A stretch of DNA of 64,000 nucleotides from Aphanomyces cochlioides (Eukaryota > Oomycota > Saprolegniomycetes > Saprolegniales > Verrucalvaceae), in the NCBI GenBank assembly GCA_019828595.1, contig JAHQRK010000035.1, forward strand, positions 1 to 64,000. Reading direction: 5' to 3'. The notes beneath the pieces are model-generated. The model was not told the DNA's origin. It made no database searches and was given only the letters and a program-made list of their open reading frames with translations. This document shows, piece after piece, positions 1 to 64,000 of the stretch. The position numbers and the translations under genes are program-made. Position 1 is the first letter of the stretch; every line of letters begins with the position of its first letter.

Positions 1-350
1 CCCAAACCCCCAAACCCCCAAACCCCCAAACCCCCAAAAACCCCCAAACCCCCAAACCCCCAAACCCCCAAACCCCCAAACCCCCAAACCCCCAAACCCC
101 CAAACCCCCAAACCCCCAAACCCCCAAACCCCCAAAAACCCCCAAACCCCCAAACCCCCAAACCCCCAAACCCCCAAACCCCCAAACCCCCAAACCCCCC
201 CCCAAACCCCCAAACCCCCAAACCCCCAAACCCCCAAACCCCCAAAAACCCCCAAACCCCCAAACCCCCAAACCCCCAAACCCCCAAACCCCCAAACCCC
301 CAAACCCCCAAACCCCCAAACCCCCAACCCCGAAACCCCTAAACCCCAAA
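1..350. repeat. Telomere-like array of CCCCCAAA units
   Basis: About 40 head-to-tail 8-bp units CCCCCAAA (TTTGGGGG on the other strand) fill the first 327 bases. A few variants carry AAAAA or a longer C run (about 190-205). The last 20 bases (328-350) decay into CCCCGAAA, CCCCTAAA and CCCCAAA. The C-rich strand reads 5' to 3' away from the window edge, the orientation expected of a left chromosome end. Decay on the inner side only is typical of the telomere/subtelomere border. An internal satellite cannot be excluded from sequence alone. Confidence 0.85.
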
Positions 351-439
351 CTTCCATGGAACTTCCTCCCCAAGGAACTTCCCCCATGGAAATCCCCCCA
401 GGGGCCCCCGAAAATCCCCCCGGGGCCCCCAAATCCCCC
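351..439. repeat. Degenerate C-rich subtelomeric sequence
   Basis: Short imperfect repeats built on CATGGAA, AACTTCC and AATCCCCC/GGGGCCCCC follow the telomere array. They look like decayed C-rich repeats and hold no coding sequence. Confidence 0.55.
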
Positions 440-459
440 TTATCCGGATATCCGGATAA
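440..459. other. Perfect 20-bp palindrome TTATCCGGATATCCGGATAA
   Basis: The sequence equals its own reverse complement over 20 bases. Its 12-bp core TTATCCGGATAA recurs inside the small foldback element at 16065-16076, and ATTATCCGGA occurs at about 5579 and 8424. It may be a fold-forming or protein-binding site; the function is unknown. From 460 to 603 I see nothing recognisable. Confidence 0.6.
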
Positions 460-603
460 AGCTGGCAAGCTTCTGAACTGACTAACTGATCCCCTCAGTC
501 ACTTCATGCTTGCACAATGAGCGACATAACTCACACTGAAGAAGGCAAACGAAAGGACCAATGAAATTAGATTACAAGTGCCTACAACCAATTAAAACGA
601 GCC

Positions 604-665
604 CTGGGAGGCTCCGCCTCCCAGACCCTCCGGACGCCCTTCGGGCGTGACGCGCTAAAGCGCGT
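604..665. repeat. Block of three adjacent perfect hairpins
   Basis: Three stem-loops follow one another: a 9-bp stem (604-612 with 616-624, loop TCC), a 6-bp stem (634-639 with 643-648, loop TTC) and a 6-bp stem (650-655 with 660-665, loop TAAA). TCCGGA joins the first two. Similar GC-rich fragments (GCTTCGCTC, GCTCGCTTCGCTCGC) continue to about 745. The block looks like a dispersed hairpin repeat rather than a gene. Confidence 0.6.
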
Positions 666-760
666 GGTCGCTTCGCTCCGTAGTTGTAGCGTAAATTTTT
701 AATTCACCCCTTTGTGACAAAGCTCGCTTCGCTCGCGTGGTCCCGTCGCCTCTCCCTGAT

Positions 761-779
761 AACCCCCAAACCCCCAAAC
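761..779. repeat. Interstitial telomere repeat, two units
   Basis: AA followed by two CCCCCAAA units sits 410 bp inside the terminal array. It abuts the point where homology to the Gypsy integrase stops, at about 780. This is what a healed break followed by further end remodelling would leave. Confidence 0.7.
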
Positions 780-1050
780 TCCTCCATGCCGGTCGGCTGG
801 TTGGTGATTCAACGCTCCTTGTACTAGAGGTAGTACTAGAGGCCACTCGTCAGCATGTAGCTTCATCTCGCTCAGGAGCGCTCTCGTTGTACGGAGGATT
901 AGTCGATTGACTACTTCGACTGTTCCATTAGCCCAAGGGCTATAAGCTGTCGTAATATGGTGGTGTGCACCAACCATCTTTCGCACCTTCTCAATAACTT
1001 CATTCTTGAAGTGCGATCCGCCATCTGACACCCATGTGTCAACACAACCA
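780..1050 (-). pseudogene. Gypsy integrase catalytic core, C-terminal fragment
   Basis: The minus-strand frame carries the second catalytic Asp in SDGGSHFKN and the catalytic Glu region NGTVEVVNR of a DDE integrase. Homology ends at GALNHQP. The open frame then runs on to 699 through the telomere units and hairpin block, giving a meaningless chimeric tail. It belongs with the piece at 1050-2750, offset by one frame. Confidence 0.85.
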
Positions 1051-2839
1051 AATGTCGCATCAAGGCTTGAGCGGTAGCAGCCGCATCGGCGGTCTCAGAT
1101 GCGTACAGCTGTACGAAGCCACTCATGTCGTCCTTGACAACCAGAATATCTTTCATGCCAGTCTTTGCTCGTGGCATTGCCAACCAGTCAAAGTGTATGA
1201 GCTCGTTGGGCTTTTCAGCATGCAGGGCGGAGCCCAATGGTCTCGGTACCATTTCACCATCGATACACAAACAGTGCAAGCATGCACGGACAAACGCTTC
1301 CACATCCGTTGACAGCGATTTCCATACAAACTTGTCGGTCACTGACTTGATAGTCGCGGCAATGCGGCGATGACCGCTGGCTCCTTGGTGGGCTATAACA
1401 CATAGCCTTTGCTGTAAATCGACAGCACTGTCTGGGATCCATATTCGGCCATCTTGGTCAACAAAAAAGGCGACGTCTTCGTCCCAAAACACACCAATAG
1501 GGGTGGTCTCCCCCCCTTTCAATGCTGAACGTTGGATCTCGCTGATCGTAGCGGCAGTCGGCCACTCGAAATCCACTTGTTGTAGTGGCGACACCACTTT
1601 AATCAGACGGCGCACACGCGTAACGGGTTTATCTACTGGAACTGATCCCCAACGACTTAACAAGTCGCCCCAAACATTAGCTTCACCCGGCAAGCACTCA
1701 ATAGAGTAAGGAAACGTTGACATGACAAGCGACCATCGCTGTAGCTTGTCGGCTTGGTATTTGGCCATGTTGGCGTTCGATCCACGGGGGTTAAAGATGT
1801 AAACCAAGTTGCGGTGATCCGTAAACAGGCGGAATCCGCCAGGACGTACTATCAAGTAGTCCAAATTTTTGCACGACTGCATCATCGCGTAAGCTTCTTT
1901 CTCCACAATCGGCCAGCGCTGACTAGCGCCAGTGAAACTTCCACTCACAAACGCCAGGGGCTCGTGCCTTTGCTCTTCCAGAGGTAAATCCAGATCGGTC
2001 AAAGGGACTTGGGTGGCAACAGCACCCCAAAATAAATCGCTTGCGTCTGTGAACAAACAGACTTCCATATCAGCTCGCGGATGCGAGAGCGGCACCACTT
2101 GAGCCAGTGCGCGCTTCACGCTTTCAAAACAATTTGAATGGTCTTGCGACCAGCCTATCGCAGACAATGCGACTCTCGCCAGAGATGTCTTCTTGCTGCT
2201 GCCAGCTGCCTTCGTCGCCAAGTCTAACAAACGGCGAAGGGGGTCGATCAGCTGGTTGTACTGAGGGATACTGGATCGCATCCAGTTCGTAGCGCAAACA
2301 AATTGCTGCAAGTCAGCAGCTGTCGTCGGCGGCGACAACTCGATCAATCCTTGAATTCGCTTGGGCGAGTGCGTGATGCCATCTGCCGAGATGATTTTTC
2401 CACACCATTCTGCCCGTCGTAGGAAGAAGTGGCACTTGCGTGGGTTCAACTTGAGTCCAAACTCAGCGCAAATCGCTAGCACTTGATCCAACAAGGATAA
2501 CAATTCGTCCACCGTCTTGGCGGACCCCAACAAATCGTCAAGCCAGGCCAGGAGGCCACGAAACAAAAGCTCGCCAAACATTTGGGGCACCACCGACTGG
2601 CAATACGTGACCGCGTCTGTCTGGCCCATCAAAACCCTCGTGGGTGTGTAGACGCCAAAGGGCGTCATGAACGAGAAATACATCTGACTGTCAGGATGCA
2701 GCGGCAGCTGCCAATATCCTTTGGTCCAGTCCAGAGTAAAGTAAACCCGTCGTGCCAACAAGGCAAACCATTGCGCTGTCCAGGTTTGGCATTGGCCAAG
2801 GCATCGGCTCGGTGCAGGCATTGATAGGTCTGCTATCAA
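911..2839 (-). pseudogene. Gypsy reverse transcriptase, RNase H and integrase N-terminus
   Basis: From the N-terminus it shows RT motif A (TLDWTKGYWQLPL), motif C as AWLDDLLG with Trp where YxDD is usual, and RNase H acidic motifs (LFTDASD, VEKEAYAM, LFTDHRN). Next come an integrase zinc-finger HHCC (HQGASGHRR ... ACLHC) and the first catalytic Asp (IHFDWLAM). The frame is lost at about 1050, where the catalytic core continues in another frame, and at about 2750, where the RT N-terminus lies in a third. The real coding part is about 1050-2750; the ends of this open frame are overrun. Confidence 0.9.
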
Positions 2840-3071
2840 TTGTCATGCGCAATGCGCCGGCTTCCTTCTTAGGAACAATTCTTGGAGCTGCCGCCCACGT
2901 GGCTCGGTTGTTCAAATACACCATTCCACATGCCTCTAAGGCCGCCACATGCTCACGCATGTATTCAACGTGCAAAGGCGGGTATCGCCGCATGCTGCAC
3001 TTCACGGGCGTCGAACCAGGCTTGATTCTGACCTTCAGTGGCTCGACTTTGACCGGTGGGTCTCTTCCCAA
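2691..3071 (-). pseudogene. Gypsy reverse transcriptase N-terminal part
   Basis: This carries the RT fingers region, including ATWAAAPRIVPKKEAGALRM and TIDSRPINACT, the usual start of a Gypsy RT. It passes into the palm (motif A) only after a one-base frame change at about 2745-2752. Upstream it overlaps the end of the Gag-protease frame. Confidence 0.8.
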
Positions 3072-4594
3072 ATCATATCGCGAAACACATCGCTGTGTTT
3101 TAGCAGGACAAACCCCAGCCGCCCTGCGTCTGCAGGCTCGAGTCCGTGGCTCTTAGCTTCAGCCGTCTTGGCCAGCAAAATGTCGCGCACAATTTCTTTC
3201 TTTTTTTCGCGTCGAGCTTCTTCATCCTCAGTAGGAATTGGTCGTTCTACCTCGAGTGTAGCACACTCCATTCCGTCGTCTGGGTCGTCCACTTGGCTTT
3301 GCGCGACGGTACTCTCCGCCATGAGGCGCTTGAGATTTAACATAGCCGTAGGCTCAACCTTCGCTTCGGCTGACACATCCCATTCATCCTTCTCTTGGCG
3401 CGCGCCAACAAGGAGATCGTCCACACTGAAACCAAGGATCTCTATGACGGGTCTGCTCACAATAAGCTCCACAAGAGGCGACGCGTCATCGATCCAGGCT
3501 TGAAAGCCTCTCAAAACAAGTGGGCCACAGGTGGTATCGAGCGTCAAGCTGTTGAACTTCACACGGCGCGTCATCGCCAAAGGCTTGGCGTCGTTGCCAT
3601 AAGGATAAACAAGCCTTGGCGCTTCGAGAGTAATCACGTCAGCCTTGAGACCGACTGCGTCCAGTGCATTGATCACTCCTAGTGATACCACGTTCACATC
3701 GGCACCCGTATCGAGTAGGACGTTATCCACACGGACTTTTCCTTCCACAAGCGCTTCGCGCTCAGTCGATTGTCGCGACGACTGAGACTTCAGCGCTTTA
3801 ATGCCGTCCTTCCATTTCTTCATTTGCGCTTCGAGTAGCGCTTCCGCTTCGCCGGGCGCAACTTTCGGACACTTCGCCACACGATGGCCAGTGTCTCCAC
3901 ACTTCAGGCAACCCTTCTTGGGCTTCTGTTCGCCTTCTTTCTGATTGGCCACATCGGCCTTCACAGTGGGTTTTCCATTTTCTTTGGTGGCACCGCCTTT
4001 TCCATCACCGCTCTTCTTGCCTTTCAGACCGTCAACATTCTTGGCATTCGCTTGAAGCCGGTGATCTTCATCGAGTCCCACATACAACTGATGGCCAGCC
4101 GCAAACGTGCGCAGCCAGTTCACAAAGCGAAAGACATCGCTCTTGAGCGCCTTGTTGCGTTGCAACTGCAGCTGTTTCATCACTGCGGTCTTCAGAGACT
4201 CTGGCCGGATGGCCTTGGACATCACGTCTACAACCATCTTGCCTTCTTGGTGTAATACCCACTCTTGGTGGTCTTGCTCTAGTGAGCGCATCAAATCGTC
4301 AAGCATGCGTCCCACGCGTGACTCTGCATCCAGAATTCTTGAATCAAAGCGGATGGCTCCTTGCAGGCGCTTCTTCAGCACTTCCAGATCTTGCGGATCT
4401 TCTTCAAACGCAGCCTTGAACCAGGCCACCCATTCATCATCCGTGATGTCGTTGTGGCCGCGATTGAAATCAAATAAAGCGATGCGTCGCTTCGAAAACT
4501 GATCCATGCAGGCACTCACGGGCATAGCAAAGGGTCTTGACCCGACACACTGCAAGGCATTAATCTGCCCAACGTACTTCTGGTACTCGCGCAT
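3035..4594 (-). pseudogene. Gypsy Gag-protease polyprotein fragment
   Basis: The first part is an alpha-helical capsid-like Gag region. A CCHC zinc knuckle follows (CLKCGDTGHRVAKCP, C-x2-C-x4-H-x4-C), then a retropepsin active site LLDTGADVNVVSL, then a linker towards RT. The same frame continues upstream beyond the first Met to NAPAIPQPPVFKGS, where a TGA at about 4660 interrupts it. It was therefore part of a longer Gag. Confidence 0.85.
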
Positions 4595-4983
4595 GAATGC
4601 GCGCCGCTCGGCCTTCGTGGATCCTTTGAAAACTGGTGGTTGGGGAATCGCTGGCGCATTTCATATCTGAGGCATACGCCCATAGCCGCCGTCGCTGCCC
4701 ATGTCCGCATCATCTTGGGCACCCGGTGGGTCGTTGCCGGTAGCAGCTGGTTCAGCTTCAGTTTTTGGAGTCTCCTCGGCTGGCGCCGCATAGCACTCCC
4801 ATGTGGTGGCAACCACTCGTCTACCGGACGTGGCTGTCTCCGTCTTGGAGATCGGAACGGGTTATCCACTAAGCGCCGGCTGGCACGTCCACGTGGCTCG
4901 TCAACACGTTCTCGCGATCGCGATCTTTCATCACCTCGGGTCGGTGAGACCTTCTCCACTGAATCGTCGCGATCCATCTCCAC
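4595..4983 (-). pseudogene. Gypsy Gag N-terminal region, Arg/Ser-rich
   Basis: An open minus-strand frame starts with MEMDRDDSVEK and is rich in Arg, Ser and Pro. Downstream, the frame that leads into the main Gag piece reads an acidic stretch (PPGAQDDADMGSDGGYG) and then the TGA. At least one frame change therefore lies in this stretch as well. No motif beyond composition is visible; the assignment rests on position ahead of Gag. Confidence 0.5.
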
Positions 4984-5678
4984 AGTGTTAGCTAAACAGT
5001 AACTAAAGATATCTTTGTTTTGTCTCCCGCTTGTTCTTGGCTTTCGGCCACGGGAACCTTCGTCAAGGCAGCAAAATCAACACTGTTAACTAGAGTTAAC
5101 AACTACCGATCCATGCCACGTGGCAAACCACTAGAGGACTACTTAAGTGCGATCCTACTAGGTCAACTGCACAACTTCAACATAGCAATCGGGTTGATCT
5201 CACGTGAGACCCGATTGCCTCTGCACAGCAGAACACCAAGACATAATGTTGAAATGCATTACAATATCTACTTTCGAGAAGTAGAGGCTCATATATGAAG
5301 GCTCCGCAGTCATAACCAGCTTATGCAAGCAACTCTTCAGCTCATTGTGGTGGCAAGGCGTGGTGGCATCGTCTATTATGTGGGTTCAGTAGACCACAGG
5401 ACGTCAGTTATATGTAGCTCCGGTGGTCGAATCAAACTGTAATCACGCATAACTTTACCACGTAAATACAGCAGAATGATGTAGTGCATGGTTTTCGTAC
5501 TTGCCACAGTATTGTATCGTTAAGTCTCGATGAATTTTTCATGAGGACTTAGAAATTTTATGGCGCGTGGATACAACATTATCCGGACGTTACGGATATT
5601 CTTCAAGAGGCGCCATTCCAGCAGTGAGGATTGCAAAGGATTCGATCGCTTGAGTTTGGTCCATATATGCAATACACT
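4984..5678. other. Non-coding spacer; includes a nested hairpin
   Basis: No protein homology is visible. At 5185-5218 a perfect 10-bp stem (GCAATCGGGT with ACCCGATTGC) encloses the palindrome CTCACGTGAG. If the Gypsy element kept its upstream LTR, it would lie here, but no partner copy exists to define it. Confidence 0.5.
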
Positions 5679-6320
5679 AACAAAATCGCTTGAGGTCAAA
5701 GACAACAGAAACTCAGAACATACATTGTATAATAATATATGACTCTGTGCTTCCACCAGAAACCAACAGTGCGTCGGTTTGGACATCGTGTTTCCGTGAG
5801 GTCGGTCCATGGTTCGAGTCCGATTGATGGATGGGTTTTTACCCAAAAAAAGTGTCTTTTTCAATCGATGTGGGTGCAAACACCACAGACACCAAATGTG
5901 CAGACTGCAGTTGAGAGATATTGCTATGCATGCCAATGCTCACAAGTATGGATCACTACTCCTTGCATTGTATTTCTTGTATTGCATGTGGCTGTTTCGA
6001 GTCACAAAGTCCAGTATGTTTGTTGGCTTGTGTTATTTATCTGGTTGACACGAAATTGCATGCTGTTCTTCTTCGCTTTTCGTATGTATCGCCAACAACT
6101 AACGACCGCCACTGTCGCAGAGGCGAAACCTTGAGTTGCCAAGTTACTGAGTTTGCTAAAAATGATTCAGCGAGGAACTTTTGATAGTTTGTTTCACGGG
6201 GAAGTCGCCTTTCGTCGAGTGGACGTCCAAAGACCCTGTCTGTCGCGTTATCAGCTCGACAAGACACTTTCAGCATTAAAATCGTTGAGATAGAGATAGA
6301 TTTGCTTCGTTCAAGCTATC
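5679..6320 (+). repeat. Left arm of the 642-bp inverted repeat
   Basis: The arm begins AACAAAATCG and ends TCAAGCTATC at the spacer. It contains open frames up to 131 codons that are mirrored in the other arm but resemble no protein I know. It also contains a tRNA-like internal promoter pair at 5767-5821. Confidence 0.85.
5760..5832 (+). other. tRNA-like sequence with Pol III A and B boxes
   Basis: GGTTCGAGTCC at 5811-5821 matches the B-box consensus. CAGTGCGTCGG at 5767-5777 resembles an A box (two mismatches) and starts exactly 44 nt upstream, the spacing of a real tRNA. A T5 run follows at about 5838. The T-arm and acceptor stems do not pair, so this is a decayed tRNA or a SINE head, not a working tRNA. 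The mirror copy lies at 7937-8009 on the minus strand. Confidence 0.4.
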
Positions 6321-7448
6321 GTGGGTTTTGAATAGTGAGGGTCCAGAGAATCTATCGTTCACACGAGGTGTGTTTCTGTTGTCTTACTCGCGATGTCTGA
6401 TGGAAGCAATGGCTCCATGTGTTCATGATGAGTTAAGCTATACAGGATGAAAGTTCTTGTGCTTCAAACCAACAAGACAGTTCAGCATCAGATTATACAA
6501 TTTACTAAAAAAATATCAAGCCAAGACACGAAATACACAGACAACTCGCAAGACATTGCAATGGATAAAATGCTCACACGATTCAGCAGTGTTATCTGTG
6601 ACTCTTGCGACGTACACGCTTTGCACAAAACCACGATAAGTAGCGATCTATCGATTACACTAGCTCGCTCAAGGTCGTTGCTGAGCACGAGAGGGGTGTC
6701 GTAGTGCATATCGTCAGTCTCAAGATGCCAAACCGAAGCAAGACGCCCCGTCGTAGCTCTGGTGACACTGAAGCTGATATGAACACCCGACGGGGATCGA
6801 AAAAGACACGAGAAACATCAAAGATTGCATGGTGGAGAAATTGTGGTGGTTGATGTCAAGCGTGGTGCACACAGAACGGTTGGCGCGATGAACGCTTTTG
6901 AACTAAACTTGCTGATGCTGCTATCACAGACGCGACGGACAAACCAAATCGAGTAGTCCACTCCACGGGGAGATGCTCTGAGTGTGGGTGCTCATGATCA
7001 CAGCAAAGCTGCAAATGGAAAGGCGTTGTAAAGATGAAGAAAGCTACAGGTTCCCAGTTCATGGGTACCGTGTATGGCCATGGGCAGAATTCCTTAAAGC
7101 ATTTTCACTTTGTGCTTGATTAGTCATAATTCGTTCACCCTTGGAATCGCTACCCTTGCTTGTTTGGAGCTTTGAGTCGTCGGTCCAAAGTTCTAATGAT
7201 TACCGACAACAACGTTAGTGCCACCGGATGGTAAGCTCTTTTTGGTTTGATACAGAAGAACTTTCATCCTATATGGCTCTACCGCTTAGAGCCCGACATC
7301 AGCGTTTGAACACATCGAGCTATTGCTTCCTTCAGACATCTCATGAAGACAACACACCTTCATGTGAACGATGGATTCTCTCGCCACTCACTATTCCAAA
7401 CCTCTCATTTCGTATTTGCCACTCTTTGAGATCATAAATGTACAGCAG
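6321..7448. other. Spacer of the foldback element, no gene recognised
   Basis: Only short scattered open frames (under 86 codons) without recognisable motifs occur here. I see no RNA gene. Confidence 0.6.
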
Positions 7449-8090
7449 GATAGCTTGAACGAAGCAAATCTATCTCTATCTCAACGATTTTAATGCTGAA
7501 AGTGTCTTGTCGAGCTGATAACGCGACAGACAGGGTCTTTGGACGTCCACTCGACGAAAGGCGACTTCCCCGTGAAACAAACTATCAAAAGTTCCTCGCT
7601 GAATCATTTTTAGCAAACTCAGTAACTTGGCAACTCAAGGTTTCGCCTCTGCGACAGTGGCGGTCGTTAGTTGTTGGCGATACATACGAAAAGCGAAGAA
7701 GAACAGCATGCAATTTCGTGTCAACCAGATAAATAACACAAGCCAACAAACATACTGGACTTTGTGACTCGAAACAGCCACATGCAATACAAGAAATACA
7801 ATGCAAGGAGTAGTGATCCATACTTGTGAGCATTGGCATGCATAGCAATATCTCTCAACTGCAGTCTGCACATTTGGTGTCTGTGGTGTTTGCACCCACA
7901 TCGATTGAAAAAGACACTTTTTTTGGGTAAAAACCCATCCATCAATCGGACTCGAACCATGGACCGACCTCACGGAAACACGATGTCCAAACCGACGCAC
8001 TGTTGGTTTCTGGTGGAAGCACAGAGTCATATATTATTATACAATGTATGTTCTGAGTTTCTGTTGTCTTTGACCTCAAGCGATTTTGTT
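7449..8090 (-). repeat. Right arm of the 642-bp inverted repeat
   Basis: This is the reverse complement of 5679-6320 with no indel or substitution noticed. The outward flank at 8091 (CATGGAAT) does not match the outward flank of the left arm. Confidence 0.85.
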
Positions 8091-8126
8091 CATGGAATAC
8101 CTTTGACGCCTTGGAGATGCTCTACG

Positions 8127-8194
8127 TTGTATGGTAACTTACCATACAAGGTACGACTACTTACGATTGGTAAGTACAGTGTAGTCGTACCTTG
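8127..8194. other. Two overlapping hairpins beside the foldback element
   Basis: An 11-bp near-palindrome (TTGTATGGTAA, C, TTACCATACAA; 8127-8149) overlaps a 14-bp stem (8147-8160 with 8181-8194). That stem's loop holds a smaller TTAC/GTAA stem. The two structures share bases 8147-8149 and are mutually exclusive, like a two-state switch. Function is unknown. Confidence 0.6.
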
Positions 8195-8321
8195 GACACA
8201 ACGCTATAATTGGTGAGAGATTTGATGCTGTAATCACTATCGAATCATCTGGTTCTCAGGATTCACCGCTTTGCCATCAGTTGTGAATGATGTTGTCCAT
8301 ATCAAACCAACGTGGGTTCAC

Positions 8322-8329
8322 CTTGAGAC
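8322..8329. repeat. hAT target-site duplication, left copy (CTTGAGAC)
   Basis: CTTGAGAC lies immediately outside the element end TAGCGTTGCT and is repeated exactly at the other end. Eight bases is the duplication length made by hAT transposases. Confidence 0.85.
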
Positions 8330-8524
8330 TAGCGTTGCTTTATAACACGTTAATTAACAGTTAAAAACTTTTAACGCATTCTTCACAAAATGTGATGTTA
8401 TTTTTTAACTCATGTCAAAAAGGATTATCCGGACTCGGCCATGTGTAACGGGCAGCCTTTCGCAGTGCAAACGAGGTCATGTGGACACTGTGCAGAATCT
8501 CATGTCTTTCGACTGTCTTGGCTT

Positions 8525-9604
8525 GTCCATTCAAAAGTGAGATCTCAGACCATCAAGCCGATGTCTCTGACGTGACCCAAGCAAGAATGGTTTAAGCTCT
8601 CCACGAAATATAGCTACGCTCACAAAGATTTCATTGTAAGATGCCAAAACAAGACGATCTGGGTCGTCCATATCGCCACTGTTTTCATTGAACGCCAGTA
8701 GACCAATTTAGGTGTCTCGTCAAGGAGAGAATTTTATCATGTATCCAGCAGATATACATAAAGGCAACACAGAGGTGCCGAAATTGTACTTAATTCCCTG
8801 GTTGCATGGAATTGAGAAGATATCGTTTTCTCCGATGAGATGAGCCAAGAAGATGTGGCCCGTTTGGACAAGATTTTATCTTCATCCCTACCCAACGGCA
8901 ATCAAAACGATGTAGTGGTGCATTGGGATGTGGATGTTTCGAGATGACCATTATGATAGATAAAGAGACTGGTACATAAATCGAGGCCTTCATTCACGAC
9001 GGAGGGCACTAAGGTGATATGCTTACGCCTGTGTCGACAGAAACGTACTCAATAAGAACCTTGTTCAGAATTGATATTAAATCCCCAAGTCGTGGACGTA
9101 AGAATGACACGGAGAGAATGCGAGCCTCATTTTTTAATGTCGTTCGGTATTCCCGTGAAAGGTTTTCAAATGTAAGGACATATTTCACTGTCACTTTTAT
9201 TTCGGACAAACCTAAGATTGTCATTGACAATAGATAAGAGGCCGATATTCCAAACAAATCCTTCGCTCTAAGGATCATTTTATCGGTTTAAAAAACAAGG
9301 TAACGTTTCTTTTTCTGTGATCAACGGACATCAGTTTTGGAGAATTGGCTGAAGATGCAGAGCTAAAGTTACTGAAGCAATAAATGACTTATTTATATCT
9401 AGTGTCTCCTGTTTGGACGGTATCAAGTCCAAAATCATTGTGGAGCAGTTTCAAAAATGATTGACAAACAATATGTGTGCGTTGCCTTTGAACTCAAGCT
9501 TTTATTGTGAGGACTGTTACATCAAAAGTCTGGCATGGCAAACAGGCGAGGGCTCATGATTCCCAAAGGGTGGAATATCATCTGAAATGCCTGTCGGCTC
9601 GGTT
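8525..9604. repeat. First copy of internal duplication, non-coding part
   Basis: Blocks here align with 12055-13285: ACCATCAAGCC, CATGTATCCAG, GACGACC-type and GCCTTTGAACTC stretches keep the same order at offsets of about 3.45-3.7 kb. Divergence and indels are heavy. No gene is visible in either copy of this stretch. Confidence 0.6.
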
Positions 9605-11600
9605 TCAAAGTGCAGTGATAGTACCGCAGTTTTTTCTTGAATATTCGACGTGGAGAGAAACACCCTCATAAGCATCGGGCTCTCCATCTACACACACTTG
9701 AATCTCTTCGTCTACCTCAAACTCTTTAGCTCTAGTTAGCTTTGTCGGGTTGGACAAGAACACACGCTTTTCATAAAAACTTGGGTATTCAGGATCCTTG
9801 CTCGCTTGTTGAGAATGTGAACGCAAATATTTCTACTTCTCTTTGGTCTAGTCCATTACGACTTTTGTTGCGGATGAAACAATAATGCTAATTTCTCGAG
9901 TTAAACGTTGTGCTTCCCAACCTTCTCAGCAATGACAGGGGCAGAATTGAAAGGTTGACATTCTCTTACCTTGTAAATCATGCAGATCTTGGCTGAATCT
10001 GAAAGAAATTCAACAAGCACGGCAACTTTACTTATGATCTCTTCCATGAATGACATCCAAAATCTCTACCCATTAGCAGTTTATACGACGAAAGACAATA
10101 TCTGCGTGCTATTACCCTCCAATGCTCTCACTTTCGACGATGCTGCATATAATTGCTCGATGTGTCAAGCATCGTGTACGGAATTCTCGAGAAGGCTGTT
10201 CACTCTGGACTAAGAGCATATGCTCAAGCAGAATTGAGGGCCCTACGCTTCTTTACTACCCTGGCGAGCGTGACTGCTTTAAGCGAGTCGCTACAAGTGT
10301 ACTCACTGAACATCGCCAACGATCCCGAGATGCATTCATAATAACGTCTTGAGCTGAGTCTTCTGCTCTGATGGAGGACTACTATGTCGGATGCATTAGC
10401 GTCATCACCATGAACATCGCACCGAATATCTGTGAGGTCCACAATGACATCCTTTATGAATTATGATTTATCTACGCGGACCGTACAAATTCTTTTGAGT
10501 GATGAAACTTATCTTAGAGCGAGTTGCCGTTGAATGAACGATGTGAAGTCCTCGATGTCGAAATGAAAGTCCACAAGCGGTGAATGGGGCTGGCAAGCTC
10601 AAGTGCATATTGCGTATGATCACTTCAAGCCATTCCAATTTCGGTTGGGACTCGTGTGGCGTGACTCTCATAATTTCGACCCAATGTACCGGGGATGACG
10701 AATATCTTTCACCCCTCAGTTTAACATGCGCATTCGAATACATGGAGGCAGACAGAGCACGATGGGGCTGCCCACGTGGAATCTAGAGCCATGACTGTCC
10801 TACAAACCGAAAGGATTAAGCCGTTCTCTATTTTACTCAGTTGGTAAGGGTACTTTGCGTTGGACAGAACATCATGAAATATGCCTGATGCAAACTTGGC
10901 AGCTTCTCAGTGCTAAGATTTCATTCATGCGCAGCACATCCGCTGCACAAAATCCATGGCTTCAAAATTTCAAAATGTGAAGCTCTTGCCAAGCTTTGGG
11001 CATCACTGAAGCATTGTCTGTGGCAACACAACAAACCTTGCGGCTACCGCAAGCTCGTGCTATATCATTAATGACACCGCGTAATTTCTTGCTTATTTTA
11101 GTAGTACCATGAGCCGCGTCTTCCGTTCACACGGACGACCAAAACATCGGACGCATTTTCGGCGTCACCACCATGAAGTTGACGACATAGTTGTTGCTGG
11201 GGTCAGTCCAACCATCCGTTACCACAGAGTGATAGCGTTGTATCTGAAGATGCTCAATGACTGACTTTCGTTCCAAGAGGTAAACCTTTCCCAGAAGGTC
11301 CCCACCGACTCGCTCTCGTGTTGGCATCTGGAACTGAGGCGCGTAACGCTGCATGAAAAGTTAAAAATGCTCGTTTTCAACTGCTCGGAACGGAAGTCCC
11401 ATGCTGTGGATGACGTTTGCCAGGTCACATTCACATTTAGCCCCTTTCGCTTGGGGTTGCAGAATTATCACGTCGTGACTTCTGTGGTATGTATTGCCAC
11501 CCATTTTACAAGTGAAAACAGTCTCTTTGAGTTGCCTCATTAAATATACAGCGGATGACAATGCAGTGATCCTTCCAGAAGTGCTTTTACATGAAATCAA
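9605..11600 (-). pseudogene. hAT transposase, copy 1 (heavily decayed)
   Basis: Minus-strand pieces match copy 2. The DUF659-type region at 11127-11354 (DGWTDPSNNYVV) is almost unchanged, and 11361-11430 holds the preceding segment. About 10890-10985 encodes KPWILCSGCAAH, the conserved GCAAH motif of hAT transposases. 9605-9826 matches the C-terminal tail (SKDPEYPSFYEKR). The dimerisation core between 9830 and 10880 is badly scrambled. Stops and frame changes occur throughout, including a TAA between the EHF and LFM segments. Confidence 0.75.
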
Positions 11601-12054
11601 GAGCGTGACGTTGTGTCAAGACATTCCTGCACAGACAAATTGTCAGAAGTTCGACTTTTTGGCTATAATGTAGACGTAGGAACTACCGACGCGCTGGAGG
11701 TGCCTTCATTGACTTTGACATTAGTAGTCGTTCGACCTTTGACAATGCACAGAGCCGTTAGCAATCGAAGTCGTGGTGTATTTTGTTTCTTGATGCTGTG
11801 AGCACCATGTCGAATTGTGTTTAAATAATTCAGAGAAGGCGACTGATGTGTATTGCGCCTGGTGAATGAGACAAGATAATTCGCCTCGAGGCGTCAGGTG
11901 TAGATATCATTAAGGAAGTGTCAAACTTAGCAAGTATGCGCATGGCGTTGATTCATTTTCAAGATTTAATTGGGGGAGTCATTTGCACCCCCGTAGATCG
12001 AGATGATTAAGCACAATTATACGCCTTACAGCTGCTTTGCACACAGGTTAATTC
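11601..12054. other. Junction between the two internal hAT copies
   Basis: No coding homology and no copy of the terminal TAGCGTTGCT end is visible here, so two complete tandem hAT elements are not supported. The second copy's homology starts at about 12055. Confidence 0.5.
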
Positions 12055-13177
12055 GAGAAGAGATCCTAGACCATCAAGCCAATATCTATAACGTCAATTA
12101 CTACGCGTGAGGCTTGGCCGCTCCAAGCCACACGTATATCAGCTACACCCACTGAACAGGTTAGTACACTCTAGGTGTGTCGAGAAGGAGACGTGTTCAT
12201 CATGTATCCAGTAGATAGGTGTGTAGACAAGACAGAGGTGTTGAAATTGCTTGATCTTCCCTTGTAGCGTGAATTCGAGCAGATATCTTTTTCTACAATG
12301 AGATAAGGAGATTTTATCCGTTGACCGAAACATTATCCTCGATCCCTATCAAACCGCATTCAATGTGCAGTGGCGATGAAGCGATGCATTCAATTGTGGA
12401 TAAGTCGAGACGACCATCAAGATAGATGAAGAGACTGTAGATATAGTTAGGCCTTATTCACGAGGGAGGCCACGAATGTGATGTGCCTCTGACCGTATCC
12501 ATAGATACGAATGCACAAGAACATTTTTCAGTTCTGCCTTTTGTATTCTCCAACCCCAGACATGAATCAAATGTAATTGAGACCGCTTGTCGACAAGATT
12601 TTGGGCTCGCGTCGTGGAAAGAAAACGCTTGGGGCTCACTTGATGTGTCGTCATCCGTTTCTCCCTTAAAGGGATTTCAAAGTACACCTATGGAAATTAA
12701 CTCTATTGAATTTGCAAATGTTAAGCCATTGATATCAATGTAGAATAGAGGATAATTGTCTCAACAATTCATCGTCTCGACAAACTTTGCAGTCGCGATG
12801 AGATAACTGTATTATGAAAAGTCAAAGTCTTTTGGACATCCTGCTCAAGGACACTATCGGACTCCTTTCTCGTGGATAGCGAAGACTAAAAGAGTCCATC
12901 CGGTGCGCACAGTTCCTTTTCCTGTGATCCACGGACGGCATTCGTGGTGAGTTGGCTGAGAACACAGAGCCAAAGCTACTGAGGCAATACTGCTTAAGGT
13001 TGCTTCTTTATATCTTGCGTTTGCGTTGGACTGTATCAAGTTCAAATCATTCTTGAACAGGTTTAATGACTCTATGACTACCAACATGTATGTGTGTGGC
13101 CTTTGAACTCCAGTGAGTGATATCAAAACGATCTGTTTTAGAAACAGAGCCGATCAAGCTGATTCAAGAGTATTTCT
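12055..13177. repeat. Second copy of internal duplication, non-coding part
   Basis: This aligns in order with 8525-9600 at moderate identity. It is AT-rich, with no gene recognised. Confidence 0.6.
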
Positions 13178-15354
13178 TTATATCCAAAGTCTGACGTGGC
13201 GAGCTGGAAAGGGCTTTTGAGTCTCGCGAGACGGAATATCGTCTGACACACACTGTGAATACCTCGTTAGCTCGGTTTCAAAGCGTAGTGCACGCGGATA
13301 GGCTTTTCTCGGAGGCTCGATGTTGAGAGATGCATCGTCGTCATCGCTTTCTCCACTTACACCCAATCGCACTGGAATCTCGTCGTCTGAGTCGCCATCT
13401 CCCGGCTGCGTCGGCTTTGTTGGGTTGTACAAATACTCGCGCTTTTGGTAGAAGCTTGGATCTACAGGATCCTTGCTCCCTTGATTCGCGTATATGAACG
13501 CAAGCATCTCTACTTTGCTTGGATCAAGTCTATTTCGATTTTTGCTGTGGATGAATCCGTGAATGCTCCATGAGCGTTCACTTGAAGCTGAAGATGTTGG
13601 TATGCTGAAAAGTCGTTGAGCGAAGAGTGATAGATCTGTGTAATCGGTGGAGATCCACCAATGTGTAGGGCTCTTCGTGCGGTTTCCATTCAGCACTTCA
13701 ATGGGCCATTGATCCTTCTTGGCAACAAAGTTCTCCAGCTCTTTTTTGAAATTCTTGAGTCTCTTGTCCATGTATCCAACCTTCTCTGCAATGACAGGGG
13801 CGGCATCGATAGCAAGACATTTATCACCTGGCATGAATTCATGCAGACCTTTTGTTGGATCCAGGAGAAAGGACACAAGCATCACAGGCGTGTGGAAGCT
13901 CTTCCAGCGAGAGTGGATCACTTCCAAGATTTCCACTTGGACCTCATTGCGCTCTTCTTGAGTTCCATAGGCAGGATCAGTTAGCATACTCTTAAATTGC
14001 TCATAAACCATAGACCCAAAGCTTTTATCGCTCTCAAGGATTCCAAGTGCCTTGGATATTGGTTCAGTATAGCTCAAGACATGCTTGGCCTGGTGCCAGA
14101 ATGACGCATCAGCGAGGATCTCCGTAACTTCAGAAAGCTTGTCTTTGGAGTGTCCATTTTTGTAGCGCGAAATAAAATCTTCATCGCTGAAGGTGGCGTC
14201 CAAAACAACTTGATTTCGCACGACATTCCCAATGCATTTTTCGCTCGAGTACCAGCGAGTCGACACGGGGAGAGACAGAGCTCGACGGGGCTGCCCGCGT
14301 GGAATTGAGAGCTTCTGTTGTTGTCGAATCCGAAAGGGTTAAGCCGTGCGCTTCTTTACAAACTTGGTCAGTGCCTTTGACTTGGCCAGAACATCATGAA
14401 ATATGCCTGATTCAAAATGTGAAGCTCTTGCCAAGCTTTGGGCATCACTGAAGCATTGTCTGTGGCAACACAACAAACCTTGCGGCTACCGCAAGCTCGT
14501 GCTATATCATTAATGACACCGCGTAATTTCTTGCTTATTTTAGTAGTACCATGAGCCGCGTCTTCCGTTCACACGGACGACCAAAACATCGGACGCATTT
14601 TCGGCGTCACCACCATGAAGTTGACGACATAGTTGTTGCTGGGGTCAGTCCAACCATCCGTTACCACAGAGTGATAGCGTTGTATCTGAAGATGCTCAAT
14701 GACTGACTTTCGTTCCAAGAGGTAAACCTTTCCCAGAAGGTCCCCACCGACTCGCTCTCGTGTTGGCATCTGGAACTGAGGCGCGTAACGCTGCATGAAA
14801 AGTGAAAAATACTCGTTTTCAACTGCTCGGAACGGAAGTCCCATGCTGTGGATGACGTTTGCTAAGTCAAGAGCAAATTGATTTTGATCAGGCTCAGATT
14901 TAACCTTGTCGCTTGGGGTTGTAAGACTAGTGCGTCGTGATTTCCGTGGTGTAAATATGCCTCCTAATTTTTCGGAGGTTTTGCGTCGTCGTTTGGATTC
15001 AGCTGCCGTCCATAAGGCCTTGATTGGAATTTCAGTGTATTCACACGCAATGACATGACTTATTAGACGTTGTGCTTGAGCGTTCTTTTTTAGGTAGCCG
15101 CATGCCTTGCAGCGCACATCGGGGTGCTGCTTGACGTGTGCCTTTCGCTCTGTCACTGTTTCGAATAGAGCCCAAACATCGCTCACTAGGCGCGCCAAGC
15201 GTGGCTGCTGAGACTGGCGATTGATTTCACTGCGAGATGCCGTGTTTGAATGAGATAGCGTTGACTGAGTTTGCATTTCTGTGAGAACGGAAGTCCCGAA
15301 ATGTCTGAGCTTCATCGTCTTTCGCCCCGAACATTCAAATTCTGTTGTGCACAC
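13178..15354 (-). pseudogene. hAT transposase, copy 2
   Basis: The N-terminal frame (15354-14569) carries a BED-like zinc finger (CKACGYLKK ... HVIAC) and the DUF659-type signature DGWTDPSNNYVV. It stops at TGA 14566-14568, but homology continues in frame (TEDAAHGTTKISKK ... ATDNASVMPKAWQ). About 95 bp around the GCAAH motif is deleted at about 14421. A second in-frame stop (TAA, about 14336) precedes the C-terminal frame (14266-13178). That frame contains STRWYSS and the hAT dimerisation signature SSASSERSWSIHGFIHSKN. It is a dead copy, but the better preserved of the two. Confidence 0.85.
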
Positions 15355-15689
15355 TGCAAGTTAAGTAGACACCAAATTGTACAGTGTAATGTTGCCGCTC
15401 AAGGATTTCACTCCGCAGACGTCAAAGTTTGTCTATTCAATCATGTTCTTCAAGCTCAATCTACTTAGTTAACATAGTTTTCAAGAATTAACCTCGTTTG
15501 CCGACGTTTGGAGCTCATTTGTCCTCAACATTGTCACCAAAAGCCGACGTTGTGCAGTGAAGGCAGACTGTTACACACAATCTATCCGGCATCGACTTTT
15601 TCACAGAGTTAAAAACATTTTGAACAACTTTTTAACTTGTTAATAACATATTTAACGTGAAAAATGTTTTTCACAACTCAGCAACGCTA

Positions 15690-15697
15690 CTTGAGAC
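15690..15697. repeat. hAT target-site duplication, right copy (CTTGAGAC)
   Basis: This exact copy of the 8-bp sequence at 8322-8329 follows directly after the inverted end AGCAACGCTA (15680-15689). Confidence 0.85.
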
Positions 15698-15996
15698 GAA
15701 ACGACCGAGTTGACTTTCACCTTGGAGCCTTATCTGTGAGCAACCACGAGTGGAGGGTGGATGCGAGCGCTGCCAATAAAAATATGCATAGGACATTGTA
15801 CTAAAATGAGCGCTGTCGAAACGATCGGCGTTGAGAAAACACGACTGACCTAGCATCGTTCTTGCATGAGAAATGAATCCAGAAAGAGAAAGGACCAGAA
15901 CTACGTGCCACTTTTCAATGTAGAGAAATTGATGGTTGCCAATTTTTCTCACCAATCGAACTCAGCGACCTGCCCTGGGACGTAAAGTTCAAGAGA
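15698..15996. other. Spacer, nothing recognised
   Basis: Between the hAT element and the small foldback element I see no motif or plausible gene. Confidence 0.5.
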
Positions 15997-16274
15997 AATT
16001 GCCTGAGAAGAAGGGTTAGCCTATTCTTTTTTGACACATCTATTCTAATTCTACTTTAAATGAGTTATCCGGATAATTTTGTTCAGGGATTCCGCACCAT
16101 GGGGTACCCCACCGACCCCCGTCGAGAACATATAATCTCGTCTCTGGGGTTTCGCAGTTGTTTACAGGCTTCACGGTGTCAACTGCGAAACCTCCGACGA
16201 GACAAACCCTTCTAAGTTAAATTTAGAACAGATGTGTCAAAAAAGAATAGGCTAACCCTTCTTCTCAGGTAATT
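15997..16274. mobile_element. Small MITE-like foldback element
   Basis: Near-identical inverted ends of about 52 bp (15997-16048 and 16223-16274, core AAGGGTTAGCCTATTC) enclose about 175 bp. The interior holds a second perfect 13-bp stem (16148-16160 with 16180-16192) and the palindrome TTATCCGGATAA (16065-16076). AATTGC occurs directly outside each end (15997 and 16271), a possible imprecise target duplication. It has no coding capacity and lies about 490 bp upstream of the NRPS start codon. Confidence 0.7.
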
Positions 16275-16766
16275 GCTCTAAAGTTCAATGGTGCGCAGCT
16301 GCAATGCTCACCATCCATTGCTGGCTCACTGTATGCGAACGTCTAATGCGACAGAGAGCTCTTCGTTTGCGACGAAAATCACGAGCACCGACCAGAATTT
16401 AAAGATGAGGCATCATGGGTTTTACCATGGATAAAGCAGATCCAAAGGAAAGATGGTGGCCTTCAATATTCAAACTTGATTCTGGCACGCACAACGACAA
16501 CTCATCAAAAGTCCCACCCAAGAAAACGCACACCACATGATAATTTGTGATTCACGCATGTTTTCACAACCAGCTGACATAAACAGGCAATGAAAACAAG
16601 ATAGTTCGCAGGGATTGACGATTGGTGACTTTGACATGGGAGACGGTCGTAAAAATGACAAAATATCATATGACATCAAGGAAAACGGCAAGATCGAAAA
16701 CTTCAACAACATGCATGAGGCACGACCACATTCTGATTTTCTCCTTCGTGGACAAGAACATCAAGA
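16275..16766 (+). promoter_or_regulatory. 5' flank of the NRPS gene
   Basis: No gene lies here, so it must hold the NRPS promoter and 5' UTR unless an upstream non-coding exon exists. No TATA or initiator element stands out. An in-frame TGA at 16734-16736 makes ATG 16767 the first possible start in this exon. Confidence 0.4.
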
Positions 16767-19396
16767 ATGGACCAAAGCGATAAGACCCGCGATTGCCAAT
16801 TGAATGGTCTATCTTGCGCATTTGGCGCACAAAAGCAATTGACGTATGATCTTCTTCAACAACCATTTGAAGCGAGAGCGTGTGAAAAGCCCCAACTCAT
16901 CGCCGTTGAGTACGGCAGCGAAACATTGACTTATGGAGACTTGAACAGCCAAGCAATGGTGTTGGCGAGTCGGTTGGTGACGTTGGGAGTGGGTGTCGGC
17001 AGTCGCGTAGCAGTGTTGATGGAACGATGTTTGGAGTTTCCGATTGGCTTGTTGGCCGTGCTCAAAGCTGGTGGTTCCATGATGCCTCTTGACGCTAGCT
17101 TTCCCGTGAATCGATTGAGTTTTATGTTGTCGGACGCGAGCGCGTCAGTGGTGGTGACGACGGAAGAGTATCGTGGTCAAGTGGAATCCTTGGAGTTGGC
17201 AATTCCGGTGGTGTATTTCAGCTCGAGTGAATTGGCGTTGGAGTCGGTGGTGCCGAGTATATTGAATGAGGCGATCCGTCATGACGAGGCATACGTTGTG
17301 TACACTTCGGGATCGACCGGACGACCCAAAGGCGTTCCAGTGCTCCACGAAGGGGCGGTAAATTGTATCGAATTTGATCTGGGAGACATGTATATATCTG
17401 AAGGATTGCGCATGATGCAGTTCCGTGCGATTAGTAGCGATGTCTTTGAATGGGAAGTTTGGAAGGCCTTTAGTCGAGGAGCCAGTCTTGTTTTCCGTTC
17501 CGAAAATCTATTTGAGACATTGAGGACGGTCGACATTTTGTCGTGTACTCCAACTGGATTGTCATTGCTAGGCAATCCAAATCATTTTCCGAAGTTAAAG
17601 CTCGTCGCTGTGGGTGGAGAAGTTCTGTCGTCAGCCCTGAAAGAGTTATGGTCTCAACACGTTGTCTTGACGAATTGTTATGGTCCCTCGGAGTGCGCCA
17701 TTCAAACACACGAGTGCAAGATGGACCCCGATGCGCCTGTCACGATCGGCCATCCCATGCAAAACGTCAACTCGTACATCTTGGACGAGAACATGCGTCC
17801 AGTGCCAGCGGGAGTCGTGGGTGAGATATACCTTGGTGGTATTTGTGTCTCTCCAGGCTACATCAATCTACCCGACCAAACGGCGGAGCGATTCGTAGAC
17901 GATCCATTTGTGTCCGGCGGAGGACGCATGTTTCGAACGGGCGACTATGGTCGGTTGCTTCCGAATGGCCACTTTGAGGTGCACGGACGAAAGGACAGCC
18001 AAGTCAAGTTGAAGGGATATCGTATCGAACTGGAAGAAATTGGCGAGGCCATGATGCGCCACCCACAAGTAACGGCTGCAGTTGCCATTGTCAAAGACCA
18101 TACACATCTCGTGGGTTTCTTTACTCCAGCGAATGTGGATGTGGACGAGTTGCGGGAATTGGTGGCGTCGCACTTGCCAGTGTATATGGTCCCTGCAGTG
18201 TGGATGGGACTCGAATCCATGCCTCAAAACGTGAGTGGCAAGACGGACCGGTTGGCACTGGAAGCCATGGATGTCGTGGTTCAAGTGGAATCCTTGGAAA
18301 CAGAGACCGAAGTTCAGTTGGCTACTGTGTGGGCCAAGGTGCTCGAAGTCGACATCCGAGAAATTGGCCGAAACACGTCTTTCTATTCTTTGGGTGGCGA
18401 CTCGCTGTCGGTCATCAAGGTAGTGGCAGCTTGCCGTCAAATTGGTCTAACCACTACGGTTTCGCAAATGTTGAAAGAGCCAACCCTGTCTCGTGCTGCT
18501 CTGCAGTGTGGCTTGGACACGGTGTTCGAGTGGCCAGCTGTCCAGTTGTCTGACCAAGTATTAAGAGACGTGACCCAAGAGTACGAGGTCCCTCTGGGTC
18601 TAGATGACTATGTGGTATACCCAGTGACACCACTGCAGGGCGGTATGTTGTATTCGACCATGACGAGTCGGTCGGCCTATGTGTTGCAGCAAACAATCGA
18701 GCTCGACACGGACATGACCTTCGATATGGTTGTCGATGGATACCGTCGACTTGCCCAGACACACGAAATTCTTCGAACGACATTTGTGTCTCTCGAATCC
18801 GGATTGTTTCAAATTATTCGAAGCGACGTGGCTGGCCTCCCTGTCAAGGATGTATTCGTCCGTCGATTGGAAGATTACTTGGAGGCCGATCTCGCCCGTG
18901 GGTTTGAACTTGGAGACTGGTACTTTGCTCGATTGTCCTTGGTCACGGATGAACTTGGCGCTTACGCGGTGCTGACGATTCACCACACGCTGTATGATGG
19001 ATGGTCCTTACCTTTGCTCATGTCCGACTTGGTGGATGCATTGCACGGCAAGTCTATTTCGCCTCGACCAAGTTTCCGAGCTTTGGTGGATTACATCCAA
19101 GCACAAGACGAGGAGAAGACACGCGCATTCTGGTCTACGACGTTGTCCGGAGCTATGCCATCGTTGATAGCACCTGGGAACAGCAAAATGGAATTTTTGG
19201 ACGAGTCGAATCGAGCTCTCTCGTTTGAGTTACCCGCAATCGAGTTGGTTCAATGCGCAAAAGAGGCAGGAGTGACCATGGCCACATTGACCAAGTTTGC
19301 ATGGGCGGTCACCCTGCGCAAATTCTTGCGACAACGAGATGTTATCATGGGTCAAGTTGTATCGAATCGAAACATCCCGGTCAAAGGAATTGAGAG
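16767..19396 (+). CDS. NRPS module 1: A(a)-T and first C domain, N-part
   Basis: Loading module with no C domain in front. The A domain covers about residues 25-500: TSGSTGRPKG, then cassette a with SSDVFEWEVW, then NCYGPSE. By eye against the GrsA positions its code is DVWSVVCIQK, which I cannot assign to an amino acid. The T domain carries its Ser at residue 546 (18402-18404) in LGGDSLS. The following C domain has an intact HHTLYDG (His739), and the exon ends at GIER. The first 60 residues differ from all later modules, which makes the N-terminus unique; beyond GVGVGSRV the sequence matches its sisters almost exactly. ATG 16767 follows an in-frame TGA. Confidence 0.9.
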
Positions 19397-22300
19397 GTAT
19401 GCGATAAGAGCCGTCGTGGACTGACAGTCTGTGTGTAGAATGTTAGGTGCGACCTTAAGTACTGTGCCATGTCGAGTCCAGATCGAAGACTCCACATCAC
19501 TTGTTTCAATCCTTCAGACCTTGCAGGCGGATCAAAACTCGATGCTGGCCCATTCGCATGCGAGTCTTGTAGACGTAAAGAAGTGGAGTGGGGTTGCTGG
19601 CGACAAATTGTTTGACACGCTGTTTGTGTTTCAACAGATGGACTCTGCGCCGACGCGACGTGCAGTCAGGCAACATACAGACGTTTTGAATGCGTCCACG
19701 CACTACGCGTTCGAACTCGAACTATGTGTTGTAGACTCTAGCGTGTTTGCTAGCGCGTCAATTGACATATCCGTCCTGTCGTCCACCCATGCTCGATTGA
19801 TTTTGGAAGAGTTCAAATTTACTTTGAGTCAAGTTTGTGCTGTGATGGCGTCTGACGGCACACCTGCGGCGTTGTGGAATTTGTCTCCAGTTCAAGATGA
19901 AATGATTCGATCGTCATGCTTCGGTCCAGTGGCATCCGTTCCATACGAATTAGTGCATCACGCGTTTGAAGAGAGGGCCGTGCGAAAGCCTGATTTGGTC
20001 GCGGTCGAGTACGAAGACAAGTCCATTACATACGGAGAGATGAATCACCAAGCAACCGTGCTGGCGAGTCGGTTGGTGTCGTTGGGAGTGGGTGTCGGCA
20101 GTCGCGTAGCAGTGTTGATGGAACGATGTTTGGAGTTTCCGATTGGCTTGTTGGCCGTGCTCAAAGCTGGTGGTTCCATGATGCCTCTTGACGCTAGCTT
20201 TCCCGTGAATCGATTGAGTTTTATGTTGTCGGACGCGAGCGCGTCAGAGGTGGTGACGACGGAAGAGTATCGTGGTCAAGTGGAATCCTTGGAGTTGGCA
20301 ATTCCGGTGGTGTATTTCAGCTCGAGTGAATTGGCGTTGGAGTCGGTGGTACCAAGTATATTGAATGAGGCGACCCGTCATGACGAGGCATACGTTGTGT
20401 ACACATCCGGATCGACCGGACGACCCAAAGGTGTACCCGTGCTGCACCAAAGTGTTATGAACACAATTGCGTTCTCGTTTGACGAAATGTTCGCCGAAGG
20501 TTTGAAGGTTGCTCAGTTGTTATCAATTGCATTCGATGGCTGCCAATTTGACATTTGGAAGGTTCTCTCGAATGGTTCCACTTTGGTATTATGTGGAGAT
20601 GATATTCGCGTTGGTATTGCCAAGGCAAGTTGTCTCATTTGTACACCAACTGCTCTGAGCGCACTGGACGAGGCAAGAAACTATCCGAATCTTCAGTTTG
20701 TAGGTGTCGCCGGTGAGCAACTTCCGCTGTCGCTGAAAACTCAATGGGAGCAGCAAGTTGTTCTATTGAACAAATACGGTCCTTCTGAATGTGCCATTCA
20801 AACACACGAGTGCAAGATGGACCCCGATGCGCCTGTCACGATCGGCCATCCCATGCAAAACGTCAACTCGTACATCTTGGACGAGAACATGCGTCCAGTG
20901 CCAGTGGGAGTCGTGGGTGAGATATACCTTGGTGGTATTTGTGTCTCTCCAGGCTACATCAATCTACCCGACCAAACGGCGGAGCGATTCGTAGGCGATC
21001 CATTTGTGTCCGGCGGAGGACGCATGTTTCGAACGGGCGACTATGGTCGGTTGCTTCCGAATGGCCACTTTGAGGTGCACGGACGAAAGGACAGCCAAGT
21101 CAAGTTGAAGGGATATCGTATCGAACTGGAAGAAATTGGCGAGGCCATGATGCGCCACCCACAAGTAACGGCTGCTGCTGCCATTGTCAAAGATCATACA
21201 CATCTCGTGGGTTTCTTTACTCCAGCGAATGTGGATGTGGACGAGTTGCGGGAATTGGTGGCGTCGCACTTGCCAGTGTATATGGTCCCTGCAGTGTGGA
21301 TGGGACTCGAATCCATGCCTCAAAACGTGAGTGGCAAGACGGACCGGTTGGCACTGGAAGCCATGAATGTCGTGGTTCAAGTGGAGTCGTTGCAGACAGA
21401 GGCAGAGAAGCGGATGGCAGAAGTGTGGGCTCAAGTTCTTGCAGTTGATATTTCACAGATTGGTCCGTCGACTTCCTTTTTTGCTCTTGGAGGAGATTCT
21501 ATCTCTGCTATTCGTCTTGTTGCCAAAGCAAAACACGTCGGGTTCAAACTCACGAGTGCTTTGGTTATGAAGAATGCGAGTCTCGCGAGCATGGTTCGTG
21601 TGGCAAAACATGAAGAAGTTGTGCTTGCTGTAATTTCAGATGACATCCATGGTGAGGTCCCATTGACACCAATTCAATACGCCATGTTCGAGCATCCATG
21701 GAAAAACATCAACTACTGGAATTTGTCGATGACGTTGAAGCCTCGTAATTCTCTTGACCAAGCCAAGCTTGAAGACGCGGTTTCTGCTTTAATCGAGCAC
21801 CATGACGTGCTTCGAACACGATTTTATCATGACATGGACAAAGGTTGGCACCAAATGATTCTACCAAAAGCCAACAGTGGCCCGCTGAATGTGCGTTTCG
21901 TTCACGTTGATTTCGATGACTTACGCTCGGCAATTCTTGACGTGGAACAGTCGTTGAGTTTGACCGACGGACCGATTTATGCCGTAACAGTGTTTCTTAC
22001 TCCAGAAAACGAACAGTACTTGCAATTTACTGCTCATCATGCAGTAATGGATCTCGTGTCATGGCGAATTCTTGTTGACGATTTAGAGAGTCTATTGTGT
22101 GGGAAGCAACTAGATGCAAAATCGATGTCCTTCAAGGCATGGTCCGAGCTACTGACTGCAAAAGCACTTGACTGGGATGGCTCTGCATGGGATGAGTACA
22201 TGTGTGATGACGTGGAACCCCCTTCTCATTCGAGGTATGCACTCCTATGTTTCCACAACTGTGAATATCTTTGTAGCCCTCCTACACACACAATTCGCTC

Positions 22301-25300
22301 ATCTGCAGTTTTGGACGAGAGCACGACAAATAAATTGGATCTTGCCAATACAAAATATGGGACGAATGTGCAAGAAGTAGCACTCGCTGCGCTGACAGAA
22401 GCGCTGGCTGAGCTACGGTCCAACAGGAGTGGATCAAAGTTTGCAGTCATGCTTGAAAGTCACGGTCGTGAGCCGTGGGCTGGTGATATCGATATCACGA
22501 GTACTGTCGGATGGTTTACGTGTGAATACCCCGTAATGTTTACTCCCACGAGCGAGATAGGCGATATGCTGCTCCAAGTGAAGCAAAAACTCCGGTCAGT
22601 GCCCCACAAAGGATTGTCCTATGGTGCGATCAAATATTTGGTTCCTTTATCAGAATCAACAAAAAAGATCAAAACCCATCGACATCACAATATTTCGTTC
22701 AACTACACTGGTCGCTTCCAAGAAATCAATGCCGAAGAAGGATATTTCAAAATTGCAAATGACATTTCTGTACCGCAGTTCGCCGACGACGAAGCACCTC
22801 TGTCACCTGGAAACCTCTTGTTGTCTCATGAAAGTGGCCAGCTAGTTTTAATGGCCGCGATGGCAGATTGGCAATTTTCATCGTCAGAATTGGAGACGTG
22901 GTGGATCTGTGGATCACTTGGATGCATCGTATTGTCGACCATTGTTTGGATCCATCAACAATTGGAGGTCGGACTCTGTACGATTTACCTCTTCTTGGTT
23001 CCATGTCTGTCGTGAAAGATGTTGAGACTGAACTGCTCGAAACACTCCATCTGCGACCAAGCGATGTGGAGGATATTTACCCTGTGACACCGCTGCAGTC
23101 AGGCTTCCTGTGGGCTATGTTGCAAGACCCTTCCGAGTACGTATTGCAATCGGCTATTGATATTCGAGGGGATTTTGACTTCGTTCGATTTAAATCTTGC
23201 TGGCAAGAATTGACACTACAAACCGATATATTGCGCACAGTGTTTGTGTCGACCACTCATGGCATTTTCCAGGCAGTGACGAAAGACGATTTGACCGAGT
23301 GTCAAATGCTCGACGAGGTTTGGTCGTTTGAAACGTTAGAAGAGAATTCAGAAAGCTATTTCTCTTTGGATCGCCAACGGGGTTTCTCGCTTGCGAGTCG
23401 ATCATTTCAAAGGTTCTGCGGTGTTCGAGTATCAGGTACGGATTTTCTCTTTGCAGACGGGAGTGATCATGTTCGTAGACGGCAGGCTACGTATCTTTTG
23501 GACGAGTCATCATTCTGTGTCGGACGGATGGTCGTCTCCAATCCTTCTGAGTAATTTTATGTCGTTATGCTACGGCGAGAAATTGCAGACTCAGCACGTA
23601 CCATTTAAAAATCACATCGAGTGGATGGTCGCACAAGACACAGAAACTAGCAAATTGTTCTGGAGAGACACTATGAGACACGTGGACGAAACAGCCCCTC
23701 TGTTACTTCCTAAGCCGATGGATCTCAGTAAATCTTCTGCCAAATACTCCACGTTTAGAAATGTCGTACATTTACCCCAAATGAGAGAAGTGTGCAAATC
23801 ACTTGGCACGACCCCGAGCACGGTATTTCGCGCGGCTTGGGCTCTGGTCTTACAGCAATATACTCGACGCGAGTATGTGAAATTTGGGTCTGTTGTTTCA
23901 GGACGAGACTCCGACGTTGAAGGAATCGACAGGTACAATTTATTCATTTCTCAATATTTATATAAGTTTCTTGTAGAATGATTGGGGCCACCATCAACAC
24001 AATTCCAATACTAGTGCATGTTCCACCAACATCTGATGTGGCACAGATCATTTCTAGTGTGCATGACTACTCGGTTAACTTAGTCCACCACGGTCATTGC
24101 AGCATTTTGGACATCAAAGCTTGGGCAGATGTGAAAACATCTCATGATCTGTTTGAGACTATTATGGTCTATGAAAACTATCCTAGCGTCGATTCTCCCC
24201 AGTCGAATCCCGCTCATTTTCCATGGATTTCATAGGAAGGGACGAGTACACTGATGCAAAGCTATCCATTGCAATTATACCCACGGAAGAAAACTACGGT
24301 ATCCACATTTCCTACAAAAATGGAGATACATGCCCAACAATTATTCAGATGCTCGCAGCACGGTTCATCGATGTAACAGCGAAGATAGCATCTTTAGATT
24401 GGATGTCTTCAGGTGTGTCTGATCTCGACAAGCCTCAGGAATACGAGTCATCCGTTATCGTATCGAGCTCGTATGGACCTACAGCTCCATTGCCATATGA
24501 ATTATTACATCAAGCGTTTGAAGAGAGGGCCGTGCGAAAGCCTGATTTGGTCGCGGTCGAGTACGAAGACAAGTCCATTACATACGGAGAGATGAATCAC
24601 CAAGCAACCGTGCTGGCGAGTCGGTTGGTGTCGTTGGGAGTGGGTGTCGGCAGTCGCGTAGCAGTGTTGATGGAACGATGTTTGGAGTTTCCGATTGGCT
24701 TGTTGGCCGTGCTCAAAGCTGGTGGTTCCATGATGCCTCTTGACGCTAGCTTTCCCGTGAATCGATTGAGTTTTATGTTGTCGGACGCGAGCGCGTCAGA
24801 GGTGGTGACGACGGAAGAGTATCGTGGTCAAGTGGAATCTTTGCAGTTGGCAATTCCGGTGGTGTATTTCAGCTCGAGTGAATTGGCGTTGGAGTCGGTG
24901 GTGCCGAGTATATTGAATGAGGCGACCCGTCATGACGAGGCATACGTTGTGTACACTTCGGGATCGACCGGACGACCCAAAGGCGTTCCAGTGCTCCACG
25001 AAGGGGCGGTAAATTGTATCGAATTTGATCTGGGAGACATGTATATATCTGAAGGATTGCGCATGATGCAGTTCCGTGCGATTAGTAGCGATGTCTTTGA
25101 ATGGGAAGTTTGGAAGGCCTTTAGTCGAGGAGCCAGTCTTGTTTTCCGTTCCGAAAATCTATTTGAGACATTGAGGACGGTCGACATTTTGTCGTGTACT
25201 CCAACTGGATTGTCATTGCTAGGCAATCCAAATCATTTTCCGAAGTTAAAGCTCGTCGCTGTGGGTGGAGAAGTTCTGTCGTCAGCCCTGAAAGAGTTAT

Positions 25301-28300
25301 GGTCTCAACACGTTGTCTTGACGAATTGTTATGGTCCCTCGGAGTGCGCCATTCAAACACACGAGTGCAAGATGGACCCCGATGCGCCTGTCACGATCGG
25401 CCATCCCATGCAAAACGTCAACTCGTACATCTTGGACGAGAACATGCGTCCAGTGCCAGCGGGAGTCGTGGGTGAGATATACCTTGGTGGTATTTGTGTC
25501 TCTCCAGGCTACATCAATCTACCCGACCAAACGGCGGAGCGATTCGTAGGCGATCCATTTGTGTCCGGCGGAGGACGCATGTTTCGAACGGGCGACTATG
25601 GTCGGTTGCTTCCGAATGGCCACTTTGAGGTGCACGGACGAAAGGACAGCCAAGTCAAGTTGAAGGGATATCGTATCGAACTGGAAGAAATTGGCGAGGC
25701 CATGATGCGCCACCCACAAGTAACGGCTGCAGTTGCCATTGTCAAAGACCATACACATCTCGTGGGTTTCTTTACTCCAGCGAATGTGGATGTGGACGAG
25801 TTGCGGGAATTGGTGGCGTCGCACTTGCCAGTGTATATGGTCCCTGCAGTGTGGATGGGACTCGAATCCATGCCTCAAAACGTGAGTGGCAAGACGGACC
25901 GGTTGGCACTGGAAGCCATGAATGTCGTGGTTCAAGTGGAGTCGTTGCAGACAGAGGCAGAGAAGCGGATGGCAGAAGTGTGGGCTCAAGTTCTTGCAGT
26001 TGATATTTCACAGATTGGTCCGTCGACTTCCTTTTTTGCTCTTGGAGGAGATTCTATCTCTGCTATTCGTCTTGTTGCCAAAGCAAAACACGTCGGGTTC
26101 AAACTCACGAGTGCTTTGGTTATGAAGAATGCGAGTCTCGCGAGCATGGTTCGTGTGGCAAAACATGAAGAAGTTGTGCTTGCTGTAATTTCAGATGACA
26201 TCCATGGTGAGGTCCCATTGACACCAATTCAATACGCCATGTTCGAGCATCCATGGAAAAACATCAACTACTGGAATTTGTCGATGACGTTGAAGCCTCG
26301 TAATTCTCTTGACCAAGCCAAGCTTGAAGACGCGGTTTCTGCTTTAATCGAGCACCATGACGTGCTTCGAACACGATTTTATCATGACATGGACAAAGGT
26401 TGGCACCAAATGATTCTACCAAAAGCCAACAGTGGCCCGCTGAATGTGCGTTTCGTTCACGTTGATTTCGATGACTTACGCTCGGCAATTCTTGACGTGG
26501 AACAGTCGTTGAGTTTGACCGACGGACCGATTTATGCCGTAACAGTGTTTCTTACTCCAGAAAACGAACAGTACTTGCAATTTACTGCTCATCATGCAGT
26601 AATGGATCTCGTGTCATGGCGAATTCTTGTTGACGATTTAGAGAGTCTATTGTGTGGGAAGCAACTAGATGCAAAATCGATGTCCTTCAAGGCATGGTCC
26701 GAGCTACTGACTGCAAAAGCACTTGACTGGGATGGCTCTGCATGGGATGAGTACATGTGTGATGACGTGGAACCCCCTTCTCATTCGAGGTATGCACTCC
26801 TATGTTTCCACAACTGTGAATATCTTTGTAGCCCTCCTACACACACAATTCGCTCATCTGCAGTTTTGGACGAGAGCACGACAAATAAATTGGATCTTGC
26901 CAATACAAAATATGGGACGAATGTGCAAGAAGTAGCACTCGCTGCGCTGACAGAAGCGCTGGCTGAGCTACGGTCCAACAGGAGTGGATCAAAGTTTGCA
27001 GTCATGCTTGAAAGTCACGGTCGTGAGCCGTGGGCTGGTGATATCGATATCACGAGTACTGTCGGATGGTTTACGTGTGAATACCCCGTAATGTTTACTC
27101 CCACGAGCGAGATAGGCGATATGCTGCTCCAAGTGAAGCAAAAACTCCGGTCAGTGCCCCACAAAGGATTGTCCTATGGTGCGATCAAATATTTGGTTCC
27201 TTTATCAGAATCAACAAAAAAGATCAAAACCCATCGACATCACAATATTTCGTTCAACTACACTGGTCGCTTCCAAGAAATCAATGCCGAAGAAGGATAT
27301 TTCAAAATTGCAAATGACATTTCTGTACCGCAGTTCGCCGACGACGAAGCACCTCTGTCACCTGGAAACCTCTTGTTGTCTCATGAAAGTGGCCAGCTAG
27401 TTTTAATGGCCGCGATGGCAGATTGGCAATTTTCATCGTCAGAATTGGAGACGTGGATGGATCTGTGGATCACTTGGATGCATCGTATTGTCGACCATTG
27501 TTTGGATCCATCAACAATTGGAGGTCGGACTCTGTACGATTTACCTCTTCTTGGTTCCATGTCTGTCGTGAAAGATGTTGAGACTGAACTGCTCGAAACA
27601 CTCCATCTGCGACCAAGCGATGTGGAGGATATTTACCCTGTGACACCGCTGCAGTCAGGCTTCCTGTGGGCTATGTTGCAAGACCCTTCCGAGTACGTAT
27701 TGCAATCGGCTATTGATATTCGAGGGGATTTTGACTTCGTTCGATTTAAATCTTGCTGGCAAGAATTGACACTACAAACCGATATATTGCGCACAGTGTT
27801 TGTGTCGACCACTCATGGCATTTTCCAGGCAGTGACGAAAGACGATTTGACCGAGTGTCAAATGCTCGACGAGGTTTGGTCGTTTGAAACGTTAGAAGAG
27901 AATTCAGAAAGCTATTTCTCTTTGGATCGCCAACGGGGTTTCTCGCTTGCGAGTCGATCATTTCAAAGGTTCTGCGGTGTTCGAGTATCAGGTACGGATT
28001 TTCTCTTTGCAGACGGGAGTGATCATGTTCGTAGACGGCAGGCTACGTATCTTTTGGACGAGTCATCATTCTGTGTCGGACGGATGGTCGTCTCCAATCC
28101 TTCTGAGTAATTTTATGTCGTTATGCTACGGCGAGAAATTGCAGACTCAGCACGTACCATTTAAAAATCACATCGAGTGGATGGTCGCACAAGACACAGA
28201 AACTAGCAAATTGTTCTGGAGAGACACTATGAGACACGTGGACGAAACAGCCCCTCTGTTACTTCCTAAGCCGATGGATCTCAGTAAATCTTCTGCCAAA

Positions 28301-31300
28301 TACTCCACGTTTAGAAATGTCGTACATTTACCCCAAATGAGAGAAGTGTGCAAATCACTTGGCACGACCCCGAGCACGGTATTTCGCGCGGCTTGGGCTC
28401 TGGTCTTACAGCAATATACTCGACGCGAGTATGTGAAATTTGGGTCTGTTGTTTCAGGACGAGACTCCGACGTTGAAGGAATCGACAGGTACAATTTATT
28501 CATTTCTCAATATTTATATAAGTTTCTTGTAGAATGATTGGGGCCACCATCAACACAATTCCAATACTAGTGCATGTTCCACCAACATCTGATGTGGCAC
28601 AGATCATTTCTAGTGTGCATGACTACTCGGTTAACTTAGTCCACCACGGTCATTGCAGCATTTTGGACATCAAAGCTTGGGCAGATGTGAAAACATCTCA
28701 TGATCTGTTTGAGACTATTATGGTCTATGAAAACTATCCTAGCGTCGATTCTCCCCAGTCGAATCCCGCTCATTTTCCATGGATTTCATAGGAAGGGACG
28801 AGTACACTGATGCAAAGCTATCCATTGCAATTATACCCACGGAAGAAAACTACGGTATCCACATTTCCTACAAAAATGGAGATACATGCCCAACAATTAT
28901 TCAGATGCTCGCAGCACGGTTCATCGATGTAACAGCGAAGATAGCATCTTTAGATTGGATGTCTTCAGGTGTGTCTGATCTCGACAAGCCTCAGGAATAC
29001 GAGTCATCCGTTATCGTATCGAGCTCGTATGGACCTACAGCTCCATTGCCATATGAATTATTACATCAAGCGTTTGAAGAGAGGGCCGTGCGAAAGCCTG
29101 ATTTGGTCGCGGTCGAGTACGAAGACAAGTCCATTACATACGGAGAGATGAATCACCAAGCAACCGTGCTGGCGAGTCGGTTGGTGTCGTTGGGAGTGGG
29201 TGTCGGCAGTCGCGTAGCAGTGTTGATGGAACGATGTTTGGAGTTTCCGATTGGCTTGTTGGCCGTGCTCAAAGCTGGTGGTTCCATGATGCCTCTTGAC
29301 GCTAGCTTTCCCGTGAATCGATTGAGTTTTATGTTGTCGGACGCGAGCGCGTCAGAGGTGGTGACGACGGAAGAGTATCGTGGTCAAGTGGAATCTTTGG
29401 GGTTGGCAATTCCGGTGGTGTATTTCAGCTCGAGTGAATTGGCGTTGGAGTCGGTGGTGCCGAGTATATTGAATGAGGCGACCCGTCATGACGAGGCATA
29501 CGTTGTGTACACTTCGGGATCGACCGGACGACCCAAAGGCGTTCCAGTGCTCCACGAAGGGGCGGTAAATTGTATCGAATTTGATCTGGGAGACATGTAT
29601 ATATCTGAAGGATTGCGCATGATGCAGTTCCGTGCGATTAGTAGCGATGTCTTTGAATGGGAAGTTTGGAAGGCCTTTAGTCGAGGAGCCAGTCTTGTTT
29701 TCCGTTCCGAAAATCTATTTGAGACATTGAGGACGGTCGACATTTTGTCGTGTACTCCAACTGGATTGTCATTGCTAGGCAATCCAAATCATTTTCCGAA
29801 GTTAAAGCTCGTCGCTGTGGGTGGAGAAGTTCTGTCGTCAGCCCTGAAAGAGTTATGGTCTCAACACGTTGTCTTGACGAATTGTTATGGTCCCTCGGAG
29901 TGCGCCATTCAAACACACGAGTGCAAGATGGACCCCGATGCGCCTGTCACGATCGGCCATCCCATGCAAAACGTCAACTCGTACATCTTGGACGAGAACA
30001 TGCGTCCAGTGCCAGCGGGAGTCGTGGGTGAGATATACCTTGGTGGTATTTGTGTCTCTCCAGGCTACATCAATCTACCCGACCAAACGGCGGAGCGATT
30101 CGTAGGCGATCCATTTGTGTCCGGCGGAGGACGCATGTTTCGAACGGGCGACTATGGTCGGTTGCTTCCGAATGGCCACTTTGAGGTGCACGGACGAAAG
30201 GACAGCCAAGTCAAGTTGAAGGGATATCGTATCGAACTGGAAGAAATTGGCGAGGCCATGATGCGCCACCCACAAGTAACGGCTGCAGTTGCCATTGTCA
30301 AAGACCATACACATCTCGTGGGTTTCTTTACTCCAGCGAATGTGGATGTGGACGAGTTGCGGGAATTGGTGGCGTCGCACTTGCCAGTGTATATGGTCCC
30401 TGCAGTGTGGATGGGACTCGAATCCATGCCTCAAAACGTGAGTGGCAAGACGGACCGGTTGGCACTGGAAGCCATGAATGTCGTGGTTCAAGTGGAGTCG
30501 TTGCAGACAGAGGCAGAGAAGCGGATGGCAGAAGTGTGGGCTCAAGTTCTTGCAGTTGATATTTCACAGATTGGTCCGTCGACTTCCTTTTTTGCTCTTG
30601 GAGGAGATTCTATCTCTGCTATTCGTCTTGTTGCCAAAGCAAAACACGTCGGGTTCAAACTCACGAGTGCTTTGGTTATGAAGAATGCGAGTCTCGCGAG
30701 CATGGTTCGTGTGGCAAAACATGAAGAAGTTGTGCTTGCTGTAATTTCAGATGACATCCATGGTGAGGTCCCATTGACACCAATTCAATACGCCATGTTC
30801 GAGCATCCATGGAAAAACATCAACTACTGGAATTTGTCGATGACGTTGAAGCCTCGTAATTCTCTTGACCAAGCCAAGCTTGAAGACGCGGTTTCTGCTT
30901 TAATCGAGCACCATGACGTGCTTCGAACACGATTTTATCATGACATGGACAAAGGTTGGCACCAAATGATTCTACCAAAAGCCAACAGTGGCCCGCTGAA
31001 TGTGCGTTTCGTTCACGTTGATTTCGATGACTTACGCTCGGCAATTCTTGACGTGGAACAGTCGTTGAGTTTGACCGACGGACCGATTTATGCCGTAACA
31101 GTGTTTCTTACTCCAGAAAACGAACAGTACTTGCAATTTACTGCTCATCATGCAGTAATGGATCTCGTGTCATGGCGAATTCTTGTTGACGATTTAGAGA
31201 GTCTATTGTGTGGGAAGCAACTAGATGCAAAATCGATGTCCTTCAAGGCATGGTCCGAGCTACTGACTGCAAAAGCACTTGACTGGGATGGCTCTGCATG

Positions 31301-34300
31301 GGATGAGTACATGTGTGATGACGTGGAACCCCCTTCTCATTCGAGGTATGCACTCCTATGTTTCCACAACTGTGAATATCTTTGTAGCCCTCCTACACAC
31401 ACAATTCGCTCATCTGCAGTTTTGGACGAGAGCACGACAAATAAATTGGATCTTGCCAATACAAAATATGGGACGAATGTGCAAGAAGTAGCACTCGCTG
31501 CGCTGACAGAAGCGCTGGCTGAGCTACGGTCCAACAGGAGTGGATCAAAGTTTGCAGTCATGCTTGAAAGTCACGGTCGTGAGCCGTGGGCTGGTGATAT
31601 CGATATCACGAGTACTGTCGGATGGTTTACGTGTGAATACCCCGTAATGTTTACTCCCACGAGCGAGATAGGCGATATGCTGCTCCAAGTGAAGCAAAAA
31701 CTCCGGTCAGTGCCCCACAAAGGATTGTCCTATGGTGCGATCAAATATTTGGTTCCTTTATCAGAATCAACAAAAAAGATCAAAACCCATCGACATCACA
31801 ATATTTCGTTCAACTACACTGGTCGCTTCCAAGAAATCAATGCCGAAGAAGGATATTTCAAAATTGCAAATGACATTTCTGTACCGCAGTTCGCCGACGA
31901 CGAAGCACCTCTGTCACCTGGAAACCTCTTGTTGTCTCATGAAAGTGGCCAGCTAGTTTTAATGGCCGCGATGGCAGATTGGCAATTTTCATCGTCAGAA
32001 TTGGAGACGTGGATGGATCTGTGGATCACTTGGATGCATCGTATTGTCGACCATTGTTTGGATCCATCAACAATTGGAGGTCGGACTCTGTACGATTTAC
32101 CTCTTCTTGGTTCCATGTCTGTCGTGAAAGATGTTGAGACTGAACTGCTCGAAACACTCCATCTGCGACCAAGCGATGTGGAGGATATTTACCCTGTGAC
32201 ACCGCTGCAGTCAGGCTTCCTGTGGGCTATGTTGCAAGACCCTTCCGAGTACGTATTGCAATCGGCTATTGATATTCGAGGGGATTTTGACTTCGTTCGA
32301 TTTAAATCTTGCTGGCAAGAATTGACACTACAAACCGATATATTGCGCACAGTGTTTGTGTCGACCACTCATGGCATTTTCCAGGCAGTGACGAAAGACG
32401 ATTTGACCGAGTGTCAAATGCTCGACGAGGTTTGGTCGTTTGAAACGTTAGAAGAGAATTCAGAAAGCTATTTCTCTTTGGATCGCCAACGGGGTTTCTC
32501 GCTTGCGAGTCGATCATTTCAAAGGTTCTGCGGTGTTCGAGTATCAGGTACGGATTTTCTCTTTGCAGACGGGAGTGATCATGTTCGTAGACGGCAGGCT
32601 ACGTATCTTTTGGACGAGTCATCATTCTGTGTCGGACGGATGGTCGTCTCCAATCCTTCTGAGTAATTTTATGTCGTTATGCTACGGCGAGAAATTGCAG
32701 ACTCAGCACGTACCATTTAAAAATCACATCGAGTGGATGGTCGCACAAGACACAGAAACTAGCAAATTGTTCTGGAGAGACACTATGAGACACGTGGACG
32801 AAACAGCCCCTCTGTTACTTCCTAAGCCGATGGATCTCAGTAAATCTTCTGCCAAATACTCCACGTTTAGAAATGTCGTACATTTACCCCAAATGAGAGA
32901 AGTGTGCAAATCACTTGGCACGACCCCGAGCACGGTATTTCGCGCGGCTTGGGCTCTGGTCTTACAGCAATATACTCGACGCGAGTATGTGAAATTTGGG
33001 TCTGTTGTTTCAGGACGAGACTCCGACGTTGAAGGAATCGACAGGTACAATTTATTCATTTCTCAATATTTATATAAGTTTCTTGTAGAATGATTGGGGC
33101 CACCATCAACACAATTCCAATACTAGTGCATGTTCCACCAACATCTGATGTGGCACAGATCATTTCTAGTGTGCATGACTACTCGGTTAACTTAGTCCAC
33201 CACGGTCATTGCAGCATTTTGGACATCAAAGCTTGGGCAGATGTGAAAACATCTCATGATCTGTTTGAGACTATTATGGTCTATGAAAACTATCCTAGCG
33301 TCGATTCTCCCCCAGTCGAATCCCGCCCATTTTCCATGGATTTCATAGGAAGGGACGAGTACACTGATGCAAAGCTATCCATTGCAATTATACCCACGGA
33401 AGAAAACTACGGTATCCACATTTCCTACAAAAATGGAGATACATGCCCAACAATTATTCAGATGCTCGCAGCACGGTTCATCGATGTAACAGCGAAGATA
33501 GCATCTTTAGATTGGATGTCTTCAGGTGTGTCTGATCTCGACAAGCCTCAGGAATACGAGTCATCCGTTATCGTATCGAGCTCGTATGGACCTACAGCTC
33601 CATTGCCATATGAATTATTACATCAAGCGTTTGAAGAGAGGGCCGTGCGAAAGCCTGATTTGGTCGCGGTCGAGTACGAAGACAAGTCCATTACATACGG
33701 AGAGATGAATCACCAAGCAACCGTGCTGGCGAGTCGGTTGGTGTCGTTGGGAGTGGGTGTCGGCAGTCGCGTAGCAGTGTTGATGGAACGATGTTTGGAG
33801 TTTCCGATTGGCTTGTTGGCCGTGCTCAAAGCTGGTGGTTCCATGATGCCTCTTGACGCTAGCTTTCCCGTGAATCGATTGAGTTTTATGTTGTCGGACG
33901 CGAGCGCGTCAGAGGTGGTGACGACGGAAGAGTATCGTGGTCAAGTGGAATCTTTGCAGTTGGCAATTCCGGTGGTGTATTTCAGCTCGAGTGAATTGGC
34001 GTTGGAGTCGGTGGTGCCGAGTATATTGAATGAGGCGACCCGTCATGACGAGGCATACGTTGTGTACACTTCGGGATCGACCGGACGACCCAAAGGCGTT
34101 CCAGTGCTCCACGAAGGGGCGGTAAATTGTATCGAATTTGATCTGGGAGACATGTATATATCTGAAGGATTGCGCATGATGCAGTTCCGTGCGATTAGTA
34201 GCGATGTCTTTGAATGGGAAGTTTGGAAGGCCTTTAGTCGAGGAGCCAGTCTTGTTTTCCGTTCCGAAAATCTATTTGAGACATTGAGGACGGTCGACAT

Positions 34301-37300
34301 TTTGTCGTGTACTCCAACTGGATTGTCATTGCTAGGCAATCCAAATCATTTTCCGAAGTTAAAGCTCGTCGCTGTGGGTGGAGAAGTTCTGTCGTCAGCC
34401 CTGAAAGAGTTATGGTCTCAACACGTTGTCTTGACGAATTGTTATGGTCCCTCGGAGTGCGCCATTCAAACACACGAGTGCAAGATGGACCCCGATGCGC
34501 CTGTCACGATCGGCCATCCCATGCAAAACGTCAACTCGTACATCTTGGACGAGAACATGCGTCCAGTGCCAGTGGGAGTCGTGGGTGAGATATACCTTGG
34601 TGGTATTTGTGTCTCTCCAGGCTACATCAATCTACCCGACCAAACGGCGGAGCGATTCGTAGGCGATCCATTTGTGTCCGGCGGAGGACGCATGTTTCGA
34701 ACGGGCGACTATGGTCGGTTGCTTCCGAATGGCCACTTTGAGGTGCACGGACGAAAGGACAGCCAAGTCAAGTTGAAGGGATATCGTATCGAACTGGAAG
34801 AAATTGGCGAGGCCATGATGCGCCACCCACAAGTAACGGCTGCTGCTGCCATTGTCAAAGATCATACACATCTCGTGGGTTTCTTTACTCCAGCGAATGT
34901 GGATGTGGACGAGTTGCGGGAATTGGTGGCGTCGCACTTGCCAGTGTATATGGTCCCTGCAGTGTGGATGGGACTCGAATCCATGCCTCAAAACGTGAGT
35001 GGCAAGACGGACCGGTTGGCACTGGAAGCCATGGATGTCGTGGTTCAAGTGGAATCCTTGGAAACAGAGACCGAAGTTCAGTTGGCTACTGTGTGGGCCA
35101 AGGTGCTCGAAGTCGACATCCGAGAAATTGGCCGAAACACGTCTTTCTATTCTTTGGGTGGCGACTCGCTGTCGGTCATCAAGGTAGTGGCAGCTTGCCG
35201 TCAAATTGGTCTAACCACTACGGTTTCGCAAATGTTGAAAGAGCCAACCCTGTCTCGTGCTGCTCTGCAGTGTGGCTTGGACACGGTGTTCGAGTGGCCA
35301 GCTGTCCAGTTGTCTGACCAAGTATTAAGAGACGTGACCCAAGAGTACGAGGTCCCTCTGGGTCTAGATGACTATGTGGTATACCCAGTGACACCACTGC
35401 AGGGCGGTATGTTGTATTCGACCATGACGAGTCGGTCGGCCTATGTGTTGCAGCAAACAATCGAGCTCGACACGGACATGACCTTCGATATGGTTGTCGA
35501 TGGATACCGTCGACTTGCCCAGACACACGAAATTCTTCGAACGACATTTGTGTCTCTCGAATCCGGATTGTTTCAAATTATTCGAAGCGACGTGGCTGGC
35601 CTCCCTGTCAAGGATGTATTCGTCCGTCGATTGGAAGATTACTTGGAGGCCGATCTCGCCCGTGGGTTTGAACTTGGAGACTGGTACTTTGCTCGATTGT
35701 CCTTGGTCACGGATGAACTTGGCGCTTACGCGGTGCTGACGATTCACCACACGCTGTATGATGGATGGTCCTTACCTTTGCTCATGTCCGACTTGGTGGA
35801 TGCATTGCACGGCAAGTCTATTTCGCCTCGACCAAGTTTCCGAGCTTTGGTGGATTACATCCAAGCACAAGACGAGGAGAAGACACGCGCATTCTGGTCT
35901 ACGACGTTGTCCGGAGCTATGCCATCGTTGATAGCACCTGGGAACAGCAAAATGGAATTTTTGGACGAGTCGAATCGAGCTCTCTCGTTTGAGTTACCCG
36001 CAATCGAGTTGGTTCAATGCGCAAAAGAGGCAGGAGTGACCATGGCCACATTGACCAAGTTTGCATGGGCGGTCACCCTGCGCAAATTCTTGCGACAACG
36101 AGATGTTATCATGGGTCAAGTTGTATCGAATCGAAACATCCCGGTCAAAGGAATTGAGAGGTATGCAGATAAGAGCCGTCGTGGACTGACAGTCTGTGTG
36201 TAGAATGTTAGGTGCGACCTTAAGTACTGTGCCATGTCGAGTCCAGATCGAAGACTCCACATCACTTGTTTCAATCCTTCAGACCTTGCAGGCGGATCAA
36301 AACTCGATGCTGGCCCATTCGCATGCGAGTCTTGTAGACGTAAAGAAGTGGAGTGGGGTTGCTGGCGACAAATTGTTTGACACGCTGTTTGTGTTTCAAC
36401 AGATGGACTCTGCGCCGACGCGACGTGCAGTCAGGCAACATACAGACGTTTTGAATGCGTCCACGCACTACGCGTTCGAACTCGAACTATGTGTTGTAGA
36501 CTCTAGCGTGTTTGCTAGCGCGTCAATTGACATATCCGTCCTGTCGTCCACCCATGCTCGATTGATTTTGGAAGAGTTCAAATTTACTTTGAGTCAAGTT
36601 TGTGCTGTGATGGCGTCTGACGGCACACCTGCGGCGTTGTGGAATTTGTCTCCAGTTCAAGATGAAATGATTCGATCGTCATGCTTCGGTCCAGTGGCAT
36701 CCGTTCCATACGAATTAGTGCATCACGCGTTTGAAGAGAGGGCCGTGCGAAAGCCTGATTTGGTCGCGGTCGAGTACGAAGACAAGTCCATTACATACGG
36801 AGAGATGAATCACCAAGCAACCGTGCTGGCGAGTCGGTTGGTGTCGTTGGGAGTGGGTGTCGGCAGTCGCGTAGCAGTGTTGATGGAACGATGTTTGGAG
36901 TTTCCGATTGGCTTGTTGGCCGTGCTCAAAGCTGGTGGTTCCATGATGCCTCTTGACGCTAGCTTTCCCGTGAATCGATTGAGTTTTATGTTGTCGGACG
37001 CGAGCGCGTCAGAGGTGGTGACGACGGAAGAGTATCGTGGTCAAGTGGAATCTTTGCAGTTGGCAATTCCGGTGGTGTATTTCAGCTCGAGTGAATTGGC
37101 GTTGGAGTCGGTGGTGCCGAGTATATTGAATGAGGCGACCCGTCATGACGAGGCATACGTTGTGTACACTTCGGGATCGACCGGACGACCCAAAGGTGTA
37201 CCCGTGCTGCACCAAAGTGTTATGAACACAATTGCGTTCTCGTTTGACGAAATGTTCGCCGAAGGTTTGAAGGTTGCTCAGTTGTTATCAATTGCATTCG

Positions 37301-40300
37301 ATGGCTGCCAATTTGACATTTGGAAGGTTCTCTCGAATGGTTCCACTTTGGTATTATGTGGAGATGATATTCGCGTTGGTATTGCCAAGGCAAGTTGTCT
37401 CATTTGTACACCAACTGCTCTGAGCGCACTGGACGAGGCAAGAAACTATCCGAATCTTCAGTTTGTAGGTGTCGCCGGTGAGCAACTTCCGCTGTCGCTG
37501 AAAACTCAATGGGAGCAGCAAGTTGTTCTATTGAACAAATACGGTCCTTCTGAATGTGCCATTCAAACACACGAGTGCAAGATGGACCCCGATGCGCCTG
37601 TCACGATCGGCCATCCCATGCAAAACGTCAACTCGTACATCTTGGACGAGAACATGCGTCCAGTGCCAGCGGGAGTCGTGGGTGAGATATACCTTGGTGG
37701 TATTTGTGTCTCTCCAGGCTACATCAATCTACCCGACCAAACGGCGGAGCGATTCGTAGGCGATCCATTTGTGTCCGGCGGAGGACGCATGTTTCGAACG
37801 GGCGACTATGGTCGGTTGCTTCCGAATGGCCACTTTGAGGTGCACGGACGAAAGGACAGCCAAGTCAAGTTGAAGGGATATCGTATCGAACTGGAAGAAA
37901 TTGGCGAGGCCATGATGCGCCACCCACAAGTAACGGCTGCTGCTGCCATTGTCAAAGATCATACACATCTCGTGGGTTTCTTTACTCCAGCGAATGTGGA
38001 TGTGGACGAGTTGCGGGAATTGGTGGCGTCGCACTTGCCAGTGTATATGGTCCCTGCAGTGTGGATGGGACTCGAATCCATGCCTCAAAACGTGAGTGGC
38101 AAGACGGACCGGTTGGCACTGGAAGCCATGGATGTCGTGGTTCAAGTGGAATCCTTGGAAACAGAGACCGAAGTTCAGTTGGCTACTGTGTGGGCCAAGG
38201 TGCTCGAAGTCGACATCCGAGAAATTGGCCGAAACACGTCTTTCTATTCTTTGGGTGGCGACTCGCTGTCGGTCATCAAGGTAGTGGCAGCTTGCCGTCA
38301 AATTGGTCTAACCACTACGGTTTCGCAAATGTTGAAAGAGCCAACCCTGTCTCGTGCTGCTCTGCAGTGTGGCTTGGACACGGTGTTCGAGTGGCCAGCT
38401 GTCCAGTTGTCTGACCAAGTATTAAGAGACGTGACCCAAGAGTACGAGGTCCCTCTGGGTCTAGATGACTATGTGGTATACCCAGTGACACCACTGCAGG
38501 GCGGTATGTTGTATTCGACCATGACGAGTCGGTCGGCCTATGTGTTGCAGCAAACAATCGAGCTCGACACGGACATGACCTTCGATATGGTTGTCGATGG
38601 ATACCGTCGACTTGCCCAGACACACGAAATTCTTCGAACGACATTTGTGTCTCTCGAATCCGGATTGTTTCAAATTATTCGAAGCGACGTGGCTGGCCTC
38701 CCTGTCAAGGATGTATTCGTCCGTCGATTGGAAGATTACTTGGAGGCCGATCTCGCCCGTGGGTTTGAACTTGGAGACTGGTACTTTGCTCGATTGTCCT
38801 TGGTCACGGATGAACTTGGCGCTTACGCGGTGCTGACGATTCACCACACGCTGTATGATGGATGGTCCTTACCTTTGCTCATGTCCGACTTGGTGGATGC
38901 ATTGCACGGCAAGTCTATTTCGCCTCGACCAAGTTTCCGAGCTTTGGTGGATTACATCCAAGCACAAGACGAGGAGAAGACACGCGCATTCTGGTCTACG
39001 ACGTTGTCCGGAGCTATGCCATCGTTGATAGCACCTGGGAACAGCAAAATGGAATTTTTGGACGAGTCGAATCGAGCTCTCTCGTTTGAGTTACCCGCAA
39101 TCGAGTTGGTTCAATGCGCAAAAGAGGCAGGAGTGACCATGGCCACATTGACCAAGTTTGCATGGGCGGTCACCCTGCGCAAATTCTTGCGACAACGAGA
39201 TGTTATCATGGGTCAAGTTGTATCGAATCGAAACATCCCGGTCAAAGGAATTGAGAGGTATGCAGATAAGAGCCGTCGTGGACTGACAGTCTGTGTGTAG
39301 AATGTTAGGTGCGACCTTAAGTACTGTGCCATGTCGAGTCCAGATCGAAGACTCCACATCACTTGTTTCAATCCTTCAGACCTTGCAGGCGGATCAAAAC
39401 TCGATGCTGGCCCATTCGCATGCGAGTCTTGTAGACGTAAAGAAGTGGAGTGGGGTTGCTGGCGACAAATTGTTTGACACGCTGTTTGTGTTTCAACAGA
39501 TGGACTCTGCGCCGACGCGACGTGCAGTCAGGCAACATACAGACGTTTTGAATGCGTCCACGCACTACGCGTTCGAACTCGAACTATGTGTTGTAGACTC
39601 TAGCGTGTTTGCTAGCGCGTCAATTGACATATCCGTCCTGTCGTCCACCCATGCTCGATTGATTTTGGAAGAGTTCAAATTTACTTTGAGTCAAGTTTGT
39701 GCTGTGATGGCGTCTGACGGCACACCTGCGGCGTTGTGGAATTTGTCTCCAGTTCAAGATGAAATGATTCGATCGTCATGCTTCGGTCCAGTGGCATCCG
39801 TTCCATACGAATTAGTGCATCACGCGTTTGAAGAGAGGGCCGTGCGAAAGCCTGATTTGGTCGCGGTCGAGTACGAAGACAAGTCCATTACATACGGAGA
39901 GATGAATCACCAAGCAACCGTGCTGGCGAGTCGGTTGGTGTCGTTGGGAGTGGGTGTCGGCAGTCGCGTAGCAGTGTTGATGGAACGATGTTTGGAGTTT
40001 CCGATTGGCTTGTTGGCCGTGCTCAAAGCTGGTGGTTCCATGATGCCTCTTGACGCTAGCTTTCCCGTGAATCGATTGAGTTTTATGTTGTCGGACGCGA
40101 GCGCGTCAGAGGTGGTGACGACGGAAGAGTATCGTGGTCAAGTGGAATCCTTGGAGTTGGCAATTCCGGTGGTGTATTTCAGCTCGAGTGAATTGGCGTT
40201 GGAGTCGGTGGTACCAAGTATATTGAATGAGGCGACCCGTCATGACGAGGCATACGTTGTGTACACTTCGGGATCGACCGGACGACCCAAGGGCGTTCCG

Positions 40301-43300
40301 GTGCTGCATGGAGGAGCTGTCAATTGTATTGAAGTTTGCGAATTTGATTATCTTATTACTGAAGGTAGTCGCGTTTTGCAATTTGGGTCGACTGTGAGTG
40401 ATGTATTTCACTGGGAACTCTGGAAAGCTGTCAGTCGTGGCGCTACGCTTGTGCTTCGCTCTGAAAGCATCTTTGATGCATTATCGACGGTAGATGCAAT
40501 TACTTGCACTGCCACAGGGTTGAGCTTGATTGGATCACCTGTGCAATATCCTATGCTGAAATTTGTTGCTGTTGGCGGTGAAGCGCTACCAGCCTCAATA
40601 AAGGATCTGTGGTCTCAACATGTTGTCTTGACGAATTGTTATGGTCCCTCGGAGTGCGCCATTCAAACACACGAGTGCAAGATGGACCCCGATGCGCCTG
40701 TCACGATCGGCCATCCCATGCAAAACGTCAACTCGTACATCTTGGACGAGAACATGCGTCCAGTGCCAGTGGGAGTCGTGGGTGAGATATATCTTGGTGG
40801 TATTTGTGTCTCTCCAGGCTACATCAATCTACCCGACCAAACGGCGGAGCGATTCGTAGGCGATCCATTTGTGTCCGGCGGAGGACGCATGTTTCGAACG
40901 GGCGACTATGGTCGGTTGCTTCCGAATGGCCACTTTGAGGTGCACGGACGAAAGGACAGCCAAGTCAAGTTGAAGGGATATCGTATCGAACTGGAAGAAA
41001 TTGGCGAGGCCATGATGCGCCACCCACAAGTAACGGCTGCAGCTGCCATTGTCAAAGACCATACACATCTCGTGGGTTTCTTTACTCCAGCGAATGTGGA
41101 TGTGGACGAGTTGCGGGAATTGGTGGCGTCGCACTTGCCAGTGTATATGGTCCCTGCAGTGTGGATGGGACTCGAATCCATGCCTCAAAACGTGAGTGGC
41201 AAGACGGACCGGTTGGCACTGGAAGCCATGAATGTCGTGGTTCAAGTGGAGTCGTTGCAGACAGAGGCAGAGAAGCGGATGGCAGAAGTGTGGGCTCAAG
41301 TTCTTGCAGTTGATATTTCACAGATTGGTCCGTCGACTTCCTTTTTTGCTCTTGGAGGAGATTCTATCTCTGCTATTCGTCTTGTTGCCAAAGCAAAACA
41401 CGTCGGGTTCAAACTCACGAGTGCTTTGGTTATGAAGAAAGCGAGTCTCGCGAGCATGGTTCGTGTGGCAAAACATGAAGAAGTTGTGCTTGCTGTAATT
41501 TCAGATGACATCCATGGTGAGGTCCCATTGACACCAATTCAATACGCCATGTTCGAGCATCCATGGAAAAACATCAACTACTGGAATTTGTCGATGACGT
41601 TGAAGCCTCGTAATTCTCTTGACCAAGCCAAGCTTGAAGACGCGGTTTCTGCTTTAATCGAGCACCATGACGTGCTTCGAACACGATTTTATCATGACAT
41701 GGACAAAGGTTGGCACCAAATGATTCTACCAAAAGCCAACAGTGGCCCGCTGAATGTGCGTTTCGTTCACGTTGATTTCGATGACTTACGCTCGGCAATT
41801 CTTGACGTGGAACAGTCGTTGAGTTTGACCGACGGACCGATTTATGCCGTAACAGTGTTTCTTACTCCAGAAAACGAACAGTACTTGCAATTTACTGCTC
41901 ATCATGCAGTAATGGATCTCGTGTCATGGCGAATTCTTGTTGACGATTTAGAGAGTCTATTGTGTGGGAAGCAACTAGATGCAAAATCGATGTCCTTCAA
42001 GGCATGGTCCGAGCTACTGACTGCAAAAGCACTTGACTGGGATGGCTCTGCATGGGATGAGTACATGTGTGATGACGTGGAACCCCCTTCTCATTCGAGG
42101 TATGCACTCCTATGTTTCCACAACTGTGAATATCTTTGTAGCCCTCCTACACACACAATTCGCTCATCTGCAGTTTTGGACGAGAGCACGACAAATAAAT
42201 TGGATCTTGCCAATACAAAATATGGGACGAATGTGCAAGAAGTAGCACTCGCTGCGCTGACAGAAGCGCTGGCTGAGCTACGGTCCAACAGGAGTGGATC
42301 AAAGTTTGCAGTCATGCTTGAAAGTCACGGTCGTGAGCCGTGGGCTGGTGATATCGATATCACGAGTACTGTCGGATGGTTTACGTGTGAATACCCCGTA
42401 ATGTTTACTCCCACGAGCGAGATAGGCGATATGCTGCTCCAAGTGAAGCAAAAACTCCGGTCAGTGCCCCACAAAGGATTGTCCTATGGTGCGATCAAAT
42501 ATTTGGTTCCTTTATCAGAATCAACAAAAAAGATCAAAACCCATCGACATCACAATATTTCGTTCAACTACACTGGTCGCTTCCAAGAAATCAATGCCGA
42601 AGAAGGATATTTCAAAATTGCAAATGACATTTCTGTACCGCAGTTCGCCGACGACGAAGCACCTCTGTCACCTGGAAACCTCTTGTTGTCTCATGAAAGT
42701 GGCCAGCTAGTTTTAATGGCCGCGATGGCAGATTGGCAATTTTCATCGTCAGAATTGGAGACGTGGATGGATCTGTGGATCACTTGGATGCATCGTATTG
42801 TCGACCATTGTTTGGATCCATCAACAATTGGAGGTCGGACTCTGTACGATTTACCTCTTCTTGGTTCCATGTCTGTCGTGAAAGATGTTGAGACTGAACT
42901 GCTCGAAACACTCCATCTGCGACCAAGCGATGTGGAGGATATTTACCCTGTGACACCGCTGCAGTCAGGCTTCCTGTGGGCTATGTTGCAAGACCCTTCC
43001 GAGTACGTATTGCAATCGGCTATTGATATTCGAGGGGATTTTGACTTCGTTCGATTTAAATCTTGCTGGCAAGAATTGACACTACAAACCGATATATTGC
43101 GCACAGTGTTTGTGTCGACCACTCATGGCATTTTCCAGGCAGTGACGAAAGACGATTTGACCGAGTGTCAAATGCTCGACGAGGTTTGGTCGTTTGAAAC
43201 GTTAGAAGAGAATTCAGAAAGCTATTTCTCTTTGGATCGCCAACGGGGTTTCTCGCTTGCGAGTCGATCATTTCAAAGGTTCTGCGGTGTTCGAGTATCA

Positions 43301-46300
43301 GGTACGGATTTTCTCTTTGCAGACGGGAGTGATCAATGTTCGTAGACGGCAGGCTACGTATCTTTTGGACGAGTCATCATTCTGTGTCGGACGGATGGTC
43401 GTCTCCAATCCTTCTGAGTAATTTTATGTCGTTATGCTACGGCGAGAAATTGCAGACTCAGCACGTACCATTTAAAAATCACATCGAGTGGATGGTCGCA
43501 CAAGACACAGAAACTAGCAAATTGTTCTGGAGAGACACTATGAGACACGTGGACGAAACAGCCCCTCTGTTACTTCCTAAGCCGATGGATCTCAGTAAAT
43601 CTTCTGCCAAATACTCCACGTTTAGAAATGTCGTACATTTACCCCAAATGAGAGAAGTGTGCAAATCACTTGGCACGACCCCGAGCACGGTATTTCGCGC
43701 GGCTTGGGCTCTGGTCTTACAGCAATATACTCGACGCGAGTATGTGAAATTTGGGTCTGTTGTTTCAGGACGAGACTCCGACGTTGAAGGAATCGACAGG
43801 TACAATTTATTCATTTCTCAATATTTATATAAGTTTCTTGTAGAATGATTGGGGCCACCATCAACACAATTCCAATACTAGTGCATGTTCCACCAACATC
43901 TGATGTGGCACAGATCATTTCTAGTGTGCATGACTACTCGGTTAACTTAGTCCACCACGGTCATTGCAGCATTTTGGACATCAAAGCTTGGGCAGATGTG
44001 AAAACATCTCATGATCTGTTTGAGACTATTATGGTCTATGAAAACTATCCTAGCGTCGATTCTCCCCAGTCGAATCCCGCCCATTTTCCATGGATTTCAT
44101 AGGAAGGGACGAGTACACTGATGCAAAGCTATCCATTGCAATTATACCCACGGAAGAAAACTACGGTATCCACATTTCCTACAAAAATGGAGATACATGC
44201 CCAACAATTATTCAGATGCTCGCAGCACGGTTCATCGATGTAACAGCGAAGATAGCATCTTTAGATTGGATGTCTTCAGGTGTGTCTGATCTCGACAAGC
44301 CTCAGGAATACGAGTCATCCGTTATCGTATCGAGCTCGTATGGACCTACAGCTCCATTGCCATATGAATTATTACATCAAGCGTTTGAAGAGAGGGCCGT
44401 GCGAAAGCCTGATTTGGTCGCGGTCGAGTACGAAGACAAGTCCATTACATACGGAGAGATGAATCACCAAGCAACCGTGCTGGCGAGTCGGTTGGTGTCG
44501 TTGGGAGTGGGTGTCGGCAGTCGCGTAGCAGTGTTGATGGAACGATGTTTGGAGTTTCCGATTGGCTTGTTGGCCGTGCTCAAAGCTGGTGGTTCCATGA
44601 TGCCTCTTGACGCTAGCTTTCCCGTGAATCGATTGAGTTTTATGTTGTCGGACGCGAGCGCGTCAGAGGTGGTGACGACGGAAGAGTATCGTGGTCAAGT
44701 GGAATCTTTGGAGTTGGCAATTCCGGTGGTGTATTTCAGCTCGAGTGAATTGGCGTTGGAGTCGGTGGTGCCGAGTATATTGAATGAGGCGACCCGTCAT
44801 GACGAGGCATACGTTGTGTACACTTCGGGATCGACCGGACGACCCAAAGGCGTTCCAGTGCTCCACGAAGGGGCGGTAAATTGTATCGAATTTGATCTGG
44901 GAGACATGTATATATCTGAAGGATTGCGCATGATGCAGTTCCGTGCGATTAGTAGCGATGTCTTTGAATGGGAAGTTTGGAAGGCCTTTAGTCGAGGAGC
45001 CAGTCTTGTTTTCCGTTCCGAAAATCTATTTGAGACATTGAGGACGGTCGACATTTTGTCGTGTACTCCAACTGGATTGTCATTGCTAGGCAATCCAAAT
45101 CATTTTCCGAAGTTAAAGCTCGTCGCTGTGGGTGGAGAAGTTCTGTCGTCAGCCCTGAAAGAGTTATGGTCTCAACACGTTGTCTTGACGAATTGTTATG
45201 GTCCCTCGGAGTGCGCCATTCAAACACACGAGTGCAAGATGGACCCCGATGCGCCTGTCACGATCGGCCATCCCATGCAAAACGTCAACTCGTACATCTT
45301 GGACGAGAACATGCGTCCAGTGCCAGTGGGAGTCGTGGGTGAGATATACCTTGGTGGTATTTGTGTCTCTCCAGGCTACATCAATCTACCCGACCAAACG
45401 GCGGAGCGATTCGTAGGCGATCCATTTGTGTCCGGCGGAGGACGCATGTTTCGAACGGGCGACTATGGTCGGTTGCTTCCGAATGGCCACTTTGAGGTGC
45501 ACGGACGAAAGGACAGCCAAGTCAAGTTGAAGGGATATCGTATCGAACTGGAAGAAATTGGCGAGGCCATGATGCGCCACCCACAAGTAACGGCTGCTGC
45601 TGCCATTGTCAAAGATCATACACATCTCGTGGGTTTCTTTACTCCAGCGAATGTGGATGTGGACGAGTTGCGGGAATTGGTGGCGTCGCACTTGCCAGTG
45701 TATATGGTCCCTGCAGTGTGGATGGGACTCGAATCCATGCCTCAAAACGTGAGTGGCAAGACGGACCGGTTGGCACTGGAAGCCATGGATGTCGTGGTTC
45801 AAGTGGAATCCTTGGAAACAGAGACCGAAGTTCAGTTGGCTACTGTGTGGGCCAAGGTGCTCGAAGTCGACATCCGAGAAATTGGCCGAAACACGTCTTT
45901 CTATTCTTTGGGTGGCGACTCGCTGTCGGTCATCAAGGTAGTGGCAGCTTGCCGTCAAATTGGTCTAACCACTACGGTTTCGCAAATGTTGAAAGAGCCA
46001 ACCCTGTCTCGTGCTGCTCTGCAGTGTGGCTTGGACACGGTGTTCGAGTGGCCAGCTGTCCAGTTGTCTGACCAAGTATTAAGAGACGTGACCCAAGAGT
46101 ACGAGGTCCCTCTGGGTCTAGATGACTATGTGGTATACCCAGTGACACCACTGCAGGGCGGTATGTTGTATTCGACCATGACGAGTCGGTCGGCCTATGT
46201 GTTGCAGCAAACAATCGAGCTCGACACGGACATGACCTTCGATATGGTTGTCGATGGATACCGTCGACTTGCCCAGACACACGAAATTCTTCGAACGACA

Positions 46301-49300
46301 TTTGTGTCTCTCGAATCCGGATTGTTTCAAATTATTCGAAGCGACGTGGCTGGCCTCCCTGTCAAGGATGTATTCGTCCGTCGATTGGAAGATTACTTGG
46401 AGGCCGATCTCGCCCGTGGGTTTGAACTTGGAGACTGGTACTTTGCTCGATTGTCCTTGGTCACGGATGAACTTGGCGCTTACGCGGTGCTGACGATTCA
46501 CCACACGCTGTATGATGGATGGTCCTTACCTTTGCTCATGTCCGACTTGGTGGATGCATTGCACGGCAAGTCTATTTCGCCTCGACCAAGTTTCCGAGCT
46601 TTGGTGGATTACATCCAAGCACAAGACGAGGAGAAGACACGCGCATTCTGGTCTACGACGTTGTCCGGAGCTATGCCATCGTTGATAGCACCTGGGAACA
46701 GCAAAATGGAATTTTTGGACGAGTCGAATCGAGCTCTCTCGTTTGAGTTACCCGCAATCGAGTTGGTTCAATGCGCAAAAGAGGCAGGAGTGACCATGGC
46801 CACATTAACCAAGTTTGCATGGGCGGTCACCCTGCGCAAATTCTTGCGACAACGAGATGTTATCATGGGTCAAGTTGTATCGAATCGAAACATCCCGGTC
46901 AAAGGAATTGAGAGGTATGCAGATAAGAGCCGTCGTGGACTGACAGTCTGTGTGTAGAATGTTAGGTGCGACCTTAAGTACTGTGCCATGTCGAGTCCAG
47001 ATCGAAGACTCCACATCACTTGTTTCAATCCTTCAGACCTTGCAGGCGGATCAAAACTCGATGCTGGCCCATTCGCATGCGAGTCTTGTAGACGTAAAGA
47101 AGTGGAGTGGGGTTGCTGGCGACAAATTGTTTGACACGCTGTTTGTGTTTCAACAGATGGACTCTGCGCCGACGCGACGTGCAGTCAGGCAACATACAGA
47201 CGTTTTGAATGCGTCCACGCACTACGCGTTCGAACTCGAACTATGTGTTGTAGACTCTAGCGTGTTTGCTAGCGCGTCAATTGACATATCCGTCCTGTCG
47301 TCCACCCATGCTCGATTGATTTTGGAAGAGTTCAAATTTACTTTGAGTCAAGTTTGTGCTGTGATGGCGTCTGACGGCACACCTGCGGCGTTGTGGAATT
47401 TGTCTCCAGTTCAAGATGAAATGATTCGATCGTCATGCTTCGGTCCAGTGGCATCCGTTCCATACGAATTAGTGCATCACGCGTTTGAAGAGAGGGCCGT
47501 GCGAAAGCCTGATTTGGTCGCGGTCGAGTACGAAGACAAGTCCATTACATACGGAGAGATGAATCACCAAGCAACCGTGCTGGCGAGTCGGTTGGTGTCG
47601 TTGGGAGTGGGTGTCGGCAGTCGCGTAGCAGTGTTGATGGAACGATGTTTGGAGTTTCCGATTGGCTTGTTGGCCGTGCTCAAAGCTGGTGGTTCCATGA
47701 TGCCTCTTGACGCTAGCTTTCCCGTGAATCGATTGAGTTTTATGTTGTCGGACGCGAGCGCGTCAGTGGTGGTGACGACGGAAGAGTATCGTGGTCAAGT
47801 GGAATCTTTGCAGTTGGCAATTCCGGTGGTGTATTTCAGCTCGAGTGAATTGTCGTTGGAGTCGGTGGTGCCGAGTATATTGAATGAGGCGACCCGTCAT
47901 GACGAGGCATACGTTGTGTACACATCCGGATCGACCGGACGACCCAAAGGTGTACCCGTGCTGCACCAAAGTGTTATGAACACAATTGCGTTCTCGTTTG
48001 ACGAAATGTTCGCCGAAGGTTTGAAGGTTGCTCAGTTGTTATCAATTGCATTCGATGGCTGCCAATTTGACATTTGGAAGGTTCTCTCGAATGGTTCCAC
48101 TTTGGTATTATGTGGAGATGATATTCGCGTTGGTATTGCCAAGGCAAGTTGTCTCATTTGTACACCAACTGCTCTGAGCGCACTGGACGAGGCAAGAAAC
48201 TATCCGAATCTTCAGTTTGTAGGTGTCGCCGGTGAGCAACTTCCGCTGTCGCTGAAAACTCAATGGGAGCAGCAAGTTGTTCTATTGAACAAATACGGTC
48301 CTTCTGAATGTGCCATTCAAACACACGAGTGCAAGATGGACCCCGATGCGCCTGTCACGATCGGCCATCCCATGCAAAACGTCAACTCGTACATCTTGGA
48401 CGAGAACATGCGTCCAGTGCCAGCGGGAGTCGTGGGTGAGATATACCTTGGTGGTATTTGTGTCTCTCCAGGCTACATCAATCTACCCGACCAAACGGCG
48501 GAGCGATTCGTAGGCGATCCATTTGTGTCCGGCGGAGGACGCATGTTTCGAACGGGCGACTATGGTCGGTTGCTTCCGAATGGCCACTTTGAGGTGCACG
48601 GACGAAAGGACAGCCAAGTCAAGTTGAAGGGATATCGTATCGAACTGGAAGAAATTGGCGAGGCCATGATGCGCCACCCACAAGTAACGGCTGCTGCTGC
48701 CATTGTCAAAGATCATACACATCTCGTGGGTTTCTTTACTCCAGCGAATGTGGATGTGGACGAGTTGCGGGAATTGGTGGCGTCGCACTTGCCAGTGTAT
48801 ATGGTCCCTGCAGTGTGGATGGGACTCGAATCCATGCCTCAAAACGTGAGTGGCAAGACGGACCGGTTGGCACTGGAAGCCATGGATGTCGTGGTTCAAG
48901 TGGAATCCTTGGAAACAGAGACCGAAGTTCAGTTGGCTACTGTGTGGGCCAAGGTGCTCGAAGTCGACATCCGAGAAATTGGCCGAAACACGTCTTTCTA
49001 TTCTTTGGGTGGCGACTCGCTGTCGGTCATCAAGGTAGTGGCAGCTTGCCGTCAAATTGGTCTAACCACTACGGTTTCGCAAATGTTGAAAGAGCCAACC
49101 CTGTCTCGTGCTGCTCTGCAGTGTGGCTTGGACACGGTGTTCGAGTGGCCAGCTGTCCAGTTGTCTGACCAAGTATTAAGAGACGTGACCCAAGAGTACG
49201 AGGTCCCTCTGGGTCTAGATGACTATGTGGTATACCCAGTGACACCACTGCAGGGCGGTATGTTGTATTCGACCATGACGAGTCGGTCGGCCTATGTGTT

Positions 49301-52300
49301 GCAGCAAACAATCGAGCTCGACACGGACATGACCTTCGATATGGTTGTCGATGGATACCGTCGACTTGCCCAGACACACGAAATTCTTCGAACGACATTT
49401 GTGTCTCTCGAATCCGGATTGTTTCAAATTATTCGAAGCGACGTGGCTGGCCTCCCTGTCAAGGATGTATTCGTCCGTCGATTGGAAGATTACTTGGAGG
49501 CCGATCTCGCCCGTGGGTTTGAACTTGGAGACTGGTACTTTGCTCGATTGTCCTTGGTCACGGATGAACTTGGCGCTTACGCGGTGCTGACGATTCACCA
49601 CACGCTGTATGATGGATGGTCCTTACCTTTGCTCATGTCCGACTTGGTGGATGCATTGCACGGCAAGTCTATTTCGCCTCGACCAAGTTTCCGAGCTTTG
49701 GTGGATTACATCCAAGCACAAGACGAGGAGAAGACACGCGCATTCTGGTCTACGACGTTGTCCGGAGCTATGCCATCGTTGATAGCACCTGGGAACAGCA
49801 AAATGGAATTTTTGGACGAGTCGAATCGAGCTCTCTCGTTTGAGTTACCCGCAATCGAGTTGGTTCAATGCGCAAAAGAGGCAGGAGTGACCATGGCCAC
49901 ATTGACCAAGTTTGCATGGGCGGTCACCCTGCGCAAATTCTTGCGACAACGAGATGTTATCATGGGTCAAGTTGTATCGAATCGAAACATCCCGGTCAAA
50001 GGAATTGAGAGGTATGCAGATAAGAGCCGTCGTGGACTGACAGTCTGTGTGTAGAATGTTAGGTGCGACCTTAAGTACTGTGCCATGTCGAGTCCAGATC
50101 GAAGACTCCACATCACTTGTTTCAATCCTTCAGACCTTGCAGGCGGATCAAAACTCGATGCTGGCCCATTCGCATGCGAGTCTTGTAGACGTAAAGAAGT
50201 GGAGTGGGGTTGCTGGCGACAAATTGTTTGACACGCTGTTTGTGTTTCAACAGATGGACTCTGCGCCGACGCGACGTGCAGTCAGGCAACATACAGACGT
50301 TTTGAATGCGTCCACGCACTACGCGTTCGAACTCGAACTATGTGTTGTAGACTCTAGCGTGTTTGCTAGCGCGTCAATTGACATATCCGTCCTGTCGTCC
50401 ACCATGCTCGATTGATTTTGGAAGAGTTCAAATTTACTTTGAGTCAAGTTTGTGCTGTGATGGCGTCTGACGGCACACCTGCGGCGTTGTGGAATTTGTC
50501 TCCAGTTCAAGATGAAATGATTCGATCGTCATGCTTCGGTCCAGTGGCATCCGTTCCATACGAATTAGTGCATCACGCGTTTGAAGAGAGGGCCGTGCGA
50601 AAGCCTGATTTGGTCGCGGTCGAGTACGAAGACAAGTCCATTACATACGGAGAGATGAATCACCAAGCAACCGTGCTGGCGAGTCGGTTGGTGTCGTTGG
50701 GAGTGGGTGTCGGCAGTCGCGTAGCAGTGTTGATGGAACGATGTTTGGAGTTTCCGATTGGCTTGTTGGCCGTGCTCAAAGCTGGTGGTTCCATGATGCC
50801 TCTTGACGCTAGCTTTCCCGTGAATCGATTGAGTTTTATGTTGTCGGACGCGAGCGCGTCAGTGGTGGTGACGACGGAAGAGTATCGTGGTCAAGTGGAA
50901 TCTTTGGAGTTGGCAATTCCGGTGGTGTATTTCAGCTCGAGTGAATTGGCGTTGGAGTCGGTGGTACCAAGTATATTGAATGAGGCGACCCGTCATGACG
51001 AGGCATACGTTGTGTACACTTCGGGATCGACCGGACGACCCAAGGGCGTTCCGGTGCTGCATGGAGGAGCTGTCAATTGTATTGAAGTTTGCGAATTTGA
51101 TTATCTTATTACTGAAGGTAGTCGCGTTTTGCAATTTGGGTCGACTGTGAGTGATGTATTTCACTGGGAACTCTGGAAAGCTGTCAGTCGTGGCGCTACG
51201 CTTGTGCTTCGCTCTGAAAGCATCTTTGATGCATTATCGACGGTAGATGCAATTACTTGCACTGCCACAGGGTTGAGCTTGATTGGATCACCTGTGCAAT
51301 ATCCTATGCTGAAATTTGTTGCTGTTGGCGGTGAAGCGCTACCAGCCTCAATAAAGGATCTGTGGTCTCAACATGTTGTCTTGACGAATTGTTATGGTCC
51401 CTCGGAGTGCGCCATTCAAACACACGAGTGCAAGATGGACCCCGATGCGCCTGTCACGATCGGCCATCCCATGCAAAACGTCAACTCGTACATCTTGGAC
51501 GAGAACATGCGTCCAGTGCCAGTGGGAGTCGTGGGTGAGATATATCTTGGTGGTATTTGTGTCTCTCCAGGCTACATCAATCTACCCGACCAAACGGCGG
51601 AGCGATTCGTAGACGATCCATTTGTGTCCGGCGGAGGACGCATGTTTCGAACGGGCGACTATGGTCGGTTGCTTCCGAATGGCCACTTTGAGGTGCACGG
51701 ACGAAAGGACAGCCAAGTCAAGTTGAAGGGATATCGTATCGAACTGGAAGAAATTGGCGAGGCCATGATGCGCCACCCACAAGTAACGGCTGCTGCTGCC
51801 ATTGTCAAAGACCATACACATCTCGTGGGTTTCTTTACTCCAGCGAATGTGGATGTGGACGAGTTGCGGGAATTGGTGGCGTCGCACTTGCCAGTGTATA
51901 TGGTCCCTGCAGTGTGGATGGGACTCGAATCCATGCCTCAAAACGTGAGTGGCAAGACGGACCGGTTGGCACTGGAAGCCATGAATGTCGTGGTTCAAGT
52001 GGAGTCGTTGCAGACAGAGGCAGAGAAGCGGATGGCAGAAGTGTGGGCTCAAGTTCTTGCAGTTGATATTTCACAGATTGGTCCGTCGACTTCCTTTTTT
52101 TCTCTTGGAGGAGATTCTATCTCTGCTATTCGTCTTGTTGCCAAAGCAAAACACGTCGGGTTCAAACTCACGAGTGCTTTGGTTATGAAGAAAGCGAGTC
52201 TCGCGAGCATGGTTCGTGTGGCAAAACATGAAGAAGTTGTGCTTGCTGTAATTTCAGATGACATCCATGGTGAGGTCCCATTGACACCAATTCAATACGC

Positions 52301-55300
52301 CATGTTCGAGCATCCATGGAAAAACATCAACTACTGGAATTTGTCGATGACGTTGAAGCCTCGTAATTCTCTTGACCAAGCCAAGCTTGAAGACGCGGTT
52401 TCTGCTTTAATCGAGCACCATGACGTGCTTCGAACACGATTTTATCATGACATGGACAAAGGTTGGCACCAAATGATTCTACCAAAAGCCAACAGTGGCC
52501 CGCTGAATGTGCGTTTCGTTCACGTTGATTTCGATGACTTACGCTCGGCAATTCTTGACGTGGAACAGTCGTTGAGTTTGACCGACGGACCGATTTATGC
52601 CGTAACAGTGTTTCTTACTCCAGAAAACGAACAGTACTTGCAATTTACTGCTCATCATGCAGTAATGGATCTCGTGTCATGGCGAATTCTTGTTGACGAT
52701 TTAGAGAGTCTATTGTGTGGGAAGCAACTAGATGCAAAATCGATGTCCTTCAAGGCATGGTCCGAGCTACTGACTGCAAAAGCACTTGACTGGGATGGCT
52801 CTGCATGGGATGAGTACATGTGTGATGACGTGGAACCCCCTTCTCATTCGAGGTATGCACTCCTATGTTTCCACAACTGTGAATATCTTTGTAGCCCTCC
52901 TACACACACAATTCGCTCATCTGCAGTTTTGGACGAGAGCACGACAAATAAATTGGATCTTGCCAATACAAAATATGGGACGAATGTGCAAGAAGTAGCA
53001 CTCGCTGCGCTGACAGAAGCGCTGGCTGAGCTACGGTCCAACAGGAGTGGATCAAAGTTTGCAGTCATGCTTGAAAGTCACGGTCGTGAGCCGTGGGCTG
53101 GTGATATCGATATCACGAGTACTGTCGGATGGTTTACGTGTGAATACCCCGTAATGTTTACTCCCACGAGCGAGATAGGCGATATGCTGCTCCAAGTGAA
53201 GCAAAAACTCCGGTCAGTGCCCCACAAAGGATTGTCCTATGGTGCGATCAAATATTTGGTTCCTTTATCAGAATCAACAAAAAAGATCAAAACCCATCGA
53301 CATCACAATATTTCGTTCAACTACACTGGTCGCTTCCAAGAAATCAATGCCGAAGAAGGATATTTCAAAATTGCAAATGACATTTCTGTACCGCAGTTCG
53401 CCGACGACGAAGCACCTCTGTCACCTGGAAACCTCTTGTTGTCTCATGAAAGTGGCCAGCTAGTTTTAATGGCCGCGATGGCAGATTGGCAATTTTCATC
53501 GTCAGAATTGGAGACGTGGATGGATCTGTGGATCACTTGGATGCATCGTATTGTCGACCATTGTTTGGATCCATCAACAATTGGAGGTCGGACTCTGTAC
53601 GATTTACCTCTTCTTGGTTCCATGTCTGTCGTGAAAGATGTTGAGACTGAACTGCTCGAAACACTCCATCTGCGACCAAGCGATGTGGAGGATATTTACC
53701 CTGTGACACCGCTGCAGTCAGGCTTCCTGTGGGCTATGTTGCAAGACCCTTCCGAGTACGTATTGCAATCGGCTATTGATATTCGAGGGGATTTTGACTT
53801 CGTTCGATTTAAATCTTGCTGGCAAGAATTGACACTACAAACCGATATATTGCGCACAGTGTTTGTGTCGACCACTCATGGCATTTTCCAGGCAGTGACG
53901 AAAGACGATTTGACCGAGTGTCAAATGCTCGACGAGGTTTGGTCGTTTGAAACGTTAGAAGAGAATTCAGAAAGCTATTTCTCTTTGGATCGCCAACGGG
54001 GTTTCTCGCTTGCGAGTCGATCATTTCAAAGGTTCTGCGGTGTTCGAGTATCAGGTACGGATTTTCTCTTTGCAGACGGGAGTGATCAATGTTCGTAGAC
54101 GGCAGGCTACGTATCTTTTGGACGAGTCATCATTCTGTGTCGGACGGATGGTCGTCTCCAATCCTTCTGAGTAATTTTATGTCGTTATGCTACGGCGAGA
54201 AATTGCAGACTCAGCACGTACCATTTAAAAATCACATCGAGTGGATGGTCGCACAAGATACAGAAACTAGCAAATTGTTCTGGAGAGACACTATGAGACA
54301 CGTGGACGAAACAGCCCCTCTGTTACTTCCTAAGCCGATGGATCTCAGTAAATCTTCTGCCAAATACTCCACGTTTAGAAATGTCGTACATTTACCCCAA
54401 AAGAGAGAAGTGTGCAAATCACTTGGCACGACCCCGAGCACGGTATTTCGCGCGGCTTGGGCTCTGGTCTTACAGCAATATACTCGACGCGAGTATGTGA
54501 AATTTGGGTCTGTTGTTTCAGGACGAGACTCCGACGTTGAAGGAATCGACAGGTACAATTTATTCATTTCTCAATATTTATATAAGTTTCTTGTAGAATG
54601 ATTGGGGCCACCATCAACACAATTCCAATACTAGTGCATGTTCCACCAACATCTGATGTGGCACAGATCATTTCTAGTGTGCATGACTACTCGGTTAACT
54701 TAGTCCACCACGGTCATTGCAGCATTTTGGACATCAAAGCTTGGGCAGATGTGAAAACATCTCATGATCTGTTTGAGACTATTATGGTCTATGAAAACTA
54801 TCCTAGCGTCGATTCTCCCCAGTCGAATCCCGCCCATTTTCCATGGATTTCATAGGAAGGGACGAGTACACTGATGCAAAGCTATCCATTGCAATTATAC
54901 CCACGGAAGAAAATTTCGATGTTCACATCTCCTACAAAAATAGAGTGATATGTTCAAGTACCGTTCAGATGCTCGCAGCACGGTTCATCGATGTAACAGC
55001 GAAGATGGCATCTTTAGATTGGATGTCTTCAGGTGTGTCTGATCTCGACAAGCCTCAGGAATACGAGTCATCCGTTATCGTATCGAGCTCGTATGGACCT
55101 ACAGCTCCATTGCCATATGAATTATTACATCAAGCGTTTGAAGAGAGGGCCGTGCGAAAGCCTGATTTGGTCGCGGTCGAGTACGAAGACAAGTCCATTA
55201 CATACGGAGAGATGAATCACCAAGCAACCGTGCTGGCGAGTCGGTTGGTGTCGTTGGGAGTGGGTGTCGGCAGTCGCGTAGCAGTGTTGATGGAACGATG

Positions 55301-58300
55301 TTTGGAGTTTCCGATTGGCTTGTTGGCCGTGCTCAAAGCTGGTGGTTCCATGATGCCTCTTGACGCTAGCTTTCCCGTGAATCGATTGAGTTTTATGTTG
55401 TCGGACGCGAGCGCGTCAGTGGTGGTGACGACGGAAGAGTATCGTGGTCAAGTGGAATCTTTGGAGTTGGCAATTCCGGTGGTGTATTTCAGCTCGAGTG
55501 AATTGGCGTTGGAGTCGGTGGTACCAAGTATATTGAATGAGGCGACCCGTCATGACGAGGCATACGTTGTGTACACATCCGGATCGACCGGACGACCCAA
55601 AGGTGTACCCGTGCTGCACCAAAGTGTTATGAACACAATTGCGTTCTCGTTTGACGAAATGTTCGCCGAAGGTTTGAAGGTTGCTCAGTTGTTATCAATT
55701 GCATTCGATGGCTGCCAATTTGACATTTGGAAGGTTCTCTCGAATGGTTCCACTTTGGTATTATGTGGAGATGATATTCGCGTTGGTATTGCCAAGGCAA
55801 GTTGTCTCATTTGTACACCAACTGCACTGAGCGCACTGGACGAGGCAAGTAACTATCCGAATCTTCAGTTTGTAGGTGTCGCCGGTGAGCAACTTCCGCT
55901 GTCCCTGAAAACTCAATGGGAGCAGCAAGTTGTTCTATTGAACAAATACGGTCCTTCTGAATGTGCCATTCAAACACACGAGTGCAAGATGGACCCCGAT
56001 GCGCCTGTCACGATCGGCCATCCCATGCAAAACGTCAACTCGTACATCTTGGACGAGAACATGCGTCCAGTGCCAGTGGGAGTCGTGGGTGAGATATACC
56101 TTGGTGGTATTTGTGTCTCTCCAGGCTACATCAATCTACCCGACCAAACGGCGGAGCGATTCGTAGGCGATCCATTTGTGTCCGGCGGAGGACGCATGTT
56201 TCGAACGGGCGACTATGGTCGGTTGCTTCCGAATGGCCACTTTGAGGTGCACGGACGAAAGGACAGCCAAGTCAAGTTGAAGGGATATCGTATCGAACTA
56301 GAAGAAATTGGCGAGGCCATGATGCGCCACCCACAAGTAACGGCTGCTGCTGCCATTGTCAAAGACCATACACATCTCGTGGGTTTCTTTACTCCAGCGA
56401 ATGTGGATGTGGACGAGTTGCGGGAATTGGTGGCGTCGCACTTGCCAGTGTATATGGTCCCTGCAGTGTGGATGGGACTCGAATCCATGCCTCAAAACGT
56501 GAGTGGCAAGACGGACCGGTTGGCACTGGAAGCCATGAATGTCGTGGTTCAAGTGGAGTCGTTGCAGACAGAGGCAGAGAAGCGGATGGCAGAAGTGTGG
56601 GCTCAAGTTCTTGCAGTTGATATTTCACAGATTGGTCCGTCGACTTCCTTTTTTTCTCTTGGAGGAGATTCTATCTCTGCTATTCGTCTTGTTGCCAAAG
56701 CAAAACACGTCGGGTTCAAACTCACGAGTGCTTTGGTTATGAAGAAAGCGAGTCTCGCGAGCATGGTTCGTGTGGCAAAACATGAAGAAGTTGTGCTTGC
56801 TGTAATTTCAGATGACATCCATGGTGAGGTCCCATTGACACCAATTCAATACGCCATGTTCGAGCATCCATGGAAAAACATCAACTACTGGAATTTGTCG
56901 ATGACGTTGAAGCCTCGTAATTCTCTTGACCAAGCCAAGCTTGAAGACGCGGTTTCTGCTTTAATCGAGCACCATGACGTGCTTCGAACACGATTTTATC
57001 ATGACATGGACAAAGGTTGGCACCAAATGATTCTACCAAAAGCCAACAGTGGCCCGCTGAATGTGCGTTTCGTTCACGTTGATTTCGATGACTTACGCTC
57101 GGCAATTCTTGACGTGGAACAGTCGTTGAGTTTGACCGACGGACCGATTTATGCCGTAACAGTGTTTCTTACTCCAGAAAACGAACAGTACTTGCAATTT
57201 ACTGCTCATCATGCAGTAATGGATCTCGTGTCATGGCGAATTCTTGTTGACGATTTAGAGAGTCTATTGTGTGGGAAGCAACTAGATGCAAAATCGATGT
57301 CCTTCAAGGCATGGTCCGAGCTACTGACTGCAAAAGCACTTGACTGGGATGGCTCTGCATGGGATGAGTACATGTGTGATGACGTGGAACCCCCTTCTCA
57401 TTCGAGGTATGCACTCCTATGTTTCCACAACTGTGAATATCTTTGTAGCCCTCCTACACACACAATTCGCTCATCTGCAGTTTTGGACGAGAGCACGACA
57501 AATAAATTGGATCTTGCCAATACAAAATATGGGACGAATGTGCAAGAAGTAGCACTCGCTGCGCTGACAGAAGCGCTGGCTGAGCTACGGTCCAACAGGA
57601 GTGGATCAAAGTTTGCAGTCATGCTTGAAAGTCACGGTCGTGAGCCGTGGGCTGGTGATATCGATATCACGAGTACTGTCGGATGGTTTACGTGTGAATA
57701 CCCCGTAATGTTTACTCCCACGAGCGAGATAGGCGATATGCTGCTCCAAGTGAAGCAAAAACTCCGGTCAGTGCCCCACAAAGGATTGTCCTATGGTGCG
57801 ATCAAATATTTGGTTCCTTTATCAGAATCAACAAAAAAGATCAAAACCCATCGACATCACAATATTTCGTTCAACTACACTGGTCGCTTCCAAGAAATCA
57901 ATGCCGAAGAAGGATATTTCAAAATTGCAAATGACATTTCTGTACCGCAGTTCGCCGACGACGAAGCACCTCTGTCACCTGGAAACCTCTTGTTGTCTCA
58001 TGAAAGTGGCCAGCTAGTTTTAATGGCCGCGATGGCAGATTGGCAATTTTCATCGTCAGAATTGGAGACGTGGATGGATCTGTGGATCACTTGGATGCAT
58101 CGTATTGTCGACCATTGTTTGGATCCATCAACAATTGGAGGTCGGACTCTGTACGATTTACCTCTTCTTGGTTCCATGTCTGTCGTGAAAGATGTTGAGA
58201 CTGAACTGCTCGAAACACTCCATCTGCGACCAAGCGATGTGGAGGATATTTACCCTGTGACACCGCTGCAGTCAGGCTTCCTGTGGGCTATGTTGCAAGA

Positions 58301-61300
58301 CCCTTCCGAGTACGTATTGCAATCGGCTATTGATATTCGAGGGGATTTTGACTTCGTTCGATTTAAATCTTGCTGGCAAGAATTGACACTACAAACCGAT
58401 ATATTGCGCACAGTGTTTGTGTCGACCACTCATGGCATTTTCCAGGCAGTGACGAAAGACGATTTGACCGAGTGTCAAATGCTCGACGAGGTTTGGTCGT
58501 TTGAAACGTTAGAAGAGAATTCAGAAAGCTATTTCTCTTTGGATCGCCAACGGGGTTTCTCGCTTGCGAGTCGATCATTTCAAAGGTTCTGCGGTGTTCG
58601 AGTATCAGGTACGGATTTTCTCTTTGCAGACGGGAGTGATCAATGTTCGTAGACGGCAGGCTACGTATCTTTTGGACGAGTCATCATTCTGTGTCGGACG
58701 GATGGTCGTCTCCAATCCTTCTGAGTAATTTTATGTCGTTATGCTACGGCGAGAAATTGCAGACTCAGCACGTACCATTTAAAAATCACATCGAGTGGAT
58801 GGTCGCACAAGATACAGAAACTAGCAAATTGTTCTGGAGAGACACTATGAGACACGTGGACGAAACAGCCCCTCTGTTACTTCCTAAGCCGATGGATCTC
58901 AGTAAATCTTCTGCCAAATACTCCACGTTTAGAAATGTCGTACATTTACCCCAAATGAGAGAAGTGTGCAAATCACTTGGCACGACCCCGAGCACGGTAT
59001 TTCGCGCGGCTTGGGCTCTGGTCTTACAGCAATATACTCGACGCGAGTATGTGAAATTTGGGTCTGTTGTTTCAGGACGAGACTCCGACGTTGAAGGAAT
59101 CGACAGGTACAATTTATTCATTTCTCAATATTTATATAAGTTTCTTGTAGAATGATTGGGGCCACCATCAACACAATTCCAATACTAGTGCATGTTCCAC
59201 CAACATCTGATGTGGCACAGATCATTTCTAGTGTGCATGACTACTCGGTTAACTTAGTCCACCACGGTCATTGCAGCATTTTGGACATCAAAGCTTGGGC
59301 AGATGTGAAAACATCTCATGATCTGTTTGAGACTATTATGGTCTATGAAAACTATCCTAGCGTCGATTCTCCCCCAGTCGAATCCCGCCCATTTTCCATG
59401 GATTTCATAGGAAGGGACGAGTACACTGATGCAAAGCTATCCATTGCAATTATACCCACGGAAGAAAATTTCGATGTTCACATCTCCTACAAAAATAGAG
59501 TGATATGTTCAAGTACCGTTCAGATGCTCGCAGCACGGTTCATCGATGTAACAGCGAAGATGGCATCTTTAGATTGGATGTCTTCAGGTGTGTCTGATCT
59601 CGACAAGCCTCAGGAATACGAGTCATCCGTTATCGTATCGAGCTCGTATGGACCTACAGCTCCATTGCCATATGAATTATTACATCAAGCGTTTGAAGAG
59701 AGGGCCGTGCGAAAGCCTGATTTGGTCGCGGTCGAGTACGAAGACAAGTCCATTACATACGGAGAGATGAATCACCAAGCAACCGTGCTGGCGAGTCGGT
59801 TGGTGTCGTTGGGAGTGGGTGTCGGCAGTCGCGTAGCAGTGTTGATGGAACGATGTTTGGAGTTTCCGATTGGCTTGTTGGCCGTGCTCAAAGCTGGTGG
59901 TTCCATGATGCCTCTTGACGCTAGCTTTCCCGTGAATCGATTGAGTTTTATGTTGTCGGACGCGAGCGCGTCAGTGGTGGTGACGACGGAAGAGTATCGT
60001 GGTCAAGTGGAATCTTTGGAGTTGGCAATTCCGGTGGTGTATTTCAGCTCGAGTGAATTGGCGTTGGAGTCGGTGGTACCAAGTATATTGAATGAGGCGA
60101 CCCGTCATGACGAGGCATACGTTGTGTACACATCCGGATCGACCGGTCGACCCAAAGGTGTACCCGTGCTGCACCAAAGTGTTGTGAACACAATTGTCTT
60201 TTCTCAACGTCAGGCCTTTGCTGAGGAGAAGAAAATTGGACAAATTTTCTCGGTTGGATTTGATGGATGTCAACATGATATGTGGTGCAGTCTTTCCTAT
60301 GGTGCCACTCTGTTTCTGCGAACTGAAAATTTGTTGGACACAGTGGCACGTGTTGATAGCATTTTGATTACCCCTACTGCACTGTCCAGTTTGGGATCAC
60401 CGTCAAATTATGCTGGATTGAAGTTTGTCAGCGTCGGCGGTGAGCAAATCACTTCAACGTTGAAAGATCACTGGGCATCTCATGTTAAATTTATGAACAA
60501 GTACGGACCAACAGAATGCGCAATAGTGACGCACGAAGTTCAACTGGATGAAGGTGCACAGATAACAATCGGAAAACCACTTCAAAACATCAACTCGTAC
60601 ATCTTGGACGAGAACATGCGTCCAGTGCCAGTGGGAGTCGTGGGTGAGATATACCTTGGTGGTATTTGTGTCTCTCCAGGCTACATCAATCTACCCGACC
60701 AAACGGCGGAGCGATTCGTAGACGATCCATTTGTGTCCGGCGGAGGACGCATGTTTCGAACGGGCGACTATGGTCGGTTGCTTCCGAATGGCCACTTTGA
60801 GGTGCACGGACGAAAGGACAGCCAAGTCAAGTTGAAGGGATATCGTATCGAACTGGAAGAAATTGGCGAGGCCATGATGCGCCACCCACAAGTAACGGCT
60901 GCTGCTGCCATTGTCAAAGACCATACACATCTCGTGGGTTTCTTTACTCCAGCGAATGTGGATGTGGACGAGTTGCGGGAATTGGTGGCGTCGCACTTGC
61001 CAGTGTATATGGTCCCTGCAGTGTGGATGGGACTCGAATCCATGCCTCAAAACGTGAGTGGCAAGACGGACCGGTTGGCACTGGAAGCCATGGATGTCGT
61101 GGTTCAAGTGGAATCCTTGGAAACAGAGACCGAAGTTCAGTTGGCTACTGTGTGGGCCAAGGTGCTCGAAGTCGACATCCGAGAAATTGGCCGAAACACG
61201 TCTTTCTATTCTTTGGGTGGCGACTCGCTGTCGGTCATCAAGGTAGTGGCAGCTTGCCGTCAAATTGGTCTAACCACTACGGTTTCGCAAATGTTGAAAG

Positions 61301-64000
61301 AGCCAACCCTGTCTCGTGCTGCTCTGCAGTGTGGCTTGGACACGGTGTTCGAGTGGCCAGCTGTCCAGTTGTCTGACCAAGTATTAAGAGACGTGACCCA
61401 AGAGTACGAGGTCCCTCTGGGTCTAGATGACTATGTGGTATACCCAGTGACACCACTGCAGGGCGGTATGTTGTATTCGACCATGACGAGTCGGTCGGCC
61501 TATGTGTTGCAGCAAACAATCGAGCTCGACACGGACATGACCTTCGATATGGTTGTCGATGGATACCGTCGACTTGCCCAGACACACGAAATTCTTCGAA
61601 CGACATTTGTGTTTCTCGAATCCGGATTGTTTCAAATTATTCGAAGCGACGTGGCTGGCCTCCCTGTCAAGGATGTATTCGTCCGTCGATTGGAAGATTA
61701 CTTGGAGGCCGATCTCGCCCGTGGGTTTGAACTTGGAGACTGGTACTTTGCTCGATTGTCCTTGGTCACGGATGAACTTGGCGCTTACGCGGTGCTGACG
61801 ATTCACCACACGCTGTATGATGGATGGTCCTTACCTTTGCTCATGTCCGACTTGGTGGATGCATTGCACGGCAAGTCTATTTCGCCTCGACCAAGTTTCC
61901 GAGCTTTGGTGGATTACATCCAAGCACAAGACGAGGAGAAGACACGCGCATTCTGGTCTACGACGTTGTCCGGAGCTATGCCATCGTTGATAGCACCTGG
62001 GAACAGCAAAATGGAATTTTTGGACGAGTCGAATCGAGCTCTCTCGTTTGAGTTACCCGCAATCGAGTTGGTTCAATGCGCAAAAGAGGCAGGAGTGACC
62101 ATGGCCACATTGACCAAGTTTGCATGGGCGGTCACCCTGCGCAAATTCTTGCGACAACGAGATGTTATCATGGGTCAAGTTGTATCGAATCGAAACATCC
62201 CGGTCAAAGGAATTGAGAGGTATGCAGATAAGAGCCGTCGTGGACTGACAGTCTGTGTGTAGAATGTTAGGTGCGACCTTAAGTACTGTGCCATGTCGAG
62301 TCCAGATCGAAGACTCCACATCACTTGTTTCAATCCTTCAGACCTTGCAGGCGGATCAAAACTCGATGCTGGCCCATTCGCATGCGAGTCTTGTAGACGT
62401 AAAGAAGTGGAGTGGGGTTGCTGGCGACAAATTGTTTGACACGCTGTTTGTGTTTCAACAGATGGACTCTGCGCCGACGCGACGTGCAGTCAGGCAACAT
62501 ACAGACGTTTTGAATGCGTCCACGCACTACGCGTTCGAACTCGAACTATGTGTTGTAGACTCTAGCGTGTTTGCTAGCGCGTCAATTGACATATCCGTCC
62601 TGTCGTCCACCCATGCTCGATTGATTTTGGAAGAGTTCAAATTTACTTTGAGTCAAGTTTGTGCTGTGATGGCGTCTGACGGCACACCTGCGGCGTTGTG
62701 GAATTTGTCTCCAGTTCAAGATGAAATGATTCGATCGTCATGCTTCGGTCCAGTGGCATCCGTTCCATACGAATTAGTGCATCACGCGTTTGAAGAGAGG
62801 GCCGTGCGAAAGCCTGATTTGGTCGCGGTCGAGTACGAAGACAAGTCCATTACATACGGAGAGATGAATCACCAAGCAACCGTGCTGGCGAGTCGGTTGG
62901 TGTCGTTGGGAGTGGGTGTCGGCAGTCGCGTAGCAGTGTTGATGGAACGATGTTTGGAGTTTCCGATTGGCTTGTTGGCCGTGCTCAAAGCTGGTGGTTC
63001 CATGATGCCTCTTGACGCTAGCTTTCCCGTGAATCGATTGAGTTTTATGTTGTCGGACGCGAGCGCGTCAGTGGTGGTGACGACGGAAGAGTATCGTGGT
63101 CAAGTGGAATCTTTGGAGTTGGCAATTCCGGTGGTGTATTTCAGCTCGAGTGAATTGGCGTTGGAGTCGGTGGTACCAAGTATATTGAATGAGGCGACCC
63201 GTCATGACGAGGCATACGTTGTGTACACATCAGGATCGACCGGACGACCCAAAGGTGTACCCGTGCTGCACCAAAGTGTTGTGAATACAATTGCGTTTTC
63301 ATATAAAGAAATGTTTGCTGAAGGGTTAAGAACGGCACAGTTGTTGTCGCTGTCATTTGATGGGTGTCAATTTGAAATCTGGAGTTCTTTGTCGAATGGA
63401 TCAACCATGGTTTTATGTGGTCCAAATATCTCACATGGCCTTGTTTCTGTGCAGAGCATAGTGAGCACTCCAACAGCACTAAGTGTCCTAGATGCCCTGA
63501 AATATCCAAGCTTAAAGTTTGTCGCTGTTGCTGGCGAGCAACTTCCGCTGTCGCTGAAAACTCAATGGGAGCAGCAAGTTGTTCTATTGAACAAATACGG
63601 TCCTTCTGAATGTGCCATTCAAACACACGAGTGCAAGATGGACCCCGATGCGCCTGTCACGATCGGCCATCCCATGCAAAACGTCAACTCGTACATCTTG
63701 GACGAGAACATGCGTCCAGTGCCAGTGGGAGTCGTGGGTGAGATATACCTTGGTGGTATTTGTGTCTCTCCAGGCTACATCAATCTACCCGACCAAACGG
63801 CGGAGCGATTCGTAGACGATCCATTTGTGTCCGGCGGAGGACGCATGTTTCGAACGGGCGACTATGGTCGGTTGCTTCCGAATGGCCACTTTGAGGTGCA
63901 CGGACGAAAGGACAGCCAAGTCAAGTTGAAGGGATATCGTATCGAACTAGAAGAAATTGGCGAGGCCATGATGCGCCACCCACAAGTAACGGCTGCTGCT
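16767..64000 (+). CDS. Giant multimodular NRPS gene (3' partial)
   Basis: At least thirteen modules are encoded without an intervening gene, joined by 24 introns of 42-44 nt. Domain order: A1-T-C-A2-T-E-C-A3-T-E-C-A4-T-E-C-A5-T-C-A6-T-C-A7-T-E-C-A8-T-C-A9-T-C-A10-T-E-C-A11-T-E-C-A12-T-C-A13. A domains show YVVYTSGSTGRPKG, YGPSE, FRTGDYGR and GRKDSQVKLKGYRIE. T domains show LGGDS with the phosphopantetheine Ser. C domains show HHxxxDG. E domains show HHxxxD, ESHGRE and FNYTGRF. No ketosynthase, methyltransferase or thioesterase is seen. The gene starts without a C domain, as loading modules do, and runs off the window. Six one-base indels break the frame in modules 2, 3, 4, 8, 10 and 11; if they are real, the gene is damaged. 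Each module is described separately. Confidence 0.9.
19397..19438 (+). other. Intron class i (first of six), in the C domain at GIER/MLG
   Basis: GTATGC...GTGTAG, phase 2, joins GGIER to MLGATLSTVP, a continuous C-domain sequence; retention gives an immediate stop. It is 42 nt here. The other copies (36161-36203, 39258-39300, 46915-46957, 50012-50054, 62220-62262) are 43 nt, with one extra A after GTATGC. Confidence 0.9.
19439..23932 (+). CDS. NRPS module 2: A(b)-T-E, then C domain
   Basis: This completes the first C domain (MLGATLSTVP), then A2 with cassette b (AFDGCQFDIW, NKYGPSE; code by eye DGFIVVKIQK, unassigned). T2 has Ser at 21498-21500 in LGGDSIS. The E domain has HHAVMDLVSW at 22035, ESHGRE and FNYTGRF, so the residue should become D. 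Next comes a C domain with HHSVSDG at about 23508. Introns at 22235-22276 and 23436-23478 are removed. One A is missing between 22901 and 22902 relative to every sister module (ACGTGG_TGGATC). This shifts the frame at the end of the E domain: either an assembly error or a true break. Confidence 0.85.
22235..22276 (+). other. Intron class E (first of six), inside the E domain
   Basis: GTATGC...TTTGTAG, 42 nt, phase 2. It is a multiple of three and has no in-frame stop, so an ORF caller reads through it as 14 extra residues (start YALLCFHNC). Size and splice sites match the obligatory introns. The other copies are 26790-26831, 31346-31387, 42100-42141, 52853-52894 and 57407-57448, all identical in length. 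Confidence 0.75.
23436..23478 (+). other. Intron class ii (first of six), just before HHSVSDG
   Basis: GTACGG...TTCGTAG, phase 1. Splicing joins FCGVRVS to DGRLRIFWTSHHS, restoring a normal C-domain core. The same class is 43 nt in 27992-28034 and 32548-32590, and 44 nt (one extra A in GATCAATG) in 43302-43345, 54055-54098 and 58609-58652. The extra base is harmless only if the stretch is intronic, which supports the call. Confidence 0.85.
23933..23976 (+). other. Intron class iii (first of six), C domain at GIDR/MIG
   Basis: GTACAATTTATT...TTGTAG, 44 nt, AT-rich, phase 2. It joins GIDR to MIGATINTIP at the same protein position as class i, although the intron sequences differ. The other copies are 28489-28532, 33045-33088, 43800-43843, 54553-54596 and 59107-59150. 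Confidence 0.9.
23977..28488 (+). CDS. NRPS module 3: C end, A(a)-T-E, then C domain
   Basis: The C-domain tail starts MIGATINTIP. A C4 tract at 24197-24200 (five C in intact copies) shifts the frame between SVDSP and MDFIGRDEY. A3 carries cassette a, the same by-eye code as module 1. T Ser is at 26053-26055 (LGGDSIS), and the E-domain HHAVMD is at 26590. The following C domain is split by introns 27992-28034 and 28489-28532. The whole unit repeats at 4,556 bp spacing as module 4, with only a couple of differences (Gln to Gly in VESL_LAIP). This is an epimerising extension module. Confidence 0.85.
28533..33044 (+). CDS. NRPS module 4: C end, A(a)-T-E, then C domain
   Basis: Tandem duplicate of module 3 at 4,556 bp. 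It carries the same C4 tract (28753-28756) that breaks the frame, cassette a, T Ser at 30609-30611, and the E-domain HHAVMD at 31146. Introns lie at 31346-31387 and 32548-32590. Near-identity with module 3, including the frame break, means a very recent duplication or a shared assembly artefact. If active, it adds a second D-configured a residue. Confidence 0.85.
33089..36160 (+). CDS. NRPS module 5: C end, A(a)-T, then C domain
   Basis: First intact reading of the C-domain tail: the C tract is five bases (33309-33313), so SVDSPPVESRPFSMDFIG reads through. A5 has cassette a. The T domain is of the other type, LGGDSLSVIK with Ser at 35166-35168, and passes straight to a C domain with HHTLYDG. 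There is no E domain, so an L residue is expected. This begins the 10.75-kb block repeated in modules 8-10. Confidence 0.9.
36204..39257 (+). CDS. NRPS module 6: C end, A(b)-T, then C domain
   Basis: The C tail starts MLGATLSTVP. A6 has cassette b (FDGCQFD), but its upstream flank (ACTTCGGG, TGCCGAG) is the form found with cassette a. That places a recombination join between 37170 and 37200. T Ser is at 38263-38265 (LGGDSLS), then a C domain with HHTLYDG. The frame is clean. Same substrate code as module 2, but without an E domain, so the L form. Confidence 0.9.
39301..43799 (+). CDS. NRPS module 7: C end, A(c)-T-E, then C domain
   Basis: A7 carries a third cassette, c (40301-40617: VSDVFHWELW, TCTATGLS; by-eye code DVWTVVCIQK, unassigned). 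It then rejoins the cassette a sequence at TGGTCTCAACA. T Ser is at 41363-41365 (LGGDSIS), the E-domain HHAVMD is at 41900, and a DCL-type C domain with HHSVSDG follows. Introns lie at 42100-42141 and 43302-43345 (44-nt form). The frame is intact. Adds a D residue. Confidence 0.9.
43844..46914 (+). CDS. NRPS module 8: C end, A(a)-T, then C domain
   Basis: Counterpart of module 5 in the second copy of the 10.75-kb block. The C tract is C4 (44064-44067), so the frame breaks at the end of the C domain, unlike in module 5. A8 has cassette a, T Ser at 45920-45922 (LGGDSLS) and a C domain with HHTLYDG. A silent change (ACATTAACC for ACATTGACC, about 46806) shows that it is a real separate copy. Confidence 0.85.
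46958..50011 (+). CDS. NRPS module 9: C end, A(b)-T, then C domain
   Basis: Counterpart of module 6 (offset 10,754 bp). Cassette b, here with the flank ACATCCGG instead of ACTTCGGG, ASVVVTTEE instead of ASEVVTTEE, and Ser for Ala in SSELSLES. It is thus a different mosaic from module 6. T Ser is at 49017-49019. The frame is clean, with a C domain of the HHTLYDG type. Confidence 0.9.
50055..54552 (+). CDS. NRPS module 10: C end, A(c)-T-E, then C domain
   Basis: Counterpart of module 7. One C is missing at 50402-50403 (TCCACCATG against TCCACCCATG in five sisters), shifting the frame in the C-domain tail just before the A domain. Cassette c lies at 51053-51370. T Ser is at 52116-52118 with FFSLGGDSI in place of FFALGGDSI, and the E-domain HHAVMD is at 52653. 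Introns lie at 52853-52894 and 54055-54098. Adds a D residue if intact. Confidence 0.85.
54597..59106 (+). CDS. NRPS module 11: C end, A(b)-T-E, then C domain
   Basis: The C tract is C4 (54817-54820), breaking the frame. The C-domain tail has a diverged patch (ENFDVHISYKNRVICSSTV) in place of the ENYGIHISYKNG form of modules 3-5 and 8; module 12 shares it. A11 has cassette b with Ser for Arg (DEASNYP). T Ser is at 56670-56672, and the E-domain HHAVMD is at 57207. Introns lie at 57407-57448 and 58609-58652. An epimerising b module, like module 2. Confidence 0.85.
59151..62219 (+). CDS. NRPS module 12: C end, A(d)-T, then C domain
   Basis: The intact C5 tract (59371-59375) gives a clean frame. 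A12 has the most divergent cassette, d (60145-60590): VGFDGCQHDMW, ITPTALSS, NKYGPTECAIVT; by-eye code DGHLVVKIVK, unassigned. It returns to the common sequence at NINSYILDENM. T Ser is at 61225-61227 (LGGDSLS), then a C domain with HHTLYDG. No E domain. Confidence 0.9.
62263..64000 (+). CDS. NRPS module 13: C end and A(e), cut by window end
   Basis: The C tail is identical to those of modules 6 and 9. A13 has a fifth cassette, e (63255-63535: LSFDGCQFEIWSSLSNG; by-eye code DGFVVVKIQK). It joins cassette b sequence at GAGCAACTTCCGCTG, making it a b-related hybrid. The window ends after motif A8 (QVKLKGYRIELEEIG), before the T domain, so module type and gene end are unknown. Confidence 0.9.

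What the first reader, a model, noticed from the sequence alone, without database searches (positions are those of the whole stretch)
20437..63540. Specificity cassettes swapped inside otherwise identical A domains
All A domains share nearly the same DNA before TSGSTGRPKG and after the YGPSE region. Between them, a 300-450-bp core exists in five forms (a: modules 1,3,4,5,8; b: 2,6,9,11; c: 7,10; d: 12; e: 13). This core holds most substrate-lining positions (235-331 in GrsA numbering). The pattern is natural subdomain exchange that changes substrate while keeping the fold and the C/T interfaces.
Basis: seen in the sequence. Interest (0 to 1): 0.93.

Follow-up and report, generated by a model that had tools for sequence, protein, structure and literature searches.

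The report
Swappable specificity cores in oomycete peptide synthetase
A giant peptide-making enzyme of the sugar-beet root-rot oomycete is built from modules whose DNA is almost identical except for a short core that should choose the amino acid, apparently because the modules keep overwriting each other everywhere but in those cores.

Summary
The 13 A domains in the window (16 in the whole gene) are about 97-100% identical in DNA up to the TSGSTG (A3) motif and again from about 400-470 bp after it. Between these points a ~370-bp core (form d ~440 bp) falls to 46-68% identity between forms. The genome is Aphanomyces cochlioides, an oomycete. Tree and dS tests show that cores and frame have different histories, and core copies moved between modules. 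But no donor core was found elsewhere in the assembly, core divergence is at the level of an un-homogenised sister locus, and in one A. euteiches pair the frames are alike while a core keeps its cross-species orthology. Best reading: concerted evolution of the frame by gene conversion or unequal crossing-over, with cores as heterology islands, spared or replaced whole. Forms a and c share one 9-residue code, so not every form need change the substrate. A second slot, T-C(L) or T-E-C(D), behaves alike. Both processes are known in bacteria; this is a clear eukaryotic case, with a protein-level parallel in a chytrid.

The parts
16767..18259 (+). module 1 A domain (start module, no C domain before it in the open frame); frame F1 more divergent than the rest. 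All borders in this list are approximate
17330..17696 (+). core form a, module 1
19943..21358 (+). module 2 A domain
20429..20792 (+). core form b, module 2
24495..25910 (+). module 3 A domain
24981..25347 (+). core form a, module 3
29051..30466 (+). module 4 A domain
29537..29903 (+). core form a, module 4
33608..35023 (+). module 5 A domain
34094..34460 (+). core form a, module 5
36708..38123 (+). module 6 A domain
37194..37557 (+). core form b, module 6; codons of A3 differ from modules 2, 9, 11
39805..41220 (+). module 7 A domain
40291..40657 (+). core form c, module 7
44362..45777 (+). module 8 A domain
44848..45214 (+). core form a, module 8
47462..48877 (+). module 9 A domain
47948..48311 (+). 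core form b, module 9
50558..51973 (+). module 10 A domain
51044..51410 (+). core form c, module 10
55115..56530 (+). module 11 A domain
55601..55964 (+). core form b, module 11 (3 differences from the other b copies)
59670..61085 (+). module 12 A domain
60156..60589 (+). core form d, module 12; 3' border ~70 bp further than the others
62767..64000 (+). module 13 A domain (runs past the window)
63253..63613 (+). core form e, module 13
18264..19943 (+). linker slot T-C(L), modules 1/2
21363..24495 (+). linker slot T-E-C(D), modules 2/3
25915..29051 (+). linker slot T-E-C(D), modules 3/4
30471..33608 (+). linker slot T-E-C(D), modules 4/5
35028..36708 (+). linker slot T-C(L), modules 5/6
38128..39805 (+). 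linker slot T-C(L), modules 6/7
41225..44362 (+). linker slot T-E-C(D), modules 7/8
45782..47462 (+). linker slot T-C(L), modules 8/9
48882..50558 (+). linker slot T-C(L), modules 9/10
51978..55115 (+). linker slot T-E-C(D), modules 10/11
56535..59670 (+). linker slot T-E-C(D), modules 11/12
61090..62767 (+). linker slot T-C(L), modules 12/13

Best explanation
This is a 16-module nonribosomal peptide synthetase (NRPS) gene of Aphanomyces cochlioides, an oomycete, that evolves in concert. Gene conversion and/or unequal crossing-over between modules keeps overwriting the A-domain frame, the T, C and E domains and the introns, so these stay nearly identical across the array (T and C within each of their types). 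The ~370-bp specificity core is the exception. Cores of different forms are only about 50% alike, so a conversion tract that enters from one flank stops at the heterology (shown: sharp borders; inferred: mechanism). A tract that spans the core through homologous flanks replaces it whole (shown: identical core copies in different module contexts and with different 5' junctions; inferred: event type). Selection for the peptide sequence is assumed to hold the cores in place. The product should be a ~16-residue peptide whose side chains are set by the core slot (six forms, five codes) and whose D/L pattern is set by the linker slot (E domains in modules 2, 3, 4, 7, 10, 11, 14). Substrates, product and activity are not known.
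Against: The sister-species support is one protein pair at a related locus (C29 244-262 kb), not the window's locus, for which no A. euteiches ortholog appeared among the 120 listed of 7385 and of 7616 hits. Another A. euteiches protein, P0046 (core 0.94 to C29b), has a frame no closer to P0013/P0017 (0.93/0.96, 0.93/0.94) than to A. cochlioides (0.90/0.97), so homogenisation there is not complete. P0013 and P0017 may come from different assemblies. The core tree has only 105 columns, and its starred branches alone do not force more than one change. Donors lost from this genome or present in other species cannot be excluded. Module number and order rest on one assembly that I could not check against reads.
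Confidence: 0.75

Rival explanations
1. Cassette import: one uniform set of duplicated modules received foreign cores by recombination from other NRPS genes, changing substrates.
For: Sharp borders in the region where bacterial A-core exchange is described (PMC7486941 passages; PMC8097286). Core and frame trees disagree. b and d cores occur in two contexts.
Against: No match above 74% outside the locus for six of six cores in the 76-Mb assembly. Core divergence is not above that of an ordinary A domain. In one A. euteiches pair the core keeps orthology across species while the frame does not.
Confidence: 0.18
2. Strong purifying selection on the frame (C/A/T interfaces) with relaxed or diversifying selection on the core, without recombination.
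For: The dip covers the substrate pocket and the frame carries the interfaces (established knowledge of A domains).
Against: Synonymous sites of the frame and intron-bearing stretches are also nearly identical; the sister locus Y78 has a mean frame identity of only 0.65 on protein; AU tests demand different trees.
Confidence: 0.01
3. Assembly artefact: reads of similar modules mis-joined in the identical frames, so cores are shuffled on paper.
For: Stretches over 1 kb are nearly identical between modules; the assembly was not checked against reads.
Confidence: 0.05

Closest known systems
Hormaomycin-type A-core subdomain exchange (Crusemann et al. 2013; seen only as cited in PMC7486941 and PMC8097286)
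   Same: Exchange unit inside the A domain. PMC7486941 (passage) gives the borders used after that work as K205 and A322 in GrsA numbering. Here amino-acid divergence begins at residue 205 (DNA from about 198; index checked by the 1amu match range and the TycA alignment), and the 3' border lies at about 303-333 by pair, about 352 for d.
   Different: Bacterial, one reported event there (PMC8097286 passage). Here 16 A domains of a eukaryote share one frame with six cores, and the frame, not the core, is what changed recently.
Microcystin McyB and other bacterial Acore recombination (Baunach et al. 2021, PMC8097286: abstract, first part of Results, passages)
   Same: Recombination aimed at the variable Acore, leaving interfaces and Asub alone; A and C need not coevolve.
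   Different: Those events were found between related clusters, in many cases with a donor sequence, in bacteria ('eukaryot' does not occur in the text). No donor was found here.
Concerted evolution of PKS/NRPS modules (Medema et al. 2014, PMC4256081, passages: rapamycin family, daptomycin/A54145/CDA, syringopeptin, mycolactone)
   Same: Cluster-specific branching of domains by internal recombination; their model includes domains that escape by functional divergence.
   Different: There the unit is the domain; here the escape happens inside one domain with sharp borders, and in an oomycete gene with introns.
A-domain recombination in wollamide/desotamide genes (Booth et al. 2022, PMC9205934, passages)
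   Same: Recombinant region between A2 and A5/A6 swaps the pocket and keeps the C-A interface.
   Different: Bacterial genes with a parent elsewhere in the genome; not a long array of one frame within one gene.

Membership tests
NRPS C-A-T(-E) assembly line | Condensation, AMP-binding and PP-binding domains in module order; HHxxxDG in C, carrier serine in T | tested here: met
   Pfam on seven ORFs, six of them NRPS pieces; motifs HHTLYDG x8, HHSVSDG x7, E-type HHAVMD x7, GG(D/N)S
A-core subdomain exchange (hormaomycin/microcystin type) | Divergence confined to the Acore with identical flanks | tested here: met
   15 of 15 form pairs
A-core subdomain exchange (hormaomycin/microcystin type) | Core phylogeny incongruent with frame phylogeny | tested here: met
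   AU p=0.0007 and 2e-5
A-core subdomain exchange (hormaomycin/microcystin type) | A donor sequence for the swapped core | tested here: not met
   six of six cores: nothing above 74% outside the locus in this assembly; DNA of other oomycete genomes was not available. In the bacterial work a donor was not found for every event either
A-core subdomain exchange (hormaomycin/microcystin type) | Swap changes the incorporated amino acid | not testable with these tools
   five codes among six forms (a and c alike); no chemistry
Concerted evolution of NRPS modules | Modules of one locus more alike than to counterparts in related loci | tested here: met
Concerted evolution of NRPS modules | Homogenisation after speciation | tested here: inconclusive
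   seen on protein for one A. euteiches pair at a related locus (P0013/P0017), not for P0046; no ortholog of the window's locus found

The most novel reading that the evidence does not exclude
The locus is an active two-slot combinatorial cassette system in a eukaryote. Near-telomeric gene conversion through a constant frame keeps moving whole specificity cores (slot 1, six forms) and stereochemistry linkers (slot 2, T-C(L) or T-E-C(D)) between positions, so isolates of the pathogen should make different but related peptides from the same small set of parts.
Probability: 0.25. Interest if true: 0.82.

Novelty: new variant of a known kind. Interest (0 to 1): 0.6.

Why it matters
Engineers have tried to change NRPS products by swapping parts of A domains, generally without success or at best inefficiently (passage in PMC7486941). 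Here is a natural series of six cores in one nearly invariant frame, with borders readable almost to the base. It separates two processes that look alike in one alignment: insertion of a core, and overwriting of everything else. It also extends A-core exchange and module homogenisation, documented for bacteria in the papers whose passages I read, to an oomycete and, on protein, to a chytrid fungus.

Tried and rejected
Rejected: pure purifying selection (frame dS 0-0.03). Recent exchange of cores between the NRPS loci of this genome (no match above 74%). An ortholog of the window's locus in A. euteiches: none apparent in the two listings (120 of 7385 and 120 of 7616 hits were listed). Substrate assignment from the codes: not attempted, as no predictor was at hand. 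C-domain subtype by profile: NCBIfam gave no subtype among the 25 best families shown, so C(L)/C(D) is inferred from place after E. Rfam and tRNA scans gave nothing. One search had three empty core queries through a script error and was replaced. No structure was predicted.

Full report
What is there. The window is the first 64 kb of a 516-kb contig of a 76.2-Mb, 94-contig genome. Proteins annotated as Aphanomyces cochlioides sit on contigs of exactly the lengths of C29, C12 and C78, so the organism is this oomycete, which causes root rot of sugar beet. From 16.77 kb on, the + strand carries an NRPS gene with 16 A domains, 13 of them in the window and three at C29 66.3, 70.9 and 74.0 kb. Pfam finds A, T and C domains, E being scored as Condensation. 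Module 1 begins with an A domain. Module 16 ends in a T domain followed by a stop near 75.2 kb, with no thioesterase in that open frame. C(L) domains carry a short intron-like stretch (GTATG...GTAG), alike in the eight copies but for one base in module 2; in C(D) only the 3' end of such a stretch was looked at. No transcript was seen.

The observation. Identity over the 16 modules gives one plateau near 100%, one dip and a second plateau. For the six forms alone, 30-bp windows give 0.96-1.00 from -420 to -30, 0.40-0.67 from +60 to +360, and 0.96-1.00 from +450. In 15 of 15 form pairs the mismatches are concentrated in the core, Fisher p 3.7e-43 or lower. By pair, the first clustered mismatch lies at +2 to +59 and the last at +320 to +468 in alignment columns.

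Specificity positions. Mapping by motif (GrsA numbers recalled; correspondence visible in the TycA alignment and the 1amu match range) puts 235, 236, 239, 278, 299, 301 and 322 inside the core and 330/331 at or past its end, except in d. Codes: a DVWCAGCIQ, b DGFCGAKIQ, c DVWCAGCIQ, d DGHISGKIV, e DGFSAAKIQ, f DTLCAGCIQ. Forms a and c are 59% identical in core DNA but share the code, so they may take the same amino acid. No substrate is claimed.

Swap or overwrite? A dip between identical flanks arises either if cores were inserted into uniform modules, or if old, unlike modules were overwritten everywhere except in the core. Five results favour the second. First, frame dS between forms is 0-0.03 while core dS is 1.6 or more. 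Second, a sister locus in the same genome, Y78 (C78, 0.86-0.92 Mb), has no plateau: six of its domains average about 0.6 along the whole A domain (windows 0.31-0.80), and X29's cores lie at the same level. The core is ordinary; the flanks are exceptional. Third, the six cores gave no near relative elsewhere in the assembly (best 74%; this search scores only its best candidates). Fourth, cores are as old as or older than the locus split, while frames are younger (trees and AU tests). Fifth, in A. euteiches the protein P0013 has the core of A. cochlioides C29f (0.98) but shares its frame with another A. euteiches protein, P0017 (1.00 and 0.99; core 0.66). Against this, A. euteiches P0046 shows no such frame sharing.

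Cores do move, too. Same-form copies are identical over the compared core stretch in 17 of 20 same-form pairs (3 differences in each of the three pairs with module 11), although none of the 105 pairs of modules 2-16 has an identical frame. The a core of module 1 is identical to the others although module 1's frame differs by 2.3-2.8%. Cores b and d occur behind both C types, a and b with and without E, giving 11 combinations in 16 modules. In A3, module 6 (b) has other codons than modules 2, 9 and 11 (b), and module 16 (d) other than module 12 (d). Frame SNPs show four gametes in 35 of 300 pairs; 13 of the 25 SNPs are the linked sites of d's longer cassette. The simplest common mechanism is gene conversion or unequal crossing-over that needs homology: it halts at the ~50% unlike core or carries the core across whole. 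That step is inferred.

A second slot. Between frames lie T-C(L) (after modules 1, 5, 6, 8, 9, 12, 13, 15) or T-E-C(D) (after 2, 3, 4, 7, 10, 11, 14). Within type, C is 98-100% alike, E 99-100%, T 96-100%; between types C is 39-40% and T 49-53% (the last T, module 16, is a type of its own, 42-53%). So the linker slot follows the same rule as the core slot. The names C(L) and C(D) rest on position after E, not on a profile.

Literature. A-core exchange is described in bacteria (PMC8097286: abstract, first part of Results, passages; PMC7486941 and PMC9205934: passages). Concerted evolution of PKS/NRPS modules is described in PMC4256081 (passages). Recombination and gene conversion of modules are proposed for fungal NRPSs (PMC2644324, PMC2823734: passages), the second also noting that such genes tend to lie in subtelomeric regions. 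NRPS-like transcripts of A. euteiches were reported in PMC2248709 (passages). The listings (each capped; titles and starts of abstracts seen) showed no paper on subdomain exchange or module homogenisation in an oomycete NRPS; the library lacks most subscription journals. A reference-genome paper for A. cochlioides is recalled and was not seen.

Noticed in passing
window 1-351; contigs C1, C2, C3: The contig begins with about 44 copies of CCCAAACC, i.e. (CCCCCAAA)n. The same repeat stands at the start of C1 and C3 and, on the other strand, at 2.71 Mb of C2, also at C3 2.47 kb (613 forward and 555 reverse hits, only the first places listed; the reversed-pattern control reads the same repeat and is no control here). 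It looks like an unusual TTTGGGGG telomere and would make the NRPS gene subtelomeric. One paper search listed two unrelated papers.
   Followed up: partly
window 911-2839 (-) and 13178-15354 (-): Remnants of a reverse transcriptase/RNase H/integrase element and of a hAT-type transposase upstream of the NRPS gene.
   Followed up: partly
C78 855-925 kb (L012-L018): The Y78 locus holds A domains on both strands; Y78+1/Y78-1 and Y78+2/Y78-2 have identical printed core rows and codes, suggesting an inverted duplication of the first modules.
   Followed up: no
C12 28.5 kb (L025), C30 485 kb (L032), C78 2.66 Mb (L035, L036): A domains with an internal deletion or with stops in the reading frame: decaying or intron-bearing copies, described only.
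   Followed up: no
modules 3-8 and 10-15 (window 24.5 kb to C29 ~72 kb): The two stretches have the same linker order (E, E, none, none, E, none) and C(D) subtypes split 3,4,5,8 against 11,12,15: possibly an old six-module block duplication. No test was made.
   Followed up: no
Polyrhizophydium stewartii proteins listed: A chytrid fungus has NRPS A domains with the same constant frame and variable core, on protein; in the frame tree the chytrid rows form one starred group.
   Followed up: partly
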